This document shows positions 1 through 52,656 of a DNA stretch of 52,656 nt, in pieces (positions within the stretch are counted from its first letter, which is position 1; the number at the start of each line of letters is the position of its first letter). Both the position numbers and the translations under genes were made by a program. The notes beneath the pieces are model-generated. The model ran no database searches. It saw only the letters and a program-made list of their open reading frames with translations, and was not told where the DNA came from. Source of the DNA: Rhodovulum euryhalinum (GTDB taxonomy: Bacteria; Pseudomonadota; Alphaproteobacteria; Rhodobacterales; Rhodobacteraceae); the NCBI RefSeq assembly GCF_004342445.1, contig NZ_SLWW01000008.1:1-52656 (forward strand), in the 5' to 3' direction.

Positions 1-1564
1 CCGCCGCCGTCTCCTCCAGCGTCGCCGCCTGGTTCTCGGTCCGGTGCGAAAGATCGTCCGACGCCCCGCCGATCTCCTCCGCACGCGCGTGGATCTCGGT
101 CGCGTTCTCCGCAATCGACGCCAGCATCTCGTTCAGCGTCGATACCGTCGCGTTGAAATCATGCCGCAACTGCTCGTAATCCGCCGGGAACGGCGCATCC
201 AGAGACTCCGTCAGGTCCCCAGACGACAGACGTTGCAGCGCTTCGCTCAGCATGCCGACCACGCGATCCTGGTTGCGCCGATCCTCGTCACGCGCCGCGC
301 CCAGCGTTTCGGTTTCGGCGAGACGGTCGCGAAAATCGGCCAGCGCCCGGCCCAGCGTACCCAGTTCGTCGCCGCGCCGCGCAACGGGAATGTCGGCGTC
401 GAAGCGCCCGCCGGCGACTTCCTCCATCGACCGGACAAGACCGGCAAGGGGCCGCGTTATGGTGCGCGAACCGAAGGCGCTGACCGTCAGGGCGGCAGCA
501 AGGCCGAGGGCGACGAAGACAAGCACGTTGTTGCGGAACGCAACGAGCCCGGCAAGATACTCGGTCTTGTCGAGTTCGGCGACCAGCGTCCAGTCGGCCC
601 AATCGAGGTCGAGGGGAACGGAAAAGGCAATGCTGTCCTTCCCCGACACACCCGTCACGCCGTAATACATGCCCGTTTTCCCCGCGACGAGGTCCGCGAT
701 GACGGGCACGCGGGGCAGGGCATCGAAAACTCCGAAACGGTCCTCGAAACGCGATAGAGTGCGCGCGCGACCGTCGCCCCCGACAACGAACATGTCGCCG
801 TACTCGCCCAGCGCCGAGGCCGTGGTCACCAGCGATGAGATATGAGCGGTGGAAAGCTGTATCGCCAGCACACCGACCCGAAGCCCCAGCGCGTCGAAGA
901 CGGGGGTCGCCATGAAGGAAGCCGCGTCCCCCCCGCTTGGTCCATAGGGGGCGAAATCGACGGTGACGACAGTCCCCTGCGGTGCGCCAAGGGCAGCCTG
1001 GAAGGCCTGGCCGAGACCGCTTTCGGCATGGGCACCGGAAACAAAGTTCTCGCCGAAATCCTGTTCCTTGGCGACCGAGTAGATCAGCTCGCCCGCAGGA
1101 TCGAACATGAAGATGTCGCGATAGCCCAGATCAGAGGCGGCCCTGGCAAAGCGGGGATGGACGCGCTTGTGCTCGGCCGAATAGGCCGTGCCGTCACCCG
1201 CATCCGCGAGCCCCTGTTGCGGGTCTTCGGGCGTGGCGTTGCCCGTACGATAGGCCTGGCGCGGTGCCGTCATGCCGCCGCCATCCACGGCAATGGCCAG
1301 GCGGAAGTTGCGGATCGTCGATGCGGTGAAGGGGCTCGCCGCCTCGGCGGCCAGCGTGGCCCGGGCATCGTCGAACCATTGCTCGACGCGGAGGGCCTGA
1401 TCGCGCGCGAGCATCTCGAGGCTATGCACCACGGTGCCGCGCTGCATGTCATAGGCACGGTCGTACAGGACGAACCCCATGAACGTCGTGACCGAAAGGA
1501 CGATCGCAGCGATCGACAGCGGCAGGCGCCGGCTGATCGGCATCTCCAGAAGGGTCTTCAGCAT
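1..1564 (-). CDS. Methyl-accepting chemotaxis protein, 3' end cut by window edge
   Basis: Transmembrane chemoreceptor that would signal to the CheA/CheW encoded upstream. The visible 521 residues start at an ATG (complement of 1562-1564). They show an N-terminal membrane segment (about residues 12-34), a periplasmic sensory region of Cache type, a second membrane segment near residue 345, then HAMP and linker helices. The frame runs out at position 1 just as the signalling helix begins ([16 protein letters not shown]), so most of the MA domain with the hairpin tip lies outside the window. It is the last gene of the chemotaxis run, 121 bases after the CheT-like gene on the same strand, and could be co-transcribed. 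The ligand cannot be predicted. Confidence 0.93.
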   Translation of the reverse strand, partial: MLKTLLEMPISRRLPLSIAAIVLSVTTFMGFVLYDRAYDMQRGTVVHSLEMLARDQALRVEQWFDDARATLAAEAASPFTASTIRNFRLAIAVDGGGMTAPRQAYRTGNATPEDPQQGLADAGDGTAYSAEHKRVHPRFARAASDLGYRDIFMFDPAGELIYSVAKEQDFGENFVSGAHAESGLGQAFQAALGAPQGTVVTVDFAPYGPSGGDAASFMATPVFDALGLRVGVLAIQLSTAHISSLVTTASALGEYGDMFVVGGDGRARTLSRFEDRFGVFDALPRVPVIADLVAGKTGMYYGVTGVSGKDSIAFSVPLDLDWADWTLVAELDKTEYLAGLVAFRNNVLVFVALGLAAALTVSAFGSRTITRPLAGLVRSMEEVAGGRFDADIPVARRGDELGTLGRALADFRDRLAETETLGAARDEDRRNQDRVVGMLSEALQRLSSGDLTESLDAPFPADYEQLRHDFNATVSTLNEMLASIAENATEIHARAEEIGGASDDLSHRTENQAATLEETAA

Positions 1565-1685
1565 CCTTGGGACCTTTTCGACACACGGTGCCCCGCCGAG
1601 GGGCCCGGGACCAGTAAGGCCAAGCGGCAATTGAGATTTGGTTACGCCAGAAGGATGCCGGCCCGCACCATTCCGGGCAATTCGA

Positions 1686-2063
1686 CTAAAATACGTCGAT
1701 ATGCCCGCCGGAATGGGGTTTCTCGCGGCGGGTCGCGCCACCGAGGACGGCGCGAAGCTGGTCGAGGCGCAGGCCCTCGACCACCGCGCAGGGAACGGCG
1801 GCGTCGGGCGGGATCGTTTCGGCCACTCGGCCGGTGAGCGGACCCAGATCCTCCAGGAGCTGGATCACCAGGTCGACAAGCTGCAACTCGCGGGCGCCAC
1901 CCTGCGCTGCGCCGGGCAGGCTCTTGTGGGCGAGCACCGCACGCTCGTAGCGGCGCAGCAGTTCGGCCGCATGGTCAAGCTCGTGACCAAGCCCGTCAAG
2001 CAGCGTGGCGAGCCCCAGACGCGGGGGCGCGCCGGGTGTGGGCGTTTCGATGTCCTCGGTCAC
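1686..2063 (-). CDS. Small chemotaxis-operon protein with DxxxQ motif (CheT-like)
   Basis: A 125-residue, mostly helical protein of no family I recognise by sequence. It starts at a GTG whose first bases form a GTGA overlap with the stop of the upstream response regulator, so it is translationally coupled. Residues 64-68 read D-L-V-I-Q in a predicted helix, which fits the DxxxQ signature of CheZ-type CheY-P phosphatases. From memory, the Sinorhizobium meliloti che operon ends with cheT, a gene of similar size after cheY2 that also carries a DxxxQ motif. Position, size and motif make a CheT-like role in dephosphorylating a CheY or binding CheR a reasonable inference, not a demonstrated one. 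Confidence 0.7.
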   Translation of the reverse strand: MTEDIETPTPGAPPRLGLATLLDGLGHELDHAAELLRRYERAVLAHKSLPGAAQGGARELQLVDLVIQLLEDLGPLTGRVAETIPPDAAVPCAVVEGLRLDQLRAVLGGATRREKPHSGGHIDVF

Positions 2064-2446
2064 AGCCGCCCCACCACCGCCTCGATCGCCTTTTTCATGG
2101 TCGCGGTCGTGAAGGGTTTCTTCACGAGGTTGTTAAGGCCGAGCTGCTGGCCTTTCTGGATCAGATCCGGCGTCGGCGTGCCGGTCACCAGGATATAGCC
2201 GATCCGCTGGGTCGAGCGGTTGCGGCGCAGGCCTTCCAGAAGCTGCAGCCCGTCCATGCCCGGCATGTTGTGATCGGCCAGAACAAGATGCACCGGGTCG
2301 GCGACCAGCCGGTTCAGCGCAGATTTTCCGTTGTTCTCGGCGCTGACCTGGAAGATCCCGATCTCTTCGAGGGCCTGGGTGACAAGCCCGCGGCTGACCG
2401 CCATATCGTCCACGACCATGACGCGAATGGAATCCTTGAGCGACAT
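2060..2446 (-). CDS. cheY: CheY-type single-domain response regulator (CheY2 position)
   Basis: A 128-residue receiver domain with no output domain. The acidic pair D13/D14, the phospho-acceptor D58 (LVLADHNMPGMDG), T86 (ILVTG) and the conserved lysine in VKKPF are all visible. It should be phosphorylated by CheA and either bind the flagellar motor or act as a phosphate sink. The open frame extends upstream, but the ATG at 2446 (MSLKDSIRV) follows an AGGA-like site and lies just after the cheR stop. The gene order, behind cheR, matches cheY2 of the rhizobial che operon. Confidence 0.92.
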   Translation of the reverse strand: MSLKDSIRVMVVDDMAVSRGLVTQALEEIGIFQVSAENNGKSALNRLVADPVHLVLADHNMPGMDGLQLLEGLRRNRSTQRIGYILVTGTPTPDLIQKGQQLGLNNLVKKPFTTATMKKAIEAVVGRL

Positions 2447-2448
2447 CT

Positions 2449-3351
2449 TCAGTCCTTTCCTGGTTTTTGCGGGGTCCGCGGCTGGGTGCCGGGGCGCTTG
2501 CGATAGGCTGTGACCCCGGCGGTCTCGAGCAGGTCGGCGGCCGGGCCGGTGACCCTCTCGGAATGGCCGATGAAGAGCATCCCCGCCTCGGGCAACTTCT
2601 CTGCGAAGCGCAGCCACAGCGTTTGCTGGGTCGGCTTGTCGAAATAGATCGCCATGTTGCGGCACATGATGACATCGAAGAGGCCAGGCATCGGCCAGCT
2701 TCCGTTGATGTTCAGGCGCCGGAAAGTGACGAGGGGGCGCAGGTCGTCGCGGATCCGGCGCACGGGTTTCTTGCGCTCGGCCGGGTCGAAGATGCGCCCC
2801 TCCCAGTCACCCGGCGGCGTCTTGCAATCCTCGGCCGGATAGCTGCCCTCCACCGCCCGGGCGAGAACGAACGGGTCGAGATCGGTGGCGAGGATCTTGA
2901 TGTCGAGCCGCGCGGCTTCGGGGCAAAGGGTCAGCACGCTTCCCGCGATCGAATAGGGTTCCTGACCGGACGAACAGCCCGCAGACCAGAGCCGCACGCG
3001 CCCGCGGTTGCGTGCCCGCGCGATCAGCGGCGGCAGGACCTCGCTTTCGAGCTGGGTGAAATGATGCTGCTCGCGAAAGAAATGCGTGACGTTCGTGGTG
3101 AGGACCGAGATGAAATGGTCGCCCTCTTCCTCGAGATTGGCGCACAGATACGCATGATAGGCACTGAAATCCTCGAGGCCGAGCGCCACGATCCGCTTGC
3201 CCAACCGGGAATGGATCATGGCCTTCTTCGCCGGCTCCAGGTTCAGCCCGTATTCCGATTTCGCGAATCCTGCAATGCGCACGAAATCCTTTTCGCCGAA
3301 CGGGATGTCCGCGGATCTGCGAAACACGGAATGGGCGGGCTGAACGCTCAT
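2449..3351 (-). CDS. cheR: Chemotaxis protein methyltransferase CheR
   Basis: SAM-dependent methyltransferase that methylates glutamates on chemoreceptors for adaptation. The protein has 300 residues. The N-terminal all-helical CheR domain (about 20-90) carries the TTNVTHFFRE motif. The catalytic domain has the SAM-binding segment AGCSSGQEPYS (124-134) and the downstream FDVIMCRNMAIYF and FIGHSE motifs. Its start overlaps the cheW stop by four bases. No cheB methylesterase gene is found in the window, so the demethylating partner must be encoded elsewhere or lie beyond position 1. Confidence 0.95.
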   Translation of the reverse strand: MSVQPAHSVFRRSADIPFGEKDFVRIAGFAKSEYGLNLEPAKKAMIHSRLGKRIVALGLEDFSAYHAYLCANLEEEGDHFISVLTTNVTHFFREQHHFTQLESEVLPPLIARARNRGRVRLWSAGCSSGQEPYSIAGSVLTLCPEAARLDIKILATDLDPFVLARAVEGSYPAEDCKTPPGDWEGRIFDPAERKKPVRRIRDDLRPLVTFRRLNINGSWPMPGLFDVIMCRNMAIYFDKPTQQTLWLRFAEKLPEAGMLFIGHSERVTGPAADLLETAGVTAYRKRPGTQPRTPQKPGKD

Positions 3352-3815
3352 GCGGCCTCCATGATGCCCCTGGGCAGCAGAACGCCCGGCGACAGGATGC
3401 GCGACATGCCTTCCTCGACCGAGATCAGACCGAGGATGCTGCTGGGGACGTCACCGCGCCCCATGGTCGGCGCCTCGCAGATCTGCTCGCCGTTGACGGT
3501 GAGGATCTCGGACACGGAATCCACGAGCAGGCCCACGGTCTTGGTTCCGACCGCGACCACCATGATGACGTGACGGGGCGAGGCGTCGCATTCGCCGAGG
3601 CCCAGCCGGGCGGCCAGATCCACGATCGGAATGACCGCGCCGCGCAGGTTCATCACGCCGAGGACGGCCTGCTCTGCCTGGGGCAGCGCGGTGACCGGCG
3701 ACCAGCGCCGGATCTCGCGGATCTGGGTGATCTCGATGCAGAAGCTCTGGCCGCCCGCCTTCAGCGTCACGAACTCCAGAACGTCGTCCTCAGCCCATTG
3801 CTGCGGTTTGGGCAT
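3348..3815 (-). CDS. cheW: Chemotaxis coupling protein CheW
   Basis: A 155-residue CheW/SH3-like adaptor that links chemoreceptors to CheA in the signalling array. Typical features are the start (EFVTLKAGGQSFCIEI), VTALPQAEQAVLGVMNLRGAVIPIVDL and the VGLLVDSVSEIL segment. It starts at an ATG inside the 3' end of cheA (26-base overlap) and overlaps cheR by four bases, which implies tight translational coupling. Confidence 0.95.
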   Translation of the reverse strand: MPKPQQWAEDDVLEFVTLKAGGQSFCIEITQIREIRRWSPVTALPQAEQAVLGVMNLRGAVIPIVDLAARLGLGECDASPRHVIMVVAVGTKTVGLLVDSVSEILTVNGEQICEAPTMGRGDVPSSILGLISVEEGMSRILSPGVLLPRGIMEAA

Positions 3816-6024
3816 GCTGCGTCTCCTCTATGAGCGTCAGGTCCCGACCGAGATCGCCGGCCAGGTTCAAGGTGGCATCGGTATCGATGATGAGGGCGAT
3901 ACGGCCATCGCCCAGGATGGTCGCGGCCGAAATCCCCGCGATCGCGCCGTAGTTGCCCTCGAGGCTTTTCACCACGACCTGGCGCTGGTCCGAGATCTCG
4001 TCCACCGCAAGGGCAACCTGGCCGGAATGTTCCGAGCGGATCAGGATCAGGATGTTGTCCGAGGTGATCGGGGCGCCAGAGGTGAAGCCGAGCAGATTGC
4101 CCAGATGCACGATCGGCACATAGGTGCCCCGGATCGAAAGAAGCTGACCCTCGCGACCATAGGGGACGACATCCTGGGCGCGCGGGCGGATTGTCTCGAG
4201 CACGCTGGACAGCGGTGCGACGAGGGTCTGGCCGGCCGCATGGATCACCATCCCGTCCATCACCGCAAGCGTGAGCGGCAGCGAGATCGCGAACTGGGTT
4301 CCCTCGCCCGGACGGCTCGAGATCGTGACCTTGCCGCCGAGCGATGTGATCGCGGTCTTGACCACATCCATGCCGACACCGCGGCCCGACAGGTTGGTGA
4401 CCTTTTCGGCGGTGGAGAACCCCGCCATGAACAGCAGGTTGTCGATCTCGGGCTCGCTGAGCTTGGCGTCGGAGGGCACGAGCCCCTTGCTGACAGCGAT
4501 CTCGAGGATACGCTTGCGGTTCAGCCCTGCACCGTCATCGGCGATCTCGATCAGCACATCGCCCGACCGGTGTGCGGCCGAAAGCCGGATCGTGCCGAGG
4601 GCAGGCTTGCCCACGGCCATGCGCTTTTCGGGGCTCTCGATGCCATGGTCGACGGCGTTGCGGATCATGTGGGTCAGCGGCTCGGCGAGACGTTCGACCA
4701 GCGTCTTGTCGATCTCGGTTCCCTCGCCCTCGGTCACCAGCGCGACCTCCTTGCCGAGGCTGTCGGCGGCTTCCCGCACGATGCGCTGCATGCGCTGGAA
4801 CAGCGGCTTCACCGGCTGGGCGCGGATCGCCATGACGCCTTCCTGCAGCTCGCGCGCGAGATACTGGTAGTCGTCGAGGTCGCTCATGATGTCGGAATTC
4901 GTGGCGAGACCGGTCTCGAGCAGCTTCTGCGCGATCACCGCCTGGTTGATGATCAGTTCGCCCACCGTGTTGATCAGCCGATCCACACGTTCGGGATCGA
5001 CACGAAGCGTGGTCTGCGGCACCTGCGCGGCGGCCTTCGCGGGACCCTTGGGCCGGTCGGCGAGTTCGGCCGGGGCCAAGCCGGCCTCGGCAGCCAGCGC
5101 GAGTTCGATCGGTGCAGGCGTCTCGTCGGCCACCATCGGCGTGAAGCGGGACGGGGTTCGCATCGGGGCAATCCCGGCGGCGGCAGGCGCGGCCTCGGCG
5201 ATGGACACGTCGTCCTGGACGGCGTGGTCGGCCTCCTCCTCGGTCCCGGCCACAGCGATGTCACCGGCGGCTTGCGCGGTGATGTCCTCGATCTCGCAGA
5301 GATCCTCGAGGAACATGAAGACATCGCGCACCGCGGTCTCGGTTGCCTGTCCGTGCAGGGTGATCTCCCAGTTGAGATAGCAGCGCTCCGGATCGAACGC
5401 CGCGCCGACGGGCAAGGCGGAAAGATCGCAGCGCGTCTCGACCCGGCCGAGTGTGGCCAGTTCGGAGAACAGAAGCACCGGATCATGGCCGTTGCGGAAC
5501 AGATCCGAAGATGCGGAAAGTCGGATCCGGAAGCAGGATTCGTCCGGATCGCCGGCCTCGTCCATCAGATCGAACACAACCGGCTGGAAACCGAAGAACT
5601 CCTCGGTTTCCTCTCCCCCTGCCCCGGCCTCAAGGCCGGGCTCGATGCCGGCAAGCTCGTTCAGCTTGTCGAGGATCGCGGGCATCGCCTCGGGGATCTC
5701 GTCGCTGTCGGACTGGGCAAGCTCGACAAGGTCGGCCAGCATGTCGCCCGAACGCAGGATCGTGTGCAGCGCGTCGGTGTCGGGCACCAGGTCGCCAGAG
5801 CGTACGAGGTCGAGCACGGTCTCGAAACAGTGCGCGAATGTCACCAGGTTCTCGAGCCCGAAGGCACCGGCCGCGCCCTTGATCGAGTGAACGGCACGGA
5901 AGATTGCGTGAACGGTGTCCTCGCTGGCGGTACCGGCGATCATCGCCTGCGAGCCCTCGGAGAGCTGCTCCAGAAGGTCTTCGCACTCGGCGAAGAAGGT
6001 GGCCTTGAGATCGTCTCGGGACAT
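3790..6024 (-). CDS. cheA: Chemotaxis sensor histidine kinase CheA
   Basis: The 744-residue central kinase of the chemotaxis array, phosphorylating CheY. An N-terminal HPt domain (about 1-105) carries the phosphorylated histidine H46 in AVHSIKGAAGAFG. A variable, acidic region (about 130-330) follows where the CheY-binding P2 would lie. A dimerisation helix pair comes next (LINTVGELIINQAV). The HATPase domain shows the N box (MIRNAVDHGIE), G1 (DDGAGLNRKRI) and G2 (GRGVGMDVV). The C-terminus is a CheW-like regulatory domain. Length and domain order are normal for CheA. It lies two bases after the cheY stop. Confidence 0.97.
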   Translation of the reverse strand: MSRDDLKATFFAECEDLLEQLSEGSQAMIAGTASEDTVHAIFRAVHSIKGAAGAFGLENLVTFAHCFETVLDLVRSGDLVPDTDALHTILRSGDMLADLVELAQSDSDEIPEAMPAILDKLNELAGIEPGLEAGAGGEETEEFFGFQPVVFDLMDEAGDPDESCFRIRLSASSDLFRNGHDPVLLFSELATLGRVETRCDLSALPVGAAFDPERCYLNWEITLHGQATETAVRDVFMFLEDLCEIEDITAQAAGDIAVAGTEEEADHAVQDDVSIAEAAPAAAGIAPMRTPSRFTPMVADETPAPIELALAAEAGLAPAELADRPKGPAKAAAQVPQTTLRVDPERVDRLINTVGELIINQAVIAQKLLETGLATNSDIMSDLDDYQYLARELQEGVMAIRAQPVKPLFQRMQRIVREAADSLGKEVALVTEGEGTEIDKTLVERLAEPLTHMIRNAVDHGIESPEKRMAVGKPALGTIRLSAAHRSGDVLIEIADDGAGLNRKRILEIAVSKGLVPSDAKLSEPEIDNLLFMAGFSTAEKVTNLSGRGVGMDVVKTAITSLGGKVTISSRPGEGTQFAISLPLTLAVMDGMVIHAAGQTLVAPLSSVLETIRPRAQDVVPYGREGQLLSIRGTYVPIVHLGNLLGFTSGAPITSDNILILIRSEHSGQVALAVDEISDQRQVVVKSLEGNYGAIAGISAATILGDGRIALIIDTDATLNLAGDLGRDLTLIEETQHAQTAAMG

Positions 6025-6026
6025 TT

Positions 6027-6395
6027 TCAGCGGGCCCCCGTCACGCGGCGGATCACGTTGACCAGCCCTTCGTCCTCGAACGGCTTGACGATCCAGCCGG
6101 TCGCCCCGGCCTTGCGCGCCCGGTCCTTGAGCGCAGGGCCGCTTTCGGTGGTCAGCACCAGGATCGGCACGCGGGCGTTGACCCCGCCGCCCCGGATCGA
6201 CTCGATCACGCCGAACCCGTCCATCTTGGGCATGTTGATGTCGGTGATGACCGCGTCGTACTGGTCCTGCTGGAACACGTCGACGCCGTGCACGCCGTCA
6301 TTCGCCGTGGTCACCGTGAAACCTGCCGAACTCAGCACCTCGCGTACCATCTCGCGGATGGTGAGCGAATCGTCGATGGCAAGGATGTTGATCAT
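6027..6395 (-). CDS. cheY: CheY-type single-domain response regulator (CheY1 position)
   Basis: A 122-residue receiver-only protein with acidic residues D8/D9, phospho-acceptor D52 (VITDINMPKMDG), switch threonines in LVLTTES and the conserved lysine in IVKPFEDEG. The ATG overlaps the TAA stop of the upstream STAS gene (TAATG) and is preceded by GAAGGAG. In S. meliloti the gene between cheS and cheA is cheY1, a phosphate sink. The same role is inferred here from order alone; either regulator could instead be the motor-binding one. Confidence 0.94.
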   Translation of the reverse strand: MINILAIDDSLTIREMVREVLSSAGFTVTTANDGVHGVDVFQQDQYDAVITDINMPKMDGFGVIESIRGGGVNARVPILVLTTESGPALKDRARKAGATGWIVKPFEDEGLVNVIRRVTGAR

Positions 6396-6685
6396 TACTG
6401 CACTCCTTCGGGGCCGAGGATCGCGTCGCCAAGACCGAGCAGGGTCACCGCATCGACAAACCCGGGCGACGGGTCCGCCACGGAGAAGGTGCCGCCGCCG
6501 GATTCGACATGCAGCCTGAGAAACGCCAGAAGCTGTGCCGAAAGCGCCGTGGGCGCAGCGGCCCCGTCCGCCCGGACGGTAATGCTGTGCGGCCCGTCCC
6601 CGAGCACGGCCTTCACGATGTCGGCCGGGGCCTGCGCCCAGGCCGGATCGCCGATGTCCAGGTCGAGATGACGATCAGGCTCCAT
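6395..6685 (-). CDS. STAS-domain protein heading the che operon (CheS-like)
   Basis: A 96-residue protein with a STAS-like pattern (hydrophobic strands, then LSAQLLAFLRLHVESGGGTFSV, ending in FVDAVTLLGLGDAI). The chosen ATG at 6685 has GGGGAA eight bases upstream. The open frame runs back to 6877, but that extension is basic and unlike the family. From memory, S. meliloti cheS is 97 residues, sits in the same place and helps CheA drain phosphate from CheY1. That function is the inference here. Anti-sigma-factor antagonist, the generic label for STAS proteins, is less likely in this context. Confidence 0.82.
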   Translation of the reverse strand: MEPDRHLDLDIGDPAWAQAPADIVKAVLGDGPHSITVRADGAAAPTALSAQLLAFLRLHVESGGGTFSVADPSPGFVDAVTLLGLGDAILGPEGVQ

Positions 6686-6926
6686 TCCCGATTCCCCGTG
6701 TTGATGCATGGCAAGCAATGCCTCGGTCTGCTTACCCCCGCGAAGCCTAAGAACCGGTGAACGCCTCTCATCCGGGTCGAGGCGGGCCAGAAAGGCGCTG
6801 CGCGGGGAGAAATGCCATATCGCCCGGTGTTTGGCCGATTTTTGGGCCGAGGAAGGGCGTCGCGGTGACGTTGGCATGTCTCACCGGGGCTCTCGCGCGC
6901 CGGGTTGCCGCCGCGATGGCGGGATA

Positions 6927-6963
6927 ATTGTGCTTATAAATCAGTATTATTTTGCCAAAAACT
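6927..6963 (-). promoter_or_regulatory. AT-rich candidate promoter region of the che operon
   Basis: A run of about 37 bases that is mostly A/T inside otherwise GC-rich DNA, about 240 bases upstream of the first che gene. It has TTGGCA- and TATAAG-like hexamers on the minus strand with sub-optimal spacing. Position and composition support a promoter or upstream element; the sigma factor is not determined. Confidence 0.3.
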
Positions 6964-7261
6964 GTTGCGATCCAGCGCGGGGTGCGCGCCCCGAACGGTC
7001 CCGCAGCCGGTCACTTGCCCCGAGTCGCGTACCCGCACGGCGACACTCCGGCGGGTGGCGCCGCGAAGCCGGGCGCAGCCGCGCGACCGGCATACCCTTC
7101 CGGTCCGTGCCGGCGCCCATCTGGGTCTGCGCGGAACCAGGGGGCAGGCTGTCGAACGCCCTGCACTTCATGCGGATCCTGACATCGCCGCCTTGCCGAT
7201 CGAAGGCCAGCGCCTGTCCCGGCAAACGGACCGCCGCGCGACATCGTGCGGCGACGGACAA

Positions 7262-7283
7262 GCCGGTGGAGCAAGCCACCGGC
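7262..7283 (-). terminator. Stem-loop downstream of the complete chemoreceptor gene
   Basis: Perfect 8-bp stem (GCCGGTGG / CCACCGGC) with a 6-base loop, about 75 bases beyond the receptor stop on the minus strand. Only a weak T-rich tail follows (TTGTC), so this is a probable but imperfect intrinsic terminator. Confidence 0.4.
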
Positions 7284-7358
7284 CGGGCCAAGCATTGATG
7301 TCGGGCACGCATCGGCACGACCATGGGCCGAAGCGACCGGTGCGGCAGGCGCGGGCCG

Positions 7359-9431
7359 TCAGGCCGCGGACACCCGCCGGATGGCAGCACCGCCGTGGCG
7401 TTCGTGATGGAACCGCGCCACCAGCGTGCGCAACCGCTCGCCCTCGACCCGCAGCATGTCGCTGGCCGCGGTCGTCTGCTCGAACATCGCCGCGTTGTGC
7501 TGGGTCACCTGGTCGAGCTGGCCCATCGCGATGTTGATCTCGTTCAGGCCCACCGCCTGTTCGCCGGCAAGCGTCGCGATCTCGGTCACGCGGGCGGTGA
7601 CACCCTCGACCGCCTCTACGATCGCGCCCAACGCCTCGCCGGTGCGGCCGACAAGCCCGACCCCCTGCTTGACCTTGGCGCCCGAGGACGAGATCAGATC
7701 GCCGATCTCGTGTGCGGCATCGGCCGTGCGCTGGGCAAGCGCCCGCACCTCCGAGGCGACGACACCGAAGCCGCTGCCCGCGCCGCCCGCCCGCGCCGCC
7801 TCGACCCCGGCGTTCAGCGCCAGAAGATTGGTCTGGAAGGCGATATCGTCGATCACATGCACGATCCGCGCGATCTCCTCGGCCGAGGCGTCGATCTCGC
7901 CCATCGCATGCACCGTCTGGCCCACGATCTCGGCCCCCGACTTCGCCTTGGCGATCGCGTCGCGGCCGATCTCGTCGGCCGTTTGCGCCCCTTGGGCGGT
8001 CGTGCCGATCGACGAGGTCAGATCCTGCAGGGCCGCTGCCGTCTCTTCCAGCGTCGCCGCCGCGTTCTCGGTACGCTGCGACAGTTCATGCGCCGAGCCA
8101 TTGATCGCACCGACACTGTTGCCGATGGTGGCGGCCGAGTCCGAAATGTCGGCGATCAGCGCGCCAAGGCTTTCAACGGTCGCGTTGTAGTCGCGGCGCA
8201 GCCCGTCATAGTCCGCGCCGAGATCGTCGTCGATCCGTGCGCCCAGATCCCCAGCGGCCAGCCGCCGAAGCCCATCGGCCAGCCTGTCCACCACGTCCTG
8301 CTGGTGCGCCTGCTGCGCGGTGCGGTCGCGCTGCAAGGCCTGTTCCTCGGCGATGCAGTCGCGGAAATAGGCCAGCGCGTCGGCCATCTGGGACAGTTCG
8401 CCCCCCGCCGACCGGTCGGACTGAAGCTCGATCTCGAGATCGCCGTCGGCGAGGCGCTTCATCTTGCCGACCATGCGGTGCAGCGCCCGGGACAGATGTC
8501 CGCCGAACACCACCGCCAGGCCGAGCCCGGCCAGCAGCGCCACGCCCCCGGCGCCGAAGGCCAGCATCCGCATCTGCCCCGCGATCTCCAGGTAGGCGGC
8601 GCGGGGGACCATCACGTGGACAACCCCCGCGGGCGCGCCCGAGAAATCGGCAACCGGGAACACCCGGGCCGCATAACTTTGCCCCGACAGGCTGCGTCTG
8701 GCATCAGACCCGCCCGCACCGGCGGCAGCCAGCACCTCTGTCGGAGCCAGAAGCGGGTCACCGGCAATGGTCGCCGCGGCCCGTTGCACCGCCATGTCCG
8801 CGGACGAGAAACCCGCGATGCTGCGGTCGGGCAGCACGTAGAACTCGATCTGCGTGTCGGTGTCGCGAACCAACCCCTCGAAGAAGGCCGCGTCGAGGTC
8901 GAGCCCGATCTCGACCGTTCCCAGATGACGCCCCTGATGGGCCACCGGGCTGATCCCGCGGATCCCCAGCCCGCCCCGCCCGCGTTCAAGCCCGGCAATC
9001 GGCGCCTTGCGCGCGTTGGCCTCGATCACCGTCTGGCGGAACCCCGACAGATCGTCGCCGAACTGGTCGGGCTTGTGCACCCGGAAGAACGAGGTCGCGG
9101 GCGGTTCGTGGAACTGGAACTGGACGATGCCGCGTTCGTCGCGCATCTGCGCAAAGCCCGGCACGAACAGCGCGGCAAGACGTTCACGGTCGCGCGTCGC
9201 GACCGCCTGCTGCACGTCGGGCATCGAGGCGACGAGTGACGCGGTGGTCAGCGCGCTGCCGATCCGGTCGTCCAGCGCCGCCTGGAACCGCAACTCGAAC
9301 TGGTCCAGTTCGCGCAATGTGCCCCGGTCGATCAGCCCGCCCACCCCCATCAGCATCGGCGCAAGGACCAGGCTGGCCGTCAACATCACGGAGACGGCGA
9401 TTGCCAGTATGATTCGAATTCTGAAGGACAT
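7359..9431 (-). CDS. Methyl-accepting chemotaxis protein with dCache_3-like sensor
   Basis: Complete 690-residue receptor. A membrane segment (about 6-30) leads into a periplasmic double-Cache region. Its motifs [26 protein letters not shown] and [13 protein letters not shown] are typical of the dCache_3 family as I remember it. A second membrane segment (about 305-330), HAMP, a linker and the MA signalling domain with [17 protein letters not shown] follow. The ATG at 9431 has GGAAGAA upstream; an in-frame start at 9494 would add a charged stretch before the signal anchor. The gene is probably its own transcript. Its C-terminus lacks an obvious CheR-tethering pentapeptide. Confidence 0.95.
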
Positions 9432-9523
9432 CGAATGTTCTTCCTTGTCCGGATGCCCGCGCCGGACGCGGGGCGGCAGATTCGGAAGAAGCATTCGCCA
9501 TACATGTTACTCTCCGATTAAGA

Positions 9524-9551
9524 GCGGGACGCGTGGGCGTGGCTGTCCCGC
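9524..9551 (-). terminator. Candidate terminator after the PF06684 gene
   Basis: Inverted repeat GCGGGAC / GTCCCGC with a 14-base loop, 40 bases past the stop of the PF06684 gene and followed on the minus strand by TCTTAATC. It sits between the catabolic operon and the chemoreceptor gene. The stem is short and the loop large. Confidence 0.35.
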
Positions 9552-9591
9552 GGCGGGCGGTTACCGCTTTCAGCTGCCCCTGCGGTCGGAC

Positions 9592-10173
9592 CTAGCGCAG
9601 GCCGTCCAGCCCCGTGACCTCGTGGGCCGCAAGCCCGCCCATCCGGTTGTGGATCCGCGGCCCCCTGGCCATGGCCAGCGCCAGAAGCAATTCGTCCGCG
9701 CGCGGGCCATCGGGTACGCCCACCTCCATCGCGTCGAAATGGCTGCGGACATAGGCGGCGTTGATATGGCCCAGCGGCACGTCGATCCGCGCCCCCATGC
9801 CGCCCACCTTCATCGCCGAGGGCACGATCGCCCTGGCTTCGCCCAGCCGCTCGCGCATCGCGTAGCCGCCCGGCACGTGCCAGAGCGCGGCATGCTCGGC
9901 CTCGCCCGCCTCGCCCGCGATCGCGGCCTTGCCGTAGCCGTCGATCCCCTCGATGCCGCCCAGTGCCGCGATCAGCCGGTCCGTCATCTCGAGGCCCAGC
10001 GGCTTGAGATCGTCCATGCCCGGTTGCAGATCGGCCACATAGCCGCCCGCGTAGGGGTTCCGGACGATCGCCACGATGGCGCCGCGCAGGCGCGGGGCCG
10101 CGGGGGCCGGGCCGTTCTCGTGGCGGATTTCCTCAAGGATCGTCAGCATCTTGCGGACCGGAAAGTCAGGCAT
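9592..10173 (-). CDS. Amino-acid-synthesis family protein (PF06684/DUF1185)
   Basis: A 193-residue protein with the family hallmarks VRNPYAGGYVADLQPGMDDLKPLG, GIEGIDGYGKAAIAGEAGEAEHAAL and RADELLLALAMARGPRIHNR. No reaction is established for the family. From memory, the solved member has a variant chorismate-mutase-like fold, and the name comes from genome context. Here it is the last gene of a five-gene operon and overlaps the UPF0280 gene by eight bases, so a step in the same catabolic pathway is inferred. A ring-opening or isomerising activity on the reduced heterocycle would fit, but nothing in the sequence proves it. Confidence 0.85.
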   Translation of the reverse strand: MPDFPVRKMLTILEEIRHENGPAPAAPRLRGAIVAIVRNPYAGGYVADLQPGMDDLKPLGLEMTDRLIAALGGIEGIDGYGKAAIAGEAGEAEHAALWHVPGGYAMRERLGEARAIVPSAMKVGGMGARIDVPLGHINAAYVRSHFDAMEVGVPDGPRADELLLALAMARGPRIHNRMGGLAAHEVTGLDGLR

Positions 10174-11002
10174 GGATCGGCTCCCTTGGATCTGGATGGA
10201 AAAGCGCCGGGCCAAGGCTGCACGCCTGCCCGTTCAGCCGCAGATGCGCGCCGCCGATCAGGCCGCGTGCGATCAGCCGCCCGGCAAGCGCCGCGCCGGG
10301 GGCAAGGGCGTCCGCAGTCTCGGCCGCGCTCAGCGGGCCGAGACCGACAGTGACCGGGCGGGCGCCAAGATCGCTGTCCGGGGAAAGCTCGCAGGCCGGG
10401 CGGCGCCGGACCGCCGGGTGGCCCGGCAGGTCGACCGCGTTGGCGATCATCGTGGCGGCGGCGTCGGCCTCGGCCGCGGTGCGCGCGATCACCGTCACCG
10501 CATCCGCGATCCCCAGCGAGTGGCTACGGCCCCGCCAGCCCGAGGTCGCCACGCCGCGCCACGGCGCATCGGCCGCCAGCGCGATCCGCCCACCCGGCAT
10601 CGCGGCGGTCAGGGTCTCGCCGGGAGCAAAATGAAACGCCACATCGCCGCCGTTGTTGACATGGGCGCGCGTCAGCCCCGGCGCCGCGACCATCGCCGCC
10701 AGCACGGCATCGGCCACGGCACCCGCGACCGCCGCCATGGGCGTGATGAAGGCGGGGTGGAACGGCGCCGTGGCGGCGGCCATGGCGCGGGCGACTGCCC
10801 CCTGAAACGCCGCCTCGCCGGTCGGCAGGCGCAGCGCGGGCAACTCCTCGACCAGTTCCTCAAGAAGACCGTCGAATCGCCTGATCGCAAGGGAGAACGC
10901 CGCGTCGCGCCCCGCCCCCTCGGCCACGATCACAAGGTCGATCGGCCCGTGATGCAGGTGCAGCCGCCCGCCAGGCAACCATGCTGCCTGAACGCCGCTC
11001 AT
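10166..11002 (-). CDS. UPF0280 family protein (ApbE-like fold)
   Basis: A 278-residue member of UPF0280. Family features include HHGPIDLVIVAEG near the N-terminus, the HVNNGGDVAFHFAPGE segment and a GWRGRSHSLGIADAVTVIA stretch. Structural classifications place UPF0280 proteins in the ApbE-like superfamily, the fold of FAD:protein FMN transferases, but no UPF0280 function is established to my knowledge. The start is the ATG forming an ATGA overlap with the reductase stop. The open frame continues far upstream antisense-like through the reductase gene, and that extension is a shadow. Pairing with a reductase whose known relative carries covalent flavin suggests a flavin-attachment role. Confidence 0.88.
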   Translation of the reverse strand: MSGVQAAWLPGGRLHLHHGPIDLVIVAEGAGRDAAFSLAIRRFDGLLEELVEELPALRLPTGEAAFQGAVARAMAAATAPFHPAFITPMAAVAGAVADAVLAAMVAAPGLTRAHVNNGGDVAFHFAPGETLTAAMPGGRIALAADAPWRGVATSGWRGRSHSLGIADAVTVIARTAAEADAAATMIANAVDLPGHPAVRRRPACELSPDSDLGARPVTVGLGPLSAAETADALAPGAALAGRLIARGLIGGAHLRLNGQACSLGPALFHPDPREPIHA

Positions 11003-12456
11003 GGCCTTCCGCCCTTTGGCGGCAACGGCCCCGCGGGCGCGACCGCCCGCGCCGCGTCGCCGTATTCGCCGCCGTTCGCCAGGATGTCGGCGACGCTGCG
11101 GACCGCGTGGTCGTGGCCGCCCATCGCGCGGTAGTCCTCGCGCGTCAGGGTGAATTCCAGCGGCGCCACCAGCGCGGGCGTCGGCACCGAGCCGAACGAC
11201 CGCGCGGGCATCCGGGTGACGTCCACCATCAGCGTGATCCCGCCGCCCGGCCAGACCCAGGCGGGCGCGCCACCGCAGGTCACATGGGTCGCCCCGGCCT
11301 TGACCGATTGCGTCAGCCTGACCGGGTTGCGCGTGACCCCGGCGCGCAGCGACCCCCCCGCCCCCGCCGCGAACAGCACGTTGCACAGCGCCGGTTCGCA
11401 GTTCTGGGCGATCAGCTCCACCGTCTCGGCCAGCGCAGGCGGCATCGGGCGTTCGACGGGCCGCAGCGCCTCGTCCAGCACGTAGAAGGCCGCGTGTTCC
11501 CCGGTGGTCGAGACCATCAACAGGCTCAACCCCGGCCGCGCGCCGCGCTTCCCGTCCCACGGCCCCAGGATCGCCAAGGGGTCGGTCAGGTCGGTCCCGC
11601 CCCAGCCCAGCCCCGGCGCAGCCACCTGGAAATACCGCCCCGGCGTCGACCTGCGTCCCTTGATGCGGATGCCCGTGGGCGCCCAGCCCAGCACCTTGCC
11701 CGCCTGGTGTTCGGACATCACCCCGGTGATGTGGTCGTCGACCACCACCACCTCGTCCACCAGCCCCTGCCAGTGGGCGGCGAACATGCCGACGGTGGCC
11801 GACCCGCAGCCCACGCGCATCCGGTCCTCGGGCGTGCCGTCCACCACGGGCGGGCGGCCCGCCTGAACCACCACCTCGGCGCCGCCCTCGATCGTCAGCG
11901 TCACCGCCTCGCGGTTGCCAAGCGCCATCAGCGTCTCGCAGGTGACGCGCCCCTCGGATTTCGACCCGCCCGTCAGGTGATCGACGCCGCCCAGCGACAG
12001 CATCTGCGAGCCGTATTCCGAGGTCACGACCAGCCCCACCGCCTCGCCGTCCGCGCGCACCACGGCACCCTCGGGGCCCAGATGGCGGTCGGTGTCGATC
12101 TTCACCTTGACCCCGCAATAGGAATAGATCGCCTCGGTCACCACGGTGACGAAGTCGACGCCGTCGACCTCGCGGCTGACGATGAAGGGGGCGGGCTTGT
12201 AGTCGGGATAGGTCGTGCCCGCGCCGAGGCCGCTGACGAACAGCGCCCCGTCGGCGATCAGTCCGTCGTCCCAGTCCGCGCCGAGGAAAGGCCGCACCTC
12301 GTCGCCCGCGGCCAGCCGCGCGTCGAGGATGGTCAGCGGGTCGCAGCGGACCAGCCGCCCGCCCTCGTTCGCGTAGCGGTCGCAGGCCCCGGCCTGGCCG
12401 TCGGCGATGTAGCACATGACCGGGCAGGCGTCGCAGCGGATCTTGTCGTCGCTCAT
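10999..12456 (-). CDS. 6-hydroxynicotinate-reductase-like Fe-S protein
   Basis: A 485-residue protein of the family usually annotated 6-hydroxynicotinate reductase. The N-terminus carries a ferredoxin-like cysteine set C8-x2-C11-x3-C15-x9-C25. Further cysteines occur in YSYCGVKV, RVTCETL, VGCGSA, QNCEPALC and VTCGGAPA. The characterised Eubacterium barkeri enzyme reduces 6-hydroxynicotinate to the tetrahydro-oxo product using ferredoxin and, as I recall, contains covalent flavin and Fe-S clusters. The real substrate here is unknown: the neighbours do not include the E. barkeri enamidase. The segment A387-G-A-T390 resembles the core of ApbE flavinylation sites but lacks the usual upstream Asp and Ser/Thr. 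It overlaps its downstream neighbour and lies just inside the hydroxylase stop, so all are coupled. Confidence 0.82.
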   Translation of the reverse strand: MSDDKIRCDACPVMCYIADGQAGACDRYANEGGRLVRCDPLTILDARLAAGDEVRPFLGADWDDGLIADGALFVSGLGAGTTYPDYKPAPFIVSREVDGVDFVTVVTEAIYSYCGVKVKIDTDRHLGPEGAVVRADGEAVGLVVTSEYGSQMLSLGGVDHLTGGSKSEGRVTCETLMALGNREAVTLTIEGGAEVVVQAGRPPVVDGTPEDRMRVGCGSATVGMFAAHWQGLVDEVVVVDDHITGVMSEHQAGKVLGWAPTGIRIKGRRSTPGRYFQVAAPGLGWGGTDLTDPLAILGPWDGKRGARPGLSLLMVSTTGEHAAFYVLDEALRPVERPMPPALAETVELIAQNCEPALCNVLFAAGAGGSLRAGVTRNPVRLTQSVKAGATHVTCGGAPAWVWPGGGITLMVDVTRMPARSFGSVPTPALVAPLEFTLTREDYRAMGGHDHAVRSVADILANGGEYGDAARAVAPAGPLPPKGGRP

Positions 12457-15185
12457 GGCCCGCGCCCCGCCGCCCGGACCGCCGCCAGAACCCGGTGGGG
12501 CAGCGCCGGCACCCGGGTGATCCGCGCTCCGGTCGCGTGCGCGATGGCGTTCAGGATCGCCGGCGCGGTCGGGATCAGCGCGTGTTCGCCCAGGCCCTTG
12601 GCGCCCATCGGCCCCTCGGGGTCGGGCACCTCGACGAGGATCGTCTCGATCTCGGGCATGTCGCCGGTCGTGGGGATCAGGTAGTCGTGCAGGTTCTCGG
12701 TGCGGCCGGGGAGGTACTCCTCCATCAGCGCCAGGCCCAGCCCTTGCGCGATGCCGCCCTGCACCTGCCCCTCGGCCAGCGTCGGGTTGACCACGCGGCC
12801 GACATCGTGGGCGGCGGTGATCCGGATGACGCGGACGGTGCCAAGCTCGGTATCCACCTCGACCTCGGCCAGCTGCGCGCCATAGCCGTAGACCGCGTAA
12901 GGGCGCCCCTGCCCGTCGGCGTCGAGCGGTGCGGTGGGCGGGTCGTAGGTTTCCTCGGCCAGCAGCACGTAGCCATGGGCGATCTCGGGCAACGTGCCGA
13001 GGTCCAGCACCGTCTCGCCCTGCCCGTCCCGCACCACAAGCCGCCCGCCGTCGAAGCGCAGCGCCGCGTCATCGCCCCGGTTGGCACGGGCGAGGATCGC
13101 GGCCCTCAGCGCCCGGCCCGCCAGCACCGCGGCCTTGCCCGTCACCACGGTCTGGCGCGAGGCCGAGGTCTTACCGCAATCGGGCGTCAGCGCGGTGTCG
13201 GGGCCGATCAGGCCGATATCGCCCAGCGCCACGCCCAGCGCATCGGCCGCAAGTTGGGCGATCACCGTGTTCGACCCTTGCCCGATATCGGTCGCGCCCT
13301 GGTGCAGCCAGAGCCGCCCCTCGCGGGTGATCCCCAGCCGCACGGTCGACGGGTTGGGCAAGGCGGTGTTGCCGCAGCCATACCAGCAGGAGGCAAGCCC
13401 CGCGCCGCGTTTCACCACCGTCGAGCCCGCGTTGAACGCCGCCGCCTCGGCCCGGGCCGCCCGCCAGCGGGGGGCCAGCGCCGTCAGGCACTGGGCGATG
13501 CCCACCCCGCGCATCTCCTGACCGCAGACGCTGCGGTCGCCGTCGCGCAGCGCGTTTCGCAGGCGAAAGTCCAGCGGGTCCAGCCCGGCCGCCTCGGCCA
13601 GCCGGTCGAACAGCGTTTCCTGAAGGATCGCCGCCTGCGGCACGCCAAAGCCGCGAAAGGCCCCCGCGACCGGGTTGTTGGTGTGGATGGCCCGCGTCTC
13701 GGCCCGGTAGGCCGGCATCCGGTAGGGCCCCGAGGCATGGACCGGCACCCGGTTGGCGACCGTGGGGCCCCAACTGGCATAGGCCCCGGTGTCGAAGAGC
13801 CCGTCGAATTCCATCCCCGTCAGCCACCCCCCGGCGTCGCAGCCGATCCGCGCGGTCAGCCGGGCGGGGTGGCGCTTGGTGGTCGACATCATCGATTCCG
13901 CCCGGTCATAGACCATCCGGCAGGGCCGCCCGGTCGCCAGCGCCGCAAGCCCGATCAGCGGTTGCAGCGACAGGTCGAGCTTGGACCCGAAGCCGCCGCC
14001 CACCGCCGTTGGGACGATCCGCACCCGCGCGGGTGGCAGGCCCAGCACCCGCGCGGTGTCGTCGCGGTCCATCACGGGCGCCTGCGTGCAGGCATGGATC
14101 ACCAGCGTGCCGTCGGGCGCGATCTCGGCCCAGCCCGCCTCGGGCTCGATATAGGCGTGCTCGACAAACCCGGTCTCGACCGCCCCCTCGACCACGTGGG
14201 CCGACGCCGCCAGCGCCGCCGCGGCCCCGCCCGTGACCACGCGGCCCGCGGTCAGGAGGTTGCCGGGCCGCCCCGCGTGGATCGGGCGGGCGGCAGCGGC
14301 CCCGGCCGGGTCGGTGACGGGTGCCCCGGGATGCCAGACCACCGGAAAGGCGGACAGGTCCAGCCCCGCGACGGTCGCCGCCTCGCCCACCACCAGCGCC
14401 ACCGCCTCGCCGCGAAAGCGCGTCTCGGCCTCGGCCAGCGCCGGCTGGTCGGCGAAGGGCGGGATCACGCCAAAGCGGTTCTCGCCCTGGATGTCGGCCG
14501 CGGTCAGCACGCGCACGCCCCGTGCCGCTGCCCAGCCGGCCAGATCGCCGAAGGCAAAGCGCGCCGCGGCATGGGGCGCGCGCACCGCCCGGACCAGCAG
14601 CGCATCGACCGGCGCCCCGTCCGCGCCGAAGCGTTCGGCCCCGGTGACCTTGGGGCGCCCGTCCAGCCGTTCGACCGCCGCGCCGACCGCGGCACCGGCC
14701 ACCGGCCGCAGTGGCTCGGGGCCGGGCGCCACGTCGCAGACCGCGTCGAGAATCCGCGCATAGCCCGTGCACCGGCACAGGACACCGCCCAGCGCCGCCT
14801 CGGCCTCGGCCCGGGTCGGCCGCGGGGTCACGGCCAGAACCGCCGAGGCCGCCATCAGCATCCCCGGCGTGCAGATCCCGCATTGCGCCGCGCCATGGCG
14901 CAGGAAGGCCTCCTGCAGCCGCGACAGCCCTTCGGCCGACAGCCCCTCGACCGTGGTGATCGCACGCCCCAGGGCCTGCGCCAGCGGCGTGAGGCAGGCG
15001 CAGACCGGCGCGCCGTCCAGCAGCACCGTGCAGGCGCCGCAATCGCCCGCGTCGCAGCCGACCTTGGTGCCCTGCAACCGCAACTCCTCGCGCAGCACCT
15101 CGGACAGGCGGCGGCCCGGCGGGCTGGAAACCCGGACCTCGGCGCCGTTGACCCGAAGCGTTGCGAGCGTCTCGGGACGGTTCAT
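12453..15185 (-). CDS. Xanthine-dehydrogenase-family hydroxylase, fused [2Fe-2S] and molybdopterin subunit
   Basis: A 910-residue fusion that hydroxylates a ring carbon with water as oxygen donor. The N-terminal 160 residues hold both [2Fe-2S] clusters: C44-x4-C49-x2-C52-x11-C64 and C102-x2-C105-x31-C137-x-C139. The rest is the molybdenum-binding region with GGGFGSK, AFRGFGVPQ, TDIGQGSNT and the catalytic glutamate E867 in GAKGLGEHAL. The start is the ATG at 15185, in an ATGA overlap with the FAD gene; the longer frame upstream is a shadow. Canonical alphaproteobacterial xanthine dehydrogenase instead fuses [2Fe-2S] with FAD, so this is probably a hydroxylase for another N-heterocycle or aldehyde. 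Confidence 0.92.
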   Translation of the reverse strand: MNRPETLATLRVNGAEVRVSSPPGRRLSEVLREELRLQGTKVGCDAGDCGACTVLLDGAPVCACLTPLAQALGRAITTVEGLSAEGLSRLQEAFLRHGAAQCGICTPGMLMAASAVLAVTPRPTRAEAEAALGGVLCRCTGYARILDAVCDVAPGPEPLRPVAGAAVGAAVERLDGRPKVTGAERFGADGAPVDALLVRAVRAPHAAARFAFGDLAGWAAARGVRVLTAADIQGENRFGVIPPFADQPALAEAETRFRGEAVALVVGEAATVAGLDLSAFPVVWHPGAPVTDPAGAAAARPIHAGRPGNLLTAGRVVTGGAAAALAASAHVVEGAVETGFVEHAYIEPEAGWAEIAPDGTLVIHACTQAPVMDRDDTARVLGLPPARVRIVPTAVGGGFGSKLDLSLQPLIGLAALATGRPCRMVYDRAESMMSTTKRHPARLTARIGCDAGGWLTGMEFDGLFDTGAYASWGPTVANRVPVHASGPYRMPAYRAETRAIHTNNPVAGAFRGFGVPQAAILQETLFDRLAEAAGLDPLDFRLRNALRDGDRSVCGQEMRGVGIAQCLTALAPRWRAARAEAAAFNAGSTVVKRGAGLASCWYGCGNTALPNPSTVRLGITREGRLWLHQGATDIGQGSNTVIAQLAADALGVALGDIGLIGPDTALTPDCGKTSASRQTVVTGKAAVLAGRALRAAILARANRGDDAALRFDGGRLVVRDGQGETVLDLGTLPEIAHGYVLLAEETYDPPTAPLDADGQGRPYAVYGYGAQLAEVEVDTELGTVRVIRITAAHDVGRVVNPTLAEGQVQGGIAQGLGLALMEEYLPGRTENLHDYLIPTTGDMPEIETILVEVPDPEGPMGAKGLGEHALIPTAPAILNAIAHATGARITRVPALPHRVLAAVRAAGRGP

Positions 15186-16033
15186 GCCACGGCCCTTTCG
15201 GCGCAAAGCCCCGCCACCGCCCGGCGCAACAGCGTCAGGGCGGCGCGGGTCCGATAGGCGGCGGGCGCCCGGTGATCGTCGATCGGGGCCAGCGCGCGGG
15301 CGACAATCCCGGCGGTGATCGCATCGGCCAGCCCCGCATCGGCCCGTCGCCCGCGCAGCGCCGCCTCGGCGTCGGGCAGGCGCCGGGCCGTCGCGCTGCA
15401 CGCGCCCACAGCAAGCGCGGCATGGGCGACGCGGCCCGCCTGGATGTCCAGCCGGACCGCGGCCATGGCGATGGAGATGACCAGGTATCGCCGCGCGCCC
15501 AGCTTGAGGAACGCCCCCTGCCCCGCGCCCGCCGCGCGCGGCACATGGATCGCGGTCAACAGTTCGTCGGCCGCGCGCGCGGTCTGCCGCGGGCCGGTAA
15601 GGAAATCGGCCACGGCCAGCCGCCTTGTGCCGCGGTGCGAGGCCAGTTCCACCTCGGCATCCAGCACCAGCCAGCAGGGCGCCCCATCCGCCGCGGGCGA
15701 GGCGTTGACAAGGTTGCCGCCCACGGTCCCCGCGGTCTGGACCTGCACGGAGCCCACCTCGCGCGCCGCGGCCCTGAGCCCGTCGAACCCCGGCGGCAAT
15801 CCGGCCCGGGCGATCTCGGCCCAGGATGTCGTGGCGCCGATCCGCCAGCCCGCAGCACTTTCCCCGATGCCGCGAAGGCCCTCGATCGCGGTGATGTCGA
15901 GTATCCCCCCCGAAAGCCCCGGCCCCCGCGTTGCCGGAAACAGGTCGGTGCACCCCGCCGCGACGCGCAAGCCGCCGCCCGCCAGCGCCTCGAGCGCCTC
16001 GGCCAGCGTGCGGGGCCGCAGATAGGGGGCCAA
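15182..16033 (-). CDS. FAD-binding subunit of molybdenum hydroxylase (CoxM/XdhB type)
   Basis: A 283-residue flavoprotein subunit that passes electrons from the [2Fe-2S] clusters to an acceptor. Family motifs are AAGCTDLFPA (FAD pyrophosphate loop, about 23-32), TAGTVGGNLVNASPAADGAP (about 101-120) and the CO_deh_flav_C region. The start is a TTG at 16031-16033, chosen because AGGAAGAGGTG lies just upstream and residue 2 onwards (APYLRPRTLAEALEAL) is the usual family N-terminus. The frame extends to 16324, but that part runs through the regulator promoter and is not coding. It is the first gene of the operon. Confidence 0.9.
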   Translation of the reverse strand: MAPYLRPRTLAEALEALAGGGLRVAAGCTDLFPATRGPGLSGGILDITAIEGLRGIGESAAGWRIGATTSWAEIARAGLPPGFDGLRAAAREVGSVQVQTAGTVGGNLVNASPAADGAPCWLVLDAEVELASHRGTRRLAVADFLTGPRQTARAADELLTAIHVPRAAGAGQGAFLKLGARRYLVISIAMAAVRLDIQAGRVAHAALAVGACSATARRLPDAEAALRGRRADAGLADAITAGIVARALAPIDDHRAPAAYRTRAALTLLRRAVAGLCAERAVA

Positions 16034-16137
16034 GCGATCACCTCTTCCTGATGGTGATTGTTCGTATGCAAACGGATGTTGAGCCGCGCCCGGACACCTG
16101 TCAACATGGATCGCCCAAAGCCCGACGGAGACCCGCC
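16034..16137. promoter_or_regulatory. Divergent promoter region with MarR-type operator
   Basis: The 104-base gap between the FAD-subunit gene (minus) and the MarR gene (plus). It contains GTTCGTATGCAAAC at 16060-16073, an imperfect palindrome (GTTyG-N4-CrAAC) 27 bases from the TTG start. A near copy occurs upstream of hyuA (22846-22859). Binding by the adjacent MarR protein is inferred. Confidence 0.6.
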
Positions 16138-16563
16138 ATGGCCCGGACCACCGACGCCCCCTATGTGCTGGATGCGCAGGTGGGGTTCCTGATGCGCAAG
16201 GCGACCCAGCGCCACCTGTCGATCTTTGCCGCACATATCCCGGACCTGACGCCCACCCAGTTCGCCACCCTTGCCAAGCTGTACGAGCGCGGCCCCACAA
16301 CCCAGAACGCGCTGGGGCGGGCAACGGCGATGGATGCGGCCACGATCAAGGGCGTGGTGGACCGGCTGCGCGCGCGGGGGCTGGTGGCAAGCGCGCCCGA
16401 TCCGGCGGACTGCCGGCGGGTCTCTGTCCGCGCGACGGCCGAGGGGCGCAGGGCCTTCGAGGGGCACGCGCGTGCCGCCCACGCCATCACCCGCGAGACT
16501 CTGGCGCCGCTGACGCCCGCCGAGCAGGAGATGTTCCTGCGGCTGCTGGCAAGGCTGGGCTGA
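16138..16563 (+). CDS. MarR family transcriptional regulator
   Basis: A 141-residue winged-helix regulator. The DNA-binding region LTPTQFATLAKLYERGPTTQNALGRATAMDAATIKGVVDRLRARGLV and the wing (DPADCRRVSVRATAEGRRAFE) are typical of MarR. The ATG at 16138 has CGGAG upstream; longer in-frame starts would run through the operator. It is divergent from the hydroxylase operon and ends three bases from the convergent ABC ATPase gene. MarR proteins usually repress the adjacent operon and are released by the pathway substrate, so it is the likely local regulator. Confidence 0.92.
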   Translation: MARTTDAPYVLDAQVGFLMRKATQRHLSIFAAHIPDLTPTQFATLAKLYERGPTTQNALGRATAMDAATIKGVVDRLRARGLVASAPDPADCRRVSVRATAEGRRAFEGHARAAHAITRETLAPLTPAEQEMFLRLLARLG

Positions 16564-16566
16564 GGC

Positions 16567-17262
16567 TCAGACGCCGAGATAGCGTTTCAGCACCGCGGGA
16601 TCGGCGCGCAGATCGGCGGCGTCCACCGTCTCGCGGGCCCGGCCGTTCTCGATGAACACCACCCGGTCGGCCGCTGACAGCACGGCATCGAGCCGCTGTT
16701 CCACCAGCAGGATCGCCACGCCCTCGGCCTTCATCCGGATCACCACCTGCCGGATCGCCTCGATCATCGAGGGTTGCAACCCCTCGGTGGGCTCGTCCAG
16801 CAGCAGCACGCGGGGCTCAAGGCACAGCGCCCGGGCGGTGGCCAGCATCTGCTGTTCGCCCCCCGACAGCGTCTCGGCGCGCTGGCCCATCCGGTCTGCC
16901 AGTCGGGGAAACAGCTCCAGCACGCGGTCCAGCACCTGCGGCGGGCTGCGGCGCGTGCGCATGCCGATTTCAAGGTTCTGCGCGACGGTCAGTTCCGAGA
17001 ACAGCCGGCGCCCCTGCGGGATATAGCCGATGCCGCGGCGCGGCACCTCGTGGGCGGGCAGGCTGCCGATATCCGCGCCGTCCAGCGTGATGCGGCCCGC
17101 CTTCAGCGGCAAAAGCCCCATGATCACCTTCATCGTGGTGGTCTTGCCCGCGCCGTTGCGGCCCAGCAGGCAGGTGATCTCGCCCGGCCGCGCGCTCAGC
17201 GACAGGCCGCGCAGCACCTGCACCGGGCCATAGCCCGCGTCGATGCCCCGCACCTCAAGCAT
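16567..17262 (-). CDS. livF: Branched-chain-amino-acid-type ABC transporter ATPase (LivF)
   Basis: A 231-residue ATPase of the HAAT family, powering uptake through the LivH/LivM pair. It has the Walker A motif GRNGAGKTT, LSGGEQQ signature and Walker B LLLDEPTEG. The YIPQGRRLFSELTVAQNLEIG segment is characteristic of LivF/UrtE-type subunits. It overlaps livG by eight bases and is last in the transporter operon. The family carries amino acids, urea and amides, and the cargo here is probably the heterocycle or its breakdown product. Confidence 0.93.
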   Translation of the reverse strand: MLEVRGIDAGYGPVQVLRGLSLSARPGEITCLLGRNGAGKTTTMKVIMGLLPLKAGRITLDGADIGSLPAHEVPRRGIGYIPQGRRLFSELTVAQNLEIGMRTRRSPPQVLDRVLELFPRLADRMGQRAETLSGGEQQMLATARALCLEPRVLLLDEPTEGLQPSMIEAIRQVVIRMKAEGVAILLVEQRLDAVLSAADRVVFIENGRARETVDAADLRADPAVLKRYLGV

Positions 17263-17980
17263 CCGCGCCGGTCCCCAGATAGGCGGTCTGCACGGCCGCG
17301 CTGGCGTGGATCTCGGCAGGGCTCCCTTCGGCCAGCACCTCGCCGAAATTCAGCACGGTGATGCGGTGGGCCAGTTCCATCACCACGCCCATGTTGTGCT
17401 CGATCAGCAGGATCGTGGTCTCGCCCGCCAGATCGCGGATCAGCACCTTGAACGCCTCGATCTCGCTATCGGCAAGCCCTTGCGTCGGCTCGTCCAGGAT
17501 CAGCAGCCGCGGCCTCTGCGCCAGCCCCATGGCCAGTTCCAGCAGCCGCTGGTGGCCATAGCTCAGATCGCCCGGAAGCGCGCCCGCATGGGCGCCAAGC
17601 CCCACCCGGTCCAGCGCCGCGGCACTCTCGCGCGCCACCGCCGCCCGGTCGCGGCCAAGGCGGCGGCGGGCGGCCAGCGCGACGTTCTCGGCCACCTCCA
17701 GCCGGGCGAAGACGCTGGTGATCTGGAAGGTATAGGCCATGCCCAGCGCCACGCGCGCATGGGCGGGCAGGCGCGTGATATCGCGGCCGTCGAAAGCGAT
17801 ACTGCCCGAGGTTGGCGCGACCCGCCCGATCAGCATCGACACGAAGGTGGTCTTGCCCGCCCCGTTCGGCCCGATCAGCGCACGGATCTCGCCCGGGGCC
17901 AGATCGAAATCGACCTCGTGGACAGCCCTGAGCCCCCCGAAGGATTTCGACAGCGCCCGGGTGGACAACAGCGCGCTCAT
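17255..17980 (-). CDS. livG: Branched-chain-amino-acid-type ABC transporter ATPase (LivG)
   Basis: A 241-residue ATPase partner of LivF. It has Walker A GPNGAGKTT and Walker B LLILDEPTQGL; the signature is LSYGHQRLLELAMG rather than LSGG, as in other LivG/UrtD-type proteins. The frame is open to 18178, but the ATG at 17980 overlaps the livM stop (ATGA) and the upstream extension lacks family similarity. The C-terminus (EGSPAEIHASAAVQTAYLG) is the usual LivG end. Confidence 0.93.
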   Translation of the reverse strand: MSALLSTRALSKSFGGLRAVHEVDFDLAPGEIRALIGPNGAGKTTFVSMLIGRVAPTSGSIAFDGRDITRLPAHARVALGMAYTFQITSVFARLEVAENVALAARRRLGRDRAAVARESAAALDRVGLGAHAGALPGDLSYGHQRLLELAMGLAQRPRLLILDEPTQGLADSEIEAFKVLIRDLAGETTILLIEHNMGVVMELAHRITVLNFGEVLAEGSPAEIHASAAVQTAYLGTGADA

Positions 17981-18915
17981 GGCAGCCACCGCATCCGGCG
18001 GCGGCGGAGTTCCCCGGCCAGCCCCTGCGGCGCGAACAGCGTCAGCAGCACCAGCGCAATCCCCGCGATCAGCATGTAGGCCGAGGTGATCCCGGACGAC
18101 AGGTCGATCAGGTAGAACATGAAAAGCACACCGAAGAACGGCCCGATGATCGTGCCCGCGCCCCCCAGGAGCACCCACAGAAGCGGGAAGATCGAATACT
18201 GGACCTCGGCGAAGGTCGCCCCGACATAGCCGAACAGCAGGCCATAGGCCGCCCCCGCCGCCCCCGAGATCGTGCCCGAGATCACAACGGCGGCCAGCTT
18301 GTGGCGGAAGATGTCGTAGCCCAGGAGCCGGGCACGCTCATCGTTCTCGCGGATCGCGATCAGCACCCGGCCCGCGGGCTGTCGCACCAGCCAGAGCGTG
18401 AGGAACAGGCACAGCGCGAAAAGCGCCAGCGCCGCCAGATAGCGGATGTCCGGATCGGAAAGATCGAGGCCGAAAAAGACCCGCTCGGCGCGCTCCAGCA
18501 CCACCCCCTCGTCGCCGCGGGTCCATTTCCCGGCCAGAAGGATGGTCAGGTAGACCGCTTCCGAGAACATCAGCGTCACGATCATGAAGGCCACGCCCGC
18601 GGTCCGCAACGCCAGCAGGCCGACGACCAGCGCCAGCGCAGCCGCCGACAGCAGGCCCGCGAGAAAGGCCAGTTCCGCGCCGATGCCCAGAAAATGCAGC
18701 GGCAACCCCATGCCGTACATCCCGGCGGCAAAGAACATCGCGTGGCCGAGGCTGAGAAGACCTGTATAGCCGAACAGCACGTTATAGCCGATGGCATAGC
18801 AGGCCAGCACCATCACCCGCGCAAGATTGCCGTGGTGATAGGCGGGCAGCAGGAAATGCAGCGCCAGCAGCACCGCGATCAGCCCGCCATGCAGCGCCAG
18901 CACCCGGGCCGTCAT
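17977..18915 (-). CDS. livM: Branched-chain-amino-acid-type ABC permease (LivM)
   Basis: A 312-residue inner-membrane permease with about nine hydrophobic segments. The LivM family region YNVLFGYTGLLSLGHAMFFAAGMY and the cytoplasmic coupling segment AIRENDERARLLGYDIFRHKLAAVVISG are clear. It overlaps livH by four bases and livG by four bases. Confidence 0.94.
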   Translation of the reverse strand: MTARVLALHGGLIAVLLALHFLLPAYHHGNLARVMVLACYAIGYNVLFGYTGLLSLGHAMFFAAGMYGMGLPLHFLGIGAELAFLAGLLSAAALALVVGLLALRTAGVAFMIVTLMFSEAVYLTILLAGKWTRGDEGVVLERAERVFFGLDLSDPDIRYLAALALFALCLFLTLWLVRQPAGRVLIAIRENDERARLLGYDIFRHKLAAVVISGTISGAAGAAYGLLFGYVGATFAEVQYSIFPLLWVLLGGAGTIIGPFFGVLFMFYLIDLSSGITSAYMLIAGIALVLLTLFAPQGLAGELRRRRMRWLP

Positions 18916-19835
18916 CGCGCGCGTTTCCCCATCAGGCCCTCGGGGCGGAACACCAGCACGAAGGCCACCAGCAGCGTGGCGATGATCTTGGCCAGCGTCG
19001 GCGAGAAGAAGACCGAGATGATGCCGTCCGACATGCCGATGAGGATTGCGGCGATCACCGTGCCCGCCAGACTGCCAAGCCCCCCGATGATCACCACGAT
19101 GAAGGACAGCAGCAGAGCGTCGCCCCCCATCAGGTAATGCGCCTGCTGGATCGGCACGATCAGCACGCCCGCCAGCGCCGCCAGCGCCGCGCCCAGGCCG
19201 AAGACCAGCGCATAGACCCGCTCGACCGGGATGCCGAAGGCCTGCGCCATCTCGCCGTCAAGCTGGGTCGCGCGCATCATCAGGCCGATGCGGGTATGGG
19301 TCATCAGCGCCCAGAGCCCGGCCAGAACGGCGGCCGCGGCACCGATCACGAACAGCTTGTAGCTGGTGATCGACAGCCCCCAGGGCCAGTAAAGCTGTGG
19401 CCCGCCCTGCCCCCATTCCACCCAGGGCAGCGCGATCCGCGCGTTGAACGGGGGTTCCACCGGCCGCGCCTCGGGGCCATAGCCCATCAGTGTCAACTGT
19501 TGCAGGATATAGAGCAGGCCGATCGTGGCGACGATGGTGCGTTCGGGATCGTAGTCCAGGTGCTTCAGCACGGTGACATCGGCCGCCGCCGCCACCGCGC
19601 CCACGACCAGCGGCGCCACCGCCAGCGCCAGGACAAAGCCCGCAGCGCCCCCGCCCGCCATCGAGGCCACGACCCAGGCCAGCACCGCGCCCAGCATGTA
19701 GAACTCGCCATGGGCGACGTTCACGACCCGCATCACCCCGAAGACGAGGCTGAGCCCCGCCGCCATCAGCGCCAGCACCGCGGCCGTCACCGCGCCTTCG
19801 AGCGAGGCGAGCATCAGATAGGGACCGAAATCCAT
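18912..19835 (-). CDS. livH: Branched-chain-amino-acid-type ABC permease (LivH)
   Basis: A 307-residue inner-membrane permease. Family motifs include GLSLVFGVMRVVNVAHGEFYMLGA near the N-terminus and the C-terminal VIIGGLGSLAGTVIAAILIGMSDG. It starts 53 bases after the binding-protein stop, a common spacing between the abundant binding protein and its permeases. Confidence 0.94.
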   Translation of the reverse strand: MDFGPYLMLASLEGAVTAAVLALMAAGLSLVFGVMRVVNVAHGEFYMLGAVLAWVVASMAGGGAAGFVLALAVAPLVVGAVAAAADVTVLKHLDYDPERTIVATIGLLYILQQLTLMGYGPEARPVEPPFNARIALPWVEWGQGGPQLYWPWGLSITSYKLFVIGAAAAVLAGLWALMTHTRIGLMMRATQLDGEMAQAFGIPVERVYALVFGLGAALAALAGVLIVPIQQAHYLMGGDALLLSFIVVIIGGLGSLAGTVIAAILIGMSDGIISVFFSPTLAKIIATLLVAFVLVFRPEGLMGKRAR

Positions 19836-19888
19836 GCGGTCTCCGGCGGTTGGAATGATCCCGGGCGCGGCCCGCGCCCGGGGACGGA

Positions 19889-21190
19889 TCAGAAGGACCG
19901 GGTCGTGTAGTCCACCTCGTCGGGGTAGAACCCGGCCTCGATGGGGGTGGTCTGCACCACGTTAAGCCGCCCGCCTTCGAGCTTCGAGATGTATTGCGGC
20001 CCGAACACCTGGTGGGTCTTGCCGTTGAACAGCTTCGCCCCCTGCGGATGTTCGTTGGACAGCGGCCACTCGGTCATCGCCTCGACCGCCTCGATCAGTT
20101 TCTGCCGGTCGGCCGGCCCGGCATAGCCCGCCGCCTCCATCCCCGCCTTGATGACGTAAAGCGTCTCCCAGCAGCCGAACATGTGAGCATAGGTCGACAC
20201 GTCCTTCGGATCGCGGGTGGACGCGCCGTTCTGGTCGATGCCGATGGCCGCGCGGTAATGGCGGTCGAACTCGGTCTGGTCGGGCTGGGCATAGCGTGCC
20301 ATCCCCTCCCAGAAATAGGTTCCTTCCAGGAATTCCAGCCCGGGGCTGGCAAGGTCCACCGCCTCAAGGCTGTCGATGAAGCCGAAGATCGCGGGGCGCG
20401 AGGGGCCGAAGAACTCGCCCATCTCCTTGACGAAGGTCAGCACGGCGGGGCCGACCATGACGTGATAGATCACCTCGGTCTCGCGGGGTATCTTGGGAAA
20501 ATACTTGGTGAACGAGGTTTCGGTGGGCGGGATCGCAAGCTTTGCGATCACCTCGCCGCCATTCGCGGCCATTGCCTCGGTAAAGAAATCGCGGTGGTCG
20601 TGGCCAAAGGCATAGTCGGGGAAGATCATCGTGACCTTCTTGCCGAGCGTTTCCGCCACGAAGGGCGCCATTGCCATCACCTGGCTTTTCACGTCGGTGA
20701 TGCCGGGCTGGACGGTCCAGCGGTTCAGCTTGCCCGAGGCGACGTGATGCCCCTCGGACACCACGAAATAGGGCAGTTGCAACTCGCCCGCCCGCGGGGC
20801 CGAGCCCATCACCACGTGGCTGAACAGCGTGCCGTAGCCCACGTCGCAATTATGCTGGGTGGCGAATTTCTCGACCACCTCGGCGCCGCGCTTGGGGTCG
20901 GTGCCGTCATCCTCGGTGATGATCTCGACCGGGCGGCCGTTGATGCCCCCCGCCTCGTTGATCAGCCGGGCCGCGGCCTGGGTGGTGCGGTCGTACCAGC
21001 GGCCATAGGCCGACCCGATCCCGGTGGCGTGCATCTGGAACCCGATGCGGATCGGCGCGGCGGTCTGGGCGTGGGTGTAGCGCGCCCAGAGCGGCAGGCT
21101 GGTCGCCGCCGCGGCGCCCGCCAGCGTCGCGATCGCGGACCGGCGGGAAGGATCGGCCGGGCCGGCCGAAGGCGTCTTGGTCTCGGTCAT
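19889..21190 (-). CDS. ABC substrate-binding protein, Liv/amide type, Tat signal
   Basis: A 433-residue periplasmic binding protein (Peripla_BP_6 type). The N-terminus has a twin-arginine signal (SRRSAIATLAGAAAATSLPLW) ending at HAQTA. The mature part shows IRIGFQMHATGIGSAYGRWYD, AARLINEAGGINGRPVEIITEDD and the YAFGHDHRDFFTEAM segment, nearest to amide/urea-type binders rather than classic LivK. It is co-directional with the permease genes and 91 bases after the membrane-protein stop. The ligand is not predictable from sequence; a cyclic amide matching the catabolic genes is the contextual guess. Confidence 0.9.
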   Translation of the reverse strand: MTETKTPSAGPADPSRRSAIATLAGAAAATSLPLWARYTHAQTAAPIRIGFQMHATGIGSAYGRWYDRTTQAAARLINEAGGINGRPVEIITEDDGTDPKRGAEVVEKFATQHNCDVGYGTLFSHVVMGSAPRAGELQLPYFVVSEGHHVASGKLNRWTVQPGITDVKSQVMAMAPFVAETLGKKVTMIFPDYAFGHDHRDFFTEAMAANGGEVIAKLAIPPTETSFTKYFPKIPRETEVIYHVMVGPAVLTFVKEMGEFFGPSRPAIFGFIDSLEAVDLASPGLEFLEGTYFWEGMARYAQPDQTEFDRHYRAAIGIDQNGASTRDPKDVSTYAHMFGCWETLYVIKAGMEAAGYAGPADRQKLIEAVEAMTEWPLSNEHPQGAKLFNGKTHQVFGPQYISKLEGGRLNVVQTTPIEAGFYPDEVDYTTRSF

Positions 21191-21281
21191 GGTCTGTTCC
21201 CCGGTGGACGGCGTTGTCTGGTTATGGCGCCAGTCTGTCGGGGCGCCACCGCTTTGTCCACGGCTTTGCGGGCGGGCGGGC

Positions 21282-22652
21282 TCAGACCCCGCGGGGTGAG
21301 GCCAGCAGCCACAGCCCGAACAGCGTGTACAGCACCATGAAGGCGGCCAGCGGCGCCTGGCTGAGCGCGGCCTTGCGCGGATTGCCGAAAAGACGCACGG
21401 CAAGCGCGTGCGACAGCGCGATGGCGATCGCGTGGCCGATCACGATGGCGCCCGCCTGCGCCAGGAAGATCAGCCGCACGGTCTCGTGGGTGTTGAAAAA
21501 GCTGGTGGTGACGTGGACATGGTCGATCCCCAGCAGATGCGCCCCGCTGTCGAGCGGGTCGTTGGCCACCGCCAGCATGTACTGCCCCTCGACCAGGATC
21601 GAGGGCAGGTAATGCGCGACGTGATAGCCCAGCGCGATCGGCAGCAGCGCCGGGGCGAATGTCCGGAACGCAGGACCGAACCGCGCGATTTCCCCGGCAA
21701 GCATCAGGCCGACCGCGACGGCGGCGGCAAAGAGGGCGGGCAGCACGACCAGCGCGGCGGCAAGCCCGGCAAGGTTCTCGCGCACCACCAGGCTGCGGCC
21801 GGGAAATTCCAGCGGGTTCCAGCCAAGCTGGCCGAACCACCAGAAGGTCTCGTTCAGCCCGTCATAACTGCCAACCGCCAGCATCGCCACCATGAAGACC
21901 GCAAGGCCCCAGGGCGGCGCGCGGCGCGCCATCACCTTCCACCCCGGCAGGCCCAGGCGCCAGCGTCCGCGCGCCGCGCCAAGGGGCGCGATGCGGGCAT
22001 AGGCGCCCATCAGCACGGTGATGCCCTCGCCGCGCCGCAGCCATTTCGGCCCGAAGGCCAGCGCGAGCGCGAAGTGAAAGGCCCAGTAGCAGGCGACCAT
22101 GGCCGCCAGCCGCTCGGGGTCGGCGGGGGCGGGATGGGCCAGCAGCACCGCGGCAAAACCGGCGAAACTGGCCAGCGCGGGCCAGTGGCCCAGCGCCGCG
22201 GGCAACCGGAACCGGGCGGGGCGGCGGCGCAGGACCAGCGCGACCGGCCCGCGCCACGGGTCGATCCAGCGCCAGAGGTCGCCGGCCATGCCCTGCACAA
22301 GCACGAGCACGATCCAGAACAGGCTCCAGACCGCCAGCGACAGCGGGTTCTCCATCGGGTTGTGGGCGCCCAGGAGGCCGAGGACCACCAACCCCGCAAG
22401 CAGGGCGAAAGACAGCAGGGCGAGAGCAAGCGGCGGGCGCAGGCGGCGGCTGCGGATCAGCGGCAGCGGGCGGAAAATCCCGGTGGCAAGCCGGTCGGGA
22501 AGCACGGTGACCAGAAGGATCGTCAGCACCACAGCGGCGACACCGCCGCCGATATAGAAATCGGTTGGCAGAAGCAGCACAAGCCCGCCCTCGGTCGCGT
22601 GGGCGTGGACGGGCGCGGGCAGCAGCCCGAGGAGAAGGACAAGGCGGCGCAT
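21282..22652 (-). CDS. Multi-pass membrane protein of unknown function
   Basis: A 456-residue protein with a signal-like N-terminus (MRRLVLLLGLLPAPVHAHA) and about ten hydrophobic segments. No transporter motif is recognised. The C-terminal half holds conserved-looking polar clusters in membrane context: YHVAHYLPSILVEGQYM and GIDHVHVTTSFFNTHETVRL, which could bind metal. The general layout recalls membrane proteins annotated fenitrothion hydrolase in other bacteria, but that is a weak resemblance. The frame runs on to 25046, antisense to hyuA; only the part from the ATG at 22652 has a membrane-protein composition. It is divergent from hyuA and could be co-transcribed with the ABC genes downstream. 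Confidence 0.8.
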   Translation of the reverse strand: MRRLVLLLGLLPAPVHAHATEGGLVLLLPTDFYIGGGVAAVVLTILLVTVLPDRLATGIFRPLPLIRSRRLRPPLALALLSFALLAGLVVLGLLGAHNPMENPLSLAVWSLFWIVLVLVQGMAGDLWRWIDPWRGPVALVLRRRPARFRLPAALGHWPALASFAGFAAVLLAHPAPADPERLAAMVACYWAFHFALALAFGPKWLRRGEGITVLMGAYARIAPLGAARGRWRLGLPGWKVMARRAPPWGLAVFMVAMLAVGSYDGLNETFWWFGQLGWNPLEFPGRSLVVRENLAGLAAALVVLPALFAAAVAVGLMLAGEIARFGPAFRTFAPALLPIALGYHVAHYLPSILVEGQYMLAVANDPLDSGAHLLGIDHVHVTTSFFNTHETVRLIFLAQAGAIVIGHAIAIALSHALAVRLFGNPRKAALSQAPLAAFMVLYTLFGLWLLASPRGV

Positions 22653-22877
22653 GGCGGTACTCTGGGCGATTCCGGTCGCGCTGGAAACGGACAAGCGGTC
22701 GCGCCGGATTTCTTCAAGGTGCGCCTGCGGCGCAAGCCTTTCCTCTCGCCTGCGGCGGGCGCCGCAGGCTCGGGTGGCCTCCGGCGGGAGTATTTCACAC
22801 CAAGAAGAAGCGGGCGCGTTGACTTGCACGGGACGGCAGGAAATCATTTGCATGCGAACGGTTCGGGGAGGCGGCGG
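22653..22877. promoter_or_regulatory. Divergent region: repeat element and MarR-type operator
   Basis: This 225-base gap separates the membrane-protein gene (minus) from hyuA (plus). It carries a perfect 9-bp hairpin (22748-22769), a GGAGTATTT...AAGAAGAAG element (22787-22815) repeated elsewhere in the window, and ATTTGCATGCGAAC at 22846-22859. That last site matches 11 of 14 positions of the palindrome beside marR and lies 18 bases before the hyuA start. Confidence 0.6.
22748..22815. repeat. Intergenic palindromic repeat with GGAGTATTT/AAGAAGAAG tail
   Basis: Hairpin GCCTGCGGC-GGGC-GCCGCAGGC (22748-22769), then GCCTCCGGCGGGAG and GGAGTATTT ending in ACCAAGAAGAAG. The tail recurs in reverse orientation at 41027-41058. 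It has the look of a dispersed extragenic element rather than a terminator, because it lies between divergent genes. Confidence 0.55.
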
Positions 22878-24941
22878 ATGGGCGAAGCGGAACCCGGCCT
22901 GGTGGCAGGGATCGACGTGGGGGGGACCTTCACCGATCTGGTGCTGATGGACCCCGCGACCGGAGCCGTGCGATTGGCCAAGGTGCCGACGACGCCCGCG
23001 AATCAGGCCGAAGGCGTGCTGGCGGCGCTGGACGCGGCGGGGGCGGATCTGTCGCGGGTCGATCTGATCGTGCACGGCACGACGACCACCACCAACGCCG
23101 TGCTCGAACGCAAGCTGGCGCGCACCGGCATGATCACCACCGCGGGATTTCGCGACGTGCTGGAACTGGGGCGGCGCACCCGGCCAGCGCCTTACGGGAT
23201 GGTGGGCCGCTTCGTGCCGATCATCCCGCGCGACCTGCGCCTCGAGGTGGCCGAACGGATGGATGCCGCGGGCGATGCCGTCGTCCCGCTGGACGAGGCC
23301 GGCGTCGCGGCGGCGGGCCGGGCGCTGCTGGCGGCGGGCTGCGAGTCTGTGGTGGTGCATTTCCTGCACGCCTATGCCAACCCCGCGCATGAGCGGCGGG
23401 CGGGCGAGATTCTGGCCGGACTCTGGCCGAACGGGCATGTGACGCTGGGCCATGCGCTGTTGTCCGAGAGCCGCGAGTTCGAACGGGGCGTGACCGCGGC
23501 GGTGAACGCCGCCGTCCAGCCCCTGCTGGAACGCTATGTCGCGCGGCTGAGGACAGAGCTGGCGGCGCGCGGCTATGCGGGCGACCTGCTGGTGATGAAT
23601 GGCAACGGGGGCATGGTCTCGGCCCGGACCGTGGCCCGCGAGGCAGCCAAGACCGTGATGTCGGGCCCCGCCTCGGGGGTGATGGCGGCGGCGCATATCG
23701 GGCGGCGCGCGGGCGTTCCCGACCTCATCACCTATGACATGGGCGGCACCTCGACCGATGTGGCGCTGATCCGGGGGGCCGAGCCCCCGGTGTCGAACGA
23801 GATCGAGGTGGATTACGCCCTGCCGATCCATGTGCCGATGGTGGATGTGCGCACCGTGGGTGCGGGCGGGGGTTCGATCGCGCGGGTGAACGCCGCCGGA
23901 TTGCTGGAGGTCGGCCCCGAAAGCGCGGGCGCGGTGCCGGGGCCGATCTGCTATGGCCGGGGCGGGGCCGACCCCACGATTTCCGACGCGAACCTGGTAC
24001 TGGGGCGGCTCGACCCGGACAAGCTGCCCTCGGCCGCGGGGGGACCGGCGCGGGACGCCGTGGCGGCGGTCTTCGCAGAACGGCTGGGAGCACCGCTGGG
24101 GCTGGATGCGGTGGCGGCGGCCGAGGCGGTGATCCGGCTGGCGAACGTGAAGATGGCGGGCGCGATCCGGATGGTGTCGGTGTCGCTGGGGGCCGACCCG
24201 CGGGATTTCACCTTGCTGGCCTTCGGGGGGGCCGGGCCGCTGCATGCCTGCGCACTGGCCCGCGAACTGGGCATCCCGCGCGTGCTGGTGCCCGGCCGGC
24301 CGGGCATCACCAACGCGCTGGGCTGCGTCGTCGCCGATCTGCGCCACGATTTCGTCACCACGCTGAACATGGCCCTCGACCGGCTGGACGAGGACCGGCT
24401 GGCGCAGGTCTTTGCCGGGCAGGCCGCCGAGGGCGCGGCGCTGATCGGGGCCGAAAGGGTGGCGATCCGGGCCGTGCGGCATCGCTTCAGCCTTGACATG
24501 CAGTTCATCGGGCAGACGCATCTTCTCCGGGTCGATCTGGACGGGCCCGATGTCGACCGGAACACCCTGCGCCGCAAGTTCGCCGAGGCCTATTTCGCCC
24601 GCTTCCGGGTGGATCTGGGCGAGGGGCGCGCGGCGGTCGTCAACGCGAACTGCTCGGTGATCGGGGAACGCGCGGGGCTGGACCTCTCGCGGCTGATCGC
24701 GCCCTCGGGCCGCAAGGCGACCCTGGAGGAGGCGCGAACCGGGCAACGCGACTGCCGGTTCGCGGGGCAATGGCACCCGACGCCCGTCTACTGGCGCGAC
24801 CATCTGCCCGCACGGTTCACGCTGACCGGCCCGGCGATCGTCGAGCAGATGGACTGCACCATCCTGATCGAGCCCGGCGACCGCGTGGAACCCGACGCCG
24901 ACGGCAACCTGATCGTCACCATCGGAGGCGGCGATGCTTGA
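22878..24941 (+). CDS. hyuA: Hydantoinase/oxoprolinase family protein, subunit A
   Basis: A 687-residue ATP-dependent cyclic-amide hydrolase subunit with an actin-like ATP fold. Markers are GIDVGGTFTDLVL at the N-terminus, VHGTTTTTNAVLERK (about 60-75), MGGTSTDVALI (about 287-297) and AFGGAGPLHACALARELG. The family includes N-methylhydantoinase, 5-oxoprolinase and acetone carboxylase subunits; the arrangement with a separate B subunit fits hydantoin or oxoproline-like substrates. GGGGAG lies seven bases before the ATG. A copy of the MarR-type palindrome is 18 bases upstream, which ties it to the hydroxylase operon. Confidence 0.93.
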   Translation: MGEAEPGLVAGIDVGGTFTDLVLMDPATGAVRLAKVPTTPANQAEGVLAALDAAGADLSRVDLIVHGTTTTTNAVLERKLARTGMITTAGFRDVLELGRRTRPAPYGMVGRFVPIIPRDLRLEVAERMDAAGDAVVPLDEAGVAAAGRALLAAGCESVVVHFLHAYANPAHERRAGEILAGLWPNGHVTLGHALLSESREFERGVTAAVNAAVQPLLERYVARLRTELAARGYAGDLLVMNGNGGMVSARTVAREAAKTVMSGPASGVMAAAHIGRRAGVPDLITYDMGGTSTDVALIRGAEPPVSNEIEVDYALPIHVPMVDVRTVGAGGGSIARVNAAGLLEVGPESAGAVPGPICYGRGGADPTISDANLVLGRLDPDKLPSAAGGPARDAVAAVFAERLGAPLGLDAVAAAEAVIRLANVKMAGAIRMVSVSLGADPRDFTLLAFGGAGPLHACALARELGIPRVLVPGRPGITNALGCVVADLRHDFVTTLNMALDRLDEDRLAQVFAGQAAEGAALIGAERVAIRAVRHRFSLDMQFIGQTHLLRVDLDGPDVDRNTLRRKFAEAYFARFRVDLGEGRAAVVNANCSVIGERAGLDLSRLIAPSGRKATLEEARTGQRDCRFAGQWHPTPVYWRDHLPARFTLTGPAIVEQMDCTILIEPGDRVEPDADGNLIVTIGGGDA

Positions 24942-26703
24942 CCCGATCACGCTGTCAGTGATCCAGGCGGGGCTGATGCAGGTCTGCGACGAGATGGACC
25001 TGACGTTTTCGCGCGCCGCGTTCTCGCCGGTGATTGCCGAGGCCAACGACCGTTCGGACGGGATCTATGCCGCCGCGGACGGGGCGCTGATCGCGCAAGG
25101 GTCGGGCGGGTTGCCGGTCTTCGTCGGCACGATGCAGTATTCCACCCGCGTCCTGATAGAACGGATCGCGGCGGGGATCACCGCCCCGCCCGAGCCCGGC
25201 GACACCTACATCGTCAACGACCCCTATCTGGGCGGCACGCATCTGATGGACGTGCGCTTTGCCCGGCCGTTCTACCGGGATGGCCGCATCTTCTGCTGGC
25301 TGTCGAATACCGGGCACTGGCCGGACACGGGCGGCGCGGTGCCGGGGGGGTTCTCGGCGTCCGCCACCAGCGTCGAGCAGGAGGGGCTGCGGCTGCCGCC
25401 GGTGAAGCTGTTCAAGCGCGGCGAGATGGACCGGGAGATCTACCAGATCATCTGTTCCAACATCCGCGTCGCTGACCAGCGGATCGGCGATGTCAAGGCA
25501 CAGGCCGCGGCGCTGTCGGTGGGCGAGGAACGGCTTGCCGCGCTGCTGGATCGCTATGGCGACGACACCGTGCGCGCGGCCATTGCCGAACTGAGAACCC
25601 GCGCCGCGCGGCAGATGCGCGCCTTCATCGCCACGATCCCCGAAGGGCCGCACCGCTCCGTCGCCTGGGTCGACAGCGACGGGGTCGTGAACGAACCGCT
25701 TGCGATCCGTCTGGCCGTCACCCGGGCGGGCGACGACCTGGTGTTCGACTTCACCGGGTCCTCACCGCCCTGCGCGGGGCCGATGAACTCGGTCGAGGCG
25801 ACGACGCTGTCCTCGGTCTACCTGGCGATGCGCCACATCTTCCCGGAACTCCCGATCAGCGCGGGCGCGTTCGAGCCGGTGAAGGTTACCGGCCACCGGG
25901 GCACCTTTCTCGACGCGCATTATCCGCGCCCCGTCTCGGGCTGCGCCGCCGAGGTCAGCCAACGGATCGCGGAAGCCGTGTTCGCCGCGCTGGTGGACGC
26001 CCTGCCCGACCGCGTCACCGCCGCACCCGCGGGCACCTCGGGGAACTTTGCGCTGGGCGGGCACGATCCCGAACGCGGCAGCGACTACGTGATGTACCAG
26101 CTTTCAGGCGGCGGCTATGGCGGCAACGCCGACCACGACGGGCTGGCCAACGGCTGTTCGACGATCGGCATTTCCAAGGCGCCGCCGATCGAGATCATGG
26201 AGCAGAAATTCCCCGTGCTCTACCGCCACTACCGGCTGCGCGAAGGGTCTGGCGGTGCCGGGCGGCACCGGGGCGGCCTGGGGCTCGACTACGAGGTGGA
26301 ACTGAGGCGCGGCATGGCGCGGGCAAGCTTCGTGATGGACCACGGACGGTTCGGCCCGCAAGGCGCGCTGGGGGGCGCGGACGGCGCGCCCAACCGGGTC
26401 GTCGTCACCCGGAACGGGCACGAGGAAACCCCGGAACACCTGTCCAAGGCGCAGGACATCCCGCTGGCCCCCGGCGACCGGGTGCGGGTGGAAACGCCGG
26501 GTGGCGGGGGCTATGGCGATCCGCTGACCCGTGATCCCGAGGCCGTGGCCGAGGATGTGCGCCTCGGCCGTCATACCCGGGACGCAGCGCGCGCGCTCTT
26601 CGGAGTCGTGCTGACGGGCGAGCCACCACGGCCCGACCCCGAGGCCACCCGGACCCTGCGCGCCGAACGCACCCGGGGGGCGGCTGATCCGCAGCACGCC
26701 TAG
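24934..26703 (+). CDS. hyuB: Hydantoinase/oxoprolinase family protein, subunit B
   Basis: A 589-residue HyuB subunit that works with HyuA to open a cyclic amide at the cost of ATP. Family features are SPVIAEANDRSDGIYAADGA, NDPYLGGTHLMDVRFARPFY, NTGHWPDTGG and the C-terminal LSGGGYGGNADHDG and EGSGGAGRHRGGLG. It overlaps hyuA by eight bases. Its stop overlaps, tail to tail, the convergent Cys-rich protein gene by four bases. Confidence 0.93.
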   Translation: MLDPITLSVIQAGLMQVCDEMDLTFSRAAFSPVIAEANDRSDGIYAAADGALIAQGSGGLPVFVGTMQYSTRVLIERIAAGITAPPEPGDTYIVNDPYLGGTHLMDVRFARPFYRDGRIFCWLSNTGHWPDTGGAVPGGFSASATSVEQEGLRLPPVKLFKRGEMDREIYQIICSNIRVADQRIGDVKAQAAALSVGEERLAALLDRYGDDTVRAAIAELRTRAARQMRAFIATIPEGPHRSVAWVDSDGVVNEPLAIRLAVTRAGDDLVFDFTGSSPPCAGPMNSVEATTLSSVYLAMRHIFPELPISAGAFEPVKVTGHRGTFLDAHYPRPVSGCAAEVSQRIAEAVFAALVDALPDRVTAAPAGTSGNFALGGHDPERGSDYVMYQLSGGGYGGNADHDGLANGCSTIGISKAPPIEIMEQKFPVLYRHYRLREGSGGAGRHRGGLGLDYEVELRRGMARASFVMDHGRFGPQGALGGADGAPNRVVVTRNGHEETPEHLSKAQDIPLAPGDRVRVETPGGGGYGDPLTRDPEAVAEDVRLGRHTRDAARALFGVVLTGEPPRPDPEATRTLRAERTRGAADPQHA

Positions 26704-26897
26704 TGCGGGCGGCAGTCACAGCCCTCGGGCTGGCCCTTGTCGTCCAGCCGCGGCGAGCAGCATTGCTGGCCGGTGACCGTCGTGCAGCAGAAGGTCTCGC
26801 GCCCGGCCACCTTGTGGACGGTTCCCGGGCAGGGCGGCGCCACCGCCGCCGGGTTCGGCGACGAAAGCGCCGCCAGCAACAGAAGAACGGTCGTCAT
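26700..26897 (-). CDS. Small secreted Cys-rich protein
   Basis: A 65-residue protein with a hydrophobic signal-like start (MTTVLLLLAALSS) and a mature part with seven cysteines: C23, the pairs C37-C38 and C46-C47, then C60 and C62. The C-terminus is GCDCRPH. A strong ribosome-binding site (GAGGAGGAG) lies six bases before the ATG, which argues that it is translated despite its size. It is the last gene of the secreted protease locus, 44 bases after the propeller gene. The cysteine pattern suggests metal binding or disulfide stabilisation; function is unknown. Confidence 0.7.
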   Translation of the reverse strand: MTTVLLLLAALSSPNPAAVAPPCPGTVHKVAGRETFCCTTVTGQQCCSPRLDDKGQPEGCDCRPH

Positions 26898-26941
26898 CGC
26901 GGCTCCTCCTCAACCATTTCACGCCCCGCCGCCGCCCGGCC

Positions 26942-28417
26942 CTACTGGGCAAAGCGGCGCGGAAACACGCTTTCGACCAGCCCGCGCAGCGGGTCCAGGT
27001 TGACGCCACCGCGCACCGCGCCCTGATCCGACACGGCGGCCGCCAGCGCATCGCCATTGGTCATCCGTTCAAGTGCCTCGATATACGCCTGAACCGCCTC
27101 GATCGTGCGCGGGCCGAAAATCCCGTCGACGCGCCCCGCATCGAACCCCGCCGCGTTCAGCAATTCCTGCAACAGCCGCACCGACCGCAGCGAGGCGGGC
27201 AGCGGCGCCCCCTCGGGGACCTTGCCGGGATGGTCGAGGATCGTCAGCACCCGCTCGGCGCCAAAGCGGTTCTCGCCGGTCACGAAGGCGGCATAGCGCC
27301 CGTCCTCGGCGATCTCGATGGCCTGCGCCGGCGCGGGCAGGTCGAACATGCCACGCTCCACCAGTTTGCCACCGGCATCCACCCCGAAACGCCACACCCG
27401 GCGCATCGACGTGCCCGACACGTAGATCTCGGTTCCGTCGCCGCTGGCCGCGAGCAGCCCGAAGCTGCCCGTCCGGCTCTCGCCCTCGGCCGCGCCAAGC
27501 TGGGCCAGGTCGATCTCGGTCGAGCGGGCGCGCGAGATCAGCAGTTCGCCACCCGCGACACCGACCTCGAAGAAATAGAGCCGGCCATTGTTCGGCTCAA
27601 GCACCAGCACCCCGCGCGAGGGCGCACCGTCCGCCTCGGCGGCGGGGCGCGTGATCACCGCGTGGCGCACCGAGTAGAAGGTCGCGGGCGAGGCCTTCTG
27701 TTCGTAGATGTTGGCCACGCGGAAACATTCGGCGCGCGGCGCCTTTTCGTCCGGCCCCGCCATTCGGCCGAATTCCAGCGCCGCGCCTTCGATCGTCGAC
27801 GAGAAATAGAATACCTGGTCCTCGGCCTCGAACACCGAAAGCTGGGCCGAGGCCCCGCAACTGAGTTCGAAGGTGCGCCGCTCGGTCCCGGGCACGACTT
27901 CCGCCAGATCGTCGGGGAGGACGAGCAGCAAAAAGGACACGGGGCTGCCGAAATAGGCCCGGCCCGAGTCGTCGAAATCGACCGAAGAGAACTGGCTGAT
28001 GCCGACCGCGTTGTCCGGCACCATGTAAAGCCGCACCCAATCCTTGATGCCGGCCTCGGAATCGACCGGGAAGGCAAGGATGCTGCCGCCCAGCAGCAGC
28101 AGGCTGTCAGGGTTCCAGCGCTGCCCCGCCAGGAACAGCGCGCCGCGCGGGCTGACCGCAAGATCCGAGGCCAGCGTGTCGAGCTGAAGGCTTGCCTTCA
28201 GCGTCAGCGGGAACAGCGACCAGTGCATCAGCCGGCCGTCGGCAATGGCGAACAGCCCGTCCCGCCCGGAATCGAAGGCAAGGCTTTCCACGTTGCGCAG
28301 CGAGAAGACCGCATCCGCCTCGGCCGAGGGGGGCGCTTCGGCCGCGCGTTCCTGGGCGGGGACGGGCGCGGCGATCGCCGCGGCCAGCGCGGCCGCTATG
28401 AGGGGTCGGAATAGCAT
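26942..28417 (-). CDS. Secreted beta-propeller protein with C-terminal peptidoglycan-binding domain
   Basis: A 491-residue exported protein. A signal peptide (MLFRPLIAAALAAAIAAPVPAQE) is followed by a repetitive beta-rich region (about 40-390) typical of a propeller (for example SLAFDSGRDGLFAIADGRLM, IEIAEDGRYAAFVTGENRFG). A PG_binding_1 unit comes near residues 410-450 (LRSVRLLQELLNAAGFDAGRVDGIFGPRTIEAVQ). The ATG at 28417 lies inside the upstream protease gene (22-base overlap), and the frame extending to 28537 is antisense-like noise. It probably binds cell wall and presents an interaction surface. No catalytic motif is seen. Confidence 0.85.
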   Translation of the reverse strand: MLFRPLIAAALAAAIAAPVPAQERAAEAPPSAEADAVFSLRNVESLAFDSGRDGLFAIADGRLMHWSLFPLTLKASLQLDTLASDLAVSPRGALFLAGQRWNPDSLLLLGGSILAFPVDSEAGIKDWVRLYMVPDNAVGISQFSSVDFDDSGRAYFGSPVSFLLLVLPDDLAEVVPGTERRTFELSCGASAQLSVFEAEDQVFYFSSTIEGAALEFGRMAGPDEKAPRAECFRVANIYEQKASPATFYSVRHAVITRPAAEADGAPSRGVLVLEPNNGRLYFFEVGVAGGELLISRARSTEIDLAQLGAAEGESRTGSFGLLAASGDGTEIYVSGTSMRRVWRFGVDAGGKLVERGMFDLPAPAQAIEIAEDGRYAAFVTGENRFGAERVLTILDHPGKVPEGAPLPASLRSVRLLQELLNAAGFDAGRVDGIFGPRTIEAVQAYIEALERMTNGDALAAAVSDQGAVRGGVNLDPLRGLVESVFPRRFAQ

Positions 28418-30195
28418 GTCTCGTTCTGCTCCAGCCTCGGGTTCTCCGAGCTTAGAAGGTCGCTCATTTGCCGCGCCGGGTCGAGGGCCAGCATGTCGCC
28501 GCCCTGCCCGCCGATGCCCGCGCTGTAGACCTTGCACGGCAGGATCACCTGGCTTTCATAGCCCTCATCCTCGTCGAGCGTGGCGTCGATGATCGCGCGC
28601 AGCACGATTTCGGGAGTGATTTCGCCGCCATTGCCCGGCGCCACGGTCTCCTTGACGACCTGCAGGTAATACCAGCCGTTCCACGGTTCGAGCTCGCCCG
28701 CCTCGCGCCGTGCCTCGGCGGCAAAGAAGTGCTGCTGCACGCTGCTGTCCGGGAAAAGATGGATGTATTGCCCGCTGCTCGACAGCGAGCGCGGGGCCTC
28801 GCCCCCGGAACCGCCGCCGGACCGCGCCTCGGCGGCGCGGCCGGCCAGCGGGGCGTGCTCGATCGACTGGCAGGTGCGCACGATCGCGGGGTTGGTGCGG
28901 AACCGGTCGTCGAGAAGGGTGTAGAAATCCTTGACCTTGGGCGATTCCGCCAGGGTCGCGTCGCTGCCGACCGCCGGCATGAACATCGGCGTCAGGCAGA
29001 ACCGCAGCGACTGGCTGAAGATCGGCGCCGATATCTGGCGTTCGTAGGCCAGCGCCATCATCTCCCAGCCGCCCTCGATCCTGGCCGAGAACCGCCAGAT
29101 CGGCTTGGCCAGTTCTTCATAGATCACGTCCAGCGTCTGCCGGATCGGCGGTCCCTCGAGCGCCGCGGCCAGCGTCCGTTCGAGGCTGGGATCGGTTTCC
29201 GGCAGCTCCATGTTCAGGCCTTCGAGCTTGTCCACAAGCCGCTCGACGAACTCGATCTTGCCGGCAAGGCTTTCGACGGTCGTCCGCGACACCGTCATGC
29301 CCCCGATGAACGCGTCGCTCAGCGTGTTCAACGTGCTCCAGACCAGGGTCATCGACTGTTCCAGCTCGGCCGAGCGGTCCTTCAGCTCGGCGACCTGCTG
29401 GCCCAGCGCATCCAGTTTGCCGGACATCTCGTCGAGGCGGGCCTCGATCTCGGCCGGGCTCAGGCGGTCCGGGTAGCAGCCCTCGGTGTTCTCGGTCAGC
29501 CGGAAGGCGGTCGAGGTGATCGCCGCGATCGGGGTGATGCCGTAATAGTCGGGCTCTCCGATCCGGTTGGTCTCGACGCCCGAGACGATGCCGATCAGGC
29601 TTTTCTCGTCATCGGCCAGAACCGGGCCGCCGCTCATGCCCTGGGCGAGCAGGCTGTCGGTCTCGATGATGCCATCGGGCGTGGTCTCGGTCGTCGACAG
29701 GATGCCGGCGCGGAACGAGGGCTTGTAGCTTCTCGTGCCGTTCGGGAACCCGGCCGCGTAGATCCGCTTGCGGATCATCCGCTCCTGGAGGGGACAGAAC
29801 CGCAGGAACGGATAATCGTCATCCTGGGAGAATTTAAGCAGCATCACGTCATAGTCGCCCGGCACGCTTTCGGGTTGCAGGACCATGACCCGGGCGTTGT
29901 TCGAATCCGCGACGCCCGGGTAGCCCTTGCACACGCTGCGCCTTGGCGCGACATGCGCCGCCGTCAGCACGTGGCCCTCGGCGCTGACCAGCACGCCCGA
30001 CCCCACCCGCTTGCGGCCCTCGGGATCGGTACATTCGATGTAGACCACGGTATCCGCGATCTCGTCCGCGGCGGCCTGCCCCAGCGGCACCCAGGACAGC
30101 AGCCCTCCCAGCAGCACGGCCCCGGACAGCAGGCCAAGCCCGCCGCCCGGCGATGGGGATTCATTCATGGACGATGCACCGCGCCGTTGCGCCAT
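28396..30195 (-). CDS. Exported trypsin-like serine protease with long helical extension
   Basis: A 599-residue protein. A hydrophobic export/anchor segment (about 18-43) precedes a trypsin-like domain (about 45-235) with an apparent catalytic triad H81 (TAAHV), D116 (DYDVMLLKF) and S188 (GMSGGPV). A predicted coiled coil follows (about 245-335: EIEARLDEMSGKLDALGQQVAELKDRSAELE), then a unique C-terminal region of about 260 residues. The ATG at 30195 is preceded by GGGGGAGGA; the internal ATG at 30168 has no such site. The protease domain is a paralogue of the next upstream gene. The target is unknown. Confidence 0.88.
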   Translation of the reverse strand: MAQRRGASSMNESPSPGGGLGLLSGAVLLGGLLSWVPLGQAAADEIADTVVYIECTDPEGRKRVGSGVLVSAEGHVLTAAHVAPRRSVCKGYPGVADSNNARVMVLQPESVPGDYDVMLLKFSQDDDYPFLRFCPLQERMIRKRIYAAGFPNGTRSYKPSFRAGILSTTETTPDGIIETDSLLAQGMSGGPVLADDEKSLIGIVSGVETNRIGEPDYYGITPIAAITSTAFRLTENTEGCYPDRLSPAEIEARLDEMSGKLDALGQQVAELKDRSAELEQSMTLVWSTLNTLSDAFIGGMTVSRTTVESLAGKIEFVERLVDKLEGLNMELPETDPSLERTLAAALEGPPIRQTLDVIYEELAKPIWRFSARIEGGWEMMALAYERQISAPIFSQSLRFCLTPMFMPAVGSDATLAESPKVKDFYTLLDDRFRTNPAIVRTCQSIEHAPLAGRAAEARSGGGSGGEAPRSLSSSGQYIHLFPDSSVQQHFFAAEARREAGELEPWNGWYYLQVVKETVAPGNGGEITPEIVLRAIIDATLDEDEGYESQVILPCKVYSAGIGGQGGDMLALDPARQMSDLLSSENPRLEQNETCYSDPS

Positions 30196-31084
30196 GGGTT
30201 CCTCCCCCGAAATTCTCGCCCCTGATGACGTATTCGCCGTCCTGCGGCCAGACGCCGACCTCGTCGCTGGGATGGTTCCATTCGCCCCAGATCGCCTCGA
30301 TGAAACAGAACCCTTCGTCCTCGTAGACGCCCAGGTGCCTTGGACCGTCCCCGGCTCTCCAGACGGCGATCGACTCTTCGGTTTCGGGGTCGGTCAGGTC
30401 GATTTCCCGGTATTCGTGGTAACAGGGCCGCTCGGCCGGGGTCAGGCCGAAGGCGCCCGCGTAAAGCGAGGCCGGCAGGATGCCGTAATAGCTGACCGTG
30501 CCGTCGCGCGCGAAATCGGCGCCGACCACCGTGCCCACCAGCCCGGCAAGGTTGCGCGAAAAGACCGGGCCGCCGCTCATGCCCGCGACGGTCTGCCCGT
30601 CGGTCTCGAGCACGCCCTGCGCGGTGGGCACCACGGTCGAGAGGATGCCCTCGCGATAGGACGGCACGCCGGTGCGGCTGCCACCGGGGAACCCCGCCAC
30701 GACGATGCGCTTGCGCACCATCCACGGCTCCAGTTCGCAATAGCCCGCAAAGGCATAGTCCCCCTGGCGCGCAAAGCGCAGCAGGGCCGCGTCGACGCCG
30801 GCCGCGAAGGGTTGCAGGATCATCCGCTCGGCATTGTTGGAATCGGCCACGCCAATCTTGCCGCGGCAATCCGCCCCGTCCGGGACCACGTGTTTCGCGG
30901 TGAGCACATGGCCCTCGGGACTGACGACGACACCGGTGCCGCGCCGGGTGGTGCCATCCGTGGCGGTACATTCGACGTAGACGATGGTGTCCTCGATGGC
31001 ATGGGCCGGTGCCGCCAAACATCCTGCCCCGACGGCGGCGCAGAGTGCGCCCCGCCGCACGGTACCCAGGACCGGTTTCCTCAT
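30161..31084 (-). CDS. Exported trypsin-like serine protease
   Basis: A 307-residue protein with signal peptide (ends near PAHAIED) and a trypsin-like fold with H65 (TAKHV), D98 (VDAALLRF) and S170 (GMSGGPV). It shares VADSNNA, KRI..AGFP, GILST and the active-site serine motif with the 599-residue neighbour, which points to tandem duplication. It lacks the coiled coil and long C-terminal region. The last 60 residues (EDEGFCFIEAIWGEWNHPSDEVGV...) are Cys- and Trp-containing and unlike the paralogue. It overlaps the downstream protease gene by 35 bases, and five bases separate it from the GH19 fusion gene. Confidence 0.88.
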   Translation of the reverse strand: MRKPVLGTVRRGALCAAVGAGCLAAPAHAIEDTIVYVECTATDGTTRRGTGVVVSPEGHVLTAKHVVPDGADCRGKIGVADSNNAERMILQPFAAGVDAALLRFARQGDYAFAGYCELEPWMVRKRIVVAGFPGGSRTGVPSYREGILSTVVPTAQGVLETDGQTVAGMSGGPVFSRNLAGLVGTVVGADFARDGTVSYYGILPASLYAGAFGLTPAERPCYHEYREIDLTDPETEESIAVWRAGDGPRHLGVYEDEGFCFIEAIWGEWNHPSDEVGVWPQDGEYVIRGENFGGGTHGATARCIVHE

Positions 31085-31089
31085 GGGCT

Positions 31090-33000
31090 CTACTCCGCGA
31101 TCCATTGGCTGATGCGCTGCATCCGTTCGGGCGTGATCCGGGTGAAGGCGTTGTGGCTTGCCCAGGGTTCTTCGCCGTGCAGCCCGTTGGTATGCACGCC
31201 CACGATGGTGGTCCGGTCGTCGCCCAGGAAGACCGGCGAGCCACTGGTGCCGCCATAGGTGTCGTTCAGGTAGAACCCCTTGAGATCCCAGAGAATACGC
31301 AGGCTGTCCGTGCTGACCCATTGCCGCCCCGGCGGCGCCATGTCGGCGGCATAGCCCTGCACGATGGTCGCCTCCCCCACCTCGGAGACATCCATGATCC
31401 GCACCCCGGCCCAGCCCGTCGCCTCGCCCACCCGGCAGTCGAGCTTCAGCGCCCCGAGGTCGTAATAGCGCGCCTCCTCGGCGTTGAGCGACCCGGTCCA
31501 GCCCTGAAGGACAAAGGCGCGCCGCACGCCACATTCGCCAAAGGGCGTCACGGCGCGGTTTCGGCCGGGCAAGACGCGGTAGGCGGAATAGGCCCGCCCG
31601 GACAGGGTGCCGCTGTGGATGCAATGGGCCGCGGTCAGCACCGTGTCGGCCGAGACCATCGTGCCCGAGCAAAGGCTGGTGCCGCCGAACCCGTTGTCGA
31701 AGAGGATCTGGACGATGGCACGGTCGGGAAAGGTCGTGGTGTCGTTGACCGCGACCCGGTCATCCTCGCCGATCACCGAGAACGGCACCCAGGATTCGGG
31801 CGTGACCGAGCGGCCGCCCATCTCGTATTCGGAATACATCGCCGAGGCGTCCGACAGCGCATCCACGATGTCGCGCGGCATCGCGGCCTCGGCAACCATC
31901 GCGCCCGTGCCCTCGGACGGCATCAGCAGCACCGCCCCCGATTCCGTCCCGGTACCGCCGCCCATATCGAAGCCGACGGTGGCCTCAGGGTCCGATATTG
32001 CGGCAAGCGGCTCGGCACCCTCGTCCTCGTGGCGCCATTCGCGCGGATCGAGCAGCGCGTCCCGCGTGGCCTCGTCCAGCACGCCGGTCTCGGACAGGCC
32101 CAGTTCGCGCTGATAGGCCCTGAGCGCGTCGGCCCGTGTGGCCTGGTCGGCCTCGGTGGCCCCCAGATCGCCGGGAAGAACGCCCGAGCGTTCCAGGATA
32201 TCCTCGAACAGCGCGCTCTCGTCGGCGGCCCCGGTCGTGGCCTCGGCCAGCCCCACCGCCCCTTCGAAGCCCAGCGCCTCTTTGCCCTGGAAGACCTGGG
32301 TCCAGGCGCGGTTGAACCAGACCTTGGATTGCTCGTAGCCATGGGCGGCCGGTCCGTTCACCAGCTTGCGCACCCGCAGCCGGTCATGGTCGTCGGCGGC
32401 GGCGTTGATGCCCCGCGCGGTCCAGTAGGCGATGGCCGCCTTCAGCCCCTCCTGCGCCTGCCGTGCCAGTTCCGGGTCATCCTCCAGCGGCAGCCCGATC
32501 TCGGCGCCACGGGCGCGGAAGTTCGCCCGCCCCGTCAACTGGATGAAGCCCGAGCCGCGATAGCTCCAGCCGTCCTCGGTGTCGCGGCCCCGGTTTCCCA
32601 GCCGCGCGCCGTAGACCCAGTTCGCGATCTCGCGCGGCTTGCGGGCGATCTCGCGGGCCTTCGGTTCGGAGATGGTGCGGCGGCTGAAGACCCTGAGCAG
32701 CGTCTCGTAGGAATAGTTCATGTTCTCGTCGAGCCGGCCCAGCCCGCCGGTCTCGGTCATCACCTGGGCCATGAAATGCGCCATCCGCAGCGGCGTGGTG
32801 ATCCCCGCGGCCTCGAACTCGGCGGCGGCCGCGACCATCGCCTCGGCATAGACGTCCTGCGCCTTCGGCGAGATGCGCTTGATGTCCTCGACGGTAAGCG
32901 TCAGCGCCCCCTCGGCGCGCGCTGTCGCCGCCCCGACAACGGAACACAGGCTCAGGATCAGCGCCATGGCCAGGCTGCGAACCAGAAGAAAGTGCGTCAA
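31090..33000 (-). CDS. Secreted GH19 glycosidase / PG-binding / serine protease fusion
   Basis: A 636-residue three-module protein. After a signal peptide (ends near ARAEG) comes a GH19 chitinase/endolysin-like domain (about 35-235) with MTETGGLGRLDENMNYSYETLL and DGWSYRGSGFIQLTGRANF; E83 is the likely catalytic acid. A PG_binding_1-like unit follows (about 265-320). After a linker there is a trypsin/V8-like protease (about 425-636) with H459 (TAAHC), D514 (YYDLGALKL) and S586 (GTSGSPVF). The start is TTG at 32998-33000, chosen for its GGGAGG at ideal spacing and because it precedes the full signal peptide. Cutting peptidoglycan and protein with one polypeptide is unusual. Confidence 0.88.
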   Translation of the reverse strand: MTHFLLVRSLAMALILSLCSVVGAATARAEGALTLTVEDIKRISPKAQDVYAEAMVAAAAEFEAAGITTPLRMAHFMAQVMTETGGLGRLDENMNYSYETLLRVFSRRTISEPKAREIARKPREIANWVYGARLGNRGRDTEDGWSYRGSGFIQLTGRANFRARGAEIGLPLEDDPELARQAQEGLKAAIAYWTARGINAAADDHDRLRVRKLVNGPAAHGYEQSKVWFNRAWTQVFQGKEALGFEGAVGLAEATTGAADESALFEDILERSGVLPGDLGATEADQATRADALRAYQRELGLSETGVLDEATRDALLDPREWRHEDEGAEPLAAISDPEATVGFDMGGGTGTESGAVLLMPSEGTGAMVAEAAMPRDIVDALSDASAMYSEYEMGGRSVTPESWVPFSVIGEDDRVAVNDTTTFPDRAIVQILFDNGFGGTSLCSGTMVSADTVLTAAHCIHSGTLSGRAYSAYRVLPGRNRAVTPFGECGVRRAFVLQGWTGSLNAEEARYYDLGALKLDCRVGEATGWAGVRIMDVSEVGEATIVQGYAADMAPPGRQWVSTDSLRILWDLKGFYLNDTYGGTSGSPVFLGDDRTTIVGVHTNGLHGEEPWASHNAFTRITPERMQRISQWIAE

Positions 33001-33117
33001 GGCGGCCTCCCACTGTCAAGGGTCCAGCCGACAACAGGGCGCAATCGCTAAATAAAACCTGTTGTTAACCATCGCGCCACGAAGGGCGTCTTGTCAACAG
33101 CCACGCGCGGACCGCGC
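33001..33117 (-). promoter_or_regulatory. AT-rich leader upstream of the GH19-protease gene
   Basis: A 117-base gap with an AT-rich core at about 33046-33070 reading on the minus strand GGTTAACAACAGGTTTTATTTAG. This is a candidate promoter region for the protease genes, but no confident -35/-10 pair is assigned. Confidence 0.3.
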
Positions 33118-33930
33118 TCAGTCGACCGGCGCGAAGCTCTCGACCACCGCGCCCCCGGCCAGCAGGGGACGTTCCTCCAATCCGGCCGATTCCGTGCCGG
33201 TCGCGGACAGCACGCTGCCCAGCATCGCCAGCACCTGGTCATCGCGGATGCCCCAGACCAGATCCTGCCCGGCCAGCGTGATCGTGCCACCATCGCTGGC
33301 CGTGACGCTGGATTTCAGCGAGGCGGCCAGTTCCTCGCGCAGGTCAAGCGACACCTCGCCATCGGCATCGGTCCGGCTGGTCGCGGTATAGGTCACGTCG
33401 GCCATCAGCGCGGCCTTGATCATGGTCAGCGGCTGGCCCGCGTCGAGACGCATCCGCACCGCCTGGGCGCAGGCCGGATCACGGTTCGCGATGCGGCGAA
33501 TCACGTCGTCGTCGGACAATTCCAGGACCCGCACGTTGGTCAGCGTGATCCGGATGTCGCGCACCCCCGCAAGCTTGCCCCCCGCCTTGAGCCGCGCAAG
33601 CAGCCCCGCATCCAAAACGAGGGTGCGGTTCAGGACCGCCGACAGATCGCTGGAGGCCGAAGGCGAGACCGGGATTTCGGCCAGCGTCAGTCCCAGCGCC
33701 TGCTCCGGGCGGCAGACCACGCCCAGCGCGACCGGATCGGTTCCGGTGACCAGCACCAGCGTGCCGGGCAGCGCGCTTTGCGTGGGCGGCTTGAACTCGG
33801 TGAACCCGTTGTCGGCAAGGATCTTGCCGATCGTGGCCGACCGCGTCGCGCCGACATAGCCGAACAGGACGTAGCCGCCGATGCCCAGGGCGGCGACCGC
33901 GCCCAGCGCGGCGATCGCTTTCCAGTTCAT
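33118..33930 (-). CDS. Membrane-anchored protein of unknown function
   Basis: A 270-residue protein with one N-terminal membrane segment (about 5-26, AIAALGAVAALGIGGYVLFGYVG) and a soluble remainder of mixed strands and helices. No family is recognised. Distinct stretches are FKPPTQSALPGTLVLVTGTDPVALGVVCRPE and DIRITLTNVRVLELSDDDVIRRIA, with two cysteines that could pair. A strong purine-rich site (GAGGGGGAAGGGGG) precedes the ATG. It is first in the co-directional run of secreted proteases, 117 bases upstream of the GH19 fusion. It may be an envelope partner or substrate of those enzymes. Confidence 0.75.
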   Translation of the reverse strand: MNWKAIAALGAVAALGIGGYVLFGYVGATRSATIGKILADNGFTEFKPPTQSALPGTLVLVTGTDPVALGVVCRPEQALGLTLAEIPVSPSASSDLSAVLNRTLVLDAGLLARLKAGGKLAGVRDIRITLTNVRVLELSDDDVIRRIANRDPACAQAVRMRLDAGQPLTMIKAALMADVTYTATSRTDADGEVSLDLREELAASLKSSVTASDGGTITLAGQDLVWGIRDDQVLAMLGSVLSATGTESAGLEERPLLAGGAVVESFAPVD

Positions 33931-34019
33931 GCGCCGCCCCCTTCCCCCTCGTTACATGGACCGGGCCGAGCCTAGCACATCGCCCGGGCCCGGTCGCCCG
34001 CCATCTGCCGGGCTGCGGT

Positions 34020-34052
34020 GGACGCGGGCGGCTGAAACCGGGCCGCCCGTCC
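34020..34052 (-). terminator. Stem-loop after the nucleobase permease gene
   Basis: Inverted repeat GGGCGGC / GCCGCCC extended by an outer GGAC/GTCC pair, seven bases past the permease stop on the minus strand. No T-run follows, so it may be a Rho-assisted or mRNA-protecting hairpin rather than a classic terminator. Confidence 0.35.
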
Positions 34053-34058
34053 GGGGTT

Positions 34059-35492
34059 CTAGTCGGCGCGCAGGCTGCCCCGCCCGTGCCCGGCCATGCC
34101 GCCCGAGACCTCCTCGGTCGCCTCCGAGGCCAGCTCCTCGGGCAGGACGAGGTTCAGCACGATGGCGATGACGGCGGCCGGCAGGATGCCGCTGGTCATC
34201 AGGATTCCCAGCGTCTCGGGCAGGTACTGCACCGCCCTTGGTTCCAGTTGCAGGCCCAGCCCGACCGACAGCGCGATGGCGAAGATCACCATGTTGCGCC
34301 GGTTCCAGTTCACATCCGACAGCATCGAGATGCCCGCCGCGACCACCATGCCGAACATCACGATCACGCCGCCGCCCAGCACCTCGATCGGGATCGTGCT
34401 GATGATCGCGCCGACCTTGGGCACCAGCCCGCAGACGATCAGGAAGAGCGCGCCGATGGTCACCACGTGGCGGCTCATCACGCCGGTCATGGCGATCAGC
34501 CCGACATTCTGGCTGAAGGACGTGTTGGGCAACGCGCCGAACGCGCCCGCCACCGCGGTGCCCAGACCGTCGGCATAGGTCGCCCCTGCGATCTCACGGT
34601 CGCTCGCCTCGCGGCCTGCGCCGCCCTTGCAGATCCCCGAGACGTCGCCCACGGTTTCCACCGCCGAGACGAAGGCCATGAGGCAGAACCCGATCACCGC
34701 GGCGATCGAGAACTCGAAGCCGTACTTGAACGGCAGGGGCAGTTCCAGGGGCGCGGCGCGGCCAAAGCTCGTGGCGATGCCGTCGACCGTCACCATGCCC
34801 ATTACAAGCGCATAGAGATAGCCCGCCAGGATGCCGACCGCGACCGCCGACACCGAGATCAGCCCGCGCGCATAGAACTTGAGCCCCAGCGTGACGAAGA
34901 CAACGACCAGCGCCGCCGACCAGTTCAGCAGGCTGCCGTATTCCGGCTTGTCCATCGCCGGAACCCCGCCCGCGGCATACTGGATGCCGACCTTGACCAG
35001 CGCGAGCCCGATCATGGTGATGACAAGCCCGGTGACAAGCGGCGGCAGCGCGAACCGGATCCGGCCGATCACCGTCCCGAGCAGCGCGTGAAAGAGCCCG
35101 CCGAGGAAGACGCCGGTGAACAGCGCAGGCAAGGCGTCCACGCCCTTGCCTGCCACCAGCGGGATCATGATCGGGATGAAGGCGAAGGACGTGCCCTGCA
35201 CGATCGGCAGCCGCGCGCCGACGGGGCCCATGCCGATGGTCTGGAACAGCGTGGCGATCCCGGCGAACAGCATCGACATCTGGATCATGTAGGTCATGTC
35301 CGGAAAGCCCTGCGCGCCCGCGTCCGACCCGAAGCCGAAGCCCGCCGCGCCCGCCACGATGATCGCGGGCGTCACGTTCGAGACGAACATCGCCAGCACG
35401 TGCTGGATGCCGAGCGGCACAGCCTTGTGCAGCGCGGGCATATAGTTCGGATCGCGCAGCTGTTCCGGCGTTCCGAGGGAACTGTCTGCCAT
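34059..35492 (-). CDS. NCS2 nucleobase:cation symporter, probably urate/xanthine
   Basis: A 477-residue permease with about 14 membrane segments. NCS2 hallmarks are LGIQHVLAMFVSNVTPAIIVAG near the start, the TM8 region AFVSAVETVGDVSGICKGG and the family QNVG motif in NTSFSQNVGLIAMTGV. In a urate-degradation operon the likely cargo is urate or xanthine, taken up with protons or sodium. It is the last gene of the puuE operon, 31 bases after the ureidoglycolate lyase stop. Confidence 0.93.
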   Translation of the reverse strand: MADSSLGTPEQLRDPNYMPALHKAVPLGIQHVLAMFVSNVTPAIIVAGAAGFGFGSDAGAQGFPDMTYMIQMSMLFAGIATLFQTIGMGPVGARLPIVQGTSFAFIPIMIPLVAGKGVDALPALFTGVFLGGLFHALLGTVIGRIRFALPPLVTGLVITMIGLALVKVGIQYAAGGVPAMDKPEYGSLLNWSAALVVVFVTLGLKFYARGLISVSAVAVGILAGYLYALVMGMVTVDGIATSFGRAAPLELPLPFKYGFEFSIAAVIGFCLMAFVSAVETVGDVSGICKGGAGREASDREIAGATYADGLGTAVAGAFGALPNTSFSQNVGLIAMTGVMSRHVVTIGALFLIVCGLVPKVGAIISTIPIEVLGGGVIVMFGMVVAAGISMLSDVNWNRRNMVIFAIALSVGLGLQLEPRAVQYLPETLGILMTSGILPAAVIAIVLNLVLPEELASEATEEVSGGMAGHGRGSLRAD

Positions 35493-35523
35493 GGTCTTCT
35501 CCCTGTTATGGGGGTCGCCGCGG

Positions 35524-36003
35524 TCAGGCGGTGACCCGGATGGGCCGGCTCAGGCGGTGCTCCTCCAGGTTTCCTCCCGCACCGATGCGGTCGAGGACCG
35601 CAAAGAGGCCGGAGCCGGCAATCGGGCACAGAACGCCATGCCAGGTGTTCCGTGCGATGTTCACGCATTGGTGATCCCCGGCAACGAAGGCCAGGGGCGT
35701 TCCCGGCGCCCCGCCCGCATCTGCCGCGACAATGACCAGAAATCGGCTGCCCTGCATCGGAATGAAGCACTGCGAGCCCAGCGGGTGGCGTTCCAGCAGC
35801 GTACAGTCGTAGGGCAGCGCCCGGATCTCGGCCTGAAAGAGGCTGAGCCCGGGGCGGCCGTCCACGATATCGAGCGTGGCAAGGTCGGTGAACCGGCGGC
35901 AGAACCCCTCGTTGATCGTGACGAAGGCGCCGCCGGTCTCGATCACCTCGCCGAAGGGCGCGAAGGCCTCTGCGGTCAGGGGGCGGGCCGCCAGCACGCT
36001 CAT
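35524..36003 (-). CDS. allA: Ureidoglycolate lyase
   Basis: A 159-residue AllA-type enzyme that splits (S)-ureidoglycolate into glyoxylate and urea, the last step of the ureide pathway. Family motifs are PFGEVIETGG, YDCTLLERHPLGSQCFIPM, FLVIVA and the NIARNTWHGVLCPI segment holding cupin metal-ligand-like histidine. Its ATG overlaps the stop of allE by four bases. The longer open frame to 36462 is a shadow of allE. Confidence 0.93.
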   Translation of the reverse strand: MSVLAARPLTAEAFAPFGEVIETGGAFVTINEGFCRRFTDLATLDIVDGRPGLSLFQAEIRALPYDCTLLERHPLGSQCFIPMQGSRFLVIVAADAGGAPGTPLAFVAGDHQCVNIARNTWHGVLCPIAGSGLFAVLDRIGAGGNLEEHRLSRPIRVTA

Positions 36004-36830
36004 CCGAGCGGCGCGAGCGCCGGGTGGCGGTTCACGTCCTTGTAAAGCAGGTAGCGGAACCGCCCCGGCCCGCCCGCGTAACAGGCCTGCGGGCAGAACG
36101 CGCGCAGCCACATGTAGTCGCCCGCCTCGACCTCGACCCAGTCGCGGTTCAGCCGGTAGACGGCCTTGCCCTCCAGCACGTAGAGCCCGTGCTCCATCAC
36201 GTGGGTTTCCTCGAAAGGGATCGAGGCGCCGGGCTGCAGCGTGACGATGTTCACATGCATGTCGTGGCGCAGGTCGTCCGGGTCCACGAACCGCGTGGTG
36301 GCCCAGCGCCCGTCCGTGCCGGGCATGGCGACGGGGTCGGTGTCGGTGTCGCTGGCGAACAGGGGCTCGGGCGCGTCGATCCCCTCGACCGCGTGATACC
36401 GCTTGCGCACCCAATGGAATCGCGCCGGGGCCTCGCCCAGGGCGCGCAGCCGCCAGCCGCACCCGGGCGGCAGGTAGGCATAGCCGCCCGCCTCGACCAG
36501 ATGGGCGATCTCGTCGAAGGCGATCTCGACGGCGCCCTCGGTGACGAAGATCACCGCCTGCGCGCTTGCGTCGGGCTCGGGCCGGTCGCTGCCGCCGCCC
36601 GGCGCCACCTCCATCACGTAATGGGCAAAGGTTTCCGAAAAGCCGGTCATGGGCCGCGCGATGATCCAGGCGCGCGTGCCCTCCCAGAACGGCAGCGCCG
36701 AGGTCACGATATCGCGCATCACGCCGCGCGGGATGACCGCATAGGCCTCGGTGAAGACGGCGCGCTGGGTGTGCAACGCCTCCTGTCCCGGCAGGCCGCC
36801 GCGGGGCGCGAAATAGGTCGGATGGGTCAT
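36000..36830 (-). CDS. allE: (S)-ureidoglycine aminohydrolase (bicupin)
   Basis: A 276-residue bicupin of the YlbA/AllE type, converting (S)-ureidoglycine to (S)-ureidoglycolate with release of ammonia. The C-terminal cupin carries the metal-ligand set in HDMHVNIVTLQPGASIPFEETHVMEHGLYVLEG. The N-terminal part has the family start YFAPRGGLPGQ...TEAYAVIPRGVMRDIVTS. It overlaps both neighbours by four bases. Its substrate is made by allantoate amidohydrolase, whose gene is not in the window. Confidence 0.93.
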   Translation of the reverse strand: MTHPTYFAPRGGLPGQEALHTQRAVFTEAYAVIPRGVMRDIVTSALPFWEGTRAWIIARPMTGFSETFAHYVMEVAPGGGSDRPEPDASAQAVIFVTEGAVEIAFDEIAHLVEAGGYAYLPPGCGWRLRALGEAPARFHWVRKRYHAVEGIDAPEPLFASDTDTDPVAMPGTDGRWATTRFVDPDDLRHDMHVNIVTLQPGASIPFEETHVMEHGLYVLEGKAVYRLNRDWVEVEAGDYMWLRAFCPQACYAGGPGRFRYLLYKDVNRHPALAPLG

Positions 36831-38245
36831 TCGGGCAGCATCTCTTTCAGGCGGTGAAGGGCGATCCGTTCGACCTGGGCGCAGGCCTCGGCGAACTCGG
36901 CCTCGGCGTCGTTCCCGAGCCGCCGCTCGAAGGCGGCGAGGATCGAGGCCTTGTCGTGGTCGCGGACCGCGATGATGAAGGGAAAGCCGAAGCGGCCCGT
37001 GTAGAGGGCGTTCAGGTCCTCGAACCGCGCGCGCTCGGCATCGGTCAGCGCGTCCAGCCCGGCCGAGGCCTGCTCGGCGGTCGATTCGGCGGTCAGCCGT
37101 TTCGCCTGCGCCAGTTTCCCGGCCAGATCCGGGTGGGCCTTGAGCACCGTCAGCCGGTCCTCGGCGTCGGCCAGGCGGAACACGCGGGCCAGCGCGTTGT
37201 GCAGGCCCGCCGCGCAGTCATGCGCCGGACCCAGTTCCAGCCCGTGCGCCTTTTCCGCGATCCAGGGCGAATGTTCGAACACGCCGCCGAACCGCGCGAC
37301 AAAGGTCTCGCGGTCCATCCCGGAGGGGCGCTCCCACGCGGTTGGCGGATGGGTCGCGGCCCAGTGGCGCGCGATGTCGATGCGGCGGGCGATCCACACG
37401 TCGTCATGCCCCGCCACGTAATCCAGAAACCGCCGCAGCGACTGCGCCCGGCCCGGCCGCCCGACCAGACGGCAATGCAGGCCCACCGACATCATCCTGG
37501 GCGCCCCCGCCCGACCTTCCTCCAGCAGCAGATCGAAACTGTCCTTGAGATAGGCGAAGAACTGGTCGCCCGAGTTGAAGCCCTGCGGCGTGGCGAACCG
37601 CATGTCGTTGGCGTCCAGCGTATAGGGCACGACCAGCTGGTGGCGGCTTCCAAACCTCATCCAGAATGGCAACTCGTCGGCGTAACTGTCTGCCACGTAA
37701 TCGAAACCGCCATCTTCCGCGATCAGGCGCACGGTGTTCATCGAGCAGCGCCCGGTATACCAGCCGCGCGGGGCCTCGCCGGTGACGGCCTGGTGCAGGC
37801 GCTTCGCCTCGTCGATATCGGCGCGCTCGGCGGCCTCGGAAGAGTCCTTGTACTCGATCCATTTCAGCCCGTGACTGGCGATCTCCCAGCCCGCCGCCTG
37901 CATCGCCGCGACCTGTTCGGGCCCGCGCGCCAGCGCGGTGGCGACGCCGTAGACCGTGACCGGCATCGCGCGTTCGGTGAACAGGCGATGCAGCCGCCAG
38001 AACCCCGCCCGCGCGCCGTAGTCGTAGATCGTCTCCATGTTCCAGTGGCGCTGGCCCTGCCACGCCTGCGCGCCGACGATCTCGGACAGGAAGGCCTCGG
38101 AGGCCTCGTCGCCATGGAGGATGCAGTTCTCGCCGCCCTCCTCGTAGTTGATGACGAATTGCAGGGCGAGTTTCGCGCCGCCCGGCCATTTCGGATCGGG
38201 GGGCGTGGCCCCGTATCCCCTGAGATCGCGCGGATATCTGTTCAT
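36827..38245 (-). CDS. puuE: Bifunctional allantoinase (PuuE) / OHCU decarboxylase
   Basis: A 472-residue fusion. Residues about 1-305 form a polysaccharide-deacetylase-like, PuuE-type allantoinase (INYEEGGENCILHGD, RHWNMETIYDYGAR, ASHGLKWI), which opens (S)-allantoin to allantoate. Residues about 312-470 form OHCU decarboxylase (FGGVFEHSPWIAE, LKAHPDLAGKLA, AEQASAGLDALTDAERARFEDLN, GFPFIIAVRDHDK), which makes (S)-allantoin. The fusion joins two consecutive steps and may channel allantoin. The ATG at 38245 has CGGAGGA just upstream; a TTG further out at 38281 lies in the operator region and is rejected. It is the first gene of the operon. Confidence 0.95.
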   Translation of the reverse strand: MNRYPRDLRGYGATPPDPKWPGGAKLALQFVINYEEGGENCILHGDEASEAFLSEIVGAQAWQGQRHWNMETIYDYGARAGFWRLHRLFTERAMPVTVYGVATALARGPEQVAAMQAAGWEIASHGLKWIEYKDSSEAAERADIDEAKRLHQAVTGEAPRGWYTGRCSMNTVRLIAEDGGFDYVADSYADELPFWMRFGSRHQLVVPYTLDANDMRFATPQGFNSGDQFFAYLKDSFDLLLEEGRAGAPRMMSVGLHCRLVGRPGRAQSLRRFLDYVAGHDDVWIARRIDIARHWAATHPPTAWERPSGMDRETFVARFGGVFEHSPWIAEKAHGLELGPAHDCAAGLHNALARVFRLADAEDRLTVLKAHPDLAGKLAQAKRLTAESTAEQASAGLDALTDAERARFEDLNALYTGRFGFPFIIAVRDHDKASILAAFERRLGNDAEAEFAEACAQVERIALHRLKEMLPE

Positions 38246-38391
38246 CGGTCCTCCGGAACGCATCACTTTCGCATAATCCAATAAGACCCGCGGCGTCTTT
38301 CAAGGAAATCCTGAAAGTGTTTCGGGCCACGGGGCGTTTATACTGCCGACAGGCTCGGGCATGACCGGGAAAACGGCAAAGGAGGCGCAGC
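38246..38391. promoter_or_regulatory. Divergent puuE/hiuH promoter region with LysR-type box
   Basis: The 146-base gap holds TTTC-N11-GAAA at 38298-38316, a T-N11-A element with 4-bp arms of the kind bound by LysR proteins. The same pattern occurs in the lysR/puuD gap at 39692-39710. It lies about 53 bases upstream of puuE and 76 bases upstream of the hydrolase gene. Confidence 0.55.
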
Positions 38392-38736
38392 GTGCCCGGA
38401 TATCTCACGACCCATGTGCTCGACACCGCCCGCGGCTGCCCGGCCGAGGGGCTGCGGATCGAGCTTTTCCGGCTGGCGGGCGAGGCCCGGACGCGGCTGG
38501 CCGAGACGCGCACCAATGCCGACGGACGGACCGATGCGCCGATCCTGCCGCAGGGCGACTTCGCGCCCGGCACCTATGAACTGGTGTTCCATGCGGGCGA
38601 CTACCTGCGCGGGATTGGTCTGGCCGCCGATTTCCTCGACGTGATCCCGCTTCGGTTCACCATGGCCGAGGCCGACCACTACCACGTGCCGCTGCTGCTC
38701 TCGCCCTACGGCTATTCGACCTACCGCGGCAGCTGA
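38392..38736 (+). CDS. hiuH: 5-Hydroxyisourate hydrolase (transthyretin-like)
   Basis: A 114-residue enzyme that hydrolyses 5-hydroxyisourate from urate oxidase to OHCU. It has the N-terminal motif [17 protein letters not shown], a central RTDAPIL and the diagnostic C-terminal YRGS tetrapeptide (111-114). The start is GTG with AAAGGAGG upstream. It converges on the lysR gene with a 16-base tail-to-tail overlap. Confidence 0.96.
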
Positions 38737-39653
38737 TAGACCTGCTCGCGCGCGCGCAACGCGGCCTTGATCCGGTCGGCCATGAACTCGATGAACAGGC
38801 GGCTTTTCGGGTCCTGGTTGCGCTTGTGCGGGAACAGGCAGGCCAGGTGCGCGTCGGGGGGCGGGGTCGATTCGCAGACCGGCACCAACGCGCCCGAGGC
38901 CAGGTGCTCGGCCACGTCGAACACCGGCTTCATCACGATCCCGCGCCCGTCCAGCGCCCATTCGGTCAGCACATCGCCATCGTCGCAGGCATAGGGCCCC
39001 TTCACGTCGAACTTCTGCGCCCCCTCGGGCGTGCGCAGGGTCCAGCGGAATTCGGTCGAGCCGGGAAAGCGCAACAGCAGGCAGTCATGCGCCTCGGCCA
39101 CCAGGTCCGCCCCCGTCCGCGGCATGCCCCGGCGCGCGACATAGGCGGGTGCCGCGCACAGCACCCGCGGGCAATCGCCCAGCATCCGCACCCGCAGCCC
39201 CGAATCCGGCAGATCGCCCAGCGCGAAACTGACGTCCAGCCCTTCGCCCGTGACATCCACCCGGCGGTCGGACAGCCGCAACCGCACATGCACGTCGGGG
39301 TACTTCTCGTGGAACTGCGTCACGTTGGGCGCGATCAGCCGCCGCCCCACCCCCAGGGGCGCCGAGACGAAGATCGAGCCTCGCGGGTTCAGCGTCACCT
39401 CGTGCACCGCCGCCTCGGCCTCTTCCAGCGCCTCCAGCACCTTCACCGCCTTGGGATAGTAGATCCGCCCCTGTTCCGTGGGCTGGATCGACCGCGTGGT
39501 GCGGGTGAACAGCCGGATCCCCAGGTGCCGCTCCAGTTCGGCAATGCGCGAGGAGGCCACCGCCGCCGACACCTGCAGATCGCGCGCCGCCGCCGACATG
39601 TTCTCCAGTTCGTAGACGCGCACGAACATGCGGATATTGTTGAGACTGGTCAT
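38721..39653 (-). CDS. LysR family transcriptional regulator
   Basis: A 310-residue LysR protein with N-terminal winged helix-turn-helix ([39 protein letters not shown]) and a substrate-binding effector domain. The ATG at 39653 is at the usual distance before the helix-turn-helix; the longer frame to 39746 runs through the promoter. It is divergent from puuD and placed between the two halves of the urate pathway. It is the likely activator of both, responding to urate or a product. Confidence 0.93.
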
Positions 39654-39757
39654 GGCCGGATTGTTCGGGTCTTTTTGAAACTGATCGGCGGTTTCAGGAA
39701 TTATCAGAAAGCCCGGGGCCCGTATAGCTTGCCCGAAGGACCGCAAGGAGACCCGAG
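39654..39757. promoter_or_regulatory. Divergent lysR/puuD promoter region with LysR-type boxes
   Basis: This 104-base gap contains GAAA-N11-TTTC-N11-GAAA at 39677-39710, that is, alternating half-sites at 15-base steps. The last part (39692-39710) matches the TTTC-N11-GAAA element of the puuE/hiuH gap. An equivalent description is TGAAAC-N9-GTTTCA at 39676-39696. Confidence 0.55.
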
Positions 39758-41011
39758 ATGTTCGACACCGCGATGATCCTCGACTGGCTGGAATTCGCCG
39801 TCCGCTGGCTGCATGTCATCACCGGCATCGCCTGGATCGGCTCGTCCTTCTATTTCATCGCGCTCGACCTCGGCCTGACGAAGGCCGCCAACATGCCCCG
39901 GGGCGTTCTCGGCGAGGAATGGCAGGTGCATGGCGGCGGCTTCTACCACATCCGGAAATACACCGTGGCCCCCGACCACATGCCCGAGCACCTGACCTGG
40001 TTCAAATGGGAGGCCTACTGGACCTGGATCTCGGGCTTCGCGCTGCTGGCGCTGGTCTACTGGGTCGGCGCCGAGCTTTACCTCATCGACTACACCAGGA
40101 TGGAGCTGACGCAGTGGCAAGCGATCGCCATCTCGGCCGCCTCGCTGGCGCTGGGCTGGGTGCTCTACGACCTGCTCTGCCGCAGTCCGCTGGGCAAGCA
40201 GCCCACCACGCTCATGCTGATCCTCTTCGCCATTCTGGTCTCGATGTCATGGGCTTACACCCAGGTCTTCACGGGGCGCGCGGCGCTTTTGCACCTCGGC
40301 GCCTTCACCGGCACGATCATGGTGGCCAACGTCTTCCTCGTCATCATGCCGAACCAGCGCGTGGTGGTGGCCGACCTCAAGGCCGGCCGCACCCCGGACC
40401 CGAAATACGGGGAAATCGCCAAGCTGCGGTCGATGCACAACAACTACCTGACGCTGCCGGTGATCTTCCTGATGCTGTCGAACCACTACCCGCTGGCCTT
40501 CGCCACCGACTACAACTGGATCATCGCCAGCCTCGTCTTCCTGATGGGCGTCACGATCCGGCACTATTTCAACACGATGCACGCCCGCCAGGGCCGCCCG
40601 AACTGGACCTGGGGCGCCACCGCGGCGGTGTTCCTCGCGATCGTGGCGCTGTCGGCCGCGCCAATGCTCACAACCGCAGAACCCGCCGAAGAGGCCGCCC
40701 TGCCCGCCCACCTCGCGCCCGCCGTCGCCGCCGCAGGCTTCGACGAGGTGCGCGAGATCGTGGCCACCCGCTGCGCGATGTGCCACGCGGCCGAGCCGCT
40801 CTGGCCCGGGCTGGCCACCGCGCCGAAACGGGTACAGCTTGAAACCGATGCCGAGATCGCGGCCGAGGCCAAACGTATCTACCTGCAGGCGGGCGTCACC
40901 CATGCCATGCCCCCCGGCAACATCATGATGATCGAGCAGGCCGAGCGCGCCCGGATCGTCGCATGGTATCGCGAGATCGGCACCGCCCGGCAGATGGCGC
41001 GGGCGGAGTAG
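39758..41011 (+). CDS. puuD: Membrane-bound urate oxidase PuuD with cytochrome c domain
   Basis: A 417-residue protein that oxidises urate to 5-hydroxyisourate and passes electrons to a cytochrome c domain instead of making peroxide. About eight membrane segments lie in residues 10-310 (WLEFAVRWLHVITGIAWIGSSFYFIALD, YHIRKYTVAPDHMP, MHNNYLTLPVIFLMLSNHY). The C-terminal c-type domain has the heme motif C339-A-M-C342-H343 and a probable axial M384 in HAMPPGN. The ATG follows AAGGAGA. Downstream enzymes (HIU hydrolase, OHCU decarboxylase, allantoinase) are all encoded nearby. Confidence 0.95.
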   Translation: MFDTAMILDWLEFAVRWLHVITGIAWIGSSFYFIALDLGLTKAANMPRGVLGEEWQVHGGGFYHIRKYTVAPDHMPEHLTWFKWEAYWTWISGFALLALVYWVGAELYLIDYTRMELTQWQAIAISAASLALGWVLYDLLCRSPLGKQPTTLMLILFAILVSMSWAYTQVFTGRAALLHLGAFTGTIMVANVFLVIMPNQRVVVADLKAGRTPDPKYGEIAKLRSMHNNYLTLPVIFLMLSNHYPLAFATDYNWIIASLVFLMGVTIRHYFNTMHARQGRPNWTWGATAAVFLAIVALSAAPMLTTAEPAEEAALPAHLAPAVAAAGFDEVREIVATRCAMCHAAEPLWPGLATAPKRVQLETDAEIAAEAKRIYLQAGVTHAMPPGNIMMIEQAERARIVAWYREIGTARQMARAE

Positions 41012-41026
41012 GGCCGCAGCGCGTAT

Positions 41027-41058
41027 CCGCCCTTCTTCTTGGTCCAAATACTCCAAGG
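41027..41058. repeat. Second copy of the GGAGTATTT/AAGAAGAAG element
   Basis: On the minus strand this reads GGAGTATTT, then GGACCAAGAAGAAGGGCGG. It matches the tail of the element at 22787-22815 apart from a short variable centre. It lies 16 bases past the puuD stop between convergent genes. Confidence 0.5.
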
Positions 41059-41120
41059 GTAGCCATTGGCGCGCCATTGGTCCAAGCGACAATGGCGACG
41101 GGCAGAGCCCCCGGCCGGTC

Positions 41121-41140
41121 GCCCCGGCGTCAGCCGGGGC
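41121..41140. terminator. GC-rich stem-loop between convergent puuD and GNAT genes
   Basis: Perfect 8-bp stem GCCCCGGC-GTCA-GCCGGGGC, twelve bases past the GNAT stop on the minus strand and about 110 past puuD. It lacks a T-run on either side, so terminator function is possible but not certain. Confidence 0.4.
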
Positions 41141-41152
41141 GAAACCCGCCCC

Positions 41153-41980
41153 CTAGCCCAGTTCCAGCGTCGCCACCGCCGAGACCACGCCGCCCCCCAC
41201 CGGCGCAGGCCCCTTGTACATCCGGGCGGTCTCGAAAACCGGTGACAGGCCCAGGGCCGCGCAATGGGCGGCAAGCCAGCGGTCACCCTCGGGCACGTCG
41301 ATCATCGCGCGGGCCTCTCCGGCCAGGACGCCCGCCGCCTCGATCAGCGCCGCGGCGACGGGCTCGGTCCGGGCGACCAGCGGGCCGATCTTGACCCCCT
41401 CGCGGCATGTGCGGACGGTGACAAGGCCCGCGATCTCGCCATCCTTGCGCGCAACCAGTGTCTTGCGCGTCGACGTATCGGCCAGCCAGGCGCCCAGGAA
41501 ACGCGGCTTTTCATAGCCCGTCGCGCGCGCCTCCAGCGCGATCAGCGCGGGCCGGTCGCGCGCCGCCGCCGGACCGATCCCGGCATGGAACGCGCCGGGC
41601 AGGACGCCCGCGTGGCGCGTCGTGCAGCCGGCCCGCGCAAAGCCGGACCTGGCGTAGTTGGCCTGCTGCGCCGCCACCCCGTCCAGACCCACGGTACGCG
41701 TCCCGGCATGGTCCAGTGCGTGGCGCCACAGCGCATGGCCGATCCCCCGCCCGCGATGGTCGGGGTGGCAGATGTAAAGCCCCAGAAAGGCCACCGCATC
41801 GGTGTGGTTCACCACCGAGATCGCGGCGACCACCTGTCCGTCCGCCTCGGCCACAAAGAACCCCGCGGGGTCGGTGGCGTGGAACGGGCCGGCATCCTCC
41901 AGCCCCGGGTTCCAGCCCTCGTCCGCCGCCCAGCCAAGAACGCGGTCAAGCTCGTCCCGGGTCATCTGCCGCATCTTCAT
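41153..41980 (-). CDS. GNAT family N-acetyltransferase
   Basis: A 275-residue protein with an N-terminal GNAT domain (about 1-135: FFVAEADGQVVAAISVVN, LGLYICHPDHRGRGIGHALW with the acetyl-CoA R/Q-x-x-G-x-G/A loop). A degenerate second GNAT-like half follows (about 140-275: KTLVARKDGEIAGLVTVR, GPLVART). The acceptor is unknown. Its ATG overlaps the GntR stop by four bases, so the two are co-transcribed. It may modify an amine from the neighbouring nitrogen-compound pathway, but this is only contextual. Confidence 0.88.
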   Translation of the reverse strand: MKMRQMTRDELDRVLGWAADEGWNPGLEDAGPFHATDPAGFFVAEADGQVVAAISVVNHTDAVAFLGLYICHPDHRGRGIGHALWRHALDHAGTRTVGLDGVAAQQANYARSGFARAGCTTRHAGVLPGAFHAGIGPAAARDRPALIALEARATGYEKPRFLGAWLADTSTRKTLVARKDGEIAGLVTVRTCREGVKIGPLVARTEPVAAALIEAAGVLAGEARAMIDVPEGDRWLAAHCAALGLSPVFETARMYKGPAPVGGGVVSAVATLELG

Positions 41981-42687
41981 TCGCCGCCCAGCGCCTCCTT
42001 CAGTGAACGCGGCTGGGCCGGTGCCTCGCGCAGGTCGAGCGAGGACAGCAGGTCCAGCAGGTGCCCCTTCATCAGGTCTTCGGCCAGGGGCCCGTCGCCC
42101 TCGGCCAGCGCCTTGACCAACGCGTCATGGGCGTGGCTTTCGCACAGCGCATTGCGGCGCCGCCAGTACAGCGCGATCACCAGCGAGGAACGCGACACCA
42201 GTTGCCCGATGAACTCGGCGATGGTGGCCTGGTCGGCGATCCGCGCGATATCCAGGTGAAACTGCCCCGAAAGGCGCAGCGCCTGCCCGTCGCGCCCTTC
42301 GGCCAGCGCCGCGTGTTCCTCGGCGATGTGGCGGCGCAGGATCGCGATGTCCGCGGGCGTGGCACGCTCGGCCGCGGACCGGGCAGTACGCGGTTCCAGC
42401 AGCGCGCGCGCCTCGAACACCTCGCGCGCCTCGCGCACCGAAGGCTGCGCGACGAAGGCGCCGCGGTGCGGCTCGATCATCACCAGCTGGTCGTGGGAAA
42501 GCTGCTGGAGCGCGGCGCGCACGATGGTCCGGCTGACGCCGAAGATCTCGCCCACCTCGTCCTCGCTCAGCTTCATGCCGGGTCCCAGGCGGTGTTCATG
42601 GATCGCACGGGTCAGGCTGTCGGCCACCTCGCGGGCGCGGGGCGCGCGCCGTCCGTTCTTTCCGGCAATGGTCCTGACCTCGTTCAC
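41977..42687 (-). CDS. GntR family regulator, FCD type
   Basis: A 236-residue regulator with an N-terminal winged helix (REVADSLTRAIHEHRLGPGMKLSEDEVGEIFGVSRTIVRAALQQLSHDQLV) and a C-terminal all-helical FCD effector domain with metal-ligand-like histidines (SGQFHLDIARI, ESHAHDALVKAL). It starts at GTG with CGGAG eight bases upstream. It is divergent from the ABC importer operon and the likely local regulator of it. A fitting palindrome lies at 42774-42783. Confidence 0.93.
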   Translation of the reverse strand: MNEVRTIAGKNGRRAPRAREVADSLTRAIHEHRLGPGMKLSEDEVGEIFGVSRTIVRAALQQLSHDQLVMIEPHRGAFVAQPSVREAREVFEARALLEPRTARSAAERATPADIAILRRHIAEEHAALAEGRDGQALRLSGQFHLDIARIADQATIAEFIGQLVSRSSLVIALYWRRRNALCESHAHDALVKALAEGDGPLAEDLMKGHLLDLLSSLDLREAPAQPRSLKEALGGE

Positions 42688-42926
42688 ACCAGCACTCCGT
42701 ATCCGGGCCCGTTCTGGCGGAACTCTCGCCGCTTCTCAAGATTCGGAAAAATCCGATCCGGGCGGCAACAAGATCGTATACAATAGATGATTGATCGTGA
42801 GACAACTCTGTTCACGCCTGCTCAATCCTTGGGCAGTTCGACGGAATCCGCGTCCGGCCGCGCTGCGGCGCATTCCCTCGGGCCGGGTCCGGGCGAAACG
42901 TGGGGACGGCTGCTGGGGAAACAGGC
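42688..42926. promoter_or_regulatory. Divergent GntR/ABC promoter region with palindromes
   Basis: This 239-base gap holds TCGTATACAA at 42774-42783, a near-perfect palindrome that fits the TNGTNNNACNA pattern of FadR/FCD regulators. It also holds TCGGA-AAAA-TCCGA at 42743-42756, a second inverted repeat. The first is the better candidate for GntR binding. Confidence 0.5.
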
Positions 42927-43910
42927 ATGCGGACAGACCTCGATCTTGAACTCGTCGCCCTGACCAAGCGCTACGGCCAGACCGTGGCGGTGGACAGTAT
43001 CCACCACCTGTTCCACGCGGGCAGCTATACCTGCCTGCTGGGCCCCTCGGGCTGCGGCAAGTCCTCGACGCTGCGGATGATCGCGGGCCACGAAGAGGTG
43101 AGCGACGGCGCCATCGTCCTGGCCGGGCACGACATCTCGCAGCTGCCGCCCGCGCGCCGCGGCACCGCGATGATGTTCCAGAACTACGCGCTGTTCCCGC
43201 ACCTGTCGGTGATCGACAACGTGGCCTTCAGCCTCAAGATGAAGGGGGTCGACCGCGACACGCGCCGCCGCAAGGCCGGCGAGATGCTGGATCTGGTCCA
43301 CATGACCGAATTCGCCGGGCGCCTGCCCGCGCAGCTTTCGGGCGGCCAGCAACAGCGCGTGGCGCTGGCCCGCGCGCTGATCACCGATCCGCAGGTGCTG
43401 CTGCTGGACGAGCCGCTCTCGGCGCTTGACCCGTTCCTGCGCATCCGCATGCGCGGCGAATTGAAACGGCTGCAACGCGAACTTGGCATCACCTTCGTCC
43501 ACGTGACCCACGGCCAGGACGAGGCGCTGGCGCTGGCCGACGAGATCGTGGTGATGAACAAGGCCCGGATCGAACAGGCCGGGCCCGCGCGCGAGGTGTT
43601 CAACGCGCCCAGAACCGAATTCGTCGCCCGCTTCATGGGGGGGCACAACGTGATCGCCCTGCCCCGCGGCCATTTCGCGATCCGCTCGGACCAGGTGACG
43701 GTGACCGCGCCGCAAGCGGGCCAGATCGACGGCCGGGTGACCGGCATCGAGTACCAGGGCGCCAGCGTCGCGCTGACGTTGCTGTGCGCCGGCGACCAGG
43801 AAATCACCGCCGTCCTGCCCGAGGACCGGTATTTCGCCAAACCCATCCAGCCCGGCGACGGCGTGGGGCTGAGCTGGGACGAACAGAACCTGCACGCCCT
43901 GTCCGCCTGA
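42927..43910 (+). CDS. Polyamine/opine-type ABC transporter ATPase (PotA-like)
   Basis: A 327-residue ATPase with Walker A GPSGCGKSST, the LSGGQQQR signature, Walker B LLLDEPLSALD and switch H (VTHGQDEALALAD). A C-terminal TOBE-type domain follows (about 255-327). It energises import through the two permeases downstream. The ATG at 42927 follows GGGGAA; a GTG at 42900 is possible but adds residues not seen in the family. The class carries polyamines, opines, amino-acid derivatives and other small cations or amides. Confidence 0.93.
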   Translation: MRTDLDLELVALTKRYGQTVAVDSIHHLFHAGSYTCLLGPSGCGKSSTLRMIAGHEEVSDGAIVLAGHDISQLPPARRGTAMMFQNYALFPHLSVIDNVAFSLKMKGVDRDTRRRKAGEMLDLVHMTEFAGRLPAQLSGGQQQRVALARALITDPQVLLLDEPLSALDPFLRIRMRGELKRLQRELGITFVHVTHGQDEALALADEIVVMNKARIEQAGPAREVFNAPRTEFVARFMGGHNVIALPRGHFAIRSDQVTVTAPQAGQIDGRVTGIEYQGASVALTLLCAGDQEITAVLPEDRYFAKPIQPGDGVGLSWDEQNLHALSA

Positions 43911-43941
43911 CACAATTCACGTCCAACACGGGAGACCACGA

Positions 43942-45216
43942 ATGACCGACAAGACCGCCGCCGGCCTCAGCCGCCGCAGCCTGCTGAAGGGGGCCGCCGC
44001 AGGCGTCGCCGCCAGCGCCTTCCCCGCGCCGATGATCTGGGCGCAGAACATCAAGGACATCACGCTGCGCCAGTTCGGCACGGGTGTCAGCAACCTCAAC
44101 GAGGTGGCGCAGAAGGTGAAGGAGGATCTGGGCTTCACGCTGGAGATGACCGCGCTGGACAGCGACGCCGTGACCCAGCGCGCCGCGACCCAGCCCAAGT
44201 CCTTCGACATCGCCGATATCGAATACTGGATCTGCAAGAAGGTCTGGCCCACCGGCAACCTTCAGGCGATGGATACCTCGAAAATTGCCAACTACGACAA
44301 GATCGTGGGCATCTTCCGCGACGGCAAGCTGACCCCCGACTCGACCATCGCGCAGGGCACCGCGCCCCATACCGTGGGCTTCACCTCCGGCCCCGGCGGC
44401 ACCGATTTCGTGGCCGAGGAATCGGGCTGGATGACGCTGATCCCGACGATCTACAACGCCGACACGCTGGGCATCCGCCCCGACCTGATCGGCCGGCCGA
44501 TCGAAAGCTGGACGGAACTGCTGAACCCCGAGTTCAAGGGCAAGGCCTCGATCCTGGATATCAGCTCGATCGGCATCATGGACGCCGCGATGGTCTGCGA
44601 GGCGATGGGCGAGGTGCAGTACGGCGACAAGGGCAACATGACCCGGGAAGAGATCGACAAGACCATGGCGATCTTCACCGAGGCCAAGAAGGCGGGCCAG
44701 TTCCGCGCCTTCTGGAAGACCTTCGACGAAAGCGTGAACCTGATGGCCTCGGGCGAGGTGGTGATCCAGTCGATGTGGTCGCCCGCGATCACGGCCGTCA
44801 AGTCGCGCGGCATCCCCTGCGTCTACCAGCCGCTGAAGGAGGGCTATCGGTCCTGGGGCGGCGGGATCGGGCTGTCCGCGAACCTGTCGGGTCTCGCGCT
44901 GGATGCGGCCTATGAGTACATCAACTGGTATCTCTCGGGCTGGGTCGGCGGCTTCCTGATGCGGCAGGGCTATTACTCGGCGGTGCCAGAGACGTCCAAG
45001 AACTTCATGACCGAGAACGAATGGGGCTACTGGTTCGAGGGCAAGCCCGCCACCGACACCATCACCAACCCGCAGGGCCAGGCCATGGCGCAGGCGGGCG
45101 AGACCCGCGACGGCGGATCGTTCCAGGACCGGATGGGTGCCGTGGCCTGCTGGAACGCGGTGATGGACGAGAACCAGTACATGGTCCGCAAGTGGAACGA
45201 GTTCATCGCCGCCTGA
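43942..45216 (+). CDS. ABC substrate-binding protein, spermidine/putrescine type, Tat signal
   Basis: A 424-residue periplasmic protein with a twin-arginine signal (LSRRSLLKGAAAGVAASAFPAP, cleavage near IWAQN). The mature fold is SBP_bac type (FDIADIEYWICKKVWPTGNLQAMD, TIYNADTLGIRPDLIGRPIESWTELLNPEFKGKASI). The ligand is not evident: the classic PotD acidic residues are not clearly recognisable. Together with a terminal hydantoin racemase in the operon, a hydantoin-like ligand is plausible. A strong stem-loop follows the stop. Confidence 0.92.
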   Translation: MTDKTAAGLSRRSLLKGAAAGVAASAFPAPMIWAQNIKDITLRQFGTGVSNLNEVAQKVKEDLGFTLEMTALDSDAVTQRAATQPKSFDIADIEYWICKKVWPTGNLQAMDTSKIANYDKIVGIFRDGKLTPDSTIAQGTAPHTVGFTSGPGGTDFVAEESGWMTLIPTIYNADTLGIRPDLIGRPIESWTELLNPEFKGKASILDISSIGIMDAAMVCEAMGEVQYGDKGNMTREEIDKTMAIFTEAKKAGQFRAFWKTFDESVNLMASGEVVIQSMWSPAITAVKSRGIPCVYQPLKEGYRSWGGGIGLSANLSGLALDAAYEYINWYLSGWVGGFLMRQGYYSAVPETSKNFMTENEWGYWFEGKPATDTITNPQGQAMAQAGETRDGGSFQDRMGAVACWNAVMDENQYMVRKWNEFIAA

Positions 45217-45274
45217 CGGCGTGACAGCCACCGGGCCGGACGGGGCTTCTGACCCTTGCGCCCTCTGGCCTGTT

Positions 45275-45300
45275 GCCCCTTCCCGTCCGCGGGAAGGGGC
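45275..45300 (+). terminator. Intercistronic stem-loop after the binding-protein gene
   Basis: Perfect 11-bp stem GCCCCTTCCCG / CGGGAAGGGGC with a TCCG loop, 58 bases past the binding-protein stop and 23 bases before the permease start. No T-run follows. Its position suggests an attenuator or mRNA-stabilising hairpin that keeps binding protein in excess over permease. Confidence 0.55.
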
Positions 45301-45323
45301 CTTCCTCCGGAACAGGATGTGCC

Positions 45324-46187
45324 ATGGCAACGCTGCGCAAGAACCGACATCTGACGGGCTGGCTGCTCGCCTCGCCGCTGGCGCTGGTGCTGGGCCTGTT
45401 CCTGGTGCTGCCGATCGCGATGATCGTGATCGTCAGCTTCTGGGGTGCCACGGAATTCTCGATCTACCCGGCGTTCCAGTTCGACAATTACGAATTCCTG
45501 TTCGGGTCACCCGTGACCTATTCGGTGTTCCTGAACACCTTCAAGTATGCGGCGATCACCTGGGCCTTCACCCTCGTGATCGGCTTTACCGTCGCCTATT
45601 TCCTGGCTTTCCATGTGCGCAGCCTGACCTGGCAGATCGCGCTGTTCCTGCTCTGCACGATCCCGTTCTGGACCTCGAACATCATCCGGATGATTTCCTG
45701 GATCCCGTTCCTGGGCCGCAACGGCATCGCCAATTCCACGCTGATCTCCTGGGGGGTGATCGACGAACCGCTGGACTGGCTCTTGTTCTCGGATTTCTCG
45801 GTGATCCTGGCCTTTGTCCACCTCTACACGCTGTTCATGGTGGTGCCGATCTTCAACACCATGATGCGGATCGACCGCTCGCTGATCGAGGCCGCCTATG
45901 ACGCGGGGGCGACCGGTTTCCAGACGCTGACCAACGTGATCATCCCGCTGTGCAAGCCGGGGATCATGATCGGGTCGATCTTCGTGGTCACGCTGGTGAT
46001 GGGCGATTTCATCACCGTGCGCTTCATGTCGGGGTCGCAATCGGCGAATGTCGGCCGGCTGATTTCCAATGACATCGGCCTGCTGCAATACCCCTCGGCG
46101 GCGGCGACGGCGGTGGTGCTGCTGGTCACGGTGCTGATCGTGATCGCGATCCTGTTGCGCTTCGTCGACATCCGGAAGGAGCTTTGA
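45324..46187 (+). CDS. ABC transporter permease, PotB-like
   Basis: A 287-residue inner-membrane permease with six membrane segments and the EAA loop (LIEAAYDAGATGFQTLTNVIIPLCKPGI). The N-terminal TM1 is preceded by basic residues. The start at 45324 has AGGA seven bases upstream. It pairs with the following permease. Confidence 0.94.
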   Translation: MATLRKNRHLTGWLLASPLALVLGLFLVLPIAMIVIVSFWGATEFSIYPAFQFDNYEFLFGSPVTYSVFLNTFKYAAITWAFTLVIGFTVAYFLAFHVRSLTWQIALFLLCTIPFWTSNIIRMISWIPFLGRNGIANSTLISWGVIDEPLDWLLFSDFSVILAFVHLYTLFMVVPIFNTMMRIDRSLIEAAYDAGATGFQTLTNVIIPLCKPGIMIGSIFVVTLVMGDFITVRFMSGSQSANVGRLISNDIGLLQYPSAAATAVVLLVTVLIVIAILLRFVDIRKEL

Positions 46188-46189
46188 CG

Positions 46190-47029
46190 ATGGAAAAGCG
46201 TTCCCGCGCCTTCTATGTGCTGGCCGCCGTCTTCGGGCTGTTCCTGCTGTTCCTCTACGGGCCGATCATCACCATCGGCATCCTCAGCTTCCAGGGGCCG
46301 ACCGGGGGCCTGACCTTCCCGATGCGGGGCGTCTCGCTGCACTGGTTCCGCGACCTGTTCGAACAGCAGGCGGTGGGCGACATCTGGGGCAGTTTCGGAC
46401 GGTCCTTCACCCTGGGGCTGATGGTGATGGTCACCACGGTCGTGGTCTCGGTCATGGGCGGGCTTGCCTTCCGCAAGCGGTTCGCGGGCTCGGGCGTGCT
46501 GTTCTACCTTGTCATCACCTCGCTGGTGATCCCCTCGATCCTGGTGTCGCTGGGGGTGGGGCTGATCTTCAGCCAGTCGGGGCTGGACGTGCATTGGGCC
46601 AGTTCCGGGTTCGGGTCGCAACTGACATGGACCCTGCCCTTCGGCCTGCTGATCATGTTCGCGGTCTTCAACCGCTTCGACAAGAGCTATGAAGAGGCCG
46701 CGCGCGACCAGGGCGCCAGCCCCTGGCAGACGATCCGCCACGTCGTGCTGCCGATCATCGCGCCCTCGCTGATCGGCGTGGCGCTGTTCGGCTTTACCCT
46801 GTCCTACGACGAGTTCGCCCGCACCCTGCTGACCGCGGGCAGCTACAACACCCTGCCGCTGGAGATCTACGGCATGACCACCAACGTGACGACCCCGGTG
46901 ATCTTTGCGCTCGGCACGCTGACGACGGTGTTTTCCTTCCTGGTGATCGCGGTCTTCCTGCTGACCGTCTGGGCGCTGAACCGGCGCCGGTCGCGGGCCG
47001 GCTCGGATGCCGGGCAGGGCATGGTCTGA
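46190..47029 (+). CDS. ABC transporter permease, PotC-like
   Basis: A 279-residue permease with about six membrane segments and an EAA loop (SYEEAARDQGASPWQTIRHVVLPIIAPSL). The ATG at 46190 lies eight bases after AAGGAG; a TTG at 46184 overlapping the previous stop is too close to that site. It completes the importer. Confidence 0.94.
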   Translation: MEKRSRAFYVLAAVFGLFLLFLYGPIITIGILSFQGPTGGLTFPMRGVSLHWFRDLFEQQAVGDIWGSFGRSFTLGLMVMVTTVVVSVMGGLAFRKRFAGSGVLFYLVITSLVIPSILVSLGVGLIFSQSGLDVHWASSGFGSQLTWTLPFGLLIMFAVFNRFDKSYEEAARDQGASPWQTIRHVVLPIIAPSLIGVALFGFTLSYDEFARTLLTAGSYNTLPLEIYGMTTNVTTPVIFALGTLTTVFSFLVIAVFLLTVWALNRRRSRAGSDAGQGMV

Positions 47030-47034
47030 GCGGC

Positions 47035-47673
47035 ATGAGCTATGTCATCATCAACCCCAACTCGACCGCGGCGATGACCAATTCCATCCTCGCCGCGGCC
47101 GAAACCGCGATGCCCCGCGCCGTCTTCGAGGGCTGGACCTCAATGAACGGCCCGCCCGCGATCCAGGGCGCGGCGGATGGCGAGGCGGCCACCGGCCCCT
47201 TGCTGGACCTGGTCGTGCGGGCCAGCGATCGGGGCGCGCGGGGCATCGTGATCGGCTGCTTCGACGATACCGGGCTGGACGAGGCGCGGCGCCGGGCGGC
47301 CTGCCCCGTCCTTGGCATCGGGCAGGCGGCGTTCCACGTGGCCGCCCTGCGCGGCTGGCGGTTCTCGGTCGTGACCACGCTGGCCGTGTCCGTCCCGATC
47401 ATCGAGGGCAATATCCGGACCTACGGCTTTGGTCCCATGCTGGCCCGGGTGCGCGCCAGCGAGGTGCCGGTGCTGGCGCTGGAGGAAGATCCCGACGCGG
47501 CCTGCGCGCGCATCGCCGAAGAGGCGCAGCGCGCCGTGGCCGAGGACGGGATCAGGGCCATAATCCCGGGCTGCGCGGGCATGGCGCGGCTGACCGGGCA
47601 TCTGCGCGCCACGCTGCCGGTGCCGGTGATCGACGGCGTGGAAAGCGCCGCGCGGCTGATCGCGGCGCTCTGA
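47035..47673 (+). CDS. Asp/Glu/hydantoin racemase family protein (possible allantoin racemase)
   Basis: A 212-residue cofactor-independent racemase with the two catalytic cysteines C75 (IVIGCFDDTG) and C180 (AIIPGCAGMA) and the family start VIINPNSTAAMT. It starts six bases after the permease stop, so it belongs to the importer operon. Members act on aspartate, 5-substituted hydantoins or allantoin. With an (S)-specific allantoinase encoded 9 kb away, conversion of imported (R)-allantoin to the usable isomer is an attractive reading. Hydantoin racemase is the more cautious name. Confidence 0.88.
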   Translation: MSYVIINPNSTAAMTNSILAAAETAMPRAVFEGWTSMNGPPAIQGAADGEAATGPLLDLVVRASDRGARGIVIGCFDDTGLDEARRRAACPVLGIGQAAFHVAALRGWRFSVVTTLAVSVPIIEGNIRTYGFGPMLARVRASEVPVLALEEDPDAACARIAEEAQRAVAEDGIRAIIPGCAGMARLTGHLRATLPVPVIDGVESAARLIAAL

Positions 47674-47677
47674 GGGG

Positions 47678-49294
47678 TCAACCGCTCCTGGGCGGCCACT
47701 CGGCGCCGCGGGCCTCCATATAGGGACGGAAATACTCGCGCAGGGCGGGGAAGCCCTCGGCCAGCATCAGGAACTCCTCGCGGTTCAGCACCAGCATGCG
47801 GGTATCCTCGACCGCGCGCACGGTGGTCTTGCGCCGCGTCGCGCCGAGGATCAGCCGCTCGCCGAAATGCCCGCCCGGGCCGATGCGGCGCACATGGTGC
47901 TGGCCGGTTTCGGGATCTGTCCGCTCCATCTCGACCGCGCCCGAGATGACCGAATAGAACCCGTCGGACCGGTGCCCGGCCTCGTAGACCAGATCACCGG
48001 CGCGGAAATGGACATAGCGCATCGGCGCGCGCGGCAGGGCCCGGATCTGCACCACGCTGCGCGCGCCCAGCATGTCCATCGTCCAGTTCACCATCACCTT
48101 GATCCGCGTGCCCATCCCCGGCAGCAGCGCCAGGTAATAGGACCGCCACAGGACCCAGGCCGGAAAGCCGGTCAGTTGCACCCCGAACACCTCGGCCACG
48201 CCCCGATGCGCCCCCAGCGAGGCCAGCGCCCCGCGCGAGCGATAGGCAAAGGGCTGCACCGGCTTGCCCCGCACGGCGGCCGCGATGTTCCGGGCGATGC
48301 GCTTGGCCTCGCGCACGGCGAACTGCGCGGTCGGCGGCGCGAAATCGCCGCGGGCCTCGGCACTCTCCTTCAGCGGGATCAGCGCGCAGTCGCCCAGCGC
48401 CCAGACATTGTCATGCCCCTTGACCCGCAGCATGCGATCGACCGCGATCCGGCCATGCTGGCTGGGCAGACCCATGCGGGCGACCACCGGCAGCGGCGCG
48501 TTGCCGATGGTCGCGACGATGGTGCGGGTGTCGATCACCTCGCCGGTGGTGGTGACAAGCTGCGTGCCGGTGGCGCTGGCCACCCCGGTGTTCAGCTTCA
48601 ACTCGACCCCGTGGCGGGTCAGGTGATCGGCGGCATAGCGCGCCAGCCGCTCGGGCATCTCGTTCAGGATGCGGGGGGCGAATTCCACCAGCATCACCCG
48701 CACTTCGGCGGGGTCGATCTTGGGATAGAACTTCAGTGACCGGTCGATCAGTTCCTTCATCTCGCCCACGGTCTCGACCCCCGAGAACCCGCCGCCGATC
48801 ACCGTGAAGGTCAGCGCGCCGCGCTTGGTCTCGGGCACCTGGCTGACCTGGGCATGTTCCAGTTGTTCGATCACATGCTCACGCAGGCGCCTTGCATCCT
48901 CCAGCCCCTTCATCTTCAGCGCGTGCTCTTCCAGACCCGGCATGCGGGACAGGTCCACCCCTTGCCCCAGCGCTATCACCAGGTGGTCATAGGGCACCTC
49001 GGTCGGACGGCGCTGGATGCCCTGGAACACGGTGACGATGCGGCGGTCGAAATCGACACTGTCGACCACCGCCTTGCGCACGAACACACCCTTCAGCAGG
49101 AACCGCAGCGGCGAGACCGCGTGGCCGGGCGTGATCGACCCCGCTCCGACCTCGGGCAAAAGGGGCTGGAAGACGAAGTAGTTGTCGGCATTGATCAGTT
49201 CGATCTCGGCCGCCTTGCCCAGCCGTGTCTTCAGCGCGCGGGCCGCATACATGCCCCCGAAGCCGCCCCCGAGGACGACGATCCGATCTGCCAT
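47678..49294 (-). CDS. Type II NADH dehydrogenase with C-terminal cyclic-nucleotide-binding domain
   Basis: A 538-residue fusion. Residues about 1-400 are an NDH-2-type flavoprotein: FAD loop VVLGGGFGGMYAA (about 5-17), NAD loop FTVIGGGFSGVETVGE, and VWALGDCALIP for FAD ribityl contact. It would oxidise NADH and reduce quinone without proton pumping. Residues about 415-525 are a cNMP-binding domain (FRAGDLVYEAGHRSDGFYSVISGAVEMER, GPGGHFGERLILGATRRKTTVRAVED), with the phosphate-binding cassette changed around GERLILGATRRKTT. The ATG at 49294 has AAGGAG upstream; the longer frame is rejected. It is monocistronic, divergent from the TRAP genes. Confidence 0.93.
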   Translation of the reverse strand: MADRIVVLGGGFGGMYAARALKTRLGKAAEIELINADNYFVFQPLLPEVGAGSITPGHAVSPLRFLLKGVFVRKAVVDSVDFDRRIVTVFQGIQRRPTEVPYDHLVIALGQGVDLSRMPGLEEHALKMKGLEDARRLREHVIEQLEHAQVSQVPETKRGALTFTVIGGGFSGVETVGEMKELIDRSLKFYPKIDPAEVRVMLVEFAPRILNEMPERLARYAADHLTRHGVELKLNTGVASATGTQLVTTTGEVIDTRTIVATIGNAPLPVVARMGLPSQHGRIAVDRMLRVKGHDNVWALGDCALIPLKESAEARGDFAPPTAQFAVREAKRIARNIAAAVRGKPVQPFAYRSRGALASLGAHRGVAEVFGVQLTGFPAWVLWRSYYLALLPGMGTRIKVMVNWTMDMLGARSVVQIRALPRAPMRYVHFRAGDLVYEAGHRSDGFYSVISGAVEMERTDPETGQHHVRRIGPGGHFGERLILGATRRKTTVRAVEDTRMLVLNREEFLMLAEGFPALREYFRPYMEARGAEWPPRSG

Positions 49295-49406
49295 GGCGAT
49301 CTCCTTCTTGCTGCGGCGCAGCATAGCGCATGGCCTGCCATGGGCCAGCGCCAATCGGCGCAAGGCACGATTGCGCCCATCGCACGGCTGTGGCAAGGCC
49401 CCGCCC

Positions 49407-49913
49407 ATGCAGATGCCGCGCGCCCTTTCCGCCTTTCTTGTGCTCTGCCGCTGGCTCGACCGCGCGGCGCTGGCGCTGTGCGTCGCCGCGGGGCTGTTCC
49501 TGACGGGCGCGGTGCTGGCGATCGTGGTGCTGCGCTACGGCTTTGGCGCGGGCTTCATCCAGTTGCAGGACGCGGCCGGCTATGCCTTTGCGGTGCTCAT
49601 GGCCTTCAGCCTGCCGGTGACGTTGGCGCGCGGCGGCCATGTCCGGGTCGAGGTGTTGTCCGAGCGGTTGCCGCGGACCTATCTGCGCACGGCCGACGCG
49701 GTCGCGCTGGTGCTGTTCCTGGTCCCCGTCTTCGGGCTGCTGATCCGCGCGTTCTGGCCCGACCTCGCCTATGCCTGGTCGATCCGCGAGGGATCGGTGG
49801 AAACCGGGGGCCTGGGCGGGCTCTACCTCGTCAAGACGGCGCTGCCGGTGGCCGCGGCGATGATGATCCTGCAAGGCGTGGCGCAGGTTCTCGGGCCGAG
49901 GGCGGGCGAATGA
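49407..49913 (+). CDS. dctQ: TRAP transporter small permease (DctQ type)
   Basis: A 168-residue inner-membrane protein with four membrane segments. The family regions LRYGFGAGFIQLQDAAGYAFAVLMAFSLPVTLARGGHVRVEVL and LPVAAAMMILQGVAQVL are clear. It forms the membrane complex with the next gene, with which it overlaps by four bases (ATGA). Confidence 0.94.
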   Translation: MQMPRALSAFLVLCRWLDRAALALCVAAGLFLTGAVLAIVVLRYGFGAGFIQLQDAAGYAFAVLMAFSLPVTLARGGHVRVEVLSERLPRTYLRTADAVALVLFLVPVFGLLIRAFWPDLAYAWSIREGSVETGGLGGLYLVKTALPVAAAMMILQGVAQVLGPRAGE

Positions 49914-51451
49914 CCGGGGCCGAGGGGTTCCTGCTGGCGATGGGCCTTGGCCTGTTCGCGGGCATCCTCAGCGGCATCCCGGCGATGCTGGCGATCGCGG
50001 GCGTGCCGCTGGTGACCGCGCTGATCGGCGCGGCCTTCGGGGTCTTCGACCTCGCCTTTCTCAACTTCTTCCCGGCGCGGGTCTGGGGCGTGATGTCGAA
50101 CCGCCTGCTGATGGCGGTACCGCTGTTCATCCTGATGGGGGTGCTGCTGGAGCGCGCCCGGCTGGCCGAGCGGATGCTGGGCGTGCTGGCGCGGATGACC
50201 GGCGGGTCGGCCCGGGGCATGGCGCTGAGCGTGCTGGCCTTTTCCACGCTGATCGCGGCCTCGACCGGCATCATCGGGGCGACCGTTGTCATGCTGGTGC
50301 TGATCGGCCTGCCCGCGATGCGGAAAGCCGGGGTCGACAAGCGGCTGGCGGCGGGGCTGATCTGCGCCTCGGGAACGCTGGGCCAGGTGATCCCGCCCTC
50401 GATCGTTCTCGTCCTTCTGGGCGACCAGATCGGCAATGTCTACCTGGAGGCGCAGCAACGGGCGGGCAATTTCGCCCCCGACGCGGTGTCGGTGGGCGAT
50501 CTCTTCGCCGGCGCGCTGATCCCCGGGCTGGTGCTGGTGGCCTTTTACGCCGTCTACGTGGCGCTGCGGCTGAAACCCGCGCCCGGCCCCGCCCCGTCCC
50601 CGCGCGACCCGGTTCCCGCGGGCGAGGTGCTGTTCACCTTCCTGCCGCCGGTCCTGCTGATCCTTGCGGTGCTGGGCTCGATCCTTGCGGGTGTCGCCAC
50701 CACGACCGAGGCCGCGGGGTTGGGCGCGGTCGGTGCGGCCCTGCTGGCCGCCCATGCGGCCGAACCCCTGCGCGCGGGGCGCTGGCTGATCGCCGCGGCA
50801 GGGCTTGCCGCGCTGGTGCTGGTGGGCCTGGGCATGGCCGGGATGGGGCGGGCGGCACCGGGCAGTGCGGCCGGGATCGCCGCGCTGGCCGCCGCGGCGC
50901 TGATCGGGGCGGGCACGCTCTGGGCCGGGGGGCGGCTCTGGCGTGTCGGCCTGTTGCAGGGCGCGATGGCGGACACGGTGCGCATCTCGGGGATGGTCTT
51001 CGGCATCGTGGTCGCGGCCTCGCTGTTGTCGCTGGTGTTCCGCGGCTTCGGCGGCGACCACCTGGTCGAGGCGTGGATGGCCGCGCTGCCGGGCGGCACC
51101 TACGGCGCGATCGCGCTGGTGATGGCGCTGATCTTCCTGATGGGCTTCCTCCTCGAGGCGGTCGAGATCATCTATATCGTGGTCCCGCTGCTGGGCCCGC
51201 CGATCCTGGGCACCGACATCTCGCCGGTGTGGTTCGCGATCCTGATCGCGATGAACCTGCAAACCTCGTTCCTGACGCCGCCCTTCGGATTCGCGCTGTT
51301 CTACTTCCGCTCGGTCGCGCCGCCCGACATCACCACGCTCGACACCTATCGCGGCGTCGTCCCCTTTGTCCTGTTGCAGTTGGCCGCGCTTGGGGTTCTG
51401 ATCGCCGTGCCCGGGCTGGCCACCTGGCTGCCGGACCTGATTTTCCGCTGA
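49910..51451 (+). CDS. dctM: TRAP transporter large permease (DctM type)
   Basis: A 513-residue sodium-coupled transporter subunit with about 13 membrane segments. Motifs include GVMSNRLLMAVPLFILMGVLLER, STLIAASTGIIGATVVMLVLIGLP, CASGTLGQVIPPSIVLVLLGD and MNLQTSFLTPPFGFALFYFRSVAP. It is longer than the common 430-residue DctM because of an extra central hydrophobic stretch (about 285-345), as in the mannitol/chloroaromatic-type subgroup. Confidence 0.94.
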   Translation: MTGAEGFLLAMGLGLFAGILSGIPAMLAIAGVPLVTALIGAAFGVFDLAFLNFFPARVWGVMSNRLLMAVPLFILMGVLLERARLAERMLGVLARMTGGSARGMALSVLAFSTLIAASTGIIGATVVMLVLIGLPAMRKAGVDKRLAAGLICASGTLGQVIPPSIVLVLLGDQIGNVYLEAQQRAGNFAPDAVSVGDLFAGALIPGLVLVAFYAVYVALRLKPAPGPAPSPRDPVPAGEVLFTFLPPVLLILAVLGSILAGVATTTEAAGLGAVGAALLAAHAAEPLRAGRWLIAAAGLAALVLVGLGMAGMGRAAPGSAAGIAALAAAALIGAGTLWAGGRLWRVGLLQGAMADTVRISGMVFGIVVAASLLSLVFRGFGGDHLVEAWMAALPGGTYGAIALVMALIFLMGFLLEAVEIIYIVVPLLGPPILGTDISPVWFAILIAMNLQTSFLTPPFGFALFYFRSVAPPDITTLDTYRGVVPFVLLQLAALGVLIAVPGLATWLPDLIFR

Positions 51452-51468
51452 GACACACGAGGACCGAG

Positions 51469-52533
51469 ATGGACCGCAGACGATTCCTCAAGACCGGCGC
51501 GGGCGTGACCGCCGCCGGCGCGCTCGCAAGTCCCGCCATCGCGCAGGGCAGGATCACCTGGAACCTGCCCACCGCGTTTCCGAAGAACGCGCCGGGCGTG
51601 GGGACCAACGTGCAGACCTTCGCCGCCCGCGTCGCCGCGATGTCGGACGGGCGGCTGAGCTTCACGATCTACGGCGCGGGCGAACTGGTGCCGCCCTTCG
51701 GCGTCGAGGACGCGGTGCAGGCCGGAAACGCGCCGGTGGGGCACGGGCCGACCTATTATGCGGCGGGCAAGAACCCCGCGCTGCACTGGTTCACGGGCGT
51801 GCCCTTCGGGATGACCTCGAACGAGCATTTCGCCTGGCTCCGCTGGGGCGGCGGGCAGGAGATCTGGGACGCGATCTATGCCCAGCGGGGGCTGAAACCC
51901 TTCTACTCGGGCAATTCCAACACCCAGTCGGGCGGCTGGTTCAAGCGCGAGATCGGCTCGGTCGCGGACCTGTCTGGGCTGAACATGCGCATCGCCGGGC
52001 TGGGCGGCGAGATCTACCGCAAGCTCGGCGTGAACGCGGTGCTGATGCCGCCGCCCGAGATCTTCCAGGCGCTGCAATCGGGCGCGATCGACGCGGCCGA
52101 ATGGGTCGGGCCGATGCTGGACCAGGCCTTCGGGCTGCAGAAACTGACCAACATCTGCCATGTGCCCGCGTTCAACGAACCGGGCGCGGGTCTGGCGGTG
52201 GTGTTCAACGACGCCGCCTGGGCGGAGCTGTCCCCGGACCTGCAGGCGATCTGCGAGGCCGCCGCCTATGCCGCGGCCCTCGAGGCGCAGGCGCAGTTCG
52301 ACTATTTCAACGCGCGCGCCATGGCGGACCTGACGGCGCAGGGCGTGCGGTTCCTGCCCTTCCCCGACGACGTGATCGCAGCGCTGAAGGGGGCATGGGG
52401 AGAGGTGCAGGACGAGCTGACCGCGGCGAACCCGGACGTGGCGACCGTGCGCGGGAGCTATGACGCCTATCTGGCGCAGGCCCGCGACTATGCCGGGGCG
52501 ATGACGCTGCCGCTGCTGGCGGGACGGCTGTAA
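51469..52533 (+). CDS. dctP: TRAP transporter substrate-binding protein (DctP type, 2-oxo-acid-like)
   Basis: A 354-residue periplasmic binding protein with a Tat-type signal (DRRRFLKTGAGVTAAG, cleavage near AIAQG). The segment LSGLNMRIAGLGGEIYRKLGVN and PEIFQALQSGAIDAAEWVGPM resemble TakP-type proteins, which bind 2-oxo acids through an arginine and a metal ion. That ligand class is inferred. The ATG follows ACGAGGA, 17 bases past the permease stop. Confidence 0.92.
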   Translation: MDRRRFLKTGAGVTAAGALASPAIAQGRITWNLPTAFPKNAPGVGTNVQTFAARVAAMSDGRLSFTIYGAGELVPPFGVEDAVQAGNAPVGHGPTYYAAGKNPALHWFTGVPFGMTSNEHFAWLRWGGGQEIWDAIYAQRGLKPFYSGNSNTQSGGWFKREIGSVADLSGLNMRIAGLGGEIYRKLGVNAVLMPPPEIFQALQSGAIDAAEWVGPMLDQAFGLQKLTNICHVPAFNEPGAGLAVVFNDAAWAELSPDLQAICEAAAYAAALEAQAQFDYFNARAMADLTAQGVRFLPFPDDVIAALKGAWGEVQDELTAANPDVATVRGSYDAYLAQARDYAGAMTLPLLAGRL

Positions 52534-52544
52534 GGCCCCGGTTT

Positions 52545-52656
<112 letters not shown>

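Follow-up and report, generated by a model that had tools for sequence, protein, structure and literature searches.

A predicted nicotinate catabolic locus in Rhodovulum euryhalinum in which HyuAB appears to take the place of enamidase

Which compound is consumed by a bacterium that carries, side by side, a molybdenum hydroxylase, a 6-hydroxynicotinate-reductase-like protein, an importer and an ATP-dependent lactam hydrolase, and which of these proteins opens the ring? The question is raised by a 52,656-nucleotide stretch of contig NZ_SLWW01000008.1 from Rhodovulum euryhalinum, which we call the window. The original prediction, made from the sequence alone, proposed a candidate undescribed system that takes up an unknown nitrogen heterocycle, hydroxylates and reduces its ring and then opens it. 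Comparison with related loci supports that plan of steps, and it suggests both a substrate and a published relative.

Gene layout and conservation of the locus

All the genes named in the original prediction are present in the window where it placed them. Five lie on the minus strand with overlaps of 4, 4, 4 and 8 bases. The operon begins with the hydroxylase FAD subunit (15182–16033; TTG start with a purine-rich stretch 5' of it), which matches XdhB-type NCBIfam models below their cut-offs. It continues with the fused [2Fe-2S]/molybdopterin subunit of this xanthine-dehydrogenase-family enzyme, a predicted nicotinate 6-hydroxylase (12453–15185; Fer2, Fer2_2 and MoCoBD_1/2 domains), the 6-hydroxynicotinate-reductase-like protein, here HNR (10999–12456), a UPF0280 protein (10166–11002) and a PF06684 (DUF1185, AA_synth) protein (9592–10173, ATG start at 10173). 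A MarR-family gene (16138–16563, plus strand; Pfam MarR) diverges from the FAD gene across a gap of 104 bases; a simple script that looked there for inverted repeats of at least 8 bases, exact or nearly exact, found none. The importer genes follow on the minus strand, encoding LivF- and LivG-type ATPases (16567–17262, ABC_tran; 17255–17980, ABC_tran and BCA_ABC_TP_C), LivM- and LivH-type permeases (17977–18915 and 18912–19835; both BPD_transp_2) and a LivK-type substrate-binding protein (19889–21190; Peripla_BP_6). On the plus strand, hyuA (22878–24941; Hydantoinase_A, Hydant_A_N) and hyuB (24934–26703; Hydantoinase_B, 535 bits) overlap by 8 bases. These coordinates confirm the operon order, the junction overlaps of 4–8 bases, the divergent regulator, the Liv importer and hyuAB as originally described.

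One gene absent from the earlier list sits between the LivK and HyuA genes. It encodes a membrane protein of 456 residues (21282–22652, minus strand) with 8 hydrophobic segments, matches no Pfam family (searched as a slightly longer frame) and is kept at the same place in relatives; of 92 loci, 39 have a tblastn match to it (31 at ≥35% identity).

In a first survey of 92 HNR loci, UPF0280 and the Mo/FeS subunit each lay alongside HNR in 89, the FAD subunit in 80, PF06684 in 74 and MarR in 65; many contigs in this survey are truncated. LivF was counted in 71 of the 92 by a tblastn-type search that includes distant ATPases, and in 60 at ≥55% identity. The frequent co-occurrence of HNR, UPF0280 and PF06684 homologues that the original prediction proposed to look for was thus found (89/92 and 74/92 loci), and the grouping around HNR is, on the neighbourhoods compared, more than chance. 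Further counts use a set of 135 loci that leaves out two weak hits (L002, L016) and shorter duplicates (L001, L003–L015); L029 is the window piece.

Nicotinate as the predicted substrate

The locus shares with reductive nicotinate clusters a 6-hydroxynicotinate reductase homologue, as judged through annotated relatives, and an adjoining Mo-hydroxylase, a likeness at domain level. HNR has 26 plasmid relatives at 61–71% identity, 17 of them annotated as 6-hydroxynicotinate reductase. It carries an N-terminal CxxCxxxCx9C motif, and cysteines 8, 11, 15, 25, 114, 173, 217 and 353 are invariant in 42 sequences; we regard it as a predicted Fe-S protein, with putative flavin and Fe-S binding. A Pfam search of the window protein at E up to 10 returned no match (HMMER filters drop most weak matches), and a hidden kinship with DUF39 was set aside on this result. 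Its structure model (pLDDT 78) had no PDB match at E ≤0.001, so we claim no fold for it.

The best solved match of the Mo subunit is an aldehyde oxidoreductase and not nicotinate dehydrogenase. In some related loci, NicAB takes the place of the FAD/Mo enzyme: among 15 genomes searched for both, 8 had the FAD/Mo enzyme, 5 had NicB, none had both and 2 had neither. A nicotinamidase-like gene occurs in 25 of the 135 loci, 9 of which are of the HyuAB type; the one member tested scored 221.7 against NF008623 (cut-off 174) and matched the nicotinamidase 2wt9 at 4e-70. The nicotinamidase-like, NicAB and enamidase genes of related loci point to nicotinate, in place of the unknown heterocycle of the original prediction. 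The window MarR protein is 50–54% identical to those of three related loci, two of them annotated nicR. Its Y9, R20 and H26, matched by spacing rather than by alignment, are placed like three of the four BpsR residues that contact 6-hydroxynicotinate (PMC6837509, in the part available), and are conserved in 87/88, 88/88 and 76/88 sequences. NicR of P. putida does not keep these contacts. The window protein probably senses 6-hydroxynicotinate and is predicted to be a repressor responsive to it.

In the nicotinate fermentation of Eubacterium barkeri, 6-hydroxylation is followed by reduction to 1,4,5,6-tetrahydro-6-oxonicotinate (THON), as we propose for the window. The ring opener there is enamidase, whereas the window has HyuAB, and the E. 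barkeri dehydrogenase is split into a large, a medium and a small FeS chain (3hrd), in contrast to the fused [2Fe-2S]/Mo subunit of the window. We take 3hrd and the enamidase structure 2vun to originate from E. barkeri. The comparison does not support the label undescribed, since a similar nicotinate degradation cluster has been published for Azorhizobium caulinodans, Bradyrhizobium, Rhodopseudomonas and strain SG-6C, with its genes assigned by homology to E. barkeri and a reductase 42% identical to the E. barkeri enzyme; strain SG-6C degrades 6-chloronicotinate via 6-hydroxynicotinate (PMC3511419, in the part available). That cluster is said to cover the first three steps and was found with the E. 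barkeri cluster, and so presumably includes enamidase; the window, in contrast, carries HyuAB and lacks enamidase.

What the sequences show directly is the gene content, the linkage, the exchange of parts and the exclusive distribution; from their comparison we infer the substrate and every reaction. The window probably encodes a reductive pathway for nicotinate catabolism, of the kind known from Azorhizobium and E. barkeri. Nicotinate or a precursor would enter through the Liv importer, the FAD and [2Fe-2S]/Mo enzyme would hydroxylate nicotinate at C6, and HNR would reduce 6-hydroxynicotinate to THON. HyuAB would then activate the THON lactam carbonyl with ATP and hydrolyse the ring without enamidase; loss of ammonia from the freed enamine would give 2-formylglutarate and lead towards glutarate.

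HyuAB as the probable ring opener in place of enamidase

HyuA carries the ATP-site motifs DVGGTFTD, DMGGTSTD and FGGAGP, and these, with the Hydantoinase_A and Hydantoinase_B domains, place HyuAB in the family of two-subunit ATP-dependent lactam hydrolases that includes caprolactamase CapAB, 5-oxoprolinase and N-methylhydantoinase, the last being the nearest solved structure to HyuA. The window proteins differ from CapA and CapB, scoring 478.9 and 332.2 against NCBIfam equivalogs with cut-offs of 1000 each, and their predicted substrate is THON, which we did not meet as a substrate of HyuAB-family enzymes in the literature searched.

The distribution of the two openers is complementary. HNR homologues occur in 44 of 289 alphaproteobacterial genomes; 27 of these have a HyuB orthologue, 17 have enamidase, and none has both or neither. 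Among the 245 HNR-free genomes, HyuB orthologues occur in 2 and enamidase in 1 (Fisher tests against the HNR genomes, 3e-24 and 9e-15). The HyuB cut of 61% identity was chosen after the list was viewed, and five HNR-free genomes carry HyuB relatives at 56–58%, just under it. In 27 further HNR genomes, 14 had HyuB (one a broken fragment), 13 had enamidase and none had neither; two of the HyuB genomes (G431, G498) also carry an enamidase relative at 60–62%. In six HNR genomes of one family, an enamidase orthologue is present and a search at E 1e-120 finds no HyuB. The window's own genome, searched at E 1e-60, has no enamidase match and has HyuAB instead. The enamidase-type amidohydrolase examined, that of L112, matches 2vun at 2.4e-111. 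The opener counts given here come from whole genomes, used because 81 of the 135 loci show neither opener, mostly ending before its possible place. On an HNR tree that leaves out two broken sequences (L027, L148), the HNRs of HyuAB and enamidase types are intermixed and the opener type changes about 10 times, with at least 4 changes on strong branches. Enamidase appears, from this pattern, to have been replaced in the HyuAB-bearing lineages, and because the two are complementary in HNR genomes, with about 10 switches, HyuAB most likely opens THON with ATP. The proposal that HyuAB stands in for enamidase is thus strongly backed. Enamidase needs no ATP, and the gain from an ATP-driven opener on THON is therefore not evident.

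Two other readings of HyuAB bear on this conclusion. It is very improbable that HyuAB and the importer are unrelated neighbours serving hydantoin or amino-acid use, with the real opener elsewhere. Both families are large and common, and in 11 of the 27 HyuB genomes the HyuB gene sits more than 25 kb from HNR or on a separate contig (as does the enamidase gene in 5 of 17); against this, an orthologue at ≥61% is found in 27/27 enamidase-free HNR genomes and in 2 of 245 HNR-free ones, and the window genome lacks an enamidase match at E 1e-60. It is also improbable, though less so, that the HyuAB lineages follow the same plan on another pyridine, whether N-methylated (trigonelline or homarine, for example) or picolinate, giving an N-substituted or fully saturated lactam and hence a need for HyuAB. 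HyuAB-family enzymes do open saturated lactams and hydantoins (PMC8453981, in part), the nearest solved relative of HyuA bears the name N-methylhydantoinase, and a conserved homarine pathway of environmental bacteria has been published (via a reference in PMC13390433). Yet 9 loci of the HyuAB type have a linked nicotinamidase-like gene, NicB is found in genomes of this type (L111, L113, L055, L060, L078 and G472), and the intermixing of the two HNR types on the tree makes the same reduced product likelier. The homarine operon, whose genes we take to be named homABCDER, was considered for the window and set aside on the nicotinamidase-like, NicAB and enamidase links, which argue for nicotinate; it is kept within the other-pyridine alternative.

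UPF0280, PF06684 and the meaning of the locus

UPF0280 accompanies HNR in all 44 HNR genomes, with one weak match among the other 245. The window protein scores 339 bits against NF003322 (cut-off 290). Its model (pLDDT 95) best matches 2o34, a Desulfovibrio protein, and then ApbE flavin transferases; against Pfam ApbE it reaches 7.5 bits (cut-off 25.6), so the likeness is one of fold only. We take UPF0280 to be COG2122, and the window protein to be of one family with the COG2122 proteins DvMF_0044 and MA1715. It has its fold in common with these proteins of homocysteine synthesis (Desulfovibrio) and sulfide use (Methanosarcina), but it is tied to HNR and belongs to another subfamily; in M. acetivorans and M. 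jannaschii, NF003322 matches stay under the cut-off. Since UPF0280 tracks HNR whichever hydroxylase or ring opener is present, it probably serves HNR itself, as a partner or as a cofactor or maturation factor. Covalent flavinylation of HNR by UPF0280 was considered, with the GSAT stretch at residues 218–221 judged against what we take to be the ApbE target motif, and was dropped because the threonine is replaced in 2 of 10 aligned sequences.

The PF06684 protein (222 bits; Pfam cut-off 27) has solved relatives in 3byq and 2qtp. PF06684 is lacking in 5 of 27 HyuAB genomes and in none of the 17 enamidase genomes; one PF06684 clade accompanies enamidase, and the window protein falls in clade a. 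It probably acts at or after ring opening and would be dispensable when HyuAB is used. A more specific role, as a RidA-like enamine hydrolase freeing ammonia once HyuAB has opened THON, is unlikely: opening of the lactam should yield an enamine, and the RidA/YjgF family presumably shares its fold class, but the distribution runs the wrong way, with absences in HyuAB and not in enamidase genomes, and we rejected it. One clade, moreover, goes with enamidase, which in E. barkeri carries out both steps alone (PMC9304392, in part). Strictly speaking, no reaction has been assigned to the UPF0280 and PF06684 proteins, as the original prediction said; COG2122 nevertheless plays a genetic part in homocysteine synthesis in other organisms (PMC5764234, in part), and PF06684 has two solved structures.

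The pathway is known in outline, and the literature found on the reductive route, in the parts available, gives enamidase as its ring opener; the new point is the exchange of HyuAB and enamidase. We tentatively combine the two proposals, at somewhat less than even confidence: HyuAB would be an ATP-dependent lactamase specific for THON that has repeatedly traded places with enamidase, and UPF0280, with its ApbE-like fold, would be an obligate partner of HNR. If this joint reading is true, COG2122 proteins would be general helpers of Fe-S enzymes, and the nicotinate route would be linked to the homocysteine pathway that depends on COG2122 in anaerobes. If the exchange is clean, one branch of the large ATP-dependent lactamase family would gain a natural substrate; this branch is present in 27 of the 44 HNR-bearing alphaproteobacteria sampled. 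Functions for HyuAB and UPF0280 become testable, and because UPF0280 is so strictly paired with HNR, rhizobia and roseobacters offer a way to test what COG2122 proteins do. From the cluster itself one can predict which alphaproteobacteria of the sea and the soil consume nicotinate.

Gene layout and conservation

All the components named in the original prediction, namely a five-gene minus-strand operon, a divergent MarR gene, a Liv-type importer and hyuAB, were found in the window, and the overlaps of 4–8 bases noted at each operon junction were measured as 4, 4, 4 and 8 bases. The FAD gene starts with a TTG at 16033 on the minus strand, and the MarR and HyuA genes start with ATG codons at 16138 and 22878 on the plus strand. 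The window lies on contig C8 of a 3.79 Mb genome (G000) and has a G+C content of 69%. Between LivK and HyuA, a minus-strand gene (21282–22652) encodes a 456-residue membrane protein with eight hydrophobic segments; a Pfam search gave no match. Of 92 related loci, 39 gave a tblastn match to it, in many cases immediately upstream of LivK. The operon is followed, immediately downstream on its own strand, by a chemoreceptor with a dCache_3 sensory domain (7359–9494, minus), which had no match in the 92 first-survey loci and a single one (29%, in L135) among all 135 loci. Just beyond HyuB, a minus-strand gene group with trypsin-like and peptidoglycan-binding domains (26942–33000) is probably unrelated to the operon.

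The first survey covered 92 loci of the 6-hydroxynicotinate-reductase-like protein (HNR; 10999–12456, minus): 12 relatives plus 80 loci from named genomes, the latter being the best 80 of at least 588 relatives and including Roseovarius, Shimia, Sulfitobacter, other Rhodobacteraceae, Mesorhizobium, Aminobacter and SAR116. Homologues of HNR, UPF0280 (10166–11002) and PF06684 (9592–10173) do co-occur, as the proposal of a common system had implied: HNR was accompanied by UPF0280 in 89 loci, the Mo/FeS subunit in 89, the FAD subunit in 80, PF06684 in 74 and MarR in 65. LivF was present at ≥55% identity in 60 of the 92, and HyuA lay near HNR in 21, within limited flanks. Of 289 alphaproteobacterial genomes, 44 have HNR; among 299 sampled from the phylum, 21 have it, four of these 21 belonging to both samples.

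Some loci replace the window-type Liv importer with a second type containing one long permease gene. Among 135 loci, 66 had the window's type, 20 the long-permease type (L019, L024–L026, L112, L119, L122–L126, L130, L131, L134, L136, L141, L143, L147, L148 and L152), none both, and 49 neither in the stretch examined. A ferredoxin-NADP-reductase-like gene, which could feed electrons to HNR, lies near it in 14 of 135 loci (e.g. L037, L044, L111 and L112). HNR is split in two pieces in G064 (L148), and both HNR and HyuB contain several stops in G029 (L014/L027); these are decaying copies or assembly errors.

Two proposed ring openers

HyuAB had been predicted to take the place of the enamidase, and the complementary distribution of the two agrees. 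Of the 44 HNR genomes, 27 carry a HyuB orthologue (≥61%) and 17 carry an enamidase orthologue (≥66%), so that every genome has exactly one of the two. Among the 245 HNR-free genomes, HyuB was found in two and enamidase in one (Fisher's test for association with HNR, P = 3e-24 and 9e-15, values that ignore kinship). The 44 genomes represent 28 families, 17 with HyuB and 12 with enamidase, one family having both types in different genomes. The HyuB cut was chosen after the list was seen; at 55%, five more HNR-free genomes (56–58%) are included, and mutual exclusion within HNR genomes is unaffected. The opener lies within 25 kb of HNR in 16 of 27 HyuB and 12 of 17 enamidase genomes, the remainder being far off (4 and 1) or on another contig (7 and 4). 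At the locus level (HyuA ≥50% or HyuB ≥60% identity; enamidase ≥50%), HyuAB was found in 41 of 135 loci, enamidase in 13, both in none, and neither in the stretch examined of 81. A further 27 HNR genomes, of which 17 were newly taken from the phylum sample and 10 were relatives, divided into 14 with HyuB, that of G029 being a fragment with stops, and 13 with enamidase; two of the HyuB genomes, G431 and G498, have an additional 60–62% enamidase relative elsewhere.

In a tree of 54 HNR sequences, built by a quick method, the opener type switches about ten times, at least four of them across strong branches. These repeated switches suggest that a single kind of reductase can be combined with both openers, in keeping with one shared product, 1,4,5,6-tetrahydro-6-oxonicotinate (THON). 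From this distribution, we infer that HyuAB would open THON. HyuA retains the ATP-site motifs, and its nearest solved relatives are N-methylhydantoinase and 5-oxoprolinase; NCBIfam cut-offs ruled out a caprolactamase. For the HyuAB family, subunit A has been proposed to phosphorylate the lactim form of the lactam and subunit B to cleave it, caprolactamase also requiring bicarbonate (PMC8453981).

Evidence for the substrate

The substrate was originally described as an unknown nitrogen heterocycle; three exchanges or neighbours (NicAB, a nicotinamidase-like gene and enamidase) point to nicotinate. NicAB stands in for the FAD/Mo enzyme in some relatives and occurs in three plasmid loci, annotated as nicotinate dehydrogenase in two and unnamed in the third. 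We examined 43 genomes for NicB (≥50%) and 19 for the FAD/Mo orthologue (E 1e-150), 15 of them for both. Among these 15, the five with NicB (G472, G511, G599, G600 and G601) have no FAD/Mo orthologue at this cut, eight (G000, G579, G129, G140, G246, G204, G102 and G123) have the FAD/Mo orthologue without NicB, and two (G077 and G029) have neither. Outside these 15, the FAD/Mo orthologue is absent from G351 and G588 and at least partly present in G384 and G100. G599–G601 hold L055, L060 and L078, in which HNR comes directly after MarR and the window-type hydroxylase genes are absent, with NicB orthologues elsewhere in the genome. A gene ≥40% identical to one isochorismatase-fold protein is found in 25 of 135 loci; this reference protein passes the nicotinamidase equivalog, and its closest solved structures are nicotinamidases. 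Other relatives carry an amidohydrolase; the one member tested hit the solved enamidase 2vun (2.4e-111).

The system was put forward as a candidate undescribed one; the pathway itself is already known. THON and its hydrolytic opening to 2-formylglutarate have been described for Eubacterium barkeri and Azorhizobium (PMC9304392), and the published nicotinate cluster was assigned by homology to E. barkeri together with metabolites of strain SG-6C (PMC3511419).

The window MarR shares 50–54% identity with its counterparts at three related loci, two of which are annotated nicR. The regulator BpsR contacts 6-hydroxynicotinate through Tyr15, Arg26, His32 and His23 (PMC6837509). Judged by their spacing, the first three match Y9, R20 and H26 of the window MarR, which 87, 88 and 76 of 88 sequences retain; His23 corresponds to Phe17. 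According to the same source, P. putida NicR does not keep the BpsR contacts.

PF06684 and UPF0280

PF06684 is present in 39 of 44 HNR genomes, including all 17 with enamidase, and in 17 of 245 HNR-free genomes. The five without it (G102, G220, G232, G269 and G317) are all of HyuB type, and in some HNR genomes it sits away from HNR. Among the loci, a clade b of 23 sequences (support 1.0) is separate from the rest (a), which include the window's copy and mostly overlap UPF0280. Each of the 13 enamidase loci has a clade b copy, which in 10 of them is no more than 1.5 kb from the enamidase; of the other copies, six come from further loci in enamidase genomes and four from HyuAB loci. PF06684 also pairs with three of the seven diverged enamidase relatives listed, within about 120 bases of a 40–42% relative, in the HNR-free G096 (C7, 28200–29929) and G238 (C292, 15581–17333) and at another site in G246 (C1, 100028–101842), perhaps for ring opening of another heterocycle. 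Given clade b and these pairs, some members of the family seem to go with ring opening and not with HNR. Its solved structures are 3byq and 2qtp.

Searched against the 289 genomes, the UPF0280 subfamily model NF003322 matched every one of the 44 HNR genomes, although in two with split contigs the score fell below the cut-off; the HNR-free genomes gave one weak match (G179, 29.5 bits). UPF0280 was present in 132 of 135 HNR loci. Of the three misses, two (L028 and L149) end ≤850 bases from where HNR starts; the third, L053, is a contig of 5.7 kb with other genes next to HNR. The best structural hit of the predicted model (pLDDT 95) was 2o34, followed by ApbE flavin transferases; the Pfam ApbE score was far below the cut-off. 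UPF0280 corresponds to COG2122. Desulfovibrio requires COG2122 to make homocysteine, and Methanosarcina requires it when sulfide is low (PMC5764234).

In the literature searched, which was mostly open-access and did not include the E. barkeri and Azorhizobium originals, none of the papers listed was seen to link HyuAB to the nicotinate pathway, and within these limits the ring-opener exchange and the strict pairing of HNR with UPF0280 appear to be unreported. UPF0280 accompanies HNR whichever hydroxylase and whichever opener is present, so its most likely role is to serve HNR.
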